Shown here piece after piece: positions 1 to 64,000 of a DNA stretch of 64,000 nt. Position 1 is the first letter of the stretch; each line of letters opens with the position of its first letter. A program made the translations under genes and the position numbers. The stretch is from Nannobrachium achirus (Eukaryota; Chordata; Actinopteri; Myctophiformes; Myctophidae), in assembly GCA_963921795.1 (NCBI GenBank), contig OY997647.1, forward strand, positions 60,290,357 to 60,354,356. Direction: 5' to 3'. Below the pieces are notes generated by a model, which worked only from the letters and a program-made list of their open reading frames with translations, made no database searches and was not told the DNA's origin.

Positions 1-334
1 GAAAGAGAGAATGAAGGAATGTTTTCAGGCCCCCGGGCCGTCCTTTACGGAGACTCTGCTCTTTTTGTTGAGTCGGTTCATAAATCTGCTCCTGCTCTCT
101 GGAGGGCCAATCTTTAAGACTGAGTTTTTGGTCACTTCTAGGCAGCGCGGGTTTCAGCCAGCCTTTGGAGCTTCCTCCTCCACTGCCGCATCACAGTGAC
201 TCAACCACTCTTTCATGAAAAGCGTTAATTGGTGCTTTAGGCTACAATGAAAGCCTGCCTTAGCGTGGAGCGTGAGATATGGGAATTTCCACTTTATTTT
301 GCCCCTTTCCAGGATATCTACTCGTCTTACATTG

Positions 335-743
335 TAGGTTGGATATTGGCAAGAATCTCGCGATGCAATACGTATCACAATACTTGGGTCACGATGCAAT
401 AGTATCACGATACATTACGAATCTTTGCAATACGGTACTATTGCGATACTATTGCGATATATCAGCCCTAAAAGCTGAAGACGCTGCTCTAATGTTGTTG
501 TTTTCGTCGTTTGCAGCAATTTCCTTGAGAGACCTCACTCACTGAACCGTGGGAAGGGGAAGTAGCTACTATATTAAAGCGACATCTATAGGCAGCGGAG
601 TGTCAGGACCGGACTTCTACCATTGGTTCCTATGCATGGGAACATATTTTATTTTCCTCAAAGTATCGCGATACTACGGCCTGAAGTATCGATACAGTAT
701 TGGCAAATAATATTTGCCATATCGATTATATTGCCCACCCCTA
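335..743. mobile_element. Family Y hAT-like MITE, copy 1
   Basis: Ends are taggttggatattgg on the left and ttgcccacccctA on the right, related to copy 2 at 2600. The interior is rich in gcgatac-type words. Flanking octamers ttacattg and gaccattg agree at 5 of 8 positions, a decayed duplication. It carries no shared hairpin. Confidence 0.65.
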
Positions 744-885
744 GACCATTGACGTATCCTTGATGGCCATTCAAATGTTGTTAATTATTTATTGATGAAT
801 TCTTTTAATTTGTATTCATAGTTTCCATAATCCTGTGCCCTCTATCGGCCCACATACTGCAGACATTCACCTTCACCCTATACAA

Positions 886-1353
886 CAGCGGTCTTCAATG
901 TTTTCAGGCCAAGGACCCCTTAGCTGAGAGAGATGAAGCAGTCCCCCACAGCCTTTTCATAGATTCCATATAGTTTCATTGTTTGACAGCACGATCATCA
1001 GTGTATTTTGGATTCATGTCAGTTTGTGTTTTCATATATTTAACCACTTGAAACGTCAATAATTAATAAACTTGACCTTTCACTCTGTACTTAGTCTGCT
1101 CTTTTTCCCCTCTACACCAAACCTCTTTGCCAGAAATAGCCGATCTACAAGCTCACACCGCCTCGTGGCGTCGAGCTGAGCTTTTAGATCTGCTATTTTT
1201 GGCTAAAGTTCTCAGAATATGGACGCTAGGGTTCAAGTGGTTTATACAAAAAAAGGAGAAAAAAAGTTTCTTATCACACAACGATTTGGAGGACGCCCTG
1301 TAGTAACTCTGAGGACCCCCTAGGGGTCCCGGACCCCCTGTTGAAGACCTCTG
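886..1353. mobile_element. Family B hAT MITE, copy 1, with shared hairpin
   Basis: Terminal inverted repeats are cagcggtcttcaa and ttgaagacctctg. A perfect 8-bp duplication, ctatacaa, flanks it at 878-885 and 1354-1361, diagnostic of the hAT superfamily. The shared hairpin is at 1131-1205, with the left arm reading GCCGATC and the right arm GATCTGC. The stem continues outward on the right as ttttggcta, private to family B. Confidence 0.9.
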
Positions 1354-1361
1354 CTATACAA

Positions 1362-1686
1362 TGCCACTGGTTGGTGACATGCATCCACTTAAAGTGCTTT
1401 GATCACACAGATGATCTTTTCTGTCAAAAACAGTTTATTATTTCTGGCAGCACTTTTATCCTCTGCTGTTCTGTTTTGTAACGGGCCTCCCTCCCTCCCT
1501 TACCCACTTTCTTTCCATGGATCTTCTTTGTGCTTGGCAATCTAAAGACCGTGAGGAGGACGCACAGACCTTGTGGCGGTGGTATCTTCTCAACCGAAGG
1601 CTTTCGTTTCATGCTGCCACCTTCAAAGCACGTCTTGAAACGTACGTCACTCTTGCTGGATAGATCAAGGGAGAGGTTTCAGCCAC
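1362..1686. other. No gene or repeat recognised
   Basis: Non-coding sequence between elements B1 and A1. I see no splice-bounded open frame and no inverted repeat. Confidence 0.5.
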
Positions 1687-2168
1687 TTAACTCTCAAATA
1701 CCTGGAACGCGCCCGAGTCGCGTTAGATTTGAACCACTTTAACCATTATTTTATGCTTTAACTATTGAAAAATAGCAGATCTACAAGCTCACAGCGCGGC
1801 ACCGAGTGCCGCGCTGCGAGCTTGTAGATCTGCTATTTTTGAAAAATCGTGAAAATGTGTGCAAGTCTTTGAATATCTTTGACCCGATCTTTGACCCGAC
1901 TTCTAAATCCTTCCTCTAAATCAGCTGTTCTCAAACTTTTTCATGTCAAGGACCCCCAAAATTACATTTATTCGTCAGCAGACCCCCATCTCAAAATATG
2001 TTGTTCCAGGGACCCCCCAGAAGCAAATATTTGAGTTTCAAATGTTTGCTTTTAAATAGATATATTCAAAGACTTGTAAATAGCAGATCTACAAGCTCTT
2101 GTGAGCTTGTATATCTGCTATTTTTCAACAGTTAAAGCAGTCAATAATCCTAGGCCTAAATGGGTTAA
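1687..2168. mobile_element. Family A TTAA element with two hairpins, copy 1
   Basis: TTAA lies at both ends, and the right end reads cctaaatgggTTAA. Hairpins are at 1769-1840 (full, with a GC-rich loop stem) and 2078-2125 (shortened). Between them is a gaccccc-rich block resembling a hAT end. TTAA duplication with CCC/GGG termini points to a piggyBac-type transposase, by inference. Confidence 0.8.
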
Positions 2169-2501
2169 GGAATGAAACCGCCTGTGATGATGACGACGGC
2201 TCCCCTCGCCATCAAAGACGCACCCAACGCTTCAAGGTGAATATAGGAAGAAGATCATTAGTCACTTTATATGCTCTCCTTTAAGGAGTGATAAAGTGAC
2301 CTCAGACATCTAAGTCTCTCGTCGTCCAAGAGAGCGCTAGCAATTTAGCAATTACCACGCTCGTTGCATTTTCATTTGCAGTAGCTTCTTGACCATGACC
2401 TTGAAGCAGACTCCCCTTGGTCCTTTCTGGCAAACAGACTGATTTCCCTTCCCTCACTTATGCCTGATTTATTCCTCGGTCGTGCACAGTGTTGCACACC
2501 A
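2169..2501. other. No gene or repeat recognised
   Basis: Non-coding sequence between A1 and the solo hairpin at 2502; nothing else supported. Confidence 0.5.
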
Positions 2502-2546
2502 AAGATAGCCGATCTGCGCTGTGAGCTCGTACATTAGCTATTTTCG
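2502..2546. repeat. Solo shared hairpin, shortened
   Basis: A 45-base copy with left arm atagccgatctg and right arm ctcgtacattagctatttt. It is not inside any element whose ends I can identify. Confidence 0.55.
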
Positions 2547-2599
2547 TTGGTCGACAACGGCGCACAAGTACGTTGGGCTTCATTCTCTATTCAATTTAG

Positions 2600-2990
2600 T
2601 AGAGGTGGATATTAGCAAGAATCTCGCGAAGCAATACGTATCACAATATATCATGAATCTTTGTGATACGATACGATACTATTGCGATACTATTGCAATA
2701 TATCAGCTTTAAAAGCTGAAGGCGCTGCTCTAATGTTGTTGTTTTCGTCGTTCGCAGCCATTTTCTCACTTCTTTCTCACTGAACCGTGGGAAGGGGAAG
2801 TAGCTACTATAGTACAGCGACATCTAGGCAGCGGAGTGTCAGGACCAGACTTCTACCATAGCTTCCTATGCATGGGACCATATTTTATTTTTCTCAAAGT
2901 ATCGCGATACTACTGCCTGGAGTATCGATACAGTATTGGCAAATAAACTATTGTGATGTATTGCCATATCGATTATATTGCCCACCCCTA
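2600..2990. mobile_element. Family Y hAT MITE, copy 2
   Basis: Ends are tagaggtggatatt and cccacccctA, flanked by a perfect 8-bp duplication caatttag (2592-2599 and 2991-2998). Internal sequence matches copy 1 at 335-743. There is no shared hairpin, so it serves as a comparison family. Confidence 0.88.
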
Positions 2991-3090
2991 CAATTTAGCC
3001 AATTGCATGACGTGCATCAGTTCTCTTCCCAAGAGCACTACAATTTAGCCAATTGCATGATGTGCATCAGTTCTCTTCCCAAGAGCACTT
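2991..3090. repeat. Tandem duplication, 50 bp x 2
   Basis: 2991-3040 and 3041-3090 are near-identical. Each unit begins with caatttag, the same octamer duplicated by the Y2 insertion, so Y2 sits exactly at a unit boundary. Confidence 0.85.
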
Positions 3091-4021
3091 CTTTGTAACT
3101 TAACGCAAGGCTTTTTACCCCCAAAAAAGTATGATGCAACTCCCATGTGGTTCTGCCTGGAGTCCCAGAATGCATTTGAAGCCTTGTGCACTTTATTCTT
3201 CCATCACCTGTCAGTCATCCCAATGCCTTCTAAAGCTTGTCTGACAACTTGACAGGACATCTCTGCCAAAGATGAAAACTGAATCTTGACACCTTATTAG
3301 ACACCACTGCCTTCTTGCGCACACAGCGCGCGCGTGCGTGTGCGTGCGTGCGTGTGTGCGTGCGTGTGTGTGTGTGTGTGTCTGTTTTTGTGCATGTGTT
3401 GGAGGTTGATTGGGGTTTTCCACGGTGAGTTATTTGTTAGTGACTCGTCTCGTACACACAGAGCTGTAACAGCCTGACTGGTTGTCATACCACATCCTGA
3501 GCTCAGACTGTCATTGAGTTTGTGGGTTAGCAGGTTATGTTTCATAAACATCGTACTTCTTAATTACAGGTTATTTTTCTTTCTTTATGTTTTGTTTGGG
3601 GGGGCGGGGGTGCAGCAGTCTGGAAATGGCAGATGGAGGTTGTTCTGAAGGGATCTTGATATTTTTCGGTATTTGTGTTATGTGGAAAGAATGGCAAAGC
3701 AGCGTAAATGTCAGGCAGCTTTTCTCAACGACTGCCTTGGCATTTCTGTTTGTTTGTGATGGCTTTTCAAATGGATCATTAGTGGGTCTAAGTTTATCCA
3801 TCACCTCACACAATCAATACCAGCAGTTAAAGGCTAACTCTAGTATAATAAAGCAGAACTGGACTTTAGCGGCTGGTTCCATTTGTTTTATGCTTTCAGA
3901 GTAAAATATACACTCACACACTTCATTGTGTTTGCCTATTTTAATCCTGTTGTATGAATGCAATGAATAGAAAGTAGGATATTTCCAAGCTCTGAAGTAA
4001 TGATGTTTTCTCGAGTGGATA
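3091..4021. other. Non-coding, with a GT/GC microsatellite
   Basis: A degenerate (GT)/(GC) run occupies about 3327-3381. Open frames here are low-complexity or lack splice context. Confidence 0.5.
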
Positions 4022-4622
4022 TTAAGGCATTTAGGCCTCGAATGATAGATTGAATGCTTTAACTATTGAAAAATAGCAGATATACAAGCTCACAGTGCGG
4101 CACCGAGTGCCGCGCTGCGAGCTTGTAGATCTGCTATTTTTGAAAAAAGTCTTTGAATATATGTATTTTTAAAGCAAACGTTTGTAACTCAAATTTTGCT
4201 TCTGGGGGGTCCCTGGAACTAAATATTTTGAGATGGGGGTCCATGGCCAAATACATGTCATTTTGGGGGTCCTTCACATGACAAAGTTTGAGCACCACTG
4301 ACACAGTAGTCTCTCAAGAACGGACCAACTGAGCTCCAGTTCAAGTGAAAAGGACCTTTTCATTGACGATGGCTGGCCAGATTGCTGACATACTGTAGAA
4401 ACATAGGTTTTTCAAAAAACCTTAGAAGGATTCAAAAAACACTAATAGAATAGAGTCAAAATTCCAATTTTCACGTTTAAAATAAATAAATAAATAATAC
4501 ATCTACCAGCTCGCAGCGTGGCACTCGGTGCCGCGCTGCGACCTTGTATATCTGCTATTTTGCAATAGTTAAAGCATAAAATAATAATACACAATAATGC
4601 GTACCTGGTCTAAACAGATTAA
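4022..4622. mobile_element. Family A TTAA element with two hairpins, copy 2
   Basis: TTAA at 4022-4025 and 4619-4622. Hairpins are at 4069-4141 and 4495-4561; the second has lost the start of its left arm. The interior carries the family A gaccccc block. Confidence 0.8.
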
Positions 4623-4741
4623 ACGGCTGGGTGTTATTTGACTCAATCCTTTTTCTTCTTTATAACGTTGCCAGTGGACGTGCCAGCACCGTCTTTAATC
4701 TCGGGCCCTACGAGGCCGCATAGAGCCAGTTCTGTTGGAAC

Positions 4742-5190
4742 CAGGGGCGTCACACCAAATTCTGGGCCCTGGGTACAAGGATTCACTGCGGGCCCCCCAT
4801 GAATGTTAACTATTGAAAAATAGCAGATATACAGGCTTGTAGATCTGCTATTTTCGAAAAATTGTGGAAAAAGTGTGCAAGAAACCCATGTTTCCATGTC
4901 AGTGATGCTCAAACTTTTTCATGTGAAGGACCCCCAAAATTATATGAATTTGGCCACGGACCCCCCATCTCAAAATATTTAGTTCCAGGGACCACCCAGA
5001 AGCAAAATTTGAGTTACAAACGTTCGCTTTGAAAATACATATATTCAAAGATTTGCACACATTTTTCACGACTTTTTCAAAAATAGCAGATCTACAAGCT
5101 CGCAGCGCGGCACTCGGTGCCGTGCTGTGAGCTTGTATATCTGCTATTTTTCACTGGTTAAAGCAGTCAATAATTCTTGGCCTAAATGGG
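4742..5190. mobile_element. Chimeric element: family U left end, family A right end
   Basis: The left end (cagggg cgtcacacc) and the next 60 bases match family U. The right end (cctaaatgggttaa) matches family A. Hairpins are at 4815-4855 and 5079-5151. The unit is bracketed by a ~49-bp direct repeat of host sequence at 4695-4743 and 5191-5240, far longer than an 8-bp or TTAA duplication. Confidence 0.75.
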
Positions 5191-5240
5191 TTAATCTCAG
5201 GCCTTACGAGGCCGCATAGAGCCAGTTCTGTTGGAACCCA

Positions 5241-6189
5241 GGAAGAACGTTTGGCCTTACGGCTGGGCTGTTTTTATTTATGCAGAAGATACGCTGCTCG
5301 AGCCCGGCTTGGAAGAAATGATTCTCCTGTGGAAAGATCTCAGACCACCGTGTAGGTTGTTGTGGCCTCACATTTATGATAATACACCCTGAAACTGGAT
5401 AGTGTTCAGTTATATTGCAGAAGTCTTGGCTGGTTGATACTGCCAAGGGCTTTGATTTGTTGGAGCCGGTTTGTGCATAGTGGGCTTTTGTTTAGCACGA
5501 TGGCTCTCGGCCATATGACTCCAGCTACTCAGGAAGATTATAGTGTTTCCCTGCCACCTATTGCTCCCTCTTGACCTCGGAGTGACCTTGGAATGGATCA
5601 AAGAAAAGGCAGCTTTTTTCTTTTTCTTTGAGTGGACTCAGGTAGCTTCCCAATCCCTTCATTGTATGTGGAATGTATGTGAAGGAATGTGTATGAACAC
5701 TTGGTATTCAACTGTTCAAAATGCTGTTTAGTTTCCTTTTAGCAAAATCAATGATTTTTAATTAATTGATATTAAGATCTAGTTGCTTAATTCAAGTAAG
5801 CCTTGCCGAGCCATGAGGCCCGTATCGCAGGAGCCTATCTCCTGTTTCTGCAGTGTGAGGCAGCTTGATGTACAAGTACACCCCTGGACATGACGCTAGT
5901 ATATCAAACCCTTGATGCTGAGTGTCAAGCATAGACCTTAGAAAATATGGATGGTGGGAAGCGATGAAGTCACCATTGGTTTCTATCAGCGAAAATGAAG
6001 CTTTTTTTGCCTCATGTGGGTGTCTGCTTCATTGTATTAATGGTACCCAAGGAAGGCTATTGGCTGCCAAGGGTCACGTGCAACCGCAGGGATACTTGGG
6101 AGCTTGCAGAGAATAAAGCAGGCGAAGAAGAAGGAGGGCGGGACCTACGGTCTATGGGTGTAGATGAGAATGATAAGCTTTATCATCAG
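5241..6189. other. No gene or repeat recognised
   Basis: Unique non-coding sequence. Several short open frames, none with recognisable protein similarity or splice context. Confidence 0.5.
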
Positions 6190-6518
6190 TTATAAAATAA
6201 ATGGGCTTAGAAAGGAGATGCCAGCACTCACTTTAGAATGAAATCTTTGTCTCTTTATTTCAAGATGCCCCAGCAGCACAGCAGCGAACAACGGACGCTT
6301 CGACCCGTGTGGGTCTTCCTCAGCGTGTATCACTTAGCCTAAAAGATGAAGACTAATACACGCTGAGGAAGACCCACACGGGAGACAAAGATTTCATTCT
6401 AAAGTGAGTGCTGGCATCTCCTTTCTAAGCCCATTCGTTCCCTGAGCCGTGCACCCAAGATATTTGATGGAACTGTGTTTGACGAGTGCTCCTCTCTCTC
6501 TCTTATAAAATAAATGGG
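6190..6518. mobile_element. Penelope-like fragment with inverted arms
   Basis: A 16-bp direct repeat (ttataaaataaatggg) at 6190-6205 and 6503-6518 brackets the unit, a retroelement-style duplication. Inside, 6206-6252 and 6380-6426 are inverted copies. A second inverted pair, cgtgtgggtcttcctcagcg and its complement, lies between them. The ctgagga...gaccc...gggtcgaag order on the minus strand resembles the motif seen in Penelope-like terminal repeats. Family assignment is inferred. Confidence 0.5.
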
Positions 6519-7071
6519 ACCATAGTTTCACAGAACGCATATCATGGTGATTGAAACGAAACTTGAAACTAGTGACAGGAACCATGAAGTATTTGTGCAA
6601 TGTTTATCAAGGTAAGAAATGTAAAGTTCAGGGAAAATGAATGGGGTCCAATGGAGAACATACAACATGGGGGGGATGGGGGGGGGAGAGAAACAGCAAA
6701 ACTAGCGGCCAATCGTAGGAACACTTAGTTCCGGGTTTGTTTCATGTTAAATCTGGAGAACTGGTCCCCTTGGTGCTAAGCAGGGAGGCACTGGGTCCCA
6801 TTTTTCATAGATCAAACTCCCATCTCCCAGTCTCAGGGTGGACACTGTGGTTAGATATCAAGGCTTTATATCTTTATAGTGTATTATAATTATCATAGTA
6901 ATACATTAATACTTAATAATGTGTTATAATCACAGTCATAATCCATTATAGTGTATTATAATTTAGGATAGTTGTAATTCAAATGTATATTGTATTATAC
7001 TCACAGTTAAAAGGGTCAGTTTGTTTCTTACTGATAGGGCTACTTTTGTGTAATGGAAAATGTAGATATTT
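6519..7071. other. Non-coding, A/T-rich
   Basis: Contains G runs at 6670-6690 and an A/T-rich block from about 6860 that may belong with the family K end that follows. No gene seen. Confidence 0.45.
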
Positions 7072-7138
7072 TTATGTGGTGCGGTGTGGTGTAGTAGTGT
7101 GGTGTGGTGCTAAAGCTGCAGTGGAAAAGGGGCTTTAG
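7072..7138. repeat. Family K end fragment
   Basis: The gtgtggtgctaaagctgc and ggaaaaggggctt words match, in reverse orientation, the left end of the K element at 19174-19240. The remainder of K is absent. Confidence 0.55.
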
Positions 7139-7740
7139 ACTTGACCAGCAGTTAGCCCAGACCATTGTGTCTCTGTCCGGGGTGCTGAAATGGTCAAATC
7201 CTGCCTCTCTGTCTCTCTTACTTACGAGACTTCTTACTCCTTCAGTGTTTTTGGATTTGGATCCCAATGTAAATCTTGCGGGGAGCAGACGGTATTTTGC
7301 ATTGAGCAGGAGAGTGGGCAGGATAAGTTGCAACAATTATGGGAACGGGCATGTAATCCAGCGGGAGCAGGATTAAGAAAACAGTCCCAAAAACGGTTCT
7401 AGTACAGGGCAGGTAACTTTTAAAAGATAACGACACTGTGACCTGTGACATTTCTCATTGCTATCGATTCAAGAAATCCCTCGTTTGCAGGGCAGAAATC
7501 AGAGCGATGAATTCTGCCTCTGGTTGTCTGGGCTTCAGTTCAATCAGGGGACTTGGCCTGAGAGAGCAATCTGTCTCTCCTTCTCTTTCTCTCTTTCCAT
7601 CCCTCGTCACCCCCCACTTCACCTCCCCTCCGCTTTTCATTTGCCATGGCATAGAAATTGTATAATGTCATTACGAGACTTCTAGCCAAGGCTCGGTTCT
7701 GTTTGACACCGCCAAGGAACTGAATTGGGGACACAAAATT

Positions 7741-7774
<34 letters not shown>

Positions 7775-8178
7775 CCCCCATCTCTCCTTGTAATGGGGTC
7801 ATTGACGGGCTCCCTCCTCTTGACTGAGATTTGGGGATTTGGTACAAAAAACAGACAAAGAGAAAGCGAGCCCACGTTCTTGTTCCAGGCGTTTGAACGG
7901 AGAGGACACGGAGAACTCTGTTGTCCAGGATGGATGATGTGGGCCCCATGGTAACCGGTTATTATAGCCTATATTTTCTTTGCCCTGCGTTTTTCTAAGA
8001 TGTTATCACAGTGAAGAAGTCTTATCAGTGAGTGCTTGAAGTTTCTAAACCAGATAAGGATTGTAGATTTAGGGATGTGTGTGTGTGGTGCAGATGATTG
8101 GGTTTCTCTTCATTTCGTTGGGAGATTGCTTCCCTGCCGTGATGCCATGTTGACAGTTTGCCTGGGCATAACTTAGAG
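7139..8178. other. Non-coding, with poly-C
   Basis: Includes a 38-base C tract at 7742-7779 broken by one T. Open frames overlapping the tract are low-complexity. No gene supported. Confidence 0.5.
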
Positions 8179-8631
8179 CAGGGGTCTTCAACAGAGGGTC
8201 CGGGACCCCTAGGGGCTCCTCAGAGTTTCTACAGGGGGTCCTCCAAATCTTCAATCCTTTTTATATTTACAACTGAACCCTAGTGTCCATATTCTGAGAA
8301 CTGTAGCCAAAAATAGCAGATCTACAAGCTCACAATGCCTCGCGCTGCAAGGAGTTGTGAGCTTGTAGATCGGCTATTTTTTGGCAAAGAGGTTTGGTGT
8401 AGAGGGGAAAAAGAGCAGACTAAGTACAGAGTGAAAAGTCACGTTTATTAGGTAATGACGGCCCAAGTGGTTAAATCTGAAAACTCAATTGACATGAATC
8501 CAAAATACACTGATTGTGCTGTCAAACAATGAAACTATGGAATGGAATCTATGAACAGGTCGTGGGGGTCCCTGCTTCATCTCTCTCTCTCATCTAAGGG
8601 GTCCTTTGCCTGAAAACATTGAAGACCCCTG
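8179..8631. mobile_element. Family B hAT MITE, copy 2, with shared hairpin
   Basis: Ends caggggtcttcaa and ttgaagacccctg, with a perfect duplication acttagag (8171-8178, 8632-8639). It lies opposite to copy 1. Accordingly the hairpin at 8304-8384 shows GCAGATC on the left and GATCGGC on the right, the mirror of copy 1. Stem arms extend as tagccaaaaa / ttttttggc. Confidence 0.9.
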
Positions 8632-8639
8632 ACTTAGAG

Positions 8640-9056
8640 TTCTTCATAAGTCTCATGAGTGAACCAGCTTGTTTTTATCTGGTGTTGTGTGTTTGGTGTT
8701 AGTTCAGCTGATATCAGCAGTCCATGGCTGCAGGGCTGCCCTGCTTCCAGAGACATGCGGGGGATGATGGAGCTCTGTGTGGACAAGGTGCTCATGGTTG
8801 TTCCTGCACAGAGGAGTTTCTGGCACTCATCAAAGGGGATCTCGCCAAGTCACCAGCACCGCAATCATACAAATTGAGAATAGAATGTGTCCTTGAGAGC
8901 CCAAGCAAGAGCTGTTATTTGCCTATAAAAAAATATATAAAATATAAAATATTGGCTAAAGTTGTAGCCAATCACCTGCTCCTTCGAATGATTTATGACA
9001 TACCATTCACTCCCTCCCATCTCTCTCTCTCTCTCTCTCTCTCTCTTGCTCTCTCT
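8640..9056. other. Non-coding, with CT microsatellite
   Basis: A (CT)n run lies at 9021-9058. No gene or element ends recognised. Confidence 0.5.
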
Positions 9057-9332
9057 ATATCGTCGTTGTCGGGTGAAAACCTTGTATGTCCAAAACCGTT
9101 CGTTTGGCATTTACCATTTTAAAAATGATTTAAACGTGTGAAAACAGCCGATCTACAAGCACACAACGCCTCGCACCACGGTCCGCGAGATGCCGTGTGC
9201 TTGTAGATCTGCTGTTTTCACTACTTGTGTGCGACGGCCTTGTATGATGAAGCAGGGCTTTGGGTTTGCGAAAGAACGTACACATTTGAAACTTGGAGAT
9301 AGGAGGTTTCCACCTGACAACACCGATATATA
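9057..9332. mobile_element. Standalone copy of the inner C element, with hairpin
   Basis: Ends are atatcgtcgttgtcgggtg and acctgacaacaccgatat, inverted repeats of one another. The hairpin at 9138-9222 is central, with arms continuing as gtgaaaacagc / gctgttttcac. The same unit forms the core of full C elements, but here the outer hAT ends are missing and microsatellite sequence flanks it, suggesting the core can move alone. Confidence 0.75.
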
Positions 9333-9616
9333 TATCTCTATCCCTCTCTAATGGTTGGAAATAACAGGACAATCAAATGCATAGGAATTCTGTCAATTAA
9401 AGAAAGATAGACTAATTGCCTTTACTTTTACACATACTGAGCCAGGAAAAAAACCCTGGTGTTAACTTGTCTCTAGCCCTCCTCCCAGCCCTGTACGACT
9501 AGTGCAGTGACAGCCTGCTGGGTCAGGGCTATGGTGTCTCAGCAAGGTCTTTAATTTTCATGACTATAATGTAGTTGGAGGTCTGGACTGGGTTTTGTCA
9601 TAACAGGCTGTTTTTA
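9333..9616. other. No gene or repeat recognised
   Basis: Non-coding stretch between the inner C element and R1. Confidence 0.45.
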
Positions 9617-9767
9617 TTAACCCATTAAAACCCGGGAAAGCATCTGTCATTTTATGCTCGGGCCATTCAAAAATAGCAGATATACATGTACAGTACAAGG
9701 CTCGTAGCGTGTCACTTCGTGCCGTGCTATGATGAGCTTGTAGATCTGCTATGAAAAATCGTGAATA

Positions 9768-9770
<3 letters not shown>

Positions 9771-9839
<69 letters not shown>
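9771..9839. repeat. (AT)n microsatellite
   Basis: About 34 AT units directly beside the right flank of the R1 hairpin. Confidence 0.95.
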
Positions 9840-9843
<4 letters not shown>

Positions 9844-10000
9844 CCAGACCCATGAAATGGGTAGGCCTACATAAGCAAATGTCTGTCCGGGTTTTCTATA
9901 TAAAGGGTATATATGATGATGACATGATGATGACATGCCTACAAAAGGATGATGACAGACAGGGGGTCTGGCACAACCAGGTTGACCTGGTCTAGTTTTT

Positions 10001-10391
10001 TTAAAGGAGCCATAGTCAACTTTTTTCTCGAAAAACGGATGCTAAAATAAAAATTATGTTTCGAAAATATTTTATAAAAAAAATTAAGCTTCATATATGT
10101 GTTTCTATTCAAAAAAATGACCACAAAAAGCGTAAAATAATGATAAAATAATCATTTTGCCCATCGTCAGGCCGACTTTGTTTATATCCCTCTTCTATTC
10201 TTTTATATGGATTGATAAGGGATGTAAACAAAGTCAGCCAAAAGGATTATTTTAGCATTATTATTTATGGTTTTTGTGGTCATTTTTGAATAGAAACACA
10301 TTAATCTAATCTTTTTAATAAAATATTTTCTAAACATTCTTTTTATTTTAGTGTCCGTTTTTCAAGAAAAAGTTGACTATAGCTCCTTTAA
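10001..10391. mobile_element. Family S TTAA palindromic MITE, nested in R1
   Basis: Ends TTAAAGGAGCcatagtcaac and gttgactatagctcctttaa. The arms are complementary for well over 100 bases and almost the whole 391-bp unit folds back on itself. A TTAA at each end suggests a piggyBac-type origin. It lacks the shared hairpin. Confidence 0.85.
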
Positions 10392-10464
10392 AGTGAACAA
10401 AAAACTGTTAGGATTTAGAAGACATTTGTAGAATCGGCCTCAGGTCCTAATCAGTCCGTTAAAG

Positions 10465-10780
10465 CAGTGGTTTGCAACCTTTTCAGGCCACGACCCCCCA
10501 AATTATATTTTTACTAGAGACCCCCCCCACCCTGACGAGCACTAAGAGTTGAGGCATTACATTTTGTATAACACGGTTCTATTGTGAAAATAGCCGATCT
10601 ACATGCTCACAACGCCTCGCGTTGCGGTTGCAGAGACCCTCTATACACTTAAACCTTATGCTGGTTTGTTTACTGATGAGTGAGAAAACAGTGTTGCACA
10701 TTAAGTTAATCATCTGGGGATCCCCCGAAATAATTTGGGGACCCCCCTGGGGGTCCCGACCCACAGGTTGAGAACCACTG
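10465..10780. mobile_element. Family F hAT MITE, copy 1, half hairpin
   Basis: Ends cagtggtttgcaacctttt and ggttgagaaccactg. Only the left half of the hairpin survives (10582-10626, GCCGATCTACATGCTC). The sequence then jumps to the right-hand F sequence. No clear 8-bp duplication. Confidence 0.8.
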
Positions 10781-10946
10781 CTCTTTACTATCATCCTGCC
10801 TGGTGCAGAACAAGAATGAAAGTAGCAAGGTAAGCCTATAGTTAAGTCATCAGTCATCAGCACAAACCACAGATAATGTTACAGATGACAAACAGGATGA
10901 ACAGGATGTTAAAATAGTTGCACACAGCAAAGTGTTTATATAAGAA

Positions 10947-11337
10947 TAGGGCTGTCACGATTATGACATTTTACATGACGATTATTTGTCACTCAAATAA
11001 TTGCGATTAACAATTTAATTGTGTTTTTGTCGTTGACAATTACATTTCTCTTTGGCTTTTAGGCTTTTAAGTTGCACATGGTAGATATGACACATAACCT
11101 AAATATACAAAGATATTCCTCACATATTTAACAACATTATACTTAAAAAAGAACATTGATAGTGGAAATAGCCGATCTACAAGCTCACAACGCGTCGCGA
11201 TTCCACTATTTTTGACTTTTCTTTTTAATATATGAACATTTTTCAACATGGAAACGATTATGACGATTATGAAAAATAATCACGATTATTTCAAAAAATC
11301 ACGATTAGACGATTATGTCATAATTGTGACAGCCCTA
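10947..11337. mobile_element. Family E hAT MITE, copy 1, half hairpin
   Basis: Ends tagggctgtcacgatta and aattgtgacagcccta, with a perfect duplication tataagaa (10939-10946, 11338-11345). The hairpin at 11161-11209 keeps its left arm, and a stub ttccactattttt replaces the right. The flanking stem word is gtggaaatagc. Confidence 0.9.
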
Positions 11338-11345
11338 TATAAGAA

Positions 11346-12283
11346 ATAAAATAAAATACATTTAAGTTGGTGGTAATTGTTTCAGCATTTCAGAAATGCC
11401 CGGTCCTAGTTTAATTAAACATACAGACCATGGTTTTCCCTTCACTGACTGTCTCAGTATTCTGTTCCAGGCACGAGACGGTCGGTCCCATGTCTCTGTC
11501 GTCTACAGATCCGTTCCACACTTTCTTCCCAGACAGCGTCTTGTCTGTCTCGCGGAGGCACCAATCCACCAGTGACTAGACAGACAATGTCACACAAGAA
11601 GCGAGTAGTACTCCATGTTGTGTAATGTGTTGGGGAGACGCCTGAAGCATGGAGACCTTGTCACGTCTGGTTGGTGTGATATTTAATTTACAAAGGAGCA
11701 ACAAATAGAGCTCCATTGTCTCCTCTCCCCTGTCAGGCACACACGCGCGCGCACACACGCACGCAGCACGCACGCACGCACGCACGCACACACAGAGCCA
11801 CTGATTAGAGCCTCATTATATACACCCAGTCACGCTCACTATTAAGATGGAGTGTCTTCCTCTGAGGTTTTTACCACGTGCCCAGCCTGCCCACCTCTCT
11901 TCCATGGCGCATTTGTGTCTGGTTTGACGTGTTGCGTCCTGCGGGTTGCTGTCGGCCATGTTGTTTCAGACAGACAGACGGACAGACACGCCACTATCTC
12001 CCTCTCCAGCTGCTCCTAAAGTGCACTGACATGGCAGCTGTTGTTGCCAGGTCTTTGAAGCCGTTTGAAGATTAGACACTTTTTATAATTTTCCTTCACA
12101 TCCTTTTTACCACGACGCCTGGAAATGTAGGCGATTGGCTTTAGTGCGGCTGTGAAATCAAATGAACACCTCGTATGGTTTATTGAAAGTTTTAGTTGCC
12201 TTTAGTTTGATTTTATCAACTGTTTCTCTGTTTCGTTTTTTGTTTTGAATTTTCTCCCCAATTTAATCCCACTAAATGGCTTT
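11346..12283. other. Non-coding, with AC/GC microsatellite
   Basis: A degenerate (AC)/(GC) run lies at 11738-11793. No gene supported. Confidence 0.5.
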
Positions 12284-12767
12284 TTAACACATTGGCTGCC
12301 CCTAGATAGAGCCAGAGTTATCCCCTCTGGCTGCCCAGGTCCACCACCATTGTATTGCACACGCCCCTGCTGCGTCATTGCATGCGTAATGACGTCACTT
12401 GGTCACATGACCGTAGTCAGGAAGTTTTGTTCTTCCACCTAGTATGGGCCAGTGTAGGATTTAGCTATCGTTTGCCGATCTAATTTGGTCATGTTTCCAG
12501 CCACGGCCGGAGTTTTAGCCATAAAAACAAACATCAGAGATGGCTTTAAAGATGGGGAAATGCATTGGAGTATATGGAGAAAACGGCCCGCACGATGCTC
12601 TCAGAGTCCAATGGAAAAAACCTGCGGTTATTGGGCAACTTCCAGGTGTAGCCCCGACCTTATGGTGAGATTTAATGTTGTTACTGTAAATACAGTAAAC
12701 GCGGCGAACGCGTCGTGGGCCTCCAGCGACATCAAAGAGTTTGACGCGTGGGCACCCGCTGAGTTAA
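12284..12767. mobile_element. Family AA TTAA-bounded element
   Basis: Left end TTAACACATTGGCTGCC; the right end read in reverse is TTAACTCAGCGGGTGCC, agreeing at most positions. It contains a 107-codon open frame on the + strand that I do not recognise, probably fortuitous. No shared hairpin. Similar CG-containing TTAA units are X1 and X2. Confidence 0.6.
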
Positions 12768-13628
12768 TTGTCAGAAATGTTGGTTTAAACTCTTTTTCTG
12801 TCATTTAAAGAAATGCTACAATTCCTTGGCAGCAACCTCTTGTGAGAGTGAGTCATGTCATTCAGTCTCTCCCCAGTCAGATATAATCTTAATGGAAGTT
12901 AATGTGTTCCTCTGAGAGCAAAATGCCTCCGTATTTCACTGATCATTAGAGATGTCTGTCAGTCATGTGCCTCATTCACCCGTCTGTCTTGTAATGTTTT
13001 TTTTTTAATATAGTGCTGCAAGCAGCAACAAAAAAAGCTGAAAATAATATTTCTAACATTAGTCATCAGATACAAACTTTTTCTTTCTGTAGTACTAGAG
13101 TTGGCTGCCAAGCCAGAGGGGGTGCCAGCGAGGGTGGAAAGGAAAAGAAGGAAATAAATAATTAAAAAAAATATATTATATGTAAGATTTTTTTATTTCA
13201 AGAATATTCTGGCGTTCCTATTTTGGTCCTGTTGTCATTGTCAAACATTTTCAAGAAAGTTCAGAAATAGCAAAAATAATAGCCAATCTACAAGCTCAGA
13301 GAGCGACTATAGGCCTATGCCTATTTGAGGGTCCTTGGTATGTAAACATTTGGCAACCCATGCTGAATGATAATTTTGGCTGGAGTCATTGGAAAGGTAT
13401 GTGCAAGTCAAGGGACGCATAGTTCCTTCATTCATAAAATGAATACAGTCTTGTAACATTGCCTTTTTTGCGGTTTCCATTCCAAATATTCTTATGAACA
13501 GAATAAAATGTTTTATGTTCATGATCCACAAGGAGCCTGGTTGGCTTGGTTCCAGCCATGCTTAAAACCCTTAATACAGGGTTCCCCAATTAGTTTTCCC
13601 CATGGGCCGAATTATGTCTACTCTAGAG
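12768..13628. other. Non-coding, with a half hairpin
   Basis: A half copy of the shared hairpin (agccaatctacaagctcag) lies at 13280-13300. It follows an aaatagcaaaaat word also seen beside the hairpin of family L, so this is probably an L remnant. Confidence 0.45.
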
Positions 13629-14070
13629 CAGGGGTTCCCAAACCTTTTTGTCTCAGGGCACCCCATAAATATTGTTTTAATCCGAGGGACCCCTACATTA
13701 TAATTTTCACTCCCAGCACCTTATATTTATAGCATGTCGTCGTTGTCGGGTGGAAACCGTGTATGTCCAAAACCGTTCGTTTTGTATTTATCATCTATAA
13801 AATGTACTAAACTAGTGAAAACAGCTGATCTACAAGCACAGTTGTGTGCTTGTAGATCGGCTGTTTTCATTACGGTCTTGTATGATGAAGCAGGGCAAAA
13901 GACGTACACATTTGAAACTTGGAGATGCGAGGTTTCTGCCCGACAGTGACGATATTCTACTAATTATGTTGCGAGGAAAACTTTGAGATAATAACCATTT
14001 TGGTTAGAACTGACTGAAAATAACGATGTACTTCAAGTTTAAAATTATACTAAATATCTTTTCAAGTGAC
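13629..14070. mobile_element. Family C hAT MITE, right-end truncated
   Basis: Starts caggggttcccaaacc after the octamer ctctagag. The hairpin at 13811-13870 has GCTGATC on the left and GATCGGC on the right, with arms extending to actagtgaaaacagc. The inner C boundaries (gtcgttgtcgggtgg, cccgacagtgacgatat) are present. The distal hAT end is missing. Confidence 0.75.
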
Positions 14071-14726
14071 GGTTCAGATATACTCGTGTTGTTGCTGCTC
14101 TTATACCACCGTCCACCAATATTATAATAATTATTGATTTTGGTACTAATAATTTAGATCTGGGATTCTTAAATCCTGTGTTGAGTGTCACACACAAGAA
14201 GAAACTCGCTCCTTAAAGTTGAAACAAAATAAGTTAAGAAGCAATTAAGCAGTCTGCTTGAAACGTATGCATTATAACAGCAGCCAGTTGACAGTGCAGA
14301 GACATAATTGCCTTCCTTTGATGCATTAACGAGAGGCTTTCAACACAGACACTCACAAACCTTCCCTCTGCAGTGCTCTAAGAGAGACTGGAGTCAGTCT
14401 CATTTCTCTCCAAAAGCCCTTGAATATGATTGAAAATGATTAAGGATAACTGTGATTATGGTAAGCTTACGTTTCATATCGCACTGACCATACCTGCAAC
14501 TTGAACTAGCCCCCCCCCCCCCCCCCCCCCCGAATTGGCGAACCCTGTCTTAATATAAGGATCTTTGGAAATGTCTATGGAGTTATTAAATGGCAATATC
14601 TGTGGAATAAAAAAATGGGCGTCACTGCTACACTCTGTAGCCAAGACTCTGGCACCCAAAACAATGAAGGTCATCTAGGAATTCTGGACTAGGGTTAGGG
14701 TTAGTTGGTGATTGAAGAGCACCAGC
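14071..14726. other. Non-coding, with poly-C
   Basis: A 22-base C tract is at 14510-14531. A short segment near 14461-14510 resembles 17836-17880 (ggtaagcttac word), an unassigned dispersed repeat. Confidence 0.45.
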
Positions 14727-15154
14727 CAGGGATGGGACGATATGAAAATTTCATATCACGATAATTGTCACAAAAGAAATCGCAATTTACGATAATATCC
14801 CAATAATCAAAATCCATTATCCTGGGGCGGAACATTTGCCAAAAAATAGCAGATCTACAAGCTCACAACGCGTCACGTTGTGACACGTTATGAGCTTGCA
14901 GATCGGCTATTTTTTGGCAAAGACATTTGATTGAGAGTGAAAAAAAGACTGTATCAAGTATGTATATTATAAGTACCTTTTAACAATTATAGAGGGTTTA
15001 AGTGGTACCGGATATGCAGCTCGGCAAATAAAAGGTGAATTGATCCCAGTGCATGACAGAGGACGATATCACTATAAATTAAATCTCCACGATACGATTA
15101 TCCTGAGTGTTTTTTATCACGATGAACGATAATATCGCGTATCGTCCCATCCTG
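14727..15154. mobile_element. Family D hAT MITE, copy 1, with hairpin
   Basis: Ends cagggatgggacgatat and tatcgtcccatcctg. The hairpin at 14836-14920 has arms extended by family-specific ttgccaaaaaatagc / gctattttttggcaa. Polarity is GCAGATC left, GATCGGC right. No clean 8-bp duplication. Confidence 0.85.
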
Positions 15155-15838
15155 GTGAACTTCAACTTCAGCCAAGAGGTGTTTGTATCCCATGCTGCCT
15201 TGGCTGCACAGTGTGGATGAACATCCATCTACTGTGCCTGCGCTGAGTGCTCAACATGGATGATGTCCCGTGTAATAAGTAATTTACCATCCACTTGATT
15301 AATTCATCCTCTGTGTTCCTTCATTTCCAACTGTAATGTAGCCTCTTATTCATGTTCTGATTAAATCTTAAAAGACTCTGATGTCTGGCCTCTTGAGGTA
15401 TCCGGCTGCAAGACTCTTCTCACTGTTGTACTTGATCACAATTTGTGCCGACACTGGAGTTCAGAAAATAATTTGACCCCATAACGGAGTTAAGTGCCAT
15501 GCTCCAAACTAGTATTCATCATCTTTGGTCTCATCAAAGAAGTTGACCTCAAAGTGTATCCTCTCTCCCCCTTTTTTTTTTAATGATCAGCATTTCAAAT
15601 TTCTTTTTTTTTTAAACCACTGAGATCTCTGGATTTTTATCTTGAGACAAATCAGCAATGCATACTTGCCATGTAACGACTGTTGCCGTAGTGGTTTATC
15701 TTAATTATGTGAGTCGTTTTTGCAGATCAACTAACTAATCGATTTAATGGATTATTTAATTGCGACTGTAGGTCGCAAGTTTACTATGAAAGCGGTCACA
15801 GCTTTCTGTGTGTATCTCTGTCTGTCACGCCTGACACT
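15155..15838. other. No gene or repeat recognised
   Basis: Non-coding stretch with short T runs near 15570-15615. Confidence 0.5.
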
Positions 15839-15898
15839 GGTTCTATGGGTTTGTCTGTGGTTCTATGGGTTTGTCTGTGGTTCTATGGGTTTGTCGCC
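15839..15898. repeat. Tandem repeat, 20 bp x 3
   Basis: Three head-to-tail copies of ggttctatgggtttgtctgt, running into a short perfect hairpin at 15893-15927 (arms gtcgccctgacatca / tgatgtcagggcgac). Confidence 0.9.
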
Positions 15899-15927
15899 CT
15901 GACATCATGCTCTGATGTCAGGGCGAC

Positions 15928-16775
15928 TGTTAACAGAATGGGTTTGCCGCTCTGACATCACGCTCTGGCTTGATGTCCCTTTCATGCCCATATATGGAGA
16001 TCGCTGATGTCATCACGAGTCACACTTGCAAATTAATTACGTGTTATGCCCATATATTAGATCCCTGTCCCGATGTCATCAATATTAAGCACATCATTAT
16101 CTGGGAATGCCCATATTTGGTAATGCCCATATATGGGCATGTTCTGACATCACATTGTTGACTATCATGCAGGGGTCTGGTGCAACTGGTCCAATATACA
16201 TCACTGGCCAGATGGAAAAGAATTGGCGCAACCTCGCCCTTTATGCATGTCGCCCTGAGGCGTCTTACTAGTTGTTTTTATTTGTGTAATTGTGTTACTT
16301 CTAAAAAAATGTAAACAAATGTAAAAATAGAAGATCTACATCCTCGACATGCCACAATGCGATGTGTTGTGAGCTTGTAGATCAACTATATGATAGTTTG
16401 TGTGTTGCAGTCAGGCAGAATCATCACAGAGAGATTGGACTGTGAAATACAAGCAGGGTCATAATTGGCGTGTTCAAGGAAGACCAATAGGAACTGTGGA
16501 TTTATGCCTGGTGAAACAGAATAAAACATCCTCACTGTGACCTCGCCACAGAGGAGGAGGAAGGGGAGAGAGAGAGAGGAGAGAGATATGGACAGAAGTT
16601 AAGTGAAAAGACCAAGTCATGCTTTACTTCGGAGTAGTAAACCCCATCTGTTGGGTCTTAACCCTTCCATTGACACTTTTCAAATCCCATATTAAGACAT
16701 GCCTACTACTCAGTTGTAACCCACATCTTTTCAGACCAGCATTGTTGGATAGACCACTGGAATACTACTATAAAT
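15928..16775. other. Non-coding, with a decayed solo hairpin
   Basis: Repeated atgcccatatatgg words occupy 15986-16140. A decayed shared hairpin is at 16323-16390 (gaagatctacatcctc ... gagcttgtagatcaac), with no recognisable host element ends. Confidence 0.5.
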
Positions 16776-17224
16776 CATGGGTCTTCAGCAGGGGGTCTGG
16801 GACCCCTAGGGGCTCCTCAGAGTTACTACAGGGGGTCCTCCAAATCTTTGAGTGATTTTTTTTATATTGACCAATGACCACTTGAACCCTAGTGTCCATA
16901 TTCTGAGAACTGTAGCCAAAAATAGCAGATCTACAAGCTCAGCGCGAGGCGGTGTGAGCTTGTAGATCTGCTATTTTCGGCAAAGAGCTTTGGTTTAGAG
17001 CGGAAAAAGAGCAGACTAAGTACAGAGTGAAAGGTGTATTAAGTATTGACGGTTCAAGTGGTTAAATATCTGAAAACACAAATGAATCCAAAATACACTG
17101 ACGATTCACGATTGCGCTGTCAAACAATGAAACTATACGGAATCTATGAACAGGTTGTGGGGGTCCCTGCTTCATCTCTCTCTCAACTAAGGGGTCCTTG
17201 GCCTGAAAACGTTGAAGACCCCTG
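16776..17224. mobile_element. Family B hAT MITE, copy 3, with hairpin
   Basis: Ends catgggtcttcag and ttgaagacccctg, with a perfect duplication ctataaat (16768-16775, 17225-17232). Hairpin 16914-16982 with a short loop. Same orientation as copy 2. Confidence 0.9.
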
Positions 17225-17232
17225 CTATAAAT

Positions 17233-17965
17233 GATGAAGTGAATTGCTGCGTCTCAATTCAAGTCCCACTAACCTGTAGCCGAGCTGCTCAGAATCCAAG
17301 CCATTGTCAGCTTTTGTGACACGATTGCATCATGCCCTCCCCGTTGTGCGAATGTGAACTTGACATAGATTTTATTTCTCCCTTGAACATGTTCATTATG
17401 GAAGAAAGCCCATGATGACGACGACTAAACAATCATTATAGAGCAGTGAAGTCATGATTCCACGGAAGTAATTCTCTATTTAGAATAACATTGAGTCACC
17501 GTCTCATATAAGCATTGTGGCCCAAAAATAAACAAACTGTCTTTGCGATATTGTCGGCGAGGTGGCTCTGTATGGTTTATGATAGTCAGTCACTCATAAG
17601 TGATAAAGCCTGTTTCTAGCGAAAATGTAACTAATTCTGCATTACCGTTTTTTCACCATCAGTTGATTCTTCAAATCCATATGAGTCAAACCGCTGAGAT
17701 CATTTGTTTATAATTGGAACACAGTTCTTATATGACACAATATGAAAAAGTTCTATGGGAATTCAGAATGGGGGAAGAAAAACGCGAACCAGGTAGTGTA
17801 AATTACGTCACACTTCACTACTCTATTGTGTTCATGGTAAGCTTACATTTCAGATCACACACACCACACTCCTGTAACTTTCACCAGGGAACACATAGAT
17901 AAAGAAACCCCAGGCCAGCGATATGTATCACATAACCAGGATAATTGTCCTCCTATAGCCCTATA
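17233..17965. other. No gene or repeat recognised
   Basis: Non-coding stretch; only the short dispersed segment shared with 14461-14510 was noticed. Confidence 0.45.
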
Positions 17966-18937
17966 GTCAGGGGATATCTTCAGAAATAGTGTCACATCCT
18001 GGAATAAATTCCTTACCAAAAAAAATCTTCACCAATGTGTTTGTAAAGGTGTCTAGTAACACATCCCACAAAGACTGAAATTCAGTTTCCCTTGGAGAAT
18101 CCTTGACAGCTGCTGAAAGTTGGGGTCCCATTAACTCATTGCATGCCAGGCCCGATAGTCCCGAGATTTTTTCAATGTCTTTCCCTGCCAGGCCCGATAG
18201 TCCCGAGAATTTCCGCCATTTTGAAAAAAAGGGGAAAAAAAATGTCAAAAAAAATTTTTTTCAAAATTTTTTTTGGACCCCAAAAAATGTAGTAGGCATG
18301 ATAGAAATCGTGAAATTGCATGTTTAACCCCCATAGCAACCCCATCTATCAAACATGGCAGCCATCTTTGTTTACATTTTAGGAAAACATAATGGCTTGT
18401 ATCTCATGAATGCCTGAACGGATTTCCATTCGGATTTTTTTGTTTGAAAGCTGTGAGCAATGTGGACACACATGGTGCATTATCTAGGCATGGGTGTGCA
18501 TGATCCGTGCACTATGAATTACATGGAAGTCTATGGAGACCAGAGGCACCATAGAGTACGAAGGTATTGTTAAATGGCGGGGAAGGGTTTTTTCATGATT
18601 CTGAATCCATTGCAAGCATTTATTTTGCACAAAAAACATTCCTTGGGCTAAAAAAAAGGCCTCACAACACTATGGTTTAGTGATGAGTCATCATTTTTCA
18701 CAGTTTTGTGGGAGCCGCCTAGTTTCACCCCTCACATGCTAGTTAAAGCATATTTATTTTGGTGTGTTTTATCCTGTATAGTTATTTTAATGGGACGCCA
18801 ACTTTCAGCAGCTGTCACAGATTCTCCTAGGGAAACTGAATTTCAGTCTTTGTGAGATGTGTTACTAGACACCTTTACAAACACATTGATGAAGAAAGTT
18901 TTCGGTAAGGAATTTATTCCAGGACTTTTTAAGATAT
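17966..18937. repeat. Long inverted repeat split by a TTAA insertion
   Basis: 17966-18130 and 18791-18937 are inverted copies, from ggatatctt outward to gtcccattaa at the centre. Joining the arms would give a tcccaTTAAtggga core, and element P1 sits exactly in that TTAA. Confidence 0.85.
18131..18790. mobile_element. Family P TTAA element, copy 1, nested
   Basis: TTAA at 18131-18134 and 18787-18790. It contains two cccgatagtcccgag words, an A/T-rich block and the long segment shared with P2 and P3 (gcatgggtgtgcatgatccg region). The right side beyond about 18595 is not matched by the other copies. Confidence 0.7.
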
Positions 18938-19173
18938 CCCCCGACTACACAGTCACACAGCGACTGCCCTCCATTATCCATGCGACATGATATGAAACAG
19001 CAGGGGCAGCCATTTGTTTGGGAATAATGATGATTCTGTCATAGCAGTACACAAGACAATGCATAATTACTTGGCTCCCCCTCAGGCAGTAAGTTATCTT
19101 GACCCCCCCCCCAGGACCGGCAAGCCCATTCATACATACAGCACACACCCAACGCCCGCGGGGCCAGCAATGA

Positions 19174-20279
19174 CATAAGCCCCTTTTCGACAGCAGCTTT
19201 AGCACCACACCACACCACACCGCACCACATATCCATAGGTTTCCAACGCCCTATAGTGCATTAAGCAGACGTACCGAGCTTCCGGCGCCGCAGCCGAGTG
19301 TGATTTACAAGCTCACAACGGGCTGCATCCGCGACGCGAAGTGAGCTTGTATGTCTGCTGTTAAACCGGAAATGTGGTCCAAATAATCTTCAGTAAACTC
19401 CTGTGGAAAGAGGTGGATAAATATCTACATTTATGTATTACTATAATAACTATAATATAAATATACTATACAGGCATTGACACTAAGGCTTGCCCACCTG
19501 CCCCCGGCAGGTAAATAAAACGTCAGGGCAGGTGAAGTTGGCTTTCAGGTTGCCCGACAGGGCAAGTGCTCATTTGAGAGGGGTATAAACACAACACGAG
19601 ATATCCGTCTAAACACCTGAACGTGGCCAGTGCGCTGTGTCTTCTGGTCTGTGGAATGTAAAATCAGAGCACTATTTACCTATAATGTGCTGTTTTTACT
19701 GTTGCTACATTTAAAAATATAAAATAACAAGTGTTAAACCATAGACATATTCAATCATAGCTAAAGTATTTGGTATTTGGATTTGGAGGTATTGAGGTAT
19801 GACATTTTATCGTACAGCCCCAGAAAGTAAAGAAATAAGTGTTAAATTGAGCGGTAATTAAAATCGTACCTATCATTTTATAATGGACGATTTACTTTTC
19901 GGGCAAGTGGGCATTACCTTAGGGCAAGTAGAACATGACCTGTACTTGCCCGATGGGCAAGTACCTCTGAGACCTTAGTGTCAACCCCTGCTATAATAGA
20001 TTATAATAGTGGTTATAAACAAAATAGAATCTATTATCATTAATTACAACTATATCCTGGTGGTCTAAATGAAAATTCAGTGAGTGATCATTCATTATGA
20101 AGTGTTTGGCCCTGTTTGGCCTAGCTCAGACCTACTCTAGATTGGATACTTTTTAGTACCACGTTTAGAACCACTTTCCCACCACTCTACCCAGGTCCTT
20201 GTAGTGGAAAACCTGACACAAGTGGACGGTGTGGTGTGTTGTGGTGTCGGGCCATGTCGGTGGAAAAGGGGCTGTAGTT
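19174..20279. mobile_element. Family K element with hairpin, interrupted by Z
   Basis: Left ataagccccttttcgacag and right, reversed, ctacagccccttttccaccg form imperfect inverted ends. The hairpin at 19302-19361 keeps ttacaagctcacaacg and gtgagcttgtatgtctgctg. Its outer arms (gcttccgg / ccggaaa) differ from every other family. Z is inserted at 19471. Boundaries are uncertain. Confidence 0.5.
19471..19990. mobile_element. Family Z hAT-like MITE nested in K
   Basis: Ends caggcattgacactaagg and ccttagtgtcaacccctg are clear inverted repeats; the inner word ttgcccac / gggcaag is also inverted. No shared hairpin. Confidence 0.75.
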
Positions 20280-20455
20280 GCCTTACATTATACATGGGCA
20301 ACTGACGGCCGGGGGCACATGCGGCCCCCTCCTTCACTTAATGCTGCCCGCAGGTTAATATTGGAATACTGATAGTATTGATTTCAGCTCTTACAATTCC
20401 ATTTCCAACCTGGCAAACATGGCTCGCTTTAATTGCTTCAGTCAATATTAGTAGC

Positions 20456-20786
20456 TTAACACATTGACCGCCATTTTAACATACCTCCGTACTCCCACCT
20501 GCCAATCGTCTCCATAGACTTCCATGTAATTGGGTGTGCACGGATCATGCACACCCATGCCTAGATAATGCACCACGTGTGTCCACATTGCTCACAGCTT
20601 TCAAACAAAAAAATCCGAATGGAAATCCGTTCAGGCATTCATGAGATAACAGCCACTATGTTTAACAAAGATGGCTGCCAAAATGGCTGCCATGCTTGAA
20701 AGATGGGGTTGCTATGGGGGTTAAACATGCAATTTCGCGATTGCTATCATGCCAACTCCATTTTTGGGGGTCAAAAAAATTTTTTG

Positions 20787-20820
<34 letters not shown>

Positions 20821-20906
20821 CTTTTAATTCTCGGGACTATCGGGCCTGGCGGGGAAAGACATTGGAATAATCTCGGGACTATCGGGCCTGGCAGGGAATG
20901 AGTTAA
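20456..20906. mobile_element. Family P TTAA element, copy 2, nested in L
   Basis: TTAA at 20456-20459 and 20903-20906. Opposite orientation to P1 over the shared segment, with two ctcgggactatcgggcctgg words before the right end. Confidence 0.8.
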
Positions 20907-20923
20907 TGACATACAGTCTAGTC

Positions 20924-22115
20924 CAGGGGTTCCCAGACTTTTTGGGGTCAAGGCTAGGGTTGGGGGCGGTAACCGCCGTACCGCCGTACCGCGGTATACC
21001 GAGGCCTACCGCGGTGTCAGGGTCCTTACCGCGGTCAAAATAGTCTATTTTTTATTGAAAACAAGCGGGTTTTAAAACAGGGGAGAGGCGAGGACCGCAT
21101 GCGCTCCATGCCGCTCTGCTCTGGGCCGCGTACCACAGGTTTGGAACGTCTATGGTTTGGAAGCCACATACGTCACTCGACTCGGAGACAGTCTACACAC
21201 AGCAGCAGCGTAGTAGGGAGCACGGAGAAGCGTAAACTTTCTCCGACTGTAATCCACACAACACAAGTATGTTGTGGCAGTAGTACCTTGTGGCATTTTG
21301 TTTTTTATTCATACGGATTACAGGCGGAGCGCGGACCGCGTGGACTAAAACCGAAAATGAAACTATCTTTTACTTTTCCCATCGCGTCGCGCCGACTCGC
21401 CCGTTGTGCCCCGTCGCCGATTTTATAACCTTTTCTGTCAAGTCTTGTCACTAAAACCTGTATATATCAGCACTCAATCGCTGCGATTTCAGACGTGAGT
21501 TAATCACTGTACACGATCTGATAACCCGTCTCCGTCTCTCTTCTGGTTTGTTCACACACAGCAGCAGTCTGTGTCTTAAAAGCCCAAATAGCTACCGTTA
21601 CTATGGTAACCCGACAGTGCAGATCTAAAAGCTCAGAACGCGTCGCGGATGCGACGTGTTGTGAGCTTGTAGATCTGCTCCTTTCAAAGCCAAACCTGCT
21701 GTGCTGTACGGGGAAGTATAACTCGGGCAGTCAGACAGGCTGTGGAGAGGCGACTTTTGGGAAGACGATTGCAATATGTTGGCTTATCGCCGAACCTTAA
21801 TTAATAGATACGGGGGTGCGGTAATTACCGCAATACCGGCGGTAAATGGGAAGACGGTAATCGCGGTAACAAAATGTCGATACCGCCCCACGCCTAGTCA
21901 AGGCACCCCTAGAAATGTATCTCTCATCCGAGGCACCCCTACATTATACTGTATTCATAATTTTCACTCCCTGCACTTTATATTTATAGCATATTTTGGT
22001 GATTATATTGCAAGGAAAACGTTGAGATAATAGACATTTTGTTTAGAACTGACAGAATATAACGTATTTCAAATGTCCAAATAAATTCCTGCTATTATCA
22101 AATGATGTCGCGGCA
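20924..22115. mobile_element. Family C copy, truncated and split by H
   Basis: Starts caggggttcccagac. It resumes after H with the C words gaggcacccctacattata and ttgagataatag. It stops inside the C end at gcggcacccctgg. The inner hairpin unit is absent, so this is an internally deleted copy. Confidence 0.7.
20955..21896. mobile_element. Family H hAT element with hairpin, nested in C
   Basis: Ends tagggttggggg and ccgccccacgccta, with a perfect duplication gtcaaggc (20947-20954, 21897-21904). At 942 bp it is among the longest hairpin carriers here. Hairpin 21616-21677. Unlike other families the outer arms are short (gtgcagatc / gatctgctc). A CG-rich open frame at 21099-21428 is not recognised. 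Confidence 0.88.
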
Positions 22116-22386
22116 CCCCTGGAAGTTAAACACAAGAACATAGAAATGTATTTGAAATTAAATAAAATTGTACATTTTCAGGATTCCAATTCAAAAATAT
22201 TTAAAAACTATTCTGGATTCCAATTTAAAAAAATAGCAAAAATTACAGATCTACAAGCTCAGTGCGACGCGTTTTGAGCTTGTAGATCTGCTATTTTTGA
22301 CTGTATATGCTTCGTGGCCCTCTGGAGTGAATGTGAAAATACAGTGGCCCCTTCCGTAATCAAAGTCGCCCACCCCTGCCTTACAT

Positions 22387-22784
22387 GGCGTGCCGTCGTT
22401 TAAGTGTGCCTGTGTGATCCCTGTGATGTGGTGTCTTTATTGAACACCTCTCTCTCTCTTGGGTTGATGGTCCGCGCCAATGAGGCTTGTACAACGTCTT
22501 GCAGGAGTACTGTACTGATGCAATCTGCGCGGCGCCACAGCTCATAGGGCCGCGTGATTATCACCACTCTCTGTCCAGTAGGAAATGATTGTTAAGCCGA
22601 CAGCGTAATTGTTTACAGCTGTGTTCTTAACGCCCAGGTTTATGGTGTAATTCCTGGTCATCACTGGGTGCTAAATCCACTAATGGAGCGCTCTCTCTCT
22701 CTCTCTCTCTCTCTATCGCTCTATCGTCTCCCACAGCGTACTTTTCTCCCAGCAGGTGGACGCGGGGAATAGATTTTAATTATT
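22387..22784. other. Non-coding, with CT run
   Basis: (CT)n at 22690-22713. No gene supported. Confidence 0.5.
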
Positions 22785-23265
22785 TTAACCTTCAAAGACC
22801 TGGAACACCTGGAATTAGATTTTAACCATTATTTCATGCTTTAACTTTTGAAAAACAGCAGATATACAAGATCACAGCGTGGCACCGAGTGCCGCGCTGC
22901 GAGCTCGTAGATCTGCCATTTTTGAAAAAATCGTGAAAATGTCTTTGAATATCTTTGACCCGATCTTTGACCCGACTTCTAAATCCTTCCTCCAAAATTC
23001 CAAATCATGCTGTTCTCAAACTTTTTCATGTCAAGGACCCCCAGAATTACAGGTATTTGGCCGCGGACCCCCCCCATCTCAAAATATGTTGTTCCAGGGA
23101 CCCCCCAGAAGCAAATATTTGAGTTACAAATGTTTGCTTTTAAATAGATATATTCAAAGACTTGCAAGACTTGCAGATATACAAGCTCGCAGCGTGGTAC
23201 TCGGTGCCGCGCTGTGAACTTGTATATCTGCTATTTTTAAATAATTCTCGGCCTAAATGGCTTAA
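22785..23265. mobile_element. Family A TTAA element with two hairpins, copy 4
   Basis: TTAA at 22785-22788 and 23262-23265. Hairpins 22850-22924 and 23172-23238. The left end matches copy 1 (acctggaac word) rather than the more common catttaggcct type. Confidence 0.8.
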
Positions 23266-23493
23266 ACTGCAGAGCTCAGTGTCGAGCTGCCCTCAATCTG
23301 CATTCACTGCAAGACAAGGAGCCTGCGGCTCACAGCCAGAGTTTTTGTGAACGTGTGAATTTCACTGGTGTAAGAAAGAAAGAAAGAGAAAGATGGATGG
23401 GATTTTATATTTGCTGCAGTGTGTGTGTGTATATGTGAGTGAGCGCACATGTTTTTTTTTTTACTGGTATAAGTACATGTAAGAGATGGATGG
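23266..23493. other. Non-coding spacer
   Basis: Contains a short (GT)n at 23420-23431 and a T run at 23453-23462. Confidence 0.45.
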
Positions 23494-23909
23494 TTAACCC
23501 ATTTAGGCCTAGAATTATTGAATGCTTTAACCAGTGAAAAATAGCAGATATACAAGCTCACAGCGCGGCACCGAGTGCCGCGCTGCGACCTTGTAGATCT
23601 GCTATTTTTGAAAAAGTCGTGAAAATGTGTGCAAGTAGTCTCTCAAGAACAGACTAACTGAGCTCCAGTTAAGTGAAAAGGACCTTTTCTTTGACGATGG
23701 CTATAGCCAGATTGCTGACACAGAAACATAGGTTTTTCAAAAAATCTTAGAAGGATTCAAAAGACACTTATTGAATTGGGTCAAAACTCGAATTTTCACG
23801 AGATCAGATCTACAAGCTCGCACCTGTGAGCTTGTATATCTGCTATTTTTCAATAGTTAAAGCATAAAATAAATAATGATACAATGTGTACCCGTTCTGA
23901 ATGCGTTAA
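23494..23909. mobile_element. Family A TTAA element with two hairpins, copy 5
   Basis: TTAA at 23494-23497 and 23906-23909, left end ttaacccatttaggcctaga. Hairpins 23537-23611 (full) and 23803-23850 (short). The internal gaccccc block is missing. Its right TTAA is also the left TTAA of X1. Confidence 0.85.
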
Positions 23910-24410
23910 CACTTGGGGAGCCAAACTCGTTCAGTGACGAGTTATGGCCACTAGATGTCACCCTGCCACAGGAAGTTATATCGTCGAGGGACGAGTCAAC
24001 AAATAGTTAACTTTTCGAGACCGCAGCTTCCCTTTGCATGCCCTGAATCCATTACGTCACCCAGCCAGGGCAGGAAGCCCCCTGTCTCTCCCCACACGGA
24101 AGGATTTTACATGGCTTTAGATTCTACTTTGAAACATAAGAACGGCTTTATCTGAGAATGAGGTAAAAACAGCCCCATGGAGGCAGAGAGCTGATTGTTT
24201 TCACGGCGACACTTTACCGCGAATTTACCGCGATTTTTTTACCGCGAGTTTCGCGAGCGTTTGTAAACAAATGGAGTACCTCCTCAATCTTCTCTGGACA
24301 CGCACGTGCACACGCACGAAGCTTGCGGGGCTCATCAAAACATAACGTAAGTCAATGGTGGCACCAGCAACAGCTATAAATGTTATAAACCTTGGCCGCC
24401 CATGTGTTAA
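23906..24410. mobile_element. Family X TTAA element, copy 1
   Basis: TTAA at 23906-23909 and 24407-24410. Shares gccaaactcgttcagt, acgagtcaac-type words and tttgtaaacaaatgga with X2 at 34952. No shared hairpin. It abuts A5 and uses the same TTAA. Confidence 0.78.
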
Positions 24411-24429
24411 TGTGCTGCAGTCTGAGTGC

Positions 24430-24461
<32 letters not shown>

Positions 24462-24756
24462 CGTGCGTGCGGCGTGTGCGGGGCTCTCAGACATGCTGTG
24501 TTTTGAAAACCTCCAGGCTCTTTTCCTAGGACCTGCGCTACAGTAGTGCTGACCTCCTCGTCCATACAGTAAGCAGGCTCCCACTGAGGGCAAAGCCGGC
24601 CAATGAGGAGGCGTACATATCGGTACATGCATCTCAATCGCCCTCTCTCAGCCTCCAGCAGTCCAGCCAGTTCTTACTGCTGAGTTATACTTCAGAGCGC
24701 AAGAAGTGTCGACGGACACCTTTTTTTGTCCCCCCCCGTCAAACGTTGGTCTAAAG
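24411..24756. other. Non-coding, with GT run
   Basis: (GT)n near 24430-24467. The open frame across it is low-complexity. Confidence 0.5.
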
Positions 24757-25142
24757 CAGGGGTCTTCAACGTTTTCAGGCCAAGGACCCCTTAGTCGAGA
24801 GAGAGATGAAGCAGGGACCCCCACAACCTTATACGATTCCATATAGAGTTTAATCGTTTGACAGCACAATCATCATTGTTTTTTGGATTCATGTCAATTT
24901 GTGTTTTCAGACATTTAACCACTTGAGACGTCATTACCTAATAAACTTGACATTTTACTCTGTACTTAGACTGCTCTTTTTCTCCTCTACACCAAACCTC
25001 TAGCCGATCTACAAGCTCGCAACGCCTCGCGCTATTCTCAGAATATGGACACTAGGGTTCAAGTTGTTAATATGAAAAGGATTGGAAGATTTGGAGGACC
25101 CGCCTTTAGTAACTCTGCGGACTCCCTGTTGAAGATCCCTTG
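24757..25142. mobile_element. Family B hAT MITE, copy 4, half hairpin
   Basis: Ends caggggtcttcaacg and ttgaagatcccttg, with a perfect duplication gtctaaag (24749-24756, 25143-25150). Only the left hairpin arm remains (25001-25033). The deletion runs from the loop into right-hand B sequence. Confidence 0.88.
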
Positions 25143-25434
25143 GTCTAAAGTATAAATGAACCTTTAGAGTATCAGAGACCTGCGAGCAGACCCGTTTGAT
25201 CTCCCTTTCCAGCATTGTGATGACGTGTGTTTGAAATGAGCGGCTGCGGCAGCCCTCAGAGAAAGCCCTCGACTTTGTGATGATTAAGGTGTGTAATTAT
25301 TGCTGCGGTTTGTCTCGGGGTGTTTGTGTTTGCGATGTGGCATCGATCTGTCGCCTGCGATGACAGCAGAGCTGTTTGTCTGGAGGTACAGTAATTACTC
25401 TTCCTCTCTTTTGTGCAGCCACCGTGGCTGGCTG

Positions 25435-25975
25435 CAGGGGTGTCGCACCAAATCCTGGGCCCCTGGGTACAAGGATTCACTGCGGGCGGGGCCCCCCATG
25501 AATGTTCTTCATAGGGGGAGGGGGTTTAGCCCATTTAGACTGGGAACGCATTATTTACGCATTATTTTGTGCTTTAACTATTTGAAAAATAGCAGATATA
25601 CAAGCTCGCAGCGCAGCACCGAGTCCCGCGCTGTGAGCTTTTTAAAGTCTTTTTGAAAAACCTATGTTTCTTTGTCAGTGGTGGCTCTGGTGCTCAAACA
25701 TTTTCGTGTGATGGACCCCCAAAATTACATTGACCCCATCTCAAAATATTTAGTTCCAGGGACCGCCCAGAAGCAAAATTTTAGTTACAAATGTTCGCTT
25801 AAAAAGTACATATATTCAAAGATTTGCAGACGTTTTAACAACTTTTCAAAAATAGCAGCGCTGTGAGCTTTTAGATATGCCATTTTTCAATAGCTAAAGT
25901 ATTAGATAATTAAGGCACCCTCCACCTTGGGCCCTAGTAACTCAGTCCCACTTTCCCCCCCTTGTGACGCCCCTG
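25435..25975. mobile_element. Family U hAT-like element, copy 1, with A-type interior
   Basis: Ends caggggtgtcgcacc and ttgtgacgcccctg. The interior from about 25530 is family A-like, with damaged hairpins at 25586-25640 and 25848-25887. Flanking octamers gctggctg and cccgcctg agree at 5 of 8. Confidence 0.7.
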
Positions 25976-26274
25976 CCCGCCTGCCACTGTCCCTACTCCA
26001 CCTCTGACAGTGCCTCAGCTCTGCTTTGGTGGCCTCTTATTGGTTGATGGTTCCAGTGGATTGTGATAAAAGAGAGGGACCTTTATGTGTGTCCCTGTGG
26101 GCTCTGGCTAAATATGGAATTGAAAAGTCTTTTATCCTGTTCCTTTGATTCATAGACACCGAGCACTGTGGTTCTGTGTACTGCCAATTCCATATGTGTT
26201 TACCCACGTATTCAGCTTTTGATGAATTCCGGTTTTGAGAAGATAGGTGTACACAACACTTTTGTTGCTATCAA
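25976..26274. other. No gene or repeat recognised
   Basis: Non-coding stretch between U1 and P3. Confidence 0.45.
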
Positions 26275-26846
26275 TTAAATCTCTTTGAAGGTCCGCGATG
26301 CCATGGTCTCCATAGACTTCCATGTAATTCATAGTGCACGGATCATGCACTCCCATGCCTAGATCATGCACCACGTGTGTGCACGCTGTTCACAGCTTTC
26401 AAACGAAAAAAATCCGCTTGGAAAATCCGTTCAGGCATTCATGAGATGTCAGCCATTATGTTTTTACATTATGTAAACAAACATAGCTGCCATGTTTGAA
26501 AGATGGGGTTTGTTAGGGGGTTAAACATGCAATTTCGCGATCATGCCTAATACATTTTTTGAAAAAGATTTTTTTTTTGAAAAAAATATTTTTTTTTAAA
26601 AAAAGATTTTTTTTTTGAAAAAAAGATTTTTTTTTGAAAAAAAGATTTTTTTTTTTTGAAAAAAAGATTTTTTTTTTGAAAAAAAGATTTTTTTTTTTTG
26701 AAAAAAAGATTTTTTTTTTTTGAAAAAAAGATAAAAAAAAAAAAAAAAAAAAGATCTTCAAAAACGGCCCAAACTCGGGGTTGGCACAGGTAGGGTACCA
26801 ATACAAACAAACTCGGGAAACTTGGGATTGGCACCAAACAGGTTAA
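26275..26846. mobile_element. Family P TTAA element, copy 3
   Basis: TTAA at 26275-26278 and 26843-26846. Shares the cttccatgtaattcatag and cacggatcatgcac region with P2. Its A/T block has expanded into the tandem array at 26563-26741, and its right end differs from P2. Confidence 0.65.
26563..26741. repeat. Self-complementary A/T tandem array
   Basis: About nine imperfect copies of a ~20-base unit of the form gaaaaaaagatttttttttt, each itself nearly palindromic. It lies at the position of the A/T block of P1 and P2. Confidence 0.9.
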
Positions 26847-27381
26847 TATCAAATCCATTTTAAAGTTTGATTTGCCTAAATATGTAAATGGCAGTTTCTA
26901 GGCCGGTTAAAAGTGGGCTGTGGGCTGATAAAATGTGACCCAAAGCTGGAGGTATGATTTATATATCCTTTTTTTCCCACTAAAGAAAAAAACACATTTT
27001 GTAGACAGATTCTAGCCTCACACAAGCTTGCCTATTCTTTGATTTATTCTTTGGGAAATGTCCAAATAAAAAAAAAGAAATCCAAACTTATATTATTGGT
27101 CTTGAGGTTACAAAGACCACCACTATTGGTTTCCATCTCTCCTCTTTTGGGAGACGGTTTGCATCCTCAGAGCAGAGCTCTGGTGGCTTGCATTTGAGAA
27201 GAATCTCACTGGCAGTCAGCCATCCAGTAGCCGCTGTCCTTGACTCTCCTCTGCACATCGTCCCTGTGGGTCTGTTCCTATTTAACCTAGAATGAAGATC
27301 GGATGGGATGGTGACATCGCAAGCAAACTACTGTGTAGCAAGCAGCCTGTAGTTTCATCTGATGGGCCTTTCGAGTGTCGG
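26847..27381. other. No gene or repeat recognised
   Basis: Unique non-coding sequence. Confidence 0.5.
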
Positions 27382-27774
27382 TAGGGCTGTCACGATCATG
27401 ACGATTAATTGCGATTAACGATTTAATTGTGTTTTTTGTCGTTGACCATTACATTTCTGTTTGGCTTGTAGGCTTTGAAGTTGACATGGCAGACAGTGAC
27501 ACATAACCTAAATATACAAATAAATGAAGGACATATTTGACAACTTTACAAAAAAGAACATCGATAATGGAAATAGCCGATCTTCAAGCTCACAACGCTT
27601 TGCGATGCGACACGTTGTGAGCTTGTAGATCTGCTATTTCCACTATTTTCTAAATGTTTGAACATATAGAAACATTTTTCAACATGTAAATGATTATGAC
27701 GATTATCACAAAATAATTGCGATTATGTCAAATAATTGGGATTAGACGATTATGTAATAATTTTGACAGCCCTA
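27382..27774. mobile_element. Family E hAT MITE, copy 2, with full hairpin
   Basis: Ends tagggctgtcacgatc and ttttgacagcccta. Hairpin 27567-27643, with left GCCGATC, right GATCTGC and family-specific tggaaatagc / gctatttcca arms. No clear duplication. Confidence 0.85.
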
Positions 27775-28253
27775 ACTGTAAATCTACACACCTTTGGGAT
27801 GTGCAACAAAGCGGCATCCTAAATGTACCTTAATGTCGCTAACGGTGCGTTTTCATGTTCCAAGGGCCCCATGAGACTGAAGCACTTCCACAAGATGAAG
27901 CTTTGTTGTTGTGACATCACTGTGATGAATCTTTGGTGTCTTTAGTGTAGGTTTTTAGCACAAAGCTCCTTCCAAGCTGTCTCTTGTTACATGTGGCTTC
28001 CCCATGTGTTTGTTCTCTGTCCATGGGGAGGAGACGTCTACATGAAAGCTGGGTTTACTCACAGAATGCTTTCTTAAAATGGCACGTTTGAGTCTGGGGA
28101 CATGCCTGGCTAAAAGCTTCTTTTTGTTGTAGGTAAGGCAGTGGGACTCCACCAGTCTAGAGCCACTCAGAGTAGAGCTTGCTCCTTGTAGACTAAATGC
28201 ATTTCTCCCATAACGCATACAATTTTTGTTCTTGCCAGCCTTCGGTGTGATTG
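27775..28253. other. No gene or repeat recognised
   Basis: An 87-codon minus-strand open frame at 27955-28218 has no recognised similarity or splice context. Confidence 0.45.
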
Positions 28254-28726
28254 TTAAAGGGATATTTCACTTAAAAAAAAAAACTTTTGGTCATTTTATT
28301 GTCTAATCAGGGTTAATTTTATCAGACTATTATAGATTCATCAAAAACACTGTTCTTTTTTCTGGTGACTCCTGACACCCTCCTAATATGTTTCGTTAAC
28401 TTTTTTCTTTCATCAATTATTTGGGAAAATTAAAATAAAAATGTAATACAATAAAAAGAATATATATATTTTTTTAAAGGTTCACATATTAGGAGAGCGT
28501 CAAGAACAGGTATTTTCGATGAATCTATCATAGTTCAAATGGATTTTGAAGTTACAATGGGTTTGTATGGGAAGAGGGCGTGGTCTGATTAAATTAATAT
28601 CAAAATTCTAAATACTGAATCAAGCAACTGTCAAAAACTGTCCAGGGTGTTCACAAAACCCTGATTAGAAGATAAAATGACTTTTTTTCATCAAAAGTTT
28701 TTTTCAAAGTGAAATATTCTTTTAAT
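28254..28726. mobile_element. Family CC TTAA element with ~60-bp inverted ends
   Basis: TTAA at 28254-28257 and 28723-28726, then aagggatatttcactt and its complement aagtgaaatattctt. Complementarity continues to the tctaatcaggg / ccctgattaga words. A second inverted pair (cctaatatg / catattagg) is internal. No shared hairpin. Confidence 0.82.
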
Positions 28727-29314
28727 TGCAATGACTTTTCAACATTAAAAGCCGCTAGTCATTGTGCTTTTTTGCCTGAGCTAGCGGAGAGCTTTTAAAA
28801 GTTGACAATAGTTTAACTTTGACATGGGCTGCTTTTCAATTACTAGTCTTGATGAATCGTGTCTGTTGACTCCAGATTTCTGTCTCGAGTCTCCCCAGCA
28901 GTAGGTCTTGCCTTGCCTGAAGTAATCAACTTTAAGCCTCATACCAACCACTGTTGCTGGTGTAAGATGTTGCATCTTTCATTTTCAGCAGAAAAAGTGC
29001 TCTAGGCAGGGCTTTTTCTTCATAACATGCAGGCAGTGTGTGAACACACCCTTAGATACCGTATACTATGTTGGGTACAAAAATGTGCTTGTGTTTTGGA
29101 CACTGTATCTCTTCAGCGTGCACTACCCCACAGTAAGACTTTAGATTAGATATTTTCCATCATTTCACTTCATTGTAGTATTGTACGCACGGTGGAATAT
29201 GTCCTTTTGATGGCATCACTGGAAAACAAGATTGTGATTGTTGTGAAGGTCCAGTAGCGTCATCCACATGGTGTGGATTTGGCATTATTTGTATTGGTGT
29301 AACGTCGCCTAGGG
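28727..29314. other. No gene or repeat recognised
   Basis: Unique non-coding sequence. Confidence 0.5.
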
Positions 29315-29877
29315 CAGGGGTTTTCAAAGTGGGTGACGGGGCACCCTGGGGTGCCGTGACGGCAGTCCAGGGGTGCCACGAGATAATTTGATAATATTTG
29401 GAATTTATTTGGACACTTGAAAAAATATTTAGTATAAGTTATTTTCATTCAGTTCTAACGAAAATGGCTATTATCTCAACATTTTCCTCGCAACATAATC
29501 ACTAAAATATCGTCACTGCCGGGCAGAAACCTCGTATCTCCAAGTTTCAAATGTGTACGTCTTTTGGTAAAGCAAAGCCCTGTTTCATCGTACAAGACTG
29601 TCGCACAAAACTAGTGAAAACAGCCGATCTACAAGTACAAGCACACAACGCCTGTGAGGCGTTGTGTGCTTGTAGATCTGCTGTTTTCACTAGTTTAGTA
29701 CTTTTTATAGATGATAAATACAAAACAAATGGTTTTCGACATACAAGGTTTCCATCCGACAACGACGATATGCTATAAATATAAGGTGCTGGGAGTGAAA
29801 ATTATAATGTAGGGGTGCCTCGGAGTAAAACAAATATTTATGGGGTGCCCTGAGACAAAAAAGTTTGGGACCCCCTA
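29315..29877. mobile_element. Family C hAT MITE, complete, with hairpin
   Basis: Starts caggggttttcaaagtggg and ends aagtttgggacccccta. Octamers gcctaggg and gcctaagg agree at 7 of 8. The inner C unit with cgtcactgccgggcag and ccgacaacgacgatat surrounds the hairpin at 29611-29695, whose arms extend to actagtgaaaacagc / gctgttttcactagt. Confidence 0.88.
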
Positions 29878-29901
29878 GCCTAAGGGTCAAGCCGTCTAGA
29901 A

Positions 29902-30070
29902 CAGTGGTTCTCAACCTTTTCAGGTCGCGACCCCCAAAATAATCATATTTTAACTGGGGACCCCCCACACTCTGACGAGCACTAAGAGTTGAGGCATTAC
30001 ATTTTGTATAACACGGTTCTATTGTGAAAATAGCAGATCTACATGCTCACAATGCCTAGTGTTGCGAGGC
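29902..30070. mobile_element. Family F MITE, left half only
   Basis: Starts cagtggttctcaacctttt, runs to the half hairpin (gcagatctacatgctcac) near 30029, then breaks into unrelated sequence with repeated ccgaaagcggtc words (30090-30118). Confidence 0.7.
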
Positions 30071-30343
30071 GCATCCGAAAAGCTGTCCGAAAGCGGTCTG
30101 TTCCGAAAGCGGTCCGAATACAGTTGTAACTTTCTTTGGGTTCTAAAGTGGTTACGCCTAAATTGCACTTTTTGTTTTACACCGAACAGTCATTATGCAA
30201 TACACAATTGGGAATGAGGTTTGTTTCTGAAATGCCAGCTATATTTTACTATATATTTTAATGCATTCCTCTGTTTTCTCTTTCATGTGGTGCTGCTGTG
30301 GTTGCCATTCTCCATCTCTACAGGTAAGAGAATTCACAACACT

Positions 30344-30947
30344 TTAAACCCATTTAGGCCTGAACACATTATGACGCAATATTTTATGCTTTAAATATTT
30401 AAAAAATAGCAGATATACAAGCTCACAGCGCGGCACCGAGTGCCGCGCTGCGAGCTTGTAGATCTGCTATTTTTGAAAAATCGTGAAAATTAGAATTTTT
30501 ACCCCATTCTATAAGTGTCTTTTGAATCCTTCTAAGGTTTTTGGAAAAAACCTATGTTTCTATGTCAGCAATCTGGCTTAGCCATCATCAAAGAAAAGGT
30601 CCTTTTCACTTAACTGGAGCTCAGTTAGTCTGTTCTTGAGAGACTGCTATGTCAGTGGTTCTCAAACCTTTTCATGTGAAGGACTCGCAAAATGATATTT
30701 ATTTGGCCACGGACCCCCATCTCAAAATATTTAGTTCCAGGGACCACCCAGAAGCAAAATTTTAGTTACAAACGTTCGCTTTGAAAATACATATATATTC
30801 AAATATTTGCACACATTTTCACAACTTTTTCAAAAATAGCAGATCTACAAGCTCGCAGCGCGGCACTCGGTGCCGCGCTGTGAGCTTGTATATCTGCTAT
30901 TTTTCACTGGTTAAAGCATTCAATAATTCTAGACCTAAATGGGTTAA
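30344..30947. mobile_element. Family A TTAA element, copy 6, complete
   Basis: The best reference copy. TTAA at 30344-30347 and 30944-30947, with inverted ends catttaggcct / cctaaatggg. Hairpins 30403-30473 and 30833-30904 are mirror images: the first has GATATAC in its left arm, the second GTATATC in its right arm. An internal cagtggttctcaaacc resembles a hAT terminus. Confidence 0.88.
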
Positions 30948-31032
30948 TGTTGACACTGAGACACATTGTTGCATTCGGGTCTGGCCTGGAATTCAACCTG
31001 GAACAACCGGGGCCTCTGGCTTCCCTCTAATC

Positions 31033-31405
31033 CAGTGGTTCTCAACCTTTTCAGTCCGCGACCCTCAACATAATCATATTTTAACTGGGGAACCCCCACC
31101 CTACGAGTACTAACAGTTGAGGCATAACATTTTGTATAACACGGTGGGAAAATAGCAGATCTGAGCATGTAGATTGTCTATTTTCACAATTTCTGCCTCT
31201 AATATTTGACAATTTGTCCAATGTTTAATTTGTCATTTCAGAGGTACTAAAAAGTCCTTAAATTGTCACTTTAGAAATGTGCAGATACCCTCTATACACT
31301 TAAACTTTATGATGGTTTGTTTACATTAAGTCAATCATCTGGGGACCCGCCAAAATTATTTGGGGACCCCCCTGGGGGTCCCTTCCCACAGGTTGAGAAC
31401 CACTG
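31033..31405. mobile_element. Family F hAT MITE, copy 3, shrunken hairpin
   Basis: Ends cagtggttctcaacctttt and ggttgagaaccactg. The hairpin has collapsed to 31149-31187 (gcagatctgagcatgtagattgtct), losing most of the left arm. Confidence 0.82.
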
Positions 31406-31678
31406 GTCTAGAAGAGTGTTCATGGGTCCTTTTGGCGGTCTATCCATCCGTCTTTGTGTCTGTCGTTGTCCGCACCTCCTTTCTTGGGAAAGACTAACAT
31501 CATCAACATGAGCTCAGAGATCAACAGGGAGGGAGCAGTGGCACAGATCCAATAAATGCATAGGGGGGGACCTGCACGCGCGCGTCCGTGCGCGTGCGTG
31601 CGAAGCGCGCGCCCGATTTCGTTTTTTTGCGTGCAGAGATCGGTTTTCGGGCAGTTTTACCCCCTCATTTTCCTTCAG

Positions 31679-32823
31679 ATACAGGCATTAACGGTTTTAT
31701 GATGTATTATTTATTTATTTATCAAGTTATCACTAGTACTGCAATAACCAACACAACCAAAAGCTTAAAACACACTTCAACACAAACACTGACATTAAAC
31801 AGTCCTCTCGTCATAACCAACGTTTCTTTCATGTTTCTATGGTTAACTTTTTACCTCAAGAACACCGACTATAGCAGCAATTTAGCACAGCGACCGTTCA
31901 TCACTCAAAACACTGGCCACAATAAAATACAGTATCCCTACTCAGAACTCAGAAGCATGACAGCATACAGGCATTAACGGTTTTATGATGTATTATTTAT
32001 TTACTTATCAAGTTATCACTAGTACTGCAATAACCAACACAACCAAAAGCTTAAAACACACTTCAACACAAACACTGACATTAAACAGTCCTCTCGTCAT
32101 AACCAACGTTTCTTTCATGTTTCTATGGTTAACTTTTTACCTCAAGAACACCGACTATAGCAGCAATTTAGCACAGCGACCGTTCATCACTCAAAACACT
32201 GGCCACAATAAAATACAGTATCCCTACTCAGAACTCAGAAGCATGACAGCATACAGGCATTAACGGTTTTATGATGTATTATTTATTTACTTATCAAGTT
32301 ATCACTAGTACTGCAATAACCAACACAACCAAAAGCTTAAAACACACTTCAACACAAACACTGACATTAAACAGTCCTCTCGTCATAACCAACGTTTCTT
32401 TCATGTTTCTATGGTTAACTTTTTACCTCAAGAACACCGACTATAGCAGCAATTTGGCACAGCGACCGTTCATCACTCAAAACACTGGCCACAATAAAAT
32501 ACAGTATCCCTACTCAGAACTCAGAAGCATGACAGCATACAGGCATTAACGGTTTTATGATGTATTATTTATTTACTTATCAAGTTATCACTAGTACTGC
32601 AATAACCAACACAACCAAAGCTTAAAACACACTTCAACACAAAATCTGACATTAAACAGTCCTCTCGTCATAACCAACGTTTCTTTCATGTTTCTATGGT
32701 TAACTTTTTACCTCAAGAACACCGACTATAGCAGCAATTTGGCACAGCGACCGTTAATCACTCAAAACACTGGCCACAATAAAATACAGTATCCCTACTC
32801 AGAACTCAGAAGCATGACAGCCG
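31679..32823. repeat. 286-bp satellite, four tandem copies
   Basis: Units begin atacaggcattaacgg and end agcatgacagc, starting near 31679, 31967, 32253 and 32539. Copies 2 and 3 encode an identical 92-codon + frame; copy 1 nearly so; copy 4 has a one-base deletion. As 286 is not a multiple of 3, no frame runs through the array. The flanking 31560-31678 and 32824-33090 belong to no element I recognise. Confidence 0.92.
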
Positions 32824-33206
32824 CTCAGCCGTCAGAACACTGAACACACAATACAATAATACAGTCCACAAGCAGTTGGCACAGGTTAGAACAGGCCGCC
32901 AGTCCAGAACACAATACGGTATAAATGTCATTCATTACCCGGCTTGAGAATTGAAAATCCTTCCTCCTCCCCCTCCTCCTGTCCTCCAGTCCTCTCGTCA
33001 CACAGCCCAAGTAACAACAAAGTAATCCTTTAGCTTCCTTGTCCGGCCAGGGTGGCAACAAAAACAAAGTAATCCTTTCCTTGTCCAGGGTGGCGGCATT
33101 CCTTATTAACTATTTGAAATGGCAGAACCAAAGTTATAAATATTGTGTTCTATTGAGTTTGAGCTGCAGCAGCAGTCTTCTGTCGTTTCTTTAACTTTCA
33201 TTTCTT
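32824..33206. other. Non-coding, with a short direct repeat
   Basis: aacaaagtaatccttt occurs at about 33016 and 33065, each followed by an accttgtccagg-like segment. Nothing coding. Confidence 0.5.
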
Positions 33207-33312
33207 GTTGCCAGATTTTGCGAGAGAAACAAGCAGCCAGCTATATGAAAACCACCCTGGAATATTGTGGTTTTTATATAGCTGGCTGCTTGTTTCTAAG
33301 AACTTGGCAACA
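33207..33312. repeat. Long near-perfect hairpin, unrelated to the shared one
   Basis: Arms 33225-33254 and 33266-33295 (gaaacaagcagccagctata and complement) pair over 30 bases with one mismatch around an 11-base loop. Outer words ttgccag / cttggcaa are also partly inverted. Confidence 0.85.
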
Positions 33313-34002
33313 CAGACCAAACCATTTTGCAGGAAAACAGAGGGGTGTTCTCATATAATAGCATCTATAAATCATTCAAAAAGCATCTTCGATCATGTTT
33401 AGTGCATGATTTCAGAATTTAGACCACTATGTCCCTGACTGGGGGGGACAGGGGGGTCTTCTGGAAGTGAATGGAGGGGACGAAATTGAACCTGGAAGGT
33501 GACAAAAACACCTTGTCCCCCCCGCCATTTGCGCCTATGGGAGGGAGCCCTTATCAGACCCGTCTTGTGTTTTACTGAGCTTATACTGCTATGCCTATAC
33601 TCCACACACTATAGTTTAATACTGCCATTATGCTATTGTTGGATTAAACCCACAGGCCCCATGTTGTAAGTTACAGGGTAATTGCCCCACTTGTGATACG
33701 GGTTCCTGTTGCAATTCAGCGATATCTCATCTCACTTGAGTATTTAATTACTAATCAATACTAACCTAGCTCACAGCCTAGCCTCTAGCTGGCTAATGAT
33801 GTGCTACCACTGAGTTATTGTATTGAACTTAGTGAGCATGGTCCCCTAATGGTTTCGCCCATTGATGGATTCACTTTAGCAGCACTGGTCTGCAAGTGCT
33901 GATAAAGTCCTCATAGCTCATTCAGAGAGGTCTGGTCTGGCCCACACTCGCTTTCTCATTGTTATTAGAATCTATTTTACTGCTGCGTGAACCCGCTGCC
34001 CC
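33313..34002. other. No gene or repeat recognised
   Basis: Contains a G-rich stretch at 33440-33460. No coding signal. Confidence 0.45.
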
Positions 34003-34573
34003 TTAACCCATTTGGGCCCAGAATTATTGAATGCTTTAACCGGTGAAAAATAGCAGTGCCGCGCTGCGAGCTTGTAGATCTGCAATTTTTGGAAATAGTC
34101 GTGAAAATGTGTGCAAATCTTTGAATATAATGTATTTTCAAAGCGAACGTTTGTAACTCAAATTTTGCTTCTGGGTGGTCCCTGCCTGGAACTAGATATT
34201 TTGAGATGGGGGTCCGTGGCCAAATAAATATCAGTTTGGGGGTCCTTCACATGAAAAGGTTTGAGAACCACTGACATAGTAGTCTCTCAAGAACAGACTA
34301 ACTGAGCTCCAGTTAAGTGAAAAGGACCTTTTCTTTGACGATGGCTGGCCAGATTGCTGACATAAAAACACAGGTTTTTCAAAAAAGATCTTAGAAGGAT
34401 TCAAAAGACACTTATAGAATCGGGTCAAAATTCGAATTTTAACGATTTTTCAAAAATAGCAGATCTACAAGCTCACGAGTGCCGCGCTGTGAGCTTGTAT
34501 ATGTGTTATTTTTCAATAGTTAAAGCATAAAATAATGATACACAATAATGTGTACCCGTTCTAAATAGGTTAA
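34003..34573. mobile_element. Family A TTAA element, copy 7
   Basis: TTAA at 34003-34006 and 34570-34573. First hairpin 34046-34090 lacks most of its left arm; second hairpin 34453-34513. The gaccccc block is present in opposite orientation to copy 6. Confidence 0.8.
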
Positions 34574-34951
34574 ACACACTAAAATATAAAGGTTGAGAAA
34601 CTGACTTAATTAACCATTCTTCTTATCCTTCATCTTCCTCTTCCTCCTCAACACACTAGACAGTTTACACCATCTTATCACTCATTCACTCATTTCGGAA
34701 CTGAAAAAGGATGACATTTTGCTAATGGGGTTATTGACGTGTCACATAGTCCCTATTGATTATTTCTAAAGCCAAGAGTTGAATAGCCCCCACATTAGGT
34801 GTGCAAGCATGATTTCATAATCCAAAGAAAGTGAAATGACCAAAAATGTCATTATTTAATTAACCTCTGGATAAGGTTATTTCTTTCCAATCTTACAGAG
34901 TTGCATTGAAAAGTTTGTTTTTTAACACGGTTGCATTGAAAAGTTTGTTTT
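34574..34951. other. Non-coding, with a 30-bp tandem pair
   Basis: gttgcattgaaaagtttg occurs twice in a row at about 34901-34955. Confidence 0.5.
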
Positions 34952-35383
34952 TTAACACCCATGGGGCCAAACTCGTTCAGTAACGAGACAAGGCCACTGG
35001 AGGTCGCTGTGCCAAAACTCAGTTGTCTCGTTGAGAGACGAGCTGCGCACATGTTGTGTGCCCTGTGAAAGACCCTGGTCCATACGTCATAACGTGACTC
35101 GCACAGAAGCAAAATGGAGCGTCTATGCTGCATAGACTCCCATTCTATGCTGAAACATAAAAACAGCTTTATCTATGAATAAGATGCAAAGAACGCCAGG
35201 GAAGCAGAGATACCGTGATGGTCGGCCCCGGTTTGGATTTTAGTTTCGCGAGCGTTTGTAAACAAATGGATTATCTTCCTCAATCGTCAGTGGACACTCG
35301 AGGCTCTTCAAAATAAAGCGTAAGTGAACGGCGGCACCAGCAACAGCTAGAAATGTTAGAAACCTTGGCTCCCATTGTGTTAA
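34952..35383. mobile_element. Family X TTAA element, copy 2
   Basis: TTAA at 34952-34955 and 35380-35383. Shares gccaaactcgttcagt and cgagcgtttgtaaacaaatg with X1. No hairpin. Confidence 0.78.
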
Positions 35384-35682
35384 TGTAATTATTCATTCTG
35401 ACAACGGATTGTTTGTTGAACATAAAATATTTAAGTTTAAGCTTTTGGATGAAGCTTCCCTCATAGTACATGCATTTTAATAAGCAAAAATCAGAGGAGA
35501 AAATGTGTTTTTCTTTTTTTATTGCATAACCAGGCAGTTGACTGCCCCGGCTCTGATATTGGAGAAAAAGAAAGAACCACTTTGACTAAATATGAAATGC
35601 CCTTCATTATTTAGGCTATTTATTCTGACCCTTGGCTGGAATGCACATGTCTGAACAACACACCAGCCTCTGCTCTCTAGAG
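35384..35682. other. No gene or repeat recognised
   Basis: Non-coding spacer ending in the C duplication ctctagag. Confidence 0.45.
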
Positions 35683-36153
35683 CAGGGGTTTTCAAAGTGG
35701 GTGACGGCAGTCCAGGGGTGCCGCGAGATCATTTGATAGTATTTGAAATTTATTTGGACACTTGAAAAAATATTTAGTATCATTTTAAACTTGAAGTAGA
35801 AAGTTATTTCCAGTCAGTTCTAACCAAAATGGCTATTATCTCAACGTTTTCCTCGCAACATAATCACTAAAATATCGTCACTGTCGGGCAGAAACCTCGT
35901 ATCTCCAAGTTTCAAATGTGTACGTTTTTTGGTAAAGCAAAGCCCTGCTTTATCATCATGAAAACAGCCGATCTTTTAGATCGGCTGTTTTCACTAGTTT
36001 TGTACACGGTTTTGGACGTACAAAGTTCCACCCGACAACGACGATATGCTATTAATATAAGGTGCTGGGAGTGAAAATTATAATGGAGGGGTGCCTCGGA
36101 TTAAAAAATATATTCATGGGGTGCCCTGAGACAAAACAGTTTGGGAACCCCTG
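35683..36153. mobile_element. Family C hAT MITE with minimal hairpin
   Basis: Ends caggggttttcaaagtggg and gtttgggaacccctg, with a perfect duplication ctctagag (35675-35682, 36154-36161). The hairpin has shrunk to 35959-35993: gaaaacagccgatc, two spare bases, then its complement, losing the whole acaagc stem. Confidence 0.9.
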
Positions 36154-36160
36154 CTCTAGA

Positions 36161-36451
36161 GGGGAAAATCCCAGTTGTCCAACGTCCCAGTTGTCCAACG
36201 TCCCAGTTGTCCAACGTCCGACTGTAATTATTGTCCACGACATTGCAAGCGGCGCGAAGGCCAGCGGACCTGGTCCTGCTCTTCGCGCCCGAGCGAAGAG
36301 CGAGCCAGAGTTACGAAGCTGTGGTGAATGCAATCGTTATATTTATGCCCAGGCCGTAAGACCTGGGCAAGCGCAGGATGAAACGGATGAAGATCGCTTG
36401 CTTTACAGTCTGGTCGCCCAACTGGGACACCGGACAACTGGGACTAGCCCC
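36161..36451. mobile_element. Family W element with tandem-repeat end
   Basis: Inverted ends ggggaaaatcccagttgtcc and ggacaactgggactagcccc. The left end repeats cccagttgtccaacgt three times. It lies directly against the right duplication of the preceding C copy. Superfamily unknown. Confidence 0.65.
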
Positions 36452-36480
36452 TTTAGAGCATTAAGGAAATGCTTCCAACT

Positions 36481-36520
36481 GTTGTAATTGTGGACATCCT
36501 TGACGTTTTGGAAGTATTTT
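36481..36520 (-). repeat. 40-bp inverted copy of the LINE tail
   Basis: These 40 bases are an exact reverse complement of 38430-38469, inside the LINE tail 1.9 kb downstream. It lies between element W and the truncated F copy at 36537. No other part of the LINE is visible here. Confidence 0.7.
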
Positions 36521-36536
36521 GTACAAAATACTTGAA

Positions 36537-36888
36537 ACCCCCCCCCCCCCCACCCTGACGAGCACTTAGAGTTGAGGCATTACATTTTGTATAACACGGT
36601 TCTATTGTGAGAATAGCAGATCGTCTCTTTTCACAATTTCTGCCTCTAATATTTGACAATTTGGCCAATGTTTCATTTGTCATTTTAGAGGTATTAAAAG
36701 TCTTTAAACTGTCACTTTAGAAATGTGCAGATACCCTCTATACACACTTAAACTTTATGTTGGTTTGTTTACTGTTGAGTGAGAAAACAATGTTGCACAT
36801 TAAGTTAATCATCTGGGGACCCCCAAAAATAATTTGGGGACCCCCATGGGGGTCCCGAGTCTCCCGACCCACAGGTTGAGAACCACTG
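36537..36888. mobile_element. Family F MITE, left-truncated
   Basis: Begins in a C run, continues through a collapsed hairpin (36609-36632) and reaches the normal right end ggttgagaaccactg. Confidence 0.75.
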
Positions 36889-37592
36889 AGATACACAATA
36901 AGACATGTAAGAAGACATCCAGACAAGATGGCCTCATTGGACCCGATTGACCGGACGCGTTCTTCAGCTTCACTTATGACATAATAGACTAGACGAGAAG
37001 CTTGAAGCACTTGCTGAAACTGCCTTTTTTGGAACACACTAATCCCCTTTTATAGAGCTGTTTGGTACCAAATCGCATAACCTCTGAAGTGTGAAATAGC
37101 CTCCTCTTACAAAGCGCTCTCTTTAATGTGTTAATGGAGAACTCACAGTTGTGTGCCCTCGACTGGCAGCAGTAGTAACAGACCTGACACCTCGCACAAG
37201 CAGGTTAAACACTAGCTTTTCCCTGTCGAAAGTTGTGCACACATATTTGTTTTGTCATGCACCGTCGCACAGCCGAGCACAGATGGAGAAGCCTTTTGTG
37301 GGTTTCCTGTGCAGTTCTCCAGAGTCAGGAAAAGTTTTGGGAGCAAGGTCTCCAAAAGGTCTTTCTTGGGTGATTTGAACAACAGGCCTGGGGGATGCGC
37401 TGTGTTACTGTTTGTTGTAAAGCGGTTGCATTATGTTGTAAAGCAGTTCTATTTAATGGTATGTTTCATTTGTTTTTGTTGTTGGGAGAGATAATCTTTG
37501 GCCATATAATATTGTGGCTAGTTTATCTTCCAGTTTCCCCAGGAAACATCTGCATATATTGAGCTGCAACCAAGGGTTTTATGTCCCCACAA
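36889..37592. other. No gene or repeat recognised
   Basis: Unique non-coding sequence. Confidence 0.5.
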
Positions 37593-38196
37593 TTAACCCA
37601 TTTAGGCCCGGGATTATTGAATGCTTTAACTATTGAAAAATAGCAGATATACAAGCTCACAGCGCGGCACCGAGTGCCGCGCTGCGAGCTTGTAGATCTG
37701 CTATTTTTTTTTTTTTTAAGTCGTGAAAATGTGTGCAAATCTTTGAATATATGTACAGTATTTTTAAAGCGAACGTTTGCAACTCAAATATTTGCTTCTG
37801 GGAGGTCCCTGATACAATATTTTGAGATGGGGGGTCTGTGGCCAAATACATATAATTTTGAGGGGTTGAGAACCACTGACACAGTAGTCTCTCAAGAACA
37901 GACTAACTGAGCTCCACTTAAGTGAAAACTAAAGGACCTTTTCTTTGACGATGGCTAGCCAGATTGCTGACATAGAAACATCGGTTTTTCCCAAAAAAAA
38001 ACCCTTAGAAGGATTCAAAAGACACTTAATGAATCGGGTCAAAATCGGGACAAAATTCTTAATTTTCACGATTTTTCAAAAATAGCAGATCTACAAGCTC
38101 GCAGCGCGGCACTCGGTGCCGCGCTGTGAGCTTGTATATCTGCTATTTTTCAATAGTTAAAGCATAAAATATGTGTACCCGTTCTGCATGGATTAA
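37593..38196. mobile_element. Family A TTAA element, copy 8
   Basis: TTAA at 37593-37596 and 38193-38196. Hairpins 37638-37709 and 38078-38151, both with full GC-rich loop stems. Confidence 0.85.
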
Positions 38197-38391
38197 GGTA
38201 TGGAAAGAGTTTCAAAATGAAAAATAGAAAAGAAGCATCCATGACCCCTCAGGGGGAGCTTAGTTATTTAGCAGTCATCGCAGCTCCGTGTTCCTTCCTC
38301 GCAGCTCTCTCCCACTGAGGCGGTGTGTAGTGTGTATCTGTATTTCAGACATCGTAATACAGTAAGTTTCAGTATGTTTTTTACAATAAAT

Positions 38392-38760
38392 AAAACAACG
38401 ATTTCATGTGGCCAGTTACAGTACCTGCCAAAATACTTCCAAAACGTCAAGGATGTCCACAATTACAACACCAGAGCCAGCTCCACAGATCATGTTCAAA
38501 CCAGATTCGGCTCGCACAAAGGGTCAAATTCGTTCTGCTGCTATACCGCTAACATGTGGAACGCCCTACCGAGGGCCTTAAAGGAGTGTAAATCCCTAAC
38601 TTCCTTTAAAACCGCTCTGAAAAGCCACTTACAGGCGGCAGCTACTCGAAACTGGTAACAGTAAACTTAGCCTAACTTTACCTCCCCCTGACCTATCTAT
38701 TGTAAATACCATTTATTTGTCTGTCATTCAATGTTATACGAGATTAAAAAAAAGGATCTC
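38392..38760 (+). pseudogene. LINE reverse transcriptase C-terminal tail, 5'-truncated
   Basis: The + frame reads HNYNTRASS, then a phenylalanine/glycine-rich link, then MWNALPRALKECKSL and FKTALKSHL before a stop. This order is the conserved C-terminal tail that follows the reverse transcriptase domain in many fish non-LTR retrotransposons (L2/Rex/Jockey-like group; clade not resolved). The copy is truncated at its 5' end and followed by an A/T-rich tail. No catalytic domain is present, so it is a dead fragment. Confidence 0.75.
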
Positions 38761-39410
38761 AATGTAAAATAACCCATGTGCTTTCCTGAACGTATCCTTT
38801 TAGTTGACCTTGTACCAGTGAGTGAACTGTACTGCCATGCAACTGTACCTTGTCCTATGCAAACCTCTAATACATTCTTCAATCAATCAATCAGTTTATC
38901 AGTTTGGGCAAGATTTCAGCCTGATCTAACCCCCATTGATTTATACTATAAAATCTAATATTTCACAACATGTAAAATGCATGTAGCTACTGTACTTTCC
39001 TTGCCATACTGGCAGCATGCACAATAAATCTGACACTGATCGCTCCGGGCGGTTCGCAAGATTAACCCTCGACAACATGCAAACTCGCAGACAGACAGAC
39101 AGACAGACCCATTCCTAGACTGCTCTCCTCCGACAGAGCCACGGCATGAAAATGAGAGATTATCATAGTCGATTTTGAGTCTTTCAATGGATTAGACTAG
39201 TGATTATTACTGTTTTAAATGTGTTATCCGTAATCTCCAACAGATTGCACTTTGAAGTGAACCTAACTCAACCACATGCGCCGAGTGATGCACAGTGGGT
39301 GCGTGCACTGCAAACGCAAACCCCAGGCTAGACAGATGGAGAATGTGTCAGGTGTTTTTTTGCACCAGACTGTGTGAGGAGGTAGTGAGCAATATAAATC
39401 CGGTTGGTGC
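38761..39410. other. No gene or repeat recognised
   Basis: Contains a short (ACAG)n at 39092-39109. Otherwise unique non-coding sequence. Confidence 0.5.
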
Positions 39411-39829
39411 TAGGGATTGGACGATATGCGACATTATCGTTTATCGTGATAAAAAAACATTCACGATAATCGTATCGTGGAGATTTAATTTATCATGATA
39501 TCGTCCTCTGTCATGCACTAGCTGGGATCAATTCACCTTTTATTGGCCGAGCTGCATATCCGGTACCACTTAAACCCTCTATAATTGGTAAAAGGTACTT
39601 ATAATATATGTACTTGATGCAGTCTTTTTTCACTCTATCAAATGTCTTTGCCAAAAAAATAGCCGATCTACAAGCTCACAACGCGTCGCAACGCTTGTAG
39701 ATCTGCTATTTTTTGGCAGATGTTCCGCCCCAGGACAATGGACGTTGATTATCACGATAATATCGTAAAATCGCGATTTATTTCTTCACAATAATCGTGA
39801 TATGAAATGTTCATATCGTCCCATCCCTG
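39411..39829. mobile_element. Family D hAT MITE, copy 2, with hairpin
   Basis: Ends tagggattggacgatat and tatcgtcccatccctg. Hairpin 39650-39718, arms tttgccaaaaaaatagcc / gctattttttggca. It is the mirror orientation of copy 1, with polarity mirrored too. The block 39601-39724 takes the place of 48957-49490 in copy 3. Confidence 0.88.
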
Positions 39830-40027
39830 GGCTGGCGCTCCTCAATCACCAGACAGCTTTTTAATCCTTCACATAAACCTTTCTGTGTCATCCTTCACTG
39901 TACCTTGTTGTGTTGCTCGCAGCCTTGTAGAAGTAAAAGCAGCCTCTCCTTCTAAAACCAATGTCAAACTACTGAAAAGGATGAGAAAACAACACCTCTG
40001 AATTTAAAGCTCCCTTTTTTAGTGTCC

Positions 40028-40129
40028 CTTTTTTTTTGGCGCAGTTTCTTTCTACCCAAAAGGGTCCTCCTCAGGCGAATACCGGGAAGGCCTTTGGTCA
40101 AAACGTTGCAAATAAAGGCAGCTTTACTT
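40028..40129. repeat. Penelope-like terminal motif fragment
   Basis: The + strand order ggcctttggtcaaaacgtt, then gcaaataaagg, resembles the 3' motif of vertebrate Penelope-like elements. Short and without ends; assignment tentative. Confidence 0.35.
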
Positions 40130-41083
40130 TTAACCCATTTAGGCAGAGATTATTGAATGCTTTAGCTATTGAAAAATAGCAGATATACAAGCTCACAGAG
40201 CGGCACCGAGTGCCGCGCTGCGAGCTTGTAGATCTGCTATTTTTGAAAAGTCATCATGGCAATGTGTGCAAATCGTTGTATATCATATTTTTTTGTATTT
40301 ATATATATATAAATATTTGCTTTTGCTTCTTCCATTGACGTAGAAACATGTGTTTTTCAAAAAAACCTTCGAAGGATTCAGAAGACACTTATAGAATCGG
40401 GTCAAAATCTGGTCAAAATTCAAATGTTCATGATTTTTAAAAATAGCAATTAAGTGCCTCGCTGTGAGCTTGTAGATCTGCAATTTTTTTAAGTTAAAGC
40501 ATAGGATAATTATACGCAATAATGCGTACCCGGCAGTGTTGATTTTGTCAACTAAAACTATGACAAAAAATGTTTGTCGACTGCGCTTTTTTCACTGACG
40601 AAAACTAAATAAAAACTAAATAAAGGCTAAGCTGTGATGACTAAAACTAAGACTAAATATATTGACAATTTCATCCACAAAATAAAAACTAGACTAAAAT
40701 GTTGGGGAGGGACAAGTGGAGAAGAGATTATGTTTGGTTGCTCTCAGGTGTTGCGTGTGGAAAATAGCCGATCAACGCGTCACGCTGCGGCGCGTTGTGA
40801 GCTTGTAGATCAGCTATTTTCAGCACGCAAACAAGTGTAAAATCAGTCATTATGATGCCATCAAGCCCTGCCAAAATGCATTTCAGTTGACTAAATCAAC
40901 TGTAGATTTAGTCGCCTAAAACCTTATGATATTCAGTCAACTAAAACTCGCCTAAAACCAAAACTTTTTAGGTGCCAAAATTATGCCTAAAACTAAATGA
41001 CATTTTATTCAAACGACTATGACTAAAACTAAATCAAAATTTGCTGTCAAAAACAACACTGGTACCCGTTCTACAAGGCTTAA
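40130..41083. mobile_element. Family A TTAA element, copy 9, interrupted by I
   Basis: TTAA at 40130-40133 and 41080-41083. Hairpins 40173-40245 and 40439-40489. I1 is inserted in its right end at a gtacccg word. Confidence 0.85.
40534..41061. mobile_element. Family I hAT MITE with hairpin, nested in A
   Basis: Ends cagtgttgattttgtcaac and tgtcaaaaacaacactg. Octamers gtacccgg and gtacccgt agree at 7 of 8. Hairpin 40754-40828, where the loop-proximal stem is acgcgtcacgctgcggcgcgt. Outer arms gtgtggaaaatagc / gctattttcagcac are private to I. Confidence 0.88.
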
Positions 41084-41667
41084 CCCCAGAGTGCACTGCA
41101 GATGTGCTCCCATGGTTTCCTCTATCACGAGTACTGGAGTATCCTTCAAGCTCTATAGGCTTGTGTCATGGCCTAATACTTGAGGGTCATTATGCTGGAA
41201 TTGGCAAGCAGTTCCCCCAGGTGAGGGCCAGGGGTCTCTGCTGCTATAAAAAAAGCTAATTAAAATGTCAATACCACAGAGGCAGCGCTCCCGATAAATT
41301 ACGATGTCACAGAAAATGGCAAGCTCATCGGACAGGTGCCATCAAATCATTATGTCATGGGGAGTATTTGATGCCCAGAATAAACGCACACTATATACGT
41401 GCCTCAGGTGTCATTGAGGCATTTATCAGGTTCTAAATCATACCGTAAGACTCCGTTTCTAGCTGCATTTCTTTTCAAGGGTCAAGCTCTTGTCTTTTAA
41501 GTGTGGTTCTTTATCTTTCCTCTGTCCAAAGAATGAAATGTACGGCTGCGTGGACTAAATAAATGGGTCTGCTTTATAGCACCTGCTCCCTGCGCTAGTC
41601 CCAGTCAGGCAGTGCACAGGTACGGTTATGCATCGCTGAACAGCTGTTTAATCCTAAAGGTAGAAAA
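41084..41667. other. No gene or repeat recognised
   Basis: Unique non-coding sequence. Confidence 0.5.
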
Positions 41668-41925
41668 TAGAGATGCTCCGATTGCGATTTTTGGGGCCAA
41701 TACCGATCAACTGGAATCAGTGTCTTCCGATAGCGATATTTCCGATCACAGATCGGCACACAACACCTCGCACCGCGAGGCGTTGTGTGCTTGTAGATCT
41801 GCTGTTTTCACTAGTTTTTTGCGATCGCCTTGTATGATGAAGCAGGGCTTTACTTTGCGAAAGAACGTACATATTTGGAGGCTTGGCGATACGAAGTTTT
41901 CACCCGACAACAACGATATGTTTCC
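41668..41925. mobile_element. Chimera: another hAT left end joined to inner C at the hairpin
   Basis: Left portion tagagatgctccgattgcg ... taccgatca looks like a different hAT terminus. From the hairpin (41741-41816) rightward it is inner C (cttgtatgatgaagcaggg, acccgacaacaacgat). The switch is within the hairpin's left arm, at cagatcggcacacaac. Confidence 0.65.
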
Positions 41926-42336
41926 TCAGCAAGTGCCACCACCAACTTTCTACAAAAACTCTCTGACTTTGTGAGTGTTGGACCCTAATGACTAAACTTG
42001 TAATCTGGCAGCCCATTTCTGGCGGCATTACGATTAAACGGCTTCCTGAGTGCTGCGTCGTCTCGTTGCGTGCTTGATCAGATCCTAGCCTCTTTGCTGC
42101 CTCAGTGAGTGTTTACACATCGGAATTAGCGTGATTATTTTTTTATTGCTCGTTTGAGTAGCACCAGAGATGGTCGACTTGGCCGAGTCATTAGTGGTGT
42201 GCGTTTGATATTTAATCACCTACGGGTCTCATTGGGTGCATTCAGCTTTCCTTGTAGTCCCCACTAGACAGACAGAGCCCCATCCAGCATCCACACAGAT
42301 ACCAGTAATTACACGCAATATTTGAATCCAGACTTA
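41926..42336. other. No gene or repeat recognised
   Basis: Unique non-coding sequence. Confidence 0.5.
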
Positions 42337-43239
<903 letters not shown>

Positions 43240-43633
43240 CTAATTTCCTGCAGCATCTGCAGAGTATCGCCATGTTGCATCCAGGCAGTGCAATTAGCTC
43301 ACCAGGTCATGCAGCGAGCAGCAGGCCAGTAATTGAACATAACGCCGCCCCCCCGCGGCGTTAAAGCGATGGCACGACAACAACAACAAGGACGCCTTAT
43401 CTTGTCTGGGCAGGGCCTGGCGGTGCCGGACACTCAGCTGTTGTAAGGATAGATTTTGGCAGTCGTCCAGTCGGCGTCACCCTTTCCTTTCCTTCCCACC
43501 GTCGCAGTCGTGGTGTTGAGTCTGGAGGGGACTTGGCTGAGTGTGGACAGAGAGGACACAAGCTAAGTCACGATACGACCGTCCTCACGTACAAGGCGGC
43601 TCCATGTTATCTTGTGTTGAGCGTAGTGTGCCC
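43240..43633. other. No gene or repeat recognised
   Basis: CG-containing unique sequence before BB. I considered an exon 1 or promoter and found no support. Confidence 0.4.
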
Positions 43634-43930
43634 TCCACACTACAGGCGGTTTCCGTCAGGGCTGCCGCTTGGATCAGCGGTGGCCGCGCCGCGGTGAGAC
43701 GCAAACACACTCGCTCAGTGAGTAAACGCCACGCGGTATTTCACAAAGATGAACACAATCCATCTCTCACCGCCCGCGTACGCATGCACAAACGAGCACG
43801 CTTGCGGGGGATTTCACGGGACCGCGCCCGCTCGCCTCACCGCCCCAAAACTTCGCTGCGCGGCCGAAAAAGCCGCCCGCCTCTCATTGAAAATGAATTG
43901 CTAGGAGACGGTGACTGCGCGTAGTGTGGA
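43634..43930. mobile_element. Family BB GC-rich MITE
   Basis: Ends tccacactacaggcgg and gcgcgtagtgtgga. Interior strongly GC-rich. The tcattgaaaatgaattgcta segment near the right end is a common fish-MITE type sequence. Superfamily not determined. Confidence 0.6.
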
Positions 43931-44038
43931 ACCCCCTTAACTCTGATAGAGGCTTTGCTTATTGTCGTCTTTAACCTCCCCCTGCCTTCAATACCCCCTG
44001 ATGGAGGAGTTCTACTGTCAGTGTCAGGTAATCTAAAC

Positions 44039-44384
44039 CAGTGGTTTCCAAACGTTTTAGCCTGTGACCCAAAAGAGAAATTAGACGTTCGCCCCGGAAC
44101 CCAAACTAGTGAAAATGGCAGATCTACAAGCTCATAACGCGTTGCTTCGCGCCGCGTTTTGAGCTTGTAGATTGGCTATTTTCACTACCTCTTAAACTTT
44201 TGTTTTCTAATTCATGGACTTTCTTAGATTAATATTTTATTTCTTCATAAAATTACTTCTATCATTGCATTGTTTTAATAATAATAATAAAAAACGAAAT
44301 GTATGAAACCAAAAATTAAGGGACCCATAGAAAATGTGTCTACGACCCACAAATGGTTCCCGACCCAGTGTTTGGGAACCAGTG
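44039..44384. mobile_element. Family G hAT MITE with hairpin
   Basis: Ends cagtggtttccaaacg and tgtttgggaaccagtg. Octamers atctaaac and atgtaaac agree at 7 of 8. Hairpin 44106-44188, outer arms actagtgaaaatggc / ggctattttcacta resemble those of C although the element ends differ. Confidence 0.88.
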
Positions 44385-44757
44385 ATGTAAACGGAACGGG
44401 CAGCCAAGTAACGAGAGGCTACATTTGTAGTGTGGGCATAATAGTCCGGTCAACCCCTGTCATTCATGTGATTGTGGGGAAGACCTGTTATACCTATATT
44501 AACCTTTCAATACGGGACAGCATCTGTGTCATTTTAGGTATTGATATAGCAACATCATTTATTTAGTATTTAGAAGTTTTTTTTTAAGAATCGTCTCGGG
44601 TCTAATTGGGTTTTGAGACTATTGAGATTCACAATTCCACATACTAGTGAGAAATTTCACATGAATTTATCATTCGTTTTCAGTTCCAGAAAAGGATTAG
44701 ACTGTAATGTTACCTCATTTGTATCTACCATTGGGAGAATCCTAAACCTTTTTTTAT
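44385..44757. other. Non-coding, with a family R remnant
   Basis: 44499-44612 starts ttaacctttcaatacggga and contains agcatctgtgtcatttta, matching the left end of R1. The rest is unassigned. Confidence 0.45.
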
Positions 44758-45003
44758 TGTACCATTATCGTCGTTGTCGGGTGGAAACCTTGTATGTCCA
44801 AAACCGTTTGTTTTGTATTTATCATTTTTAAAATGATGATGAAATTTAAACTAGTGAAAACAGCCGATCTTGGTGCGAGGCGTTGTGTTTTCACTACTTT
44901 TGTGCGACGGCCTTGTGTGATGAAGCAGGGCTTTGCTTTGCGAAAAAACATACAAATTTGAAACTTGGAGATACGAGGTCTCTGCCCGACAGTGACGATA
45001 CTA
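44758..45003. mobile_element. Inner C element, collapsed hairpin
   Basis: tcgtcgttgtcgggtggaaa at the left and cccgacagtgacgata at the right. The hairpin at 44851-44897 has lost its acaagc stem. Outer hAT ends absent. Confidence 0.72.
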
Positions 45004-45564
45004 TATACACATATTTAAGAAGGTCAAGACAACTCCGTTTTAAAGCAAACAGCCACACAGGATAAACCTGAGGCCATTAAACTTGAACCTCTGGGTTTGT
45101 TTGTCTTCATAACGATAGCAATTTCTGTGGATTTGGGAGTTTTTATCTGTGAGTTCATCAGACCTTGAAAAACTTGAACTTTGACTAAAGGAGGCATTGG
45201 GGTGTAGAAGCTGTTACAATTTTTTTAAAGTTACTTTAACAGCAGCGCTCAGCGGCCCAACTACATTGATTTGTTGTGACTGGCTGTGCACTAAAGGTCA
45301 GTGCTCACTATGCGTGTGTCACGTCTGTGCCCATTGTGCAAGACTGTTGTTTGTTTACAGCATTCAACTCCACTGTTAATCTTCATCCTTGGATTTTTCC
45401 TTGTGGTATTTTTTACATTGTGGCTCTGCAGTCTTTTGTGTTTGGGTGGTTTGACCATAACCTCTCAAAACTGCTTCACCAATCTGCCAAATTCTTGTGC
45501 ATCGGTAGCCCACAGAAGTACCTCCACTAATTCTTTTTTACATGGTTAATGCTTTTTAAAATAT
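45004..45564. other. No gene or repeat recognised
   Basis: Overlapping + open frames at 45276-45549 have no recognised similarity. Confidence 0.45.
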
Positions 45565-45650
45565 TTAAAGGAGCTATAGTCAACTTTTTCTTGAAAAACG
45601 GATGCTAAAATAAAAAATAATGTTTTGAAAATATTTGTATAAAAAAATTA
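45565..45650. repeat. Family S single arm
   Basis: ttaaaggagctatagtcaac and the following cggatgctaaaataaa match the left arm of S1. The opposite arm is missing. Confidence 0.75.
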
Positions 45651-46055
45651 CTTGTGTATAGGTTATAGGTATTAGGTAATATAATTGGCCTACATGCGAT
45701 GTTTCATAACATATATAACACAAGAAATAATCATAAACATTCTATATTTATAAGGTCAAGTATTATACTTAATAATTGGGACTTACAAGAAGTTAAGAAC
45801 CATTATCATAGTTATAATAGGCCTACATTTTTACAGTAGTTTAGGCATTTTGGTTTGAAAAGGTTTTGGGCAGAACAATTTGTCCTTGTTTGTTATTTGA
45901 CTATTTTTACTTTAATTAGAATTAAAGACACTTCATAGTGAATTAGTGATTATAATAAATAGCCTATGTCATGATTGCTAGATCAGATTGTGTTTATAAT
46001 ATAACGCTGGCGCGCCTCCGTCATCTCCAGCGAAAACAAGCGCTCCCCCCTTGTT
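45651..46055. other. Non-coding, A/T-rich
   Basis: No gene or element ends recognised. Confidence 0.45.
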
Positions 46056-46546
46056 CAATAGAGGGTATGCGCATGACATCACTGTTGCTGGAAGTTATGT
46101 AGGAACACGCCTACTGAGTGGCAAAAAACTAATATCTACCATTGACAGCCCATACATCCAAACAGAAAAGTCCTATCTGATTGTATTAAACAAAGTTAAA
46201 CTCACCAACATTGCGGCTGTACTGAAAGCTTGAATTATCCTCTTTCTATCTGCAGTTTTTGTTTCATAAAAATCCACCATAGGCATGTTATGAGCTACTT
46301 TCTGTCAATACATTCTGTGCAGGTTTTTATTTTTCCAAGTGTCAGAGTTTGGAAGCACTCGTTTTCAACAACACAACATCCTGCTGCCTCCTGCATTGTG
46401 TGCAAATTAGAAACAGGTGGTATGCAGGGCCGTTGAGTGATTTGCAACTAGCACTTCCAAACTCCAATGCTCCATGCTGCTCACTGTTTTGCCACTCAGT
46501 CTAGATTAGGGGGGCGGGTCCCAGTGGACGTGCATACCCTCTATTG
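46056..46546. mobile_element. Family FF element with inverted ends
   Basis: caatagagggtatgc at the left and gcataccctctattg at the right are exact complements. A second inverted pair, ctgagtggcaaaa / ttttgccactcag, lies about 55 bases inside each end. Confidence 0.7.
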
Positions 46547-46921
46547 TTGGAAGCGGGATGCAGTTTTGATTCACGCCCCGGCCTGGGACCCACTACATTG
46601 GAAACCATTCAACAGCATCACTGATTCACTGTCGAGGTCATAGAGTGTCTGTCTGCAGGACTGCAGAACAGTAAAGCAGGTTGTTTTTTATCGGCTTGGA
46701 GCTGTGCTGTTTTTTTGAAGCCTTAATGCCTGCTCTGCTCTGCTTGGCTTCCTCGCATCCAGGTAATCTATATCCTCAGAGCGCAGGCTCAGCCGCACAA
46801 TTAGTCACGGTGGCGGCGTGTACTTGAGAAACAAAAGCAGAGCACTTGGATGTGCACCAGAATAGCTTGTCCAGCAGAGGCAGCAGGGAGGAAAAGCGCA
46901 ACGATGCATTTGATTACGTGG
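46547..46921. other. No gene or repeat recognised
   Basis: Unique non-coding sequence. Confidence 0.45.
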
Positions 46922-47622
46922 TTAAGCCATTCAGGCCTAGAATTATTGAACGTTTTAACTATTGAAAAATAGCAGATATACAAGCACGCAGCGCGGCACC
47001 GAGTGCCGCGCTGCGAGCTTGCATATCTGCTATTTTTTGAAAAATCATGAAGATTTGTGCAAATCTTTGAATATAATATATATTTTTTAAAGCGAACATT
47101 TGTACCTCAAATATTTGCTTCTGGGGGGTCCCTGATACAACATTTTGAGATGGGCGTCCATGGCCAAATACATATCATTTTGGGTGCCATGGCATTGGTC
47201 CGAAGGTTCATTAGTCCGAAGGTTCATTTGTCCGAATTTGTTAAGAATACTATGCCTAACTCTAACCGTAACCCTAACCTCAGTAACCCTAACTAAATTC
47301 GGACTAATGAACCTTCGGACTAATGAACCTTCGGACTTATGGGCAGTCCCCTCATTTTGGGGGTCCTTGACATGAAAGAGTTTGAGCACCACTGACATAG
47401 AAACATAGGTTTAAAAAAAAAAAAAATTAGAAGGATTTAGAAGACACTTTTAGAATCGGGGTCAGAATATTCAAAGACTTGCACACATTTTCACAATTTT
47501 TCAAAAATGGCAGATCTACAAGCTCGCTGCGCGGCACTCGGTGCCGCGCTGTGAGCTTGTATATCTGCTATTTTTCAATAGTTAAAGCACGGAATAATGC
47601 GTACCCGTTCTAAACGGCTTAA
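46922..47622. mobile_element. Family A TTAA element, copy 11, interrupted by V
   Basis: TTAA at 46922-46925 and 47619-47622. Hairpins 46966-47038 and 47503-47575. V is inserted within the gaccccc block. Confidence 0.85.
47185..47352. mobile_element. Family V element with tandem ends and telomere-like core
   Basis: A 9-bp duplication cattttggg flanks it (47176-47184, 47353-47361). Each end carries direct repeats of tccgaaggttcattag, inverted between ends. The centre has three accctaac-type words. Confidence 0.75.
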
Positions 47623-48033
47623 TGCAGAGTGAGGTATCACTGGCTCATAAAACACAATGGCATCCATTTATCCTGTCTGCCGCGGGGATGCAGCCTCTGC
47701 CTCAACACCACGCTAGTAATCAGGAAAAAAGCCCGTGATTAAAATGAGGTTTGACACCTGCGTCCATTCCCCCGGGACCCAAAGTGCACTGGATGCTTCT
47801 CTTCATTCCCATGTCTTGCCTTGAGATATTACCCTGAAGGAGCTATCTTATTCTTGTTCTTTTCACCTTCCTAGCTGCTCCAAAAAAAAGCCACAAGGGA
47901 TTTTTATTAAGATGTGTTAACTGCTTCTAACCAATTTTGGGTATGTTGTTCTAGGCAAAAATGTATGAAAGATTTATGAAGTTTATTAGCCATAAGCACT
48001 TGAACTCCTACAAACCAACATAGCACATTTATA
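47623..48033. other. No gene or repeat recognised
   Basis: Unique non-coding sequence. Confidence 0.5.
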
Positions 48034-48319
48034 AGATAGCAGATATACAAGATCACAATGCCTCACAATGCATTTTGAGCTTGTAGTTACTTGCGTTCGG
48101 CTGCGTATGTACAGTATGTATGTACGTACGTAGGTCGGTGTCTGCCCGTGTTTAAACCTGTTAACAGCCAATGAGGGACCAGCATTCCTGGTGATGCCAG
48201 TGGTGAGCGCTCTGCTGGCGCACAAGTAGGCCATCATGTATGGCCTAATGTGCAATGTGCACAAGGCGCAAGTTGGCACCTCAACAGAGCGCAGTTCTAG
48301 ATGTAAATCTGCTATTTAT
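48034..48319. repeat. Shared hairpin split by ~220 bp
   Basis: Left arm gatagcagatatacaagatcac and the start of the right arm (tgagcttgtag) occupy 48034-48086. The terminal atctgctattta of the right arm reappears at 48307-48318. The intervening sequence is unassigned and includes (GTAT)n. Confidence 0.55.
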
Positions 48320-48757
48320 CGCTGAATGTTGGGTCTATTTTTGCCTATTAACAGGGATGCTTGTTTCCAGAATAGGATGCTGGTTTCATGTGGTTATGGG
48401 GTAGCCTGCTTTGCATACAGCTTACCTACATCATGCCCACTGTAAGAGGGGGTGGTGAGGATGATGGTGCAGCAGAATCAGCAGTAGTCTGCCCAGCCTA
48501 GTGGGACCAAACGACCAGTTATGTATTAAATGTCCATTATCTGGCCCATCCCTGTGGCAAGTGCAGGACACTTGAGCACTCCACTCTGATGTCCATGAGA
48601 TCATTGGAAAATAAGCAAGTCAGAGAGCTGGCCTATTTTTTTTTTTTTAAGTGCTTTTTGTAGTAGCTTCATTTGTGCCCTGCTGTCCTGACAGCTAACT
48701 AGACCAAGCCAAGGTCCATTTGCAGTACAAGACTGTGAATGAGAACTCTCATACCTG
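48320..48757. other. No gene or repeat recognised
   Basis: Unique non-coding sequence. Confidence 0.45.
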
Positions 48758-48765
48758 GCTGCGTC

Positions 48766-49593
48766 TAGGGATGGGACGATACTCCATATTATCATTTATC
48801 GTGTAAAAAAAACAATCATGATAATCGTATTGTGGAGATTTAATTTATCGTGATATCGTCCTCCGCCATGCACTGGGATCAATTCACCTTTTATTTGCCG
48901 AGCGGTATATCCGGCCGGTACCACTTAAACCCTCTATAATTGGTAAAAGGTACTTTCTTGACTATACTATATTCAGTCTGAACTTGGTCTAATCTAAGGC
49001 AATTTCAAGGATGGGCGTTGCCAAAGAGGCAGTCTTCTGCGATTGGTTCACCGTCTGACCAACACAACAGTAGCAAAGCAGATGACGTAGTGTTGTTATG
49101 TGTGGCTGGCTAGTGGCTAGCCTTTTGCTTGCTAGTGCTACTTGCTAACCAAAGAAACAGCAGGAATAGGAGCACAACGAATTAGTAATCAAACACAACA
49201 TTACATGTCTGCTACTGATGTTTCATAGCGACGATCGCATTTTACCGCAATTTACCGCATTTTACCGTGACGCGATGTGTGCGGTCCCGTCCGGCGGCGG
49301 CGAATTGCACATGTTTCTGGGAAATCCCCACCCACGCTGATCACAAGACGCTGATTCACAACGCTGATTCGCCTTACGGATTTTCAAATGAGGAAAGCCT
49401 CTTCGATGAGAGCAATTCTAGACTCCTGAATCGCCAAAACAAAAAATTTAAAGGGGTGTGGCTAGCGATTCAGGGTCTGGAACTAGGCTACCGCCCCAGG
49501 ATAATGGATGTTGATTATCGTGTAATATCGAAAATCGTGATTTCTTTTGTCACAATAATCAAGATATGACATGTTCATATCGTCCCATCCCTG
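48766..49593. mobile_element. Family D hAT element, longer copy without hairpin
   Basis: Ends tagggatgggacgatac and tatcgtcccatccctg. Octamers gctgcgtc and gctgcatc agree at 7 of 8. Both arms align with D2. The middle 48957-49490 is a different ~534-bp sequence with a + open frame (49267-49569) that I do not recognise. Probably closer to the parental transposon. Confidence 0.85.
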
Positions 49594-49841
49594 GCTGCAT
49601 CAGACCTACTCTGGAGCCTGCACTTGGAGAGGAAAATAATAATGAAAAAAGTTTCTTTCTTCTTTCTTCTTTATTTTTTGTCTTTCTTTGGCTGGCCGAC
49701 AGTCAAAATTGTCCATGGGAATAAGGGTTTTCTCTGGCTGGCAGGAACGACTCACAATGAAATAAGTTTTTGCTGGAGGGATTAGGCTACACTTGGGGGG
49801 GAACTTGGAAGATGACAGAAGTTTGCTGCGTTGTTCTAGAG

Positions 49842-50229
49842 CAGTGGTTCTCAACCTGTGGGTCGGGTCCCCAAATTGTTTTGGGGGGTCCCCAGATGAT
49901 TAACTTAATGTGCAACATTGTTTTCTCACTCAACAGTAAACAAACCAACATAAAGTTTAAGTGTATATAGAGGGTATCTGCACATGTCTAAAGTGACAAT
50001 TTAAGGACTTTTTAAACATTGGCCAAATTGTCAAATATTAGAGGCAGAAATAGCCGATCTACATGCTCACAACGCCTCGCGTTGCGAGCATGTAGATCGT
50101 CTATTTTCACAATGCAACCGTGTTATACAAAATGTAATGCCTCAACTCTTAGTGCTCGTCAGGGTGGGGGTCCCCAGTAAAAATATGATTATTTTAGGGG
50201 TCACGGCCTGAAAAGGTTGAGAACCACTG
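49842..50229. mobile_element. Family F hAT MITE, copy 5, complete
   Basis: Ends cagtggttctcaacctg and ggttgagaaccactg, with a perfect duplication ttctagag (49834-49841, 50230-50237). Hairpin 50048-50106 with acatgctcac / gagcatgt stem, a T-for-A change typical of F. Confidence 0.92.
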
Positions 50230-50297
50230 TTCTAGAGGGGTCGGGGGGAAGGTGATTGGCAAAGTCTGCGAGAGACTCGACTCCAAGAGGAACAGTT

Positions 50298-50461
50298 CAG
50301 TGTTGTTTCTGACAGCACATTTTGATTTAGTTTTAGTCATAGTCTTTTGAATAAAATGTCTTTTAGGTTTAGTCATAATTTTTAGTCAGCCAAACAGTTT
50401 TAGTTTTAGTCTAAAGTTTAGGAAAAGTTTTGGAAATTCATTGGTAAAAATGCGTGGGAAC
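50298..50461. mobile_element. Family I fragment
   Basis: Starts cagtgttgtttctgacagc, the reverse of the I1 right end, and continues with ttttagttttagtc words. It is cut by T at 50462. Confidence 0.6.
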
Positions 50462-50941
50462 TAAGGCATTCACAAATAGTGATTTTTAGTATTCGAATTA
50501 TTCAACCTCATTAGTATTCGAATAGTCGAATATTCGACAGGACTGGCCAAACTGTCAAATATTAAGTAAGCAAGAGGCAGACATTGTGAAAATAGCCGAT
50601 CTACATGCTCACAACGTTGCAAGGCGTTGTTGTGAGCATGTAGATCTGCTATTTTCACAAAATGTATCTGCGGAACCGAGTCCCAGTTCAAATATGTTTA
50701 TTTTGGGGCTCACAGCCTAAAAAGGTTTGAGAACCCCTGGTATAGAGCATTAACAAATTCATCCACCAGGGGCATTGACAACTCATTCTTATGACTTCCT
50801 ATCTAGCCAAGCTTTATAAACTATATATTTTTTAAAGAGAAAACAATAAAAAAATTAAAATAAGCGAATATTGGACTTCGGTGAACAACGTCGAATAGTG
50901 ACTTTGATATTCGAATATTTGAATATTTGGTGAATGCCTTA
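50462..50941. mobile_element. Family T hAT element hosting an F fragment
   Basis: Ends taaggcattcacaaatag and tatttggtgaatgcctta, with a perfect duplication gtgggaac (50454-50461, 50942-50949). The middle 50544-50739 is F sequence. Confidence 0.88.
50544..50739. mobile_element. Family F fragment with hairpin, inside T
   Basis: Hairpin 50584-50660 (ccgatctacatgctcac ... gtgagcatgtagatctgc) and right end gagaacccctg. The left F end is missing. Confidence 0.75.
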
Positions 50942-50949
50942 GTGGGAAC

Positions 50950-51311
50950 CCTGAACTACCCAGAAGGCAGGTTGTTCAGTAGTGGAGTGTGATTGGCTGG
51001 CAAGGCAGTGGCCATGAAGACAAACAGGCCTACTTCTCTGTTCACTGTGGGGAATCTGACTCATCAGTGGTCTTCATCAGCTTAAACAACAACGTGAGGG
51101 TGTGCGTGCGTGCATGCGTGCGTGCGTGCGTGCGTGGAGAGAGACATGGTGTACAAGCATGTGGGCACACTGTGTAACTGCTGGCTGGCTCAAAATGGAT
51201 TTTTTTTTCCAGTCAATGAATTATGAATAAGTCATAACGAAGACAGACACAGCAGCTCAAACTTTATTTTTTGGAAATAACAGTAGCTAAAACCTAGCCC
51301 ACGCTTAGAGG

Positions 51312-51348
<37 letters not shown>

Positions 51349-51639
51349 GCGCGCGCGCGCACAAACACACGCACACATGCACACAAGCACATCCACCCGC
51401 ATAACTCTGCTCCTCCTCGCTTGCTTTTGCGACACCAATACAAGCCAGCTTGCCTTGAGAAAAATGCTAAATGCATATTTTAGAGGCAGGCAGGCATACA
51501 AATCCTTCCATAGGCTCCAGTCCATGTCCTTTTTTAGTTTGTTAAAGATCCCTTTTAGAACTTTCCAGGATCTTAATAGATGGTGCAGTGTGGAGAGAAA
51601 GTACAGTGTAATAATAATGAAGTCCCCCCCAGTTAAACC
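50950..51639. other. Non-coding, with AC/GC microsatellite
   Basis: (AC)n-(CG)n at 51311-51362 and a (GT/GC) run at 51096-51136. Confidence 0.5.
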
Positions 51640-51815
51640 ACACTTCATTTATCTGTCCTAACTATTAGGAGCAGTGGGTGCTATTAATACTGCCTCCAGG
51701 GAGCAGTTAGAAGTGTCTTGCTCAGGGACACACAAGACGTGTTGGTGGAGGTGGAACCATGGACCTTCTGATTCCTAGACATCCTCTCTACCCATTCATC
51801 TATGGCTGCCCCACC
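51640..51815. repeat. Dispersed fish repeat, possible LINE/SINE tail
   Basis: The stretch tgtcttgctcagggacac followed by a ggaccttctgattc segment resembles a widespread fish retroelement tail. Identification is from memory of the pattern only. Confidence 0.35.
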
Positions 51816-51820
51816 GCGGC

Positions 51821-51904
51821 CATGTAGAGACTTAGTACAGTGTACAGCAGTGTTTCTCAAACCATGTAGATACTTAGTACAGTGTACAGCAGTGTTTCTC
51901 AAAC
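51821..51904. repeat. Tandem duplication, 42 bp x 2
   Basis: catgtaga(g/t)acttagtac starts at 51821 and 51863; each unit ends at a cagtgtttctcaaa hAT-like terminus. Confidence 0.85.
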
Positions 51905-51990
51905 TTTCAAATGTCAAGGTGTCCCCTTAACTCTGGCAGTATACAAATGGAACCAAATGGACCCTGTGTACACCTTGTGCAGTGAAATGA
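51891..51990. mobile_element. Family Q end fragment
   Basis: Starts cagtgtttctcaaactttc and shares ggaaccaaatggaccct with the right part of Q at 55670-55740, in the opposite direction. Confidence 0.6.
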
Positions 51991-52057
51991 CTGATAGCAG
52001 GAAGGATAGAGTTGTATGCATCCTGGGGATGCAGTGATGCTTAGTCCTTTATTTAAA

Positions 52058-52358
<301 letters not shown>

Positions 52359-53091
52359 CGTCAGGGATGCAGTTTGCAGGGCTAGTAGCATCACTGGGAT
52401 TGTCCTCCTCACAAACTTAGCTGAACTTGTAGATAGAGTAGGCTATTTTGAACGTTTTTGAATGGGGCTTAATTGTACTTATTTAAAAATGGGGGCACGC
52501 TAGATAACTTCCGATGTCACAAAAGTCAAATGGCCGACAGATCGGTCAGACAATTGTGTCCAGGACGTTTTCATAGATTTCATTGACTTTTGGCTCTGTA
52601 CTTGGTTTGGTCCTTTTCCCCTCTATACCAAAAGCAGTTGAGAGATGAGAGGACATGTGAGAATCAAACAAGTAGCACGCGGTTGGTTTGTTACCCCTGG
52701 TTTGTGTTCTTTTGAATGGTTTCCTTATTTACACAAAAACGCACACGCGCAGTAACACAACAACACAAAAAGAGCAATACCAATATCACGTAGTTGGAAG
52801 AATTATAATTGTGTCTTGTTAACGTAAGACCTGTGATATTCCAATCCTTTCATCTGTTGGCAAAAAGCTGAGCGGAGTGAGTAATACAGCGTCACAGGGT
52901 GTTGTATGTCTTACTCTTTGCCCTCTCTTTCTTTGCACTGTCCTGTCTGAAGCAAAAGCACGATTTGATAGTAAAAGTAAATCTAATACATAGGCAAGGT
53001 TTTGTGTTACCTCCTATGCAAACACCATTTGTTTGACAGCCTTGTTTGTTAAACAAATCAAAGAAGAGTAGGAGACTGCATGAATCCAAAC
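52359..53091. other. Non-coding, with a decayed family B remnant
   Basis: 52556-52640 (tctgtacttggtttggtcct, cccctctataccaaa) matches the B interior near 1081-1130 without its ends. Near 52421 aacttgtagatag ... ggctatttt may be a hairpin remnant. Confidence 0.45.
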
Positions 53092-53650
53092 AGCTCTGGT
53101 CCATCGTGTCACTTCCTGGTGACGCTCTGACAGAACCGTCGGCAAATGGCTAGACCCCAGTATCTCAGCCCCTCCGAGCGCTCAACTTCAGTCAAAATAA
53201 ACAAAACTACTTCACTACTCACCAAACCAAAGGTAGTTTTGCGTTGTTGAAAGTCTATTCTCCGCGGTGGTAAACCTCTCAGCACCCCACCTACTCTGTA
53301 AAATACATTATTTTTGTCATGAAATAAAATGCACCCACCTCGAGCCACCTAGCGACCACCGCAGATACAATGGTTCACAACCCGGAAATAAGCGGCGGTC
53401 GAGTTGGATGCACTTTATTTCATGCCAAAAATTGTGTATTTTGCAGAGTGGGTGGGGTGCTGAGGGGCTCACCACCGCGGCAAATAGACTTTCAACAACG
53501 CAAAACTACCTTTGGTTTGGTGAGTAGTGAAGTAGTTTTGTTTATTTTGACTGAAGTTGAGCGCTCAGAGGGGCTGAGATACTGGGGTCTAGCCATTTGC
53601 CGACGGGTCTGTCAGAGAGTCACCGGGAGGTGACGCGATGGACCAGAGCT
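53092..53650. mobile_element. Family EE foldback element
   Basis: Two ~265-bp arms (about 53092-53360 and 53380-53650) are inverted copies ending agctctggtccatcg / cgatggaccagagct. Each arm holds a mirrored open frame containing VGGVLRG and TTFGLVSSEVVLFILTEVE, 79 and 87 codons. The frames look like a by-product of arm identity. Confidence 0.85.
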
Positions 53651-54462
53651 AGAATCCGGACAAACTCCGCTACAGTAGGCCCTAGGGAGCCACTGCAATA
53701 TGTGGAATCACATCATTCAGTAGACCACCAGTTTTGGTGTAACACATGGACACATTTTTAGCTTGAAACTGTTCTAATTTATCTGTATTATTTATGCTGA
53801 TTGTACTGATTTATGCTATGTTTTGTCATGTATTTTATTGGTCACTGTTCTTTTTTTGGGACTGCAGATGAAAACGAGCATCGCTACTAAACCCGGTGTA
53901 TTTACGCTACAAAGTTTGAAATCATCGTGATATTTATTTGAAGTCATAACGCTCAGCCCTGCATAGAGTGGTAGTCAAATGTCACACAATTAATTTCAGA
54001 AAACGAATTTCAAATTATTACAATAAAACGGAAAGAAAATGGAAAGAAAGTGGTTGAAATGGAAAAAGCTAAGACGGCTCTTCTTCGGTACCAAATAGGA
54101 ATATGGAGAACCAGTCCAAACCAGTCTCTTGGCTTTGAGACGGCTGATGCATGCCTCCCGCGGGTGCCTCAGTGCAGATGAGGGTGGCCCTGCCAAGCAC
54201 GGGATGGGGAGGGAGGCCCCCTCTGCATGGAGATGGAGGGAGGCCCCCTCTGCATGGAGATGAGAGCAATTTAGCTCTGGATGTGAAGGGGAGGTAGCAA
54301 GGCACCTGGTGATGATTAATGAGCTGCCCCTCATGCCAGCCGGGAATGAAAAGCTGTCCTGCTCGCTTCTCCCGCGCACAAACACTCCTCCTCCTGCAGC
54401 TCGCTGACAAGCGCGCCGCTGTCTCTTGATCTCCTCTCTTGGTTTCTCATGCGCACATTCAG

Positions 54463-54463
<1 letters not shown>
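53651..54463. other. Non-coding
   Basis: ggaggccccctctgcatgga occurs twice at 54209-54261, a short tandem duplication. No gene supported. Confidence 0.5.

Positions 54464-54555
<92 letters not shown>
54464..54555. repeat. (AC)n microsatellite
   Basis: About 46 AC units; long open frames across it are artefacts. Confidence 0.95.
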
Positions 54556-54558
<3 letters not shown>

Positions 54559-54717
54559 CAGCGAGTCGTCTGTGGATTCAACTGATTCAACTCCCCACTG
54601 AGTCACGTTTAAGATGTGTCAGGAGTCGTGGAACAGTGGTTCTCAAAGTGGATCGCTGGGACTCTCTGGGTTCCTTTATGGGGGTCTAACATTGTCTAAC
54701 TTTGACAGTGTACAAAT

Positions 54718-55119
54718 TAGGCCTGTGACGATTTACTTTTTCCCGATTCGATTCGATTTCGATTCATAGGCTGACGATTCGATTATATCACGATTATTGC
54801 GTTTTCCTGCGATTTGCGATTCGAATCACGATTATTGCGATTTTTCCCCAAAAATTACAGCTTTTTTATATTGAAATTTTTTAAAACAATTCTAAACAAT
54901 ATAAAACATTAAAAGTTGAATCATATACTTCAAATCAATGCAGCCAAATAAAGTCAGTCAATCTTTCTGACATTTATTTCAGCCAAAGTGCCAGTGGTAC
55001 AACATTACAACATGTTCCTGGTCAAGATGCCAGAAAACACAGAACAAAACAGTCATAAAAAAATCACACCCGTGTGAACTGAGCGGTGGTTTACCCCCCC
55101 CCCCCCCCCCCCCTTCCCC

Positions 55120-55160
<41 letters not shown>

Positions 55161-55487
55161 GTGTGTGTGTGTGCCTGGTCTGGCCTGGCCTGAACAACAG
55201 CGCCCCTCCCTTAACATGTGTGGTCATAAAAGGTACTGCAGGCCTGCAGGCTACATACAGACACACACGCACACACACACACGCATACACACACGGCCAC
55301 GTATAGGAGACGGTGTAACCACCGCTCAAAAAGAAGGAAAAAAAAGAAATCGCTTTGCTGCAGTCCTACAGCACTGTGCTAGCTTTAGCCATAACATGAC
55401 ATCCTCATGACCTAAAACTGTTCCTTTAGGACCTGTACTTACTCTGACTGAAAGTGGTTATTTCACCATCAGGTTAATTTCGCCTTA

Positions 55488-55550
<63 letters not shown>

Positions 55551-55658
55551 TATAAATAAAATCTGGAAAATCGATTCTGAACTTTGAAAATCGATTAATT
55601 GAATCGCCAGCATTAACATCACGATAATATAGTGAATCGATTTTTTTGCACAGGCCTA
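54718..55658. mobile_element. Family M hAT element, nested in Q
   Basis: Ends taggcctgtgacgattt and gcacaggccta, with a perfect duplication gtacaaat (54710-54717, 55659-55666). It contains N3 and an A-TA-T low-complexity block at 55486-55551. No shared hairpin. Confidence 0.9.
55059..55336. repeat. Family N segment with (GT)n, nested in M
   Basis: gagcggtggtttacc and gtaaccaccgctc are inverted ends. C run, (GT)n at 55122-55155 and the same post-repeat words as N1 and N2. Confidence 0.78.
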
Positions 55659-55764
55659 GTACAAATGGAACCAAATGGACCCTAACGGGTCCATTTCGTT
55701 CCAGTTGTACACTGTCAGAGTTAAGGGGAGACCTTCAAATTTCAAAGTTTGAGAAGAAACACTG

Positions 55765-56106
55765 TCGTAGAATATAAGGAACTGCTGGGGAATGGGGATA
55801 CACTCGGGGGGGCTGTTGACATCCTACTTTGAGCTAAGCTTTATTTTAGGTCACATTTTAACCCAGCGGGCGTCCCCTGTTTTGGGCTTAATCTCACTCT
55901 TGTGTTTTGTGAAAAGAGTCAAAAGACGCAGTCACCTATTAACCACAGTCACATTTCTGCTTTGCCACGAGGAGATATTTCACAAAGGAGCAATGTCTTA
56001 AGTTGCAATCCGTAACTTTTATGTCTGTCGCTCAGCCAAGAGGCAGTATAGTATACCCACTTCACCAGGGGAGGTGTTATGAACTTTAGACAGTGCCACT
56101 TGTCAT
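55765..56106. other. No gene or repeat recognised
   Basis: Unique non-coding sequence. Confidence 0.45.
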
Positions 56107-56364
56107 CTGCTGCGAGCTTGTAGATCTGCTATTTTTGAAAAATTGTGAAAATCTGTGCAGGGCTTTGAATATTTCAAAGGTTTTTTGAAAGAAAAAAAAA
56201 AAAAGCTCACAGCGCGGCTCTCAGTGTGAGCTTGTATATCTGAGCTGCGCTGTGAGCTTGTATATCTGCTATTTTTCAATAGCTAAAGTATAAAATAATT
56301 AAAGCCCCTCCACCTTGGGCCCTAGTAACTCGGTCCCACTTTCCTCCCACTTGTGACGCCCCTG
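56107..56364. mobile_element. Family U element, left-truncated
   Basis: Starts inside a hairpin right arm (gcgagcttgtagatctgct). A damaged, partly duplicated second hairpin is at 56202-56275. It ends ttgtgacgcccctg as in U1. Confidence 0.68.
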
Positions 56365-56686
56365 ACCACATCCAACCACTGCAGATGTGCTATAGCCTTT
56401 ATAACATTGTATTAACAATACTCTACAACACATCTTATTGATTTAAATAAGTTACACATTGCAGCTATTATTACTGGTATCTGTAGTAATAGTTAAATCT
56501 AGACCTTGTTTCTATAATCCAACTGACTGTATTCTGACCTTGGATGGAGGTCGGCTTCAAGTAGTTTATTTCTTATTTTTTTATGTTTGATGGGATATGA
56601 TCCAGAAGGCCCCTTGCTGTGTGTGAGAGCTGATTAGCTGCGGAGAGATAAGGTTATCTCCCAGCCCTCTGTGCCATACCTCTCCA
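56365..56686. other. No gene or repeat recognised
   Basis: Unique non-coding sequence. Confidence 0.45.
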
Positions 56687-57275
56687 TTAGCCCATTAAAT
56701 CCGGGAAAGCATCTGATCTGTGCCATTGTAGATTTTTGCGTTGGCTGACATACATGCAAGCTCGAAGTGACACGCTTTGTACTGTACATCTGCTGTTTTT
56801 TTACATTTTTGAAAAAGCTTGAATAATTTTGAATTACTGATTTCATTTTGTAGAATCGGCTAGGCCTGTCACAATTATTACATAATCGTCTAATCGCAAT
56901 TATTTGACATAATCGCAATTATTTGACATAAGATTATTTGACATAATCGCAATTATTTGACATAATCACAATTATTTTGTCTAATCCTTACCATGAATAA
57001 ATTTCATATATTTTCTAACATTTTCAAAAATAGTGGAAATAGCAGATCTACAAGCTCACAACGTGTCGCATCTTTTTTAAGTATAAAGTTGTCAAATATG
57101 TCCTTCATTTCTTTGTATATTTAGGCCATGTGCGACTTAAAAGCCTAAAAGCCAAACAAATGTAATTGTCAACGACAAAAACACAATTAAATCGTTAATC
57201 ATAAACTATTCGAGGGACAATCGTCATGTGAAATGTCATAATCGTGACAGCCCTACTCGGGTCCTAATGTGTTAG
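56687..57275. mobile_element. Family R element, copy 2, with TTAG on both sides
   Basis: TTAG at 56687-56690 and 57272-57275. Left cccattaaatccgggaaagc matches R1. A decayed hairpin, inverted relative to R1, is at 56752-56805 (cactttgtactgtacatctgctg-like). E3 is inserted at 56862. Confidence 0.65.
56862..57255. mobile_element. Family E hAT MITE, copy 3, nested, half hairpin
   Basis: Ends taggcctgtcacaatta and aatcgtgacagcccta. Half hairpin 57033-57071. Comparing R1, where gaatcggcctcaggtcc is continuous, shows the exact insertion site, with no 8-bp duplication visible. Confidence 0.82.
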
Positions 57276-57972
57276 TGTCAGCTGGAACAGGTAATTGTCC
57301 TTCTGCGGCACCTCACCTCCTCCTCCACCTCGATGTAGGTTTTCAGTGTCTCGCATCGGGCACACGGGGCATCCACTCAAACACAGCCGTGAAAGCAGCC
57401 CTGCCTTAATGAGCCAAGCGTGGAAGAAGCCCCCGTGCAAATGTACTGAACGCTCGCTTCGCTTTCGCTCGGCTCTCCTTGGCAGCACTCGTCCCCGCGG
57501 TGTCGACTGTGTCAGCAGCCGACTGCTTGACAGCGCTCCAAACTCCGTCGGCTTATGGTAGCACGCCGTGTGAGTCAGGGCGAGTTCGCAGAGAGAGTCC
57601 TGTTTATTATGTGTTGTTGTTTTTTTAAGTGTTATTCGCCACCCCCTCTCCCTCTACCAATATACCCCGACACATTTTCAGTGTTTGTCACTAACACTTG
57701 ATGACGTTTGGCAGTCGGACAGCAGGTTAGGATTCTTTGTGAAACGGCGACGCTTTGTTAAGCAGCAGAGGGCTACAGTCAGTGTGGGGGAAGGCCTTGC
57801 ATTCTATATTTCTGAAATGCACGTTGAGCTGGGCTGGCATCTGCACAAAGGCGTGTATGTTGTGCAATGAGGGTTTTAGCTTTTCCAACGTGAACAAGGC
57901 ACAGTGTCTGCAGCTGACCCACTATTACCTGCATTTAGTAAAGGCTGGAACCACAGTAAAAGGGCCAACTGT
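57276..57972. other. Unique sequence upstream of the SINE
   Basis: 57290-57570 is relatively GC-rich and has open frames on both strands, but no splice-bounded frame or recognised protein. Confidence 0.45.
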
Positions 57973-58346
57973 GAGGGGCACGGTGGTGCAGTGGTTAGCA
58001 CTTCGCCTCACAGCTAGAAGGTCCTGGGTTCGATTCCCGCCGGGGGAAGCTGTGGGCGCTGGGGGCGTGTTCCTCCACCCGCGTCATCAGCGCCCACACC
58101 CTAGGTGGGGTTGGCGATAGGGCCTTTCTGTGGTGAGTTTGCATGTTCTCCCCGTGTCTCCTTGGGCCCTCACACAAAAACATGCAGTAGTCCTGGTTTC
58201 TATACTACCTCCCCCTATCCAGCCGGGTGCTCCCCAATGTCCCCTGGCGCGGCAGGGGGAGAGCGGAAACCAGGACTACAGGTTAGGTAGTCAACGGGTG
58301 AGAAAAAAATGGGTTGCAAAAACCGTGGGATAAAAAAAAAAAAAAA
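57973..58346 (+). mobile_element. tRNA-derived SINE with A-rich tail
   Basis: The head contains an A-box-like stretch (tggtgcagtggttagc) and a B box (ggttcgattcc) about 30 bases later, the internal RNA polymerase III promoter of tRNA-derived SINEs. The body includes a gtttgcatgttctccccgtg segment that I recall from common fish SINEs, and a run of A ends the copy near 58345. It lies in the intron just upstream of the stt3b exon, in the same orientation. Confidence 0.8.
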
Positions 58347-58583
58347 GAAAAACGGCCAACTACCGTCAAAGTTAGTTTATTTGGCTCATCAACAACTAAG
58401 TCGAGGTGATCTTTTAGCATGTGGATGGAAAAACTGTCTGAAAAAAACAACTGCTTTCTCTTTCATGCATGGGCATTTTATCAAAGGCCTGCGAAAGGGG
58501 TTAGGGAGAACTGTAGCTTTCTATGGTGTATTTTTGTTCTTTCCTTTGTACTTAACCGTTTTGTTTTGTTCTTGCCTTTCCAG

Positions 58584-58692
58584 GTTCAACTACAGATCGA
58601 CGCATCATCTCACCACCAATGGCTTCTACGAGTTCCTTAATTGGTTCGACGAGAGAGCGTGGTACCCGCTGGGCAGGATCGTCGGGGGCACG
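58584..58692 (+). CDS. stt3b: Internal coding exon of STT3B, oligosaccharyltransferase catalytic subunit
   Basis: STT3B is a multispanning ER membrane protein that transfers the lipid-linked glycan to asparagine in N-glycosylation sequons. Seen: a pyrimidine-rich tract ending in CAG precedes the exon and GTAAGG follows it. The exon begins with the last base of a split codon and then encodes 36 residues, starting FNYRSTHHL and ending [11 protein letters not shown], with no stop. Family knowledge: FNYR directly follows the conserved acidic first-loop motif of STT3 proteins, and the RSTHHL and [20 protein letters not shown] wording matches STT3B rather than STT3A, which has RTTRFL-type sequence. 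The downstream phase is 0. Neighbouring exons were looked for on this strand and not found, so the exon is flanked by long introns. The upstream side carries a SINE within 240 bases. Only this part of the gene is visible. Confidence 0.93.
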
Positions 58693-59143
58693 GTAAGGTT
58701 TTTTTGGCGCTCGGCTCCACTGCTGTGTGTGCAGTCTTTAGACTGGGCTAGAGAAATGATCTGACGATTGGAGAAGCTGTTTTCCTATATATATGCGTTG
58801 AGGTCCTGCATTTTACATGAGTGCTGGTGAGAGCTCTGCCTGGGCTCTCAGGAATTGTTTAGAAAAGTGTGACAGCAAGTGCAGGATAAGTGGCGACTGG
58901 CGAGTTGGAAGGATCGTAACAATCGCTACTGCTGCTGCCGAGGGCGGCTGCAGCAGCAGCCGTGTGCAGCTCGAACCACTCCATAAAACATGGGGAAGAA
59001 ACCTCCTTTATATACCAGTCATTATACATACGTTGGGAGTCACAACTGGGTCAGAGAGTATTTGGACATATTTCTAAGCATTTTATAGCCGTCACATACG
59101 GTATTGCCCTGATGGCTAGGGCTTTTACTGAGTCTGTTTAGAC
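58693..59143 (+). other. stt3b intron, no repeat recognised
   Basis: Begins with the donor gtaagg. Contains a gctgctgccgagggcggctg hairpin-like stretch near 58932. Otherwise unique. Confidence 0.6.
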
Positions 59144-59599
59144 CAGGGGTCTTCAACAGGGGGTCCTCAGAGTTACTACACAGGGTCCTTCAAATCTTTG
59201 TTTGATAGAAACTTTTTTTCTCCTTTTTTATATTAACCACTTGAACCCTAAGTAACGTTCATATTTTCTGAGAACTTTAGCCAAAAACAAGCTCACAACG
59301 CCTCGCGCTGCGAGGCATTGCGAGCTTGTAGATCGTCTATTTTCGGCACAGAGGTTTGGTGTAGAGGGGGAAAAAAGAGCAGAGTAAGTACAGAGTGAAA
59401 GATCAAGTTTATAAAGTATTGAAGGCTCAATTGGTTACATATCTGATAACACAAATTGACATGAATCTAAAATACACTGATGATTGTGCTGTCAAACAAT
59501 GAAACTATATGGAATCTATGATAAGGTAGTGGGGGGTCCCTGCTTCATCTCTCTCTCAACTAAGGGGTCCTTGGCCAAAAAAAACTTTGAAGACCCCTG
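59144..59599. mobile_element. Family B hAT MITE, copy 5, with hairpin
   Basis: Ends caggggtcttcaac and ttgaagacccctg. Octamers gtttagac and atttagac agree at 7 of 8. The hairpin at 59279-59346 has lost the outer left arm (atagcagatct). Confidence 0.88.
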
Positions 59600-59729
59600 A
59601 TTTAGACTATTCAAAGTGTCATGCATGTTGTCGATCACACAACATTTTTTTTACACTTTCAGTTCAAATACCTTCCTTAGTTTTTCGGAACTTATTTTCC
59701 TGTGTGGAGATGTGGGATGTAGTCTGGGG

Positions 59730-60249
59730 CAGGGGTTTTCAAAGTGGGTGACGGGGCACCCTGGGGTGACGGGGCACCCTGGGGTGCCGCAACGGCAGTC
59801 AAGGGGTGTCGCGAGATCAATTGATAATATTTGGAATTTATTTGGACACTTGAAGAAATATTTAGTATCATTTTAAACTTGAAGTACAAACATATTTTCA
59901 GTCAGTTCTAACCAAAATGGCTATTATCTCAACGTTTTCCTCGCAACACAATCACTAAAATATCGTAACTGTCAGGCAGAAACCTGTCGCACAAAACTAG
60001 TGAAAACAGCCGATCTACAAGCACACAACGCCTTTGTGTGCTTGTAGATCTGCTGTTTTCACTAGTTTAGTAAATTTTATAGATGATAAATACAAAACGA
60101 ACGGTTTTGGACATGCAAGGTTTCCACCCGACAACGACGATATGCTATAAATATAAGGTGCTGGGAGTGAAAATTATAATGTAGGGGTGCCTCGGATGAA
60201 AATAATATTTATAGGGGTGCCCTGAGACAAAAAAGTTTGAAAACCCCTG
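59730..60249. mobile_element. Family C hAT MITE with hairpin, complete
   Basis: Ends caggggttttcaaagtggg and agtttgaaaacccctg, with a perfect duplication gtctgggg (59722-59729, 60250-60257). A short tandem ggggcaccctggggtgac sits at the left. Hairpin 59996-60066. Confidence 0.92.
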
Positions 60250-60450
60250 GTCTGGGGGGGTTCAGGTGAGGTGCTTTAGTGCTTTATACCCTCCCCTCCC
60301 ATCCCAATGCACTTGCTGGACAGCGTGAGTCCCATCCGTCCTGGGACAGTGATGGGGTACAAGCACGGTGATCTGGATGGGTACTCGCTCCTCCGCTGTC
60401 ACAGGAGGCAAGACCTGCCTGTTTACCAACTGCTGCACAGGTTGTGGAAG

Positions 60451-60975
60451 CAGGGGTGTCACAAGGGGGGAGTGGGACTGAGTTACCAGGGCCCAAGGTG
60501 GAGGAGGGGCCTTAATTATTTTATACTTTAGCTATTGAAAAATAGCAGATATACAAGCTCACAGCGCACGCTGCGAGCTTGTAGATCTGCTATTTACGAA
60601 AAGTCGTGAAAATGTGTGCAAAACTTTGAATATATGTATTTTTAAGCGAACATTTGTACTCAAATTTTGCTTCTGGGAGGGTCCCTGGAACTAAATATTT
60701 TGAGATGGGGGGTCCGTGGTCAAATACATATAATTTTGGGGGTCCTTCACATGAAAGGTTTTGAGCACCACTGACATAGAAACATAGGTTTAAAAAAGAA
60801 AAAACATTTGAAATATTTCAAGATTTTTCAAAAATAGCAGATCTACAAGCTCGCAGCGCGGCACTCGGTGCCGCGCTGTGAGCTTGTATATCTGCTATTT
60901 TTCAATAATTAAAGCACAAAATGTGAAGTGAATCCTTGTACCCACCAGGGCCCAGAATTTGGTGCGACACCCCAG
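60451..60975. mobile_element. Family U hAT-like element, copy 3, with two hairpins
   Basis: Ends caggggtgtcacaagg and gcgacaccccag. Octamers tgtggaag and tgtgtgaa agree at 6 of 8. Hairpins 60537-60594 and 60830-60903 with family A flanks, so U carries an A-type interior between hAT ends. Confidence 0.78.
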
Positions 60976-61381
60976 TGTGTGAAAGTGCAACATTTTTCGG
61001 TGTGAAGAATTACTGCCTGCCGATGGCGGGTCGTTTATCTCCTGATTGTTTCCCCCTGCCTTCTGTCTGCAGCCGGCTGCCACCAGGGAGCTGGACTGTG
61101 TGAGGCACAAACGCAAACGCTTTTTGTTGGCCAAGTAGTTTTATGACCGGGGAATTTACCTCTGTGGATTCCTCGATGATCCAAACAAATCTTTTTTTTA
61201 ACAGTTTTACTGCCAGATGTTATTATTTATTTATTGGGTTTGGTGCCAGCAAAAGCACCTTACCTTTGCGACGTTATAGACAAAGATGTATTCATTTTTT
61301 TTTTTGTATTATTATTTTCTTTTCTCATTAAATAGATGTACTTTGGCTATACTGGCAGTAGAGGGCAGCCTCATGCAAGAA
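60976..61381. other. No gene or repeat recognised
   Basis: Unique intronic sequence with T runs near 61190 and 61296. Confidence 0.5.
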
Positions 61382-61680
61382 TTAATGTGAAATGGCCGCG
61401 GTCGGCTCCCATCCGTCCAGGCCACTAAATCGCTACAGAGCAATAGACCCAGAGAAAATAACAAGGAAGTGTTTTGTTACTCCATTGATGCTAACGTCCA
61501 GTGGGTTTTTGAGAGCACTATTACGGGAGATGTGTTAACGGTACACACCCGCGCGACCCCTCATCAGTTTACAGACATCAAAACAAGGTACAAAAGAACG
61601 AGCCAAAGAACGTACTATTGGTGGCGTGCCGCCGTGAAAAATTGGGCGAACGGGAACGTCCAAAGCGGTAAAAGAGTTAA
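61382..61680. mobile_element. TTAA-bounded GC-richer unit HH
   Basis: TTAA at 61382-61385 and 61677-61680, but the adjoining bases are only weakly inverted. A + open frame (61469-61684) is not recognised. Single copy in this window. Confidence 0.3.
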
Positions 61681-61801
61681 GTGAAGAGACGTCTGAGAAG
61701 TAATAACACTGTCTCATGTAAATGTAGACGTCTTGGCCTAAGGGTGGCGCTCTTGGGTTCATCATGAAGGTGCACGGCAAATTCCATAACAAGTCTGTAT
61801 C

Positions 61802-62179
61802 TAGGGATGGGACGATATGAAAATGTCATATCACGATTATTGTGACACAATAAATCGCGATTTACGATATTATCACGATAATAAAAATCCATTATCCTGG
61901 GGCAGGAAAATTCGCCAAAAAATCGCAGATCTACAAGCTCACAACCTAGATCACAACGCGTTTGCAAAGACTTTTGATAGAGTGAAAAAAAGACTATCAA
62001 GTACATATATTATAAGTACCCTTTACCAATGAAGGGTTTAAATGATACCGGATATGAACTGAATTGATCCCAGTGCATGACGGAGGATGATATCACGATA
62101 AATTAAATCTCCACAAAACGATCATCGTGAGTGTTTTTTTATCATGATAAACCATACTATCGCTTATCCTCCCATCTAC
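61802..62179. mobile_element. Family D hAT MITE, copy 4, half hairpin
   Basis: Starts agggatgggacgatat near a ctgtatct octamer; ctgtatcc follows at 62180-62187, 7 of 8 matching. Hairpin 61914-61970 keeps the left arm only. Confidence 0.82.
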
Positions 62180-62444
62180 CTGTATCCATCCAGATAACTT
62201 TGGGACAAAAAGTGGACGGATGAAAGGATGGTCCGACATTGCCATCCGTTGAGCCCTGCCGCTAGTGTGGCTAAAAATGGAATTTAAAACAAAAAAAAAA
62301 ATGTAAGGAAAGGGAATAGGTTCACCTAAATACAGAGAAAGGCTGCATCTAAACTCTGAAGAGGAAACAAGCTGCTGGCAAGAGTGTACTGCACGTAGGT
62401 GTATGGTACAGAACATATTGTCAGCGCCATGTAATTGTCTAATC

Positions 62445-62902
62445 CAGGGTTGTTCGACAGGGGGTCCCGGACCCCTAGGGGGGTCCTCAGAGTTACTACA
62501 GGGGACCCACCAAATCTTTGTGGTAGGATCATTCTTTTAAATGAACAACTTGAACCCTCGCATCCCTATTTTGAGGAGAACTTTAGCCAAAAATAGCAGA
62601 TCTACAAGCTCTCAACTCTCAGCGCGAGGCGTTGAGAGCTTGTAGATCGGCTATTTTCAGCAAATAGGTTTGGTGTAGAGGTAAAAAAGAGCAGACCAAG
62701 TACATAGTGAAAGGTCAAGTTAACCAAAAACACGAATCCAACATAGACTGATGACAGTGCTGTCAAACAAGTATATGAATAAATCTATGAAATCGATGAA
62801 AATCTGCATCACACATCTAAACAATATGTAGAGGGGGTCCCTGCTTCATCTCTCTCTCAGCTAAGGCAGGGGTCCCTGGCCTGAAAACGTTGCAGACCCC
62901 TG
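62445..62902. mobile_element. Family B hAT MITE, copy 6, with hairpin
   Basis: Ends cagggttgttcgac and ttgcagacccctg. Octamers gtctaatc and gtcttgtc agree at 6 of 8. Hairpin 62584-62658 has a changed loop-proximal stem (ctctcaa ... ttgagag) still fully paired. Confidence 0.85.
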
Positions 62903-63612
62903 GTCTTGTCTCTTAATAATAACACATATGACTATAATAATGACAATAAACGTAAGAGATCGTGAGAACCGACATGTAGAATTTGTCCACAGGCTATATA
63001 ATTGCAAGGTGCACTCGTGTTCGTGTATAATGCACACCCAGTTCATGGAAGTAGTGTGGTTTATAATTCATGACAATATGTTACTGCAGCCACGATGAAC
63101 CATAGAATACTTTTATAATGTCAAGTTCAATATTTGGATGACGATGGACGTATAAGTGTGTTCGCGACCGTCAGGTCGCAGTTACTATTTTTGCCCCTGC
63201 ACTTATCTCTGGCACCGTTGGCCCTATCGATGCCAAACTTTGCACACACACTCCTTGGATGGCAAATCACAACCTCCGCCCCTGATTTCTCACATGGCCC
63301 TCTTCTAGCGCCACCGTCAGGCCGATTCTTGCAATACACATTTTTGGACACTGCTCCTACAGATTTTGCCCTAAAATCACGCAAAGTGGTACACAGTATC
63401 TCTAAAGTCATGTCATCAACATGGATCTGTCCCTTTTCCCATATTCTCTACTGATTGGCTACCATCGCCTTCTAAAGTTTGTGTGTGCAACGTGGCGGTC
63501 GCTTATCTCCAGATTAGGGAGTCTTACTGGTAATGCAATCTGAGCACATTGGTCATGAGAAAATCAGTACAACACTTAGCAGTTATTTACTCAGAACGGA
63601 CATGCTCTAAGT
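62903..63612. other. No gene or repeat recognised
   Basis: The + open frame at 63134-63454 has no recognised similarity or splice context. Confidence 0.45.
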
Positions 63613-63786
63613 CAGGGGTTCACTCCCAGCACCTTTATACTGTATATTTATAGCATATTGTCGTTGTTGGGTGGAAACTTGTATGTCCAAAACCTTTCGA
63701 TTTCTATTTATCATCAAAAAAAATTACTAAACTAGTGAAAACAGCCGATCTACAAGCACACAACGCCTCGCATCGCGAGGCGTTGA
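63613..63786. mobile_element. Family C fragment, half hairpin
   Basis: caggggtt is followed directly by the cactcccagcacctt interior, an internal deletion. Inner C words lead to the left hairpin arm (63731-63786), then unrelated sequence. Confidence 0.7.
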
Positions 63787-64000
63787 CATTGCCTTATTCC
63801 TGCTACATGTACTGTATATTCTACAGTTCCTCTATGAATTATGACTTTCATGTGCTTTTACGCACCCTCGCGATCACCGCCCGGATGCGTCGGATGAGTA
63901 ATTATTGTGGCTAATGATGATGTATCGATTCTGGACAACAAAATGCTAACAATTTGCTGCTTCCGTGAATCTGGAAATGGCTCCCTGCTGGACCCTAGCT
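63787..64000. other. No gene or repeat recognised
   Basis: Unique intronic sequence to the window edge. Confidence 0.45.

Follow-up and report, generated by a model that had tools for sequence, protein, structure and literature searches.

One hairpin inside MITEs with different targets in Nannobrachium achirus, and its nesting in two hAT families

Abundance of the hairpin and grouping of its flanks

The window analysed here, a stretch of 64,000 nt from Nannobrachium achirus (GCA_963921795.1, contig OY997647.1, 60,290,357-60,354,356, forward strand), raises the question of how one palindrome came to lie inside short transposable elements with differing ends and targets. An initial annotation had counted about sixty recurrences by eye. 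The recurrence was borne out by the arm scan: at up to 5 mismatches it gave 101 arms falling into 61 clusters, whereas 20 dinucleotide shuffles averaged 0.55 and never exceeded 2, and the reversed arm was absent. At up to 6 mismatches there were 107 arms in 64 clusters; the shuffles averaged 5.45 arms at this threshold, which means that a small number of the weakest matches are due to chance. At up to 2 mismatches, the window contained 73 arms and the genome 585,695 (293,019+292,676) in 1.66 Gb, with 1+0 for the reversed control. The palindrome is therefore far commoner than had been seen, with hundreds of thousands of copies in one genome. An arm with at most 5 mismatches was present in 19 of 20 random 10-kb loci (none in L022), and arm density in the window was about threefold above that of the genome.

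No match to Rfam models at the gathering score and none to tRNA was found in the window, and an origin of the hairpin from either was rejected. Exact GATCTACAAGCTCACAACGC had 0 occurrences in the viral collection and 0 in the prokaryotic collection. Judged by titles and abstract openings, the literature searched did not describe this hairpin, nor any single hairpin common to several MITE superfamilies, and 'gatctacaagctcaca' and 'tgtgagcttgtagatc' were absent from its papers.

Flank grouping of 146 modules (blastn, E<=1e-4) yielded 11 multi-copy groups and 30 singletons; group 1 has two members that seem misplaced (L024:7204, L027:9015), and a tandem array forms part of group 9. Cross-group BLAST links were rejected as homology, being mostly overlapping flanks of neighbouring modules at the same locus or nested elements. 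Anchored alignment joined group 3 with 8, 0 with 4, and 5 with one group 9 copy, while the links of group 1 to L012:2589 (score 40, AT-rich) and of group 4 to L026:7971 (score 31) were not used for merging. The earlier claim of at least twelve unrelated families stands as regards unalignable flanks, in what appear from these comparisons to be about eight multi-copy lineages; its count does not, as the number varies with sensitivity (11 groups by blastn, some of them linked).

Hairpin structure and shortening

The palindrome is a defined hairpin whose family-specific outer stems remain complementary. The arm consensus is AGC[A/C]GATCTACAAGCTCACA, and the arms were spaced by exactly 21 bp in 45 of 85 arm pairs. 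Across all 45 full-length modules, 1,517 of 1,845 cells were Watson-Crick (shuffled maximum 1,433); in 24 of them, paired cells amounted to 87.7% vs 79.9% when shuffled, and double-change cells to 92 vs 42.4, with slid controls at 30.9-44.9%. For the outer six stem pairs, 92 of 144 cells were complementary where letters differ (shuffled maximum 69), and 82 of 132 when group 0 was left out (shuffled maximum 68). For the inner nine pairs without group 0, the value was 142 of 198 against a shuffled maximum of 145, and the pairing excess was thus gone. A mismatch at one shared arm position occurred in 19 of the 22 full-length modules outside group 0.

Among 42 copies located by their flanks alone, 25 were shorter than expected (24 shortened hairpins and one replaced centre), 15 were full and 2 longer. 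Full-length copies with 21-bp spacing were found in each of the multi-copy groups 0 to 8 and also in group 10, and majority consensus hairpins, some of them less than full-length, measured 61 bp in groups 1, 5 and 6, 58 bp in group 8, 54 bp in group 3 and 51 bp in group 2. Arms diverged less than flanks (4.8% vs 8.2%, paired p=2e-4), a gap that loses weight since 34% of the flank windows were as conserved as the arms of full copies and since the consensuses were built mainly from these very copies; its reading as homogenisation was toned down accordingly.

In 88 representatives selected for an ATTT or GTTT start, the edge of the hairpin was fairly sharp (0.60 bits at outward position 6, 0.18 at 7, 0.30 at 13), and conservation was near background beyond about 20 positions. 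Self-insertion of a bare hairpin was rejected: the adjoining extensions are inverted repeats in 6 consensuses, and an unsystematic look noticed no direct repeat.

Carrier elements and nesting in two hAT families

The main features of the window are listed in the table.

Table. Hairpins and the elements that contain them (positions are those of the window; TSD, target site duplication; TIR, terminal inverted repeat).
Position	Strand	Feature	Termini	TSD	Hairpin and remarks
886..1353	+	hAT-type element, group 3 host	TIR CAGCGGTCTTCAAT/CAGAGGTCTTCAAC	8 bp, CTATACAA twice	
1040..1244	+	TTAA MITE inside 886..1353	ends like TTAACCACTTGAACC	right TTAA mutated	contains hairpin
1138..1194	.	hairpin module copy			arm position 4 is C in one arm, A in the other
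8179..8631	-	group 3 hAT composite		ACTTAGAG twice	8315-8375, full-length
10947..11337	+	group 6 hAT-like element	TAGGGCTGTCACGA	TATAAGAA twice	contracted, at 11170
14727..15155	-	group 8 hAT-like element	CAGGGATGGGACGATA		14848-14908; one decayed TTAA-type end
25435..25975	+	hAT-bounded composite		decayed	TTAA-type end TTTAGCCCATTTAG beside first hairpin
27575..27635	.	group 6 hairpin			full-length
30344..30947	+	group 0 TTAA element	CCCATTTAGG		one near each end, 30408-30468 and 30838-30898
35967..35986	-	remnant of contracted group 1 hairpin			between TA-MITE ends at 35873 and 36046
37642..37702	.	group 0 hairpin			full-length, near-perfect arms
40534..41061	+	group 5 hAT element	CAGTGTTG	GTACCCGG/GTACCCGT	arm 40796-40815
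49842..50229	-	group 2 hAT element	CAGTGGTTCTCAAC	TTCTAGAG twice	50052-50102
50462..50941	+	element	TIR TAAGGCATTCAC	GTGGGAAC twice	50594-50650
59144..59599	-	group 3 hAT composite		GTTTAGAC/ATTTAGAC	arm 59319-59338
59730..60249	+	hAT element hosting TA MITE	CAGGGGTTTTCAAA	GTCTGGGG twice	
59963..60140	+	TA MITE inside 59730..60249	TIR like TCGTCGTTGTCGGG, left variant TCGTAACTGTCAGG		60008-60054, contracted
60451..60975	+	hAT-bounded group 0 relative	CAGGGGTGTCAC	imperfect	60544-60591 and 60836-60896; same interior

In group 3, the hairpin is part of a TTAA MITE that lies within a hAT element. Most of the 11 aligned copies showed the order hAT end - TTAACCACTTGAACC...hairpin...GGTTCAAGTGGTTAA - hAT end; a 34-mer across the junction of hAT and TTAA MITE had 23,713 genome matches (control 0), and a 30-mer of the TTAA end alone had 21,075. 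At L004 the same TTAA end lay within an unrelated flank. At L030 the hAT was uninterrupted at the insertion point (92% and 98%), with a single TTAA bordered by the hAT flanks CTGTAGGG/CTATAGGG; L030 is the one clean empty site beside more than 20,000 filled junctions, and precise excision might account for it. A duplicated TTAA together with TIRs characterised both the inner element of group 3 and the group 0 element.

Group 1 hairpins sit within a TA-targeting MITE about 240 bp long (TIR TCGTCGTTGTCGGG). Its empty site in the host hAT family, a query predicted from a filled copy, had 916 (458+458) genome matches and its control 0, and the filled TA-junction 35-mer had 3,233 (1,622+1,611); the target has one TA in the empty site and two in the filled site. 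Two hAT copies that lack the hairpin, at L045 and L047, have perfect 8-bp TSDs and a single TA at the point of insertion. Because of these intact-TSD copies and the 916 empty-site matches, we conclude that the group 1 host family did not receive the hairpin by descent from a common ancestor that carried it. At L048, a copy of the host family contains the TA MITE at a different, second position, but only as one half; the right half is missing, and the target duplication is therefore uncheckable. The fetched loci included both ends of 8 TA MITEs, of which 7 contained the hairpin, 3 were flanked by TA on both sides, and one had its entire centre swapped for another repeat. Window 48769-49591 and L015:5213-5454 were excluded from the count of empty sites because their centres are replaced, and the 'empty' copies of the first sample were in fact hairpins that had contracted or copies that had decayed, none of them an empty site.

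Nesting is thus backed by empty sites in just two hAT families. The initial annotation had proposed repeated acquisition of the hairpin as a module: repetition is upheld by the empty sites in these families and the second site in one of them, but in these cases the unit was not a bare module. Its argument that different transposition chemistry excludes a shared origin fails where it can be tested, because the hairpins entered hATs inside TTAA- or TA-targeting MITEs and the composites then multiplied; the interior common to group 0 copies likewise speaks against it.

Group 0 is the largest group (28 of the 61 window clusters). Its TTAA- and hAT-bounded copies have hairpin flanks and interior in common, as seen by eye and in the BLAST grouping, so that the statement that only the hairpin is shared was wrong for this group. 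The presence of the hairpin inside both hAT and TTAA-bounded elements was confirmed, by nine window elements with short hAT-type TIRs and TSDs matching at 7 or 8 of 8 positions, and by the element at 30344-30947. TIR/TSD scan rows at 4184-5017, at 25656-25657 and at 30460-31162 were discarded as chance, as were false TTAA pairs at 4063, 37630 and 46959.

The decayed TTAA-type end of group 8 is GGTACCACTTAAACCC in the consensus of 3 copies. A TTAA-end profile found no such end in groups 2, 5, 6 and 7; it was trained on nine typed ends, including those of group 3 and the restored group 8 end, so its significance in groups 3 and 8 holds by construction, and it was used only as a negative for the other groups. 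Inner carrier ends were also looked for in the group 2 element, and none were found. The element at 50462..50941 encloses what looks like a truncated group 2 element with its hairpin. The enclosing element begins TAAGGC, which is not CAG-like.

The transposase search (DDE_Tnp_1_7) gave 116 scored matches among 952 candidates. In 8 piggyBac-type loci, 3 of them with masked bases, there was no convincing TIR pair with matching TTAA termini: no TTAA pair reached 11 of 14 matches, and relaxed settings gave only weak pairs, at L035 and L038. Hairpin arms occurred at L035 and L036, those of L036 inside an adjacent group-5-like MITE. In the 8 loci, the hairpin was not seen inside any autonomous piggyBac element.

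Explanations and known systems

We consider it reasonably probable that the palindrome is an internal hairpin of short non-autonomous transposons that was spread by nesting, with the composites amplified and the hairpin kept. There are at least two types of carrier MITE, TTAA-targeting and TA-targeting. Such carriers inserted into hAT MITEs, and the composites are present in thousands of copies, which puts one hairpin into hAT families with unrelated flanks. The hAT transposases would have amplified the composites, and the ends of the nested carriers, once no longer needed, would decay. The hairpin itself seems to be maintained as a hairpin, since differing outer stems stay complementary and full-length copies with 21-bp spacing occur across groups; likely causes are self-templating correction of one arm by the other and better amplification of sources with an intact hairpin. 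The TTAA and TA carriers have nothing recognisable in common except the hairpin, and its presence in both most likely reflects an older round of nesting, after which the inner ends were lost.

More tentatively, the hairpin may be a selected, portable amplification module, so that MITEs acquiring it by way of TTAA, TA or hAT carriers would multiply better. When extruded, with its conserved mismatch near the base, it would aid replication-coupled copying or end synapsis, and hairpin-templated arm correction would regenerate it and fit the outer stem to each new family.

Direct copying of the hairpin between unrelated MITEs, with template switching or gene conversion acting where hairpins are extruded and with no nesting of whole elements, is unlikely to be what makes it portable. 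The fairly sharp edge, the restriction of what TTAA and TA carriers share to the hairpin, the groups without a TTAA-type end and the TA element with an exchanged centre all fit it, as does the lower divergence of arms, weakened by the equally conserved flank windows; where boundaries can be tested, however, the moving unit is a MITE that has ends and a target of its own, and family-diagnostic changes on both arms suggest long residence in families rather than recent copying. For groups 2, 5, 6, 7 and 10, and for the sharing of the hairpin by TTAA and TA carriers, acquisition as a bare module may still apply.

Still less probable is plain descent from one ancestral hairpin MITE, whose termini were replaced and whose filler diverged beyond recognition. 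The residual homology joining some groups points this way, as do similar hairpin-to-end distances in several hAT elements and TTAA-type ends outward of the hairpin in 26 of 240 half-flanks, over several flank clusters (2 in the inverted control and 2.8 in the shuffled one), but for the group 1 host it is refuted by the hairpin-free copies with one TA and the empty-site matches. That the arms arose by convergence as a sequence-specific site for a host factor or transposase is very improbable: about 20 bp per arm are letter-conserved and the spacing recurs, yet the same arms, length and mismatch position are too much for convergence, and complementarity persists where letters differ, which a duplex half-site would not need.

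A short structured sequence can thus spread via cut-and-paste elements of different targets by riding nested MITEs, which corrects a tempting inference, as a common core with different ends needs no capture of a bare module. Many copies with a known full-length form constitute a natural experiment for measuring contraction, arm correction and template switching, and the abundance of the hairpin offers a route to testing whether internal hairpins help MITE amplification.

Angel and related fish and Xenopus fold-back MITEs (reportedly described by Izsvak et al. 1999) are said to be palindromes of one family over the whole element, and their description reportedly proposed that internal hairpins aid MITE amplification. 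Angel termini, of the TTAAAGG type, differ from those of the carriers, which end in TTAACC or TCGTCG, and the Angel-like pattern was unmatched in the window. An Angel-like element in L021 (TTAAAGGGCCAGTTC...) has no hairpin arms. Like Angel, the elements described here are high-copy non-autonomous fish inverted-repeat elements able to form stem-loops; unlike Angel, one hairpin extends across families with differing ends and targets, by nesting in the tested cases. For Angel elements, compensatory stem changes have been reported in two copies within lncRNAs (PMC3636048).

SINEs contain highly conserved domains, of which the V domain also lies inside the MER6 mariner MITE (PMC6887750). The likeness is a short conserved domain in otherwise unrelated elements that crosses classes within a composite, while the present case concerns a DNA hairpin whose outer stem covaries; it lies in DNA transposons of three target types and reaches hundreds of thousands of copies in one genome.

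The TTAA carriers resemble piggyBac-like MITEs in the TTAA at each end, the short inverted termini (TTAACCACTTGAACC or TTAACCCATTTAGGCC) and one single-TTAA site. The transposase search yielded no autonomous partner whose termini match, so the carriers may belong to piggyBac or to Kolobok. The hAT hosts, with Charlie-like termini (CAGTGGTTCTCAAC, CAGGGGTCTTCAAC), share with hAT MITEs the 8-bp duplications and hAT-like TIRs, and one family includes hairpin-free copies; unlike in plain hAT MITEs, the hairpin in the two tested families is a nested passenger and not a part of the hAT.

Abundance and anatomy of the hairpin

The hairpin arm (AGCAGATCTACAAGCTCACA) had 101 matches in 61 clusters in the window (≤5 mismatches), compared with a mean of 0.55 and a maximum of 2 in 20 dinucleotide shuffles and none for the reversed arm. 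Genome-wide (1,658,514,493 bp searched; ≤2 mismatches), 293,019 forward and 292,676 reverse matches were found, against 1 for the reversed control, and 19 of 20 random 10-kb loci possessed the arm.

Based on flanking sequence (blastn, E ≤ 1e-4), 146 hairpin modules were sorted into 11 multi-copy groups (0-10) and 30 singletons. The window clusters belonged to group 0 (28), groups 1 and 3 (six each), group 2 (five), groups 6 and 8 (three each) and groups 5 and 10 (one each), with eight single. Anchored alignment yielded 11 between-group pairs scoring at least 30, compared with 0 and 1 in two controls (3,592 pairs each). Group 0 was linked to group 4, group 3 to group 8 and single copies, group 5 to one group-9 copy, and two single copies to each other; links between group 1 and L012:2589 and between group 4 and L026:7971 were less convincing. 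About eight multi-copy lineages remained after this linking.

Across the window and 28 loci fetched from the same genome (L001-L028), the arms were 21 bp apart in 45 of 85 pairs and 22 bp apart in five, the remaining spacings being mostly below 21 bp; 21-bp copies occurred in every group from 0 to 8 and in group 10. Outside the arm, 88 of 119 flank representatives opened with ATTT or GTTT. In these 88, information was high at outward positions 1-4 owing to this choice of representatives, and amounted to 1.18 bits at position 5, 0.60 at 6, 0.18 at 7 and 0.30 at 13, with approximately background values beyond about 20. In all six family consensuses examined, a perfect stem extended 9-13 bp past the arm with letters differing by family (e.g. 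GTTTTCACTA, ATTTCCACTAT, ATTTTTTGGCAAA), and family-own changes were present on both arms (AGCACACA, group 1; CTACATGC, group 2; GACCTCC, group 7).

TTAA and TA carriers within hAT hosts

Group 0, the largest, included TTAA-bounded and hAT-bounded elements (see table) with a common interior and one hairpin close to each end; the hAT-bounded reading is less secure, as the hAT duplications of the two copies in the table are decayed. In most of 11 aligned group 3 copies, the layout was hAT end, TTAACCACTTGAACC, hairpin, GGTTCAAGTGGTTAA, hAT end. The group 3 TTAA end had 21,075 genome matches, and this end plus hAT flank, a pattern differing from the end alone, had 23,713 (≤3 mismatches; controls 0). 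The joined hAT flanks, representing the empty site, matched only L030 and L029. L029 was a decayed filled copy. In L030 the hAT continued without interruption (92% for the left part and 98% for the right; hAT flanks CTGTAGGG/CTATAGGG) and had a single TTAA, another element being inserted further along. This clean site may be ancestral or result from precise excision.

Group 1 hairpins were internal to a TA-targeting MITE (TIR TCGTCGTTGTCGGGTGGAAACC). Eight copies with both ends were present in the fetched loci (222-258 bp); seven possessed the hairpin, one of them only half, and three had TA on both sides. For the hAT host at 59730-60249, the predicted empty site had 916 genome matches (≤3 mismatches; control 0) and the filled-junction 35-mer 3,233, giving only a rough filled:empty ratio, as the two patterns differ. 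Among four empty-site loci read, L045 (319 bp) and L047 (333 bp) were hairpin-free hAT copies with perfect duplications (ACCTATTA, GTCTAAGG), L046 was continuous over the site without called hAT ends, and L048, empty at the predicted site, had at a different TA a truncated TA MITE, its left half ending at the centre of the hairpin. Given these empty copies and the second TA insertion in L048, the hairpin-bearing MITE probably entered this hAT family at least twice. An additional host family is likely, since another repeat (GAGCAGCAACAACACTAGTATA ... AGTAGCGGGAAC) surrounds two TA MITEs alike (see table).

The hairpin was the sole recognisable sequence common to TTAA and TA carriers. Group 8 had one decayed TTAA-type end (3-copy consensus), and a search for such ends in groups 2, 5, 6 and 7 found none. 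Either nesting with later loss of the carrier ends or a direct transfer of the hairpin may account for these groups and for the TTAA/TA sharing.

Elements and repeats in the window (bare positions), in fetched loci (L) and on genome contigs (G000)
Feature	Position	Remarks
Group 0, TTAA-bounded	30344-30947	
Group 0, hAT-bounded (less secure)	25435-25975	TTAA-type end retained beside first hairpin
Group 0, hAT-bounded (less secure)	60451-60975	
Internal hAT-like end, group 0 elements	30653-30665; 37866-37878	CAGTGGTTCTCAA and similar; perhaps an additional nesting layer
hAT host of TA MITE (CAGGGGTTTTCAAA)	59730-60249	TSD GTCTGGGG twice
Inverted repeat	53092-53650	252 nt, 92% complementary, 55-nt spacer; without hairpin arms
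TA MITE	L015:5213-5454	Centre including hairpin swapped for fragment of another repeat (2,876 genome matches)
TA MITEs, shared second repeat	L015:1482-1718; L019:6984-7219	
hAT-type element (CAGGGGTCCCCAAACT ends)	L021:6768-7520	Within one arm of a group 2 hairpin; ATGTAGAT on each side; 168-aa open frame
Angel-like TTAAAGGGCCAGTTCACCCC inverted-repeat element	L021:7605-7913	Nested in the same group 2 hAT; no hairpin arms on reading the sequence
piggyBac-type transposase matches	G000:C2:71346413-71843994	16 within ~0.5 Mb among the matches listed, 15 free of internal stops
Tandem array	G000:C1:3708151-3708575	Exact arms spaced at multiples of 45 bp
Tandem array	L003:593-737	25-bp unit containing half-arm CAGCTTGTAGATCTGCT

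Covariation, arm mismatch and shortening

Covariation was assessed in 24 of the 45 full-length modules (18 of group 0, 29622, L010:5979 and L025:5401 omitted), where 87.7% of cells were paired, compared with 79.9% when shuffled and 30.9-44.9% in slid controls, and double-change cells numbered 92 compared with 42.4 when shuffled. Watson-Crick cells reached 92/144 in the outer six pairs (shuffled maximum 69) and 176/216 in the inner nine (165). With all 45 modules, the outer six reached 143/270 (129), the next six 247/270 (231) and the inner nine 338/405 (297), and the arms, with 789/900 paired, stayed below the shuffled maximum of 791. In the 22 modules outside group 0, the values were 82/132 for the outer pairs (68), 119/132 for the next six (110), 384/440 for the arms (379) and 142/198 for the inner nine, below their maximum of 145. 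As outer-pair counts exceeded the shuffled maxima in all three sets, the outer stem covaries between families; the inner excess, lost outside group 0, depends on the contrast against that group.

Among the 45 full-length modules, 19 had an unpaired arm position 4, and all 19 were among the 22 modules outside group 0. The group 1 arm had 81,184 genome matches (≤2 mismatches; control 0), and 24 head-to-head pairs, counted by eye, occurred among the first 100 matches listed (17 A/C, 5 A/A, 2 C/C; same geometry in 23). The shared mismatch argues for a single origin of the hairpin in the families possessing it.

The majority consensus hairpins of groups 1, 5 and 6 measured 61 bp, compared with 58 bp in group 8, 51 bp in group 2 and 54 bp in group 3, the last being extended by hand to 61 bp for the stem, divergence and shortening analyses. 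Among 42 copies from six groups, located via their flanks only, 25 fell more than 6 bp short of the expected length (among them L015:5213, with its replaced centre), 15 lay within 6 bp of it and two were longer (one, 27575, with the hairpin itself full-length). By eye, no junction was shared between shortened copies of one family in this sample. Since full-length hairpins persist in all six groups despite this shortening, the data fit loss after insertion, with new copies founded mostly by full-length ones. Non-CpG divergence from consensus was 63/1309 in arms compared with 655/7972 in flanks; as 34% of 126 flank windows were as conserved as full-copy arms, this gives no more than a hint that dead copies are constrained or homogenised.

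Satellites and known elements

Two tandem arrays contained exact arms or a half-arm (see table). The hairpin may act as a seed of small satellites. No prior description of the hairpin was found in the titles and abstract openings searched. Angel elements are known stem-loop MITEs of fish (PMC3636048). A conserved SINE domain within a mariner MITE (PMC6887750) provides a precedent for a core shared between elements.
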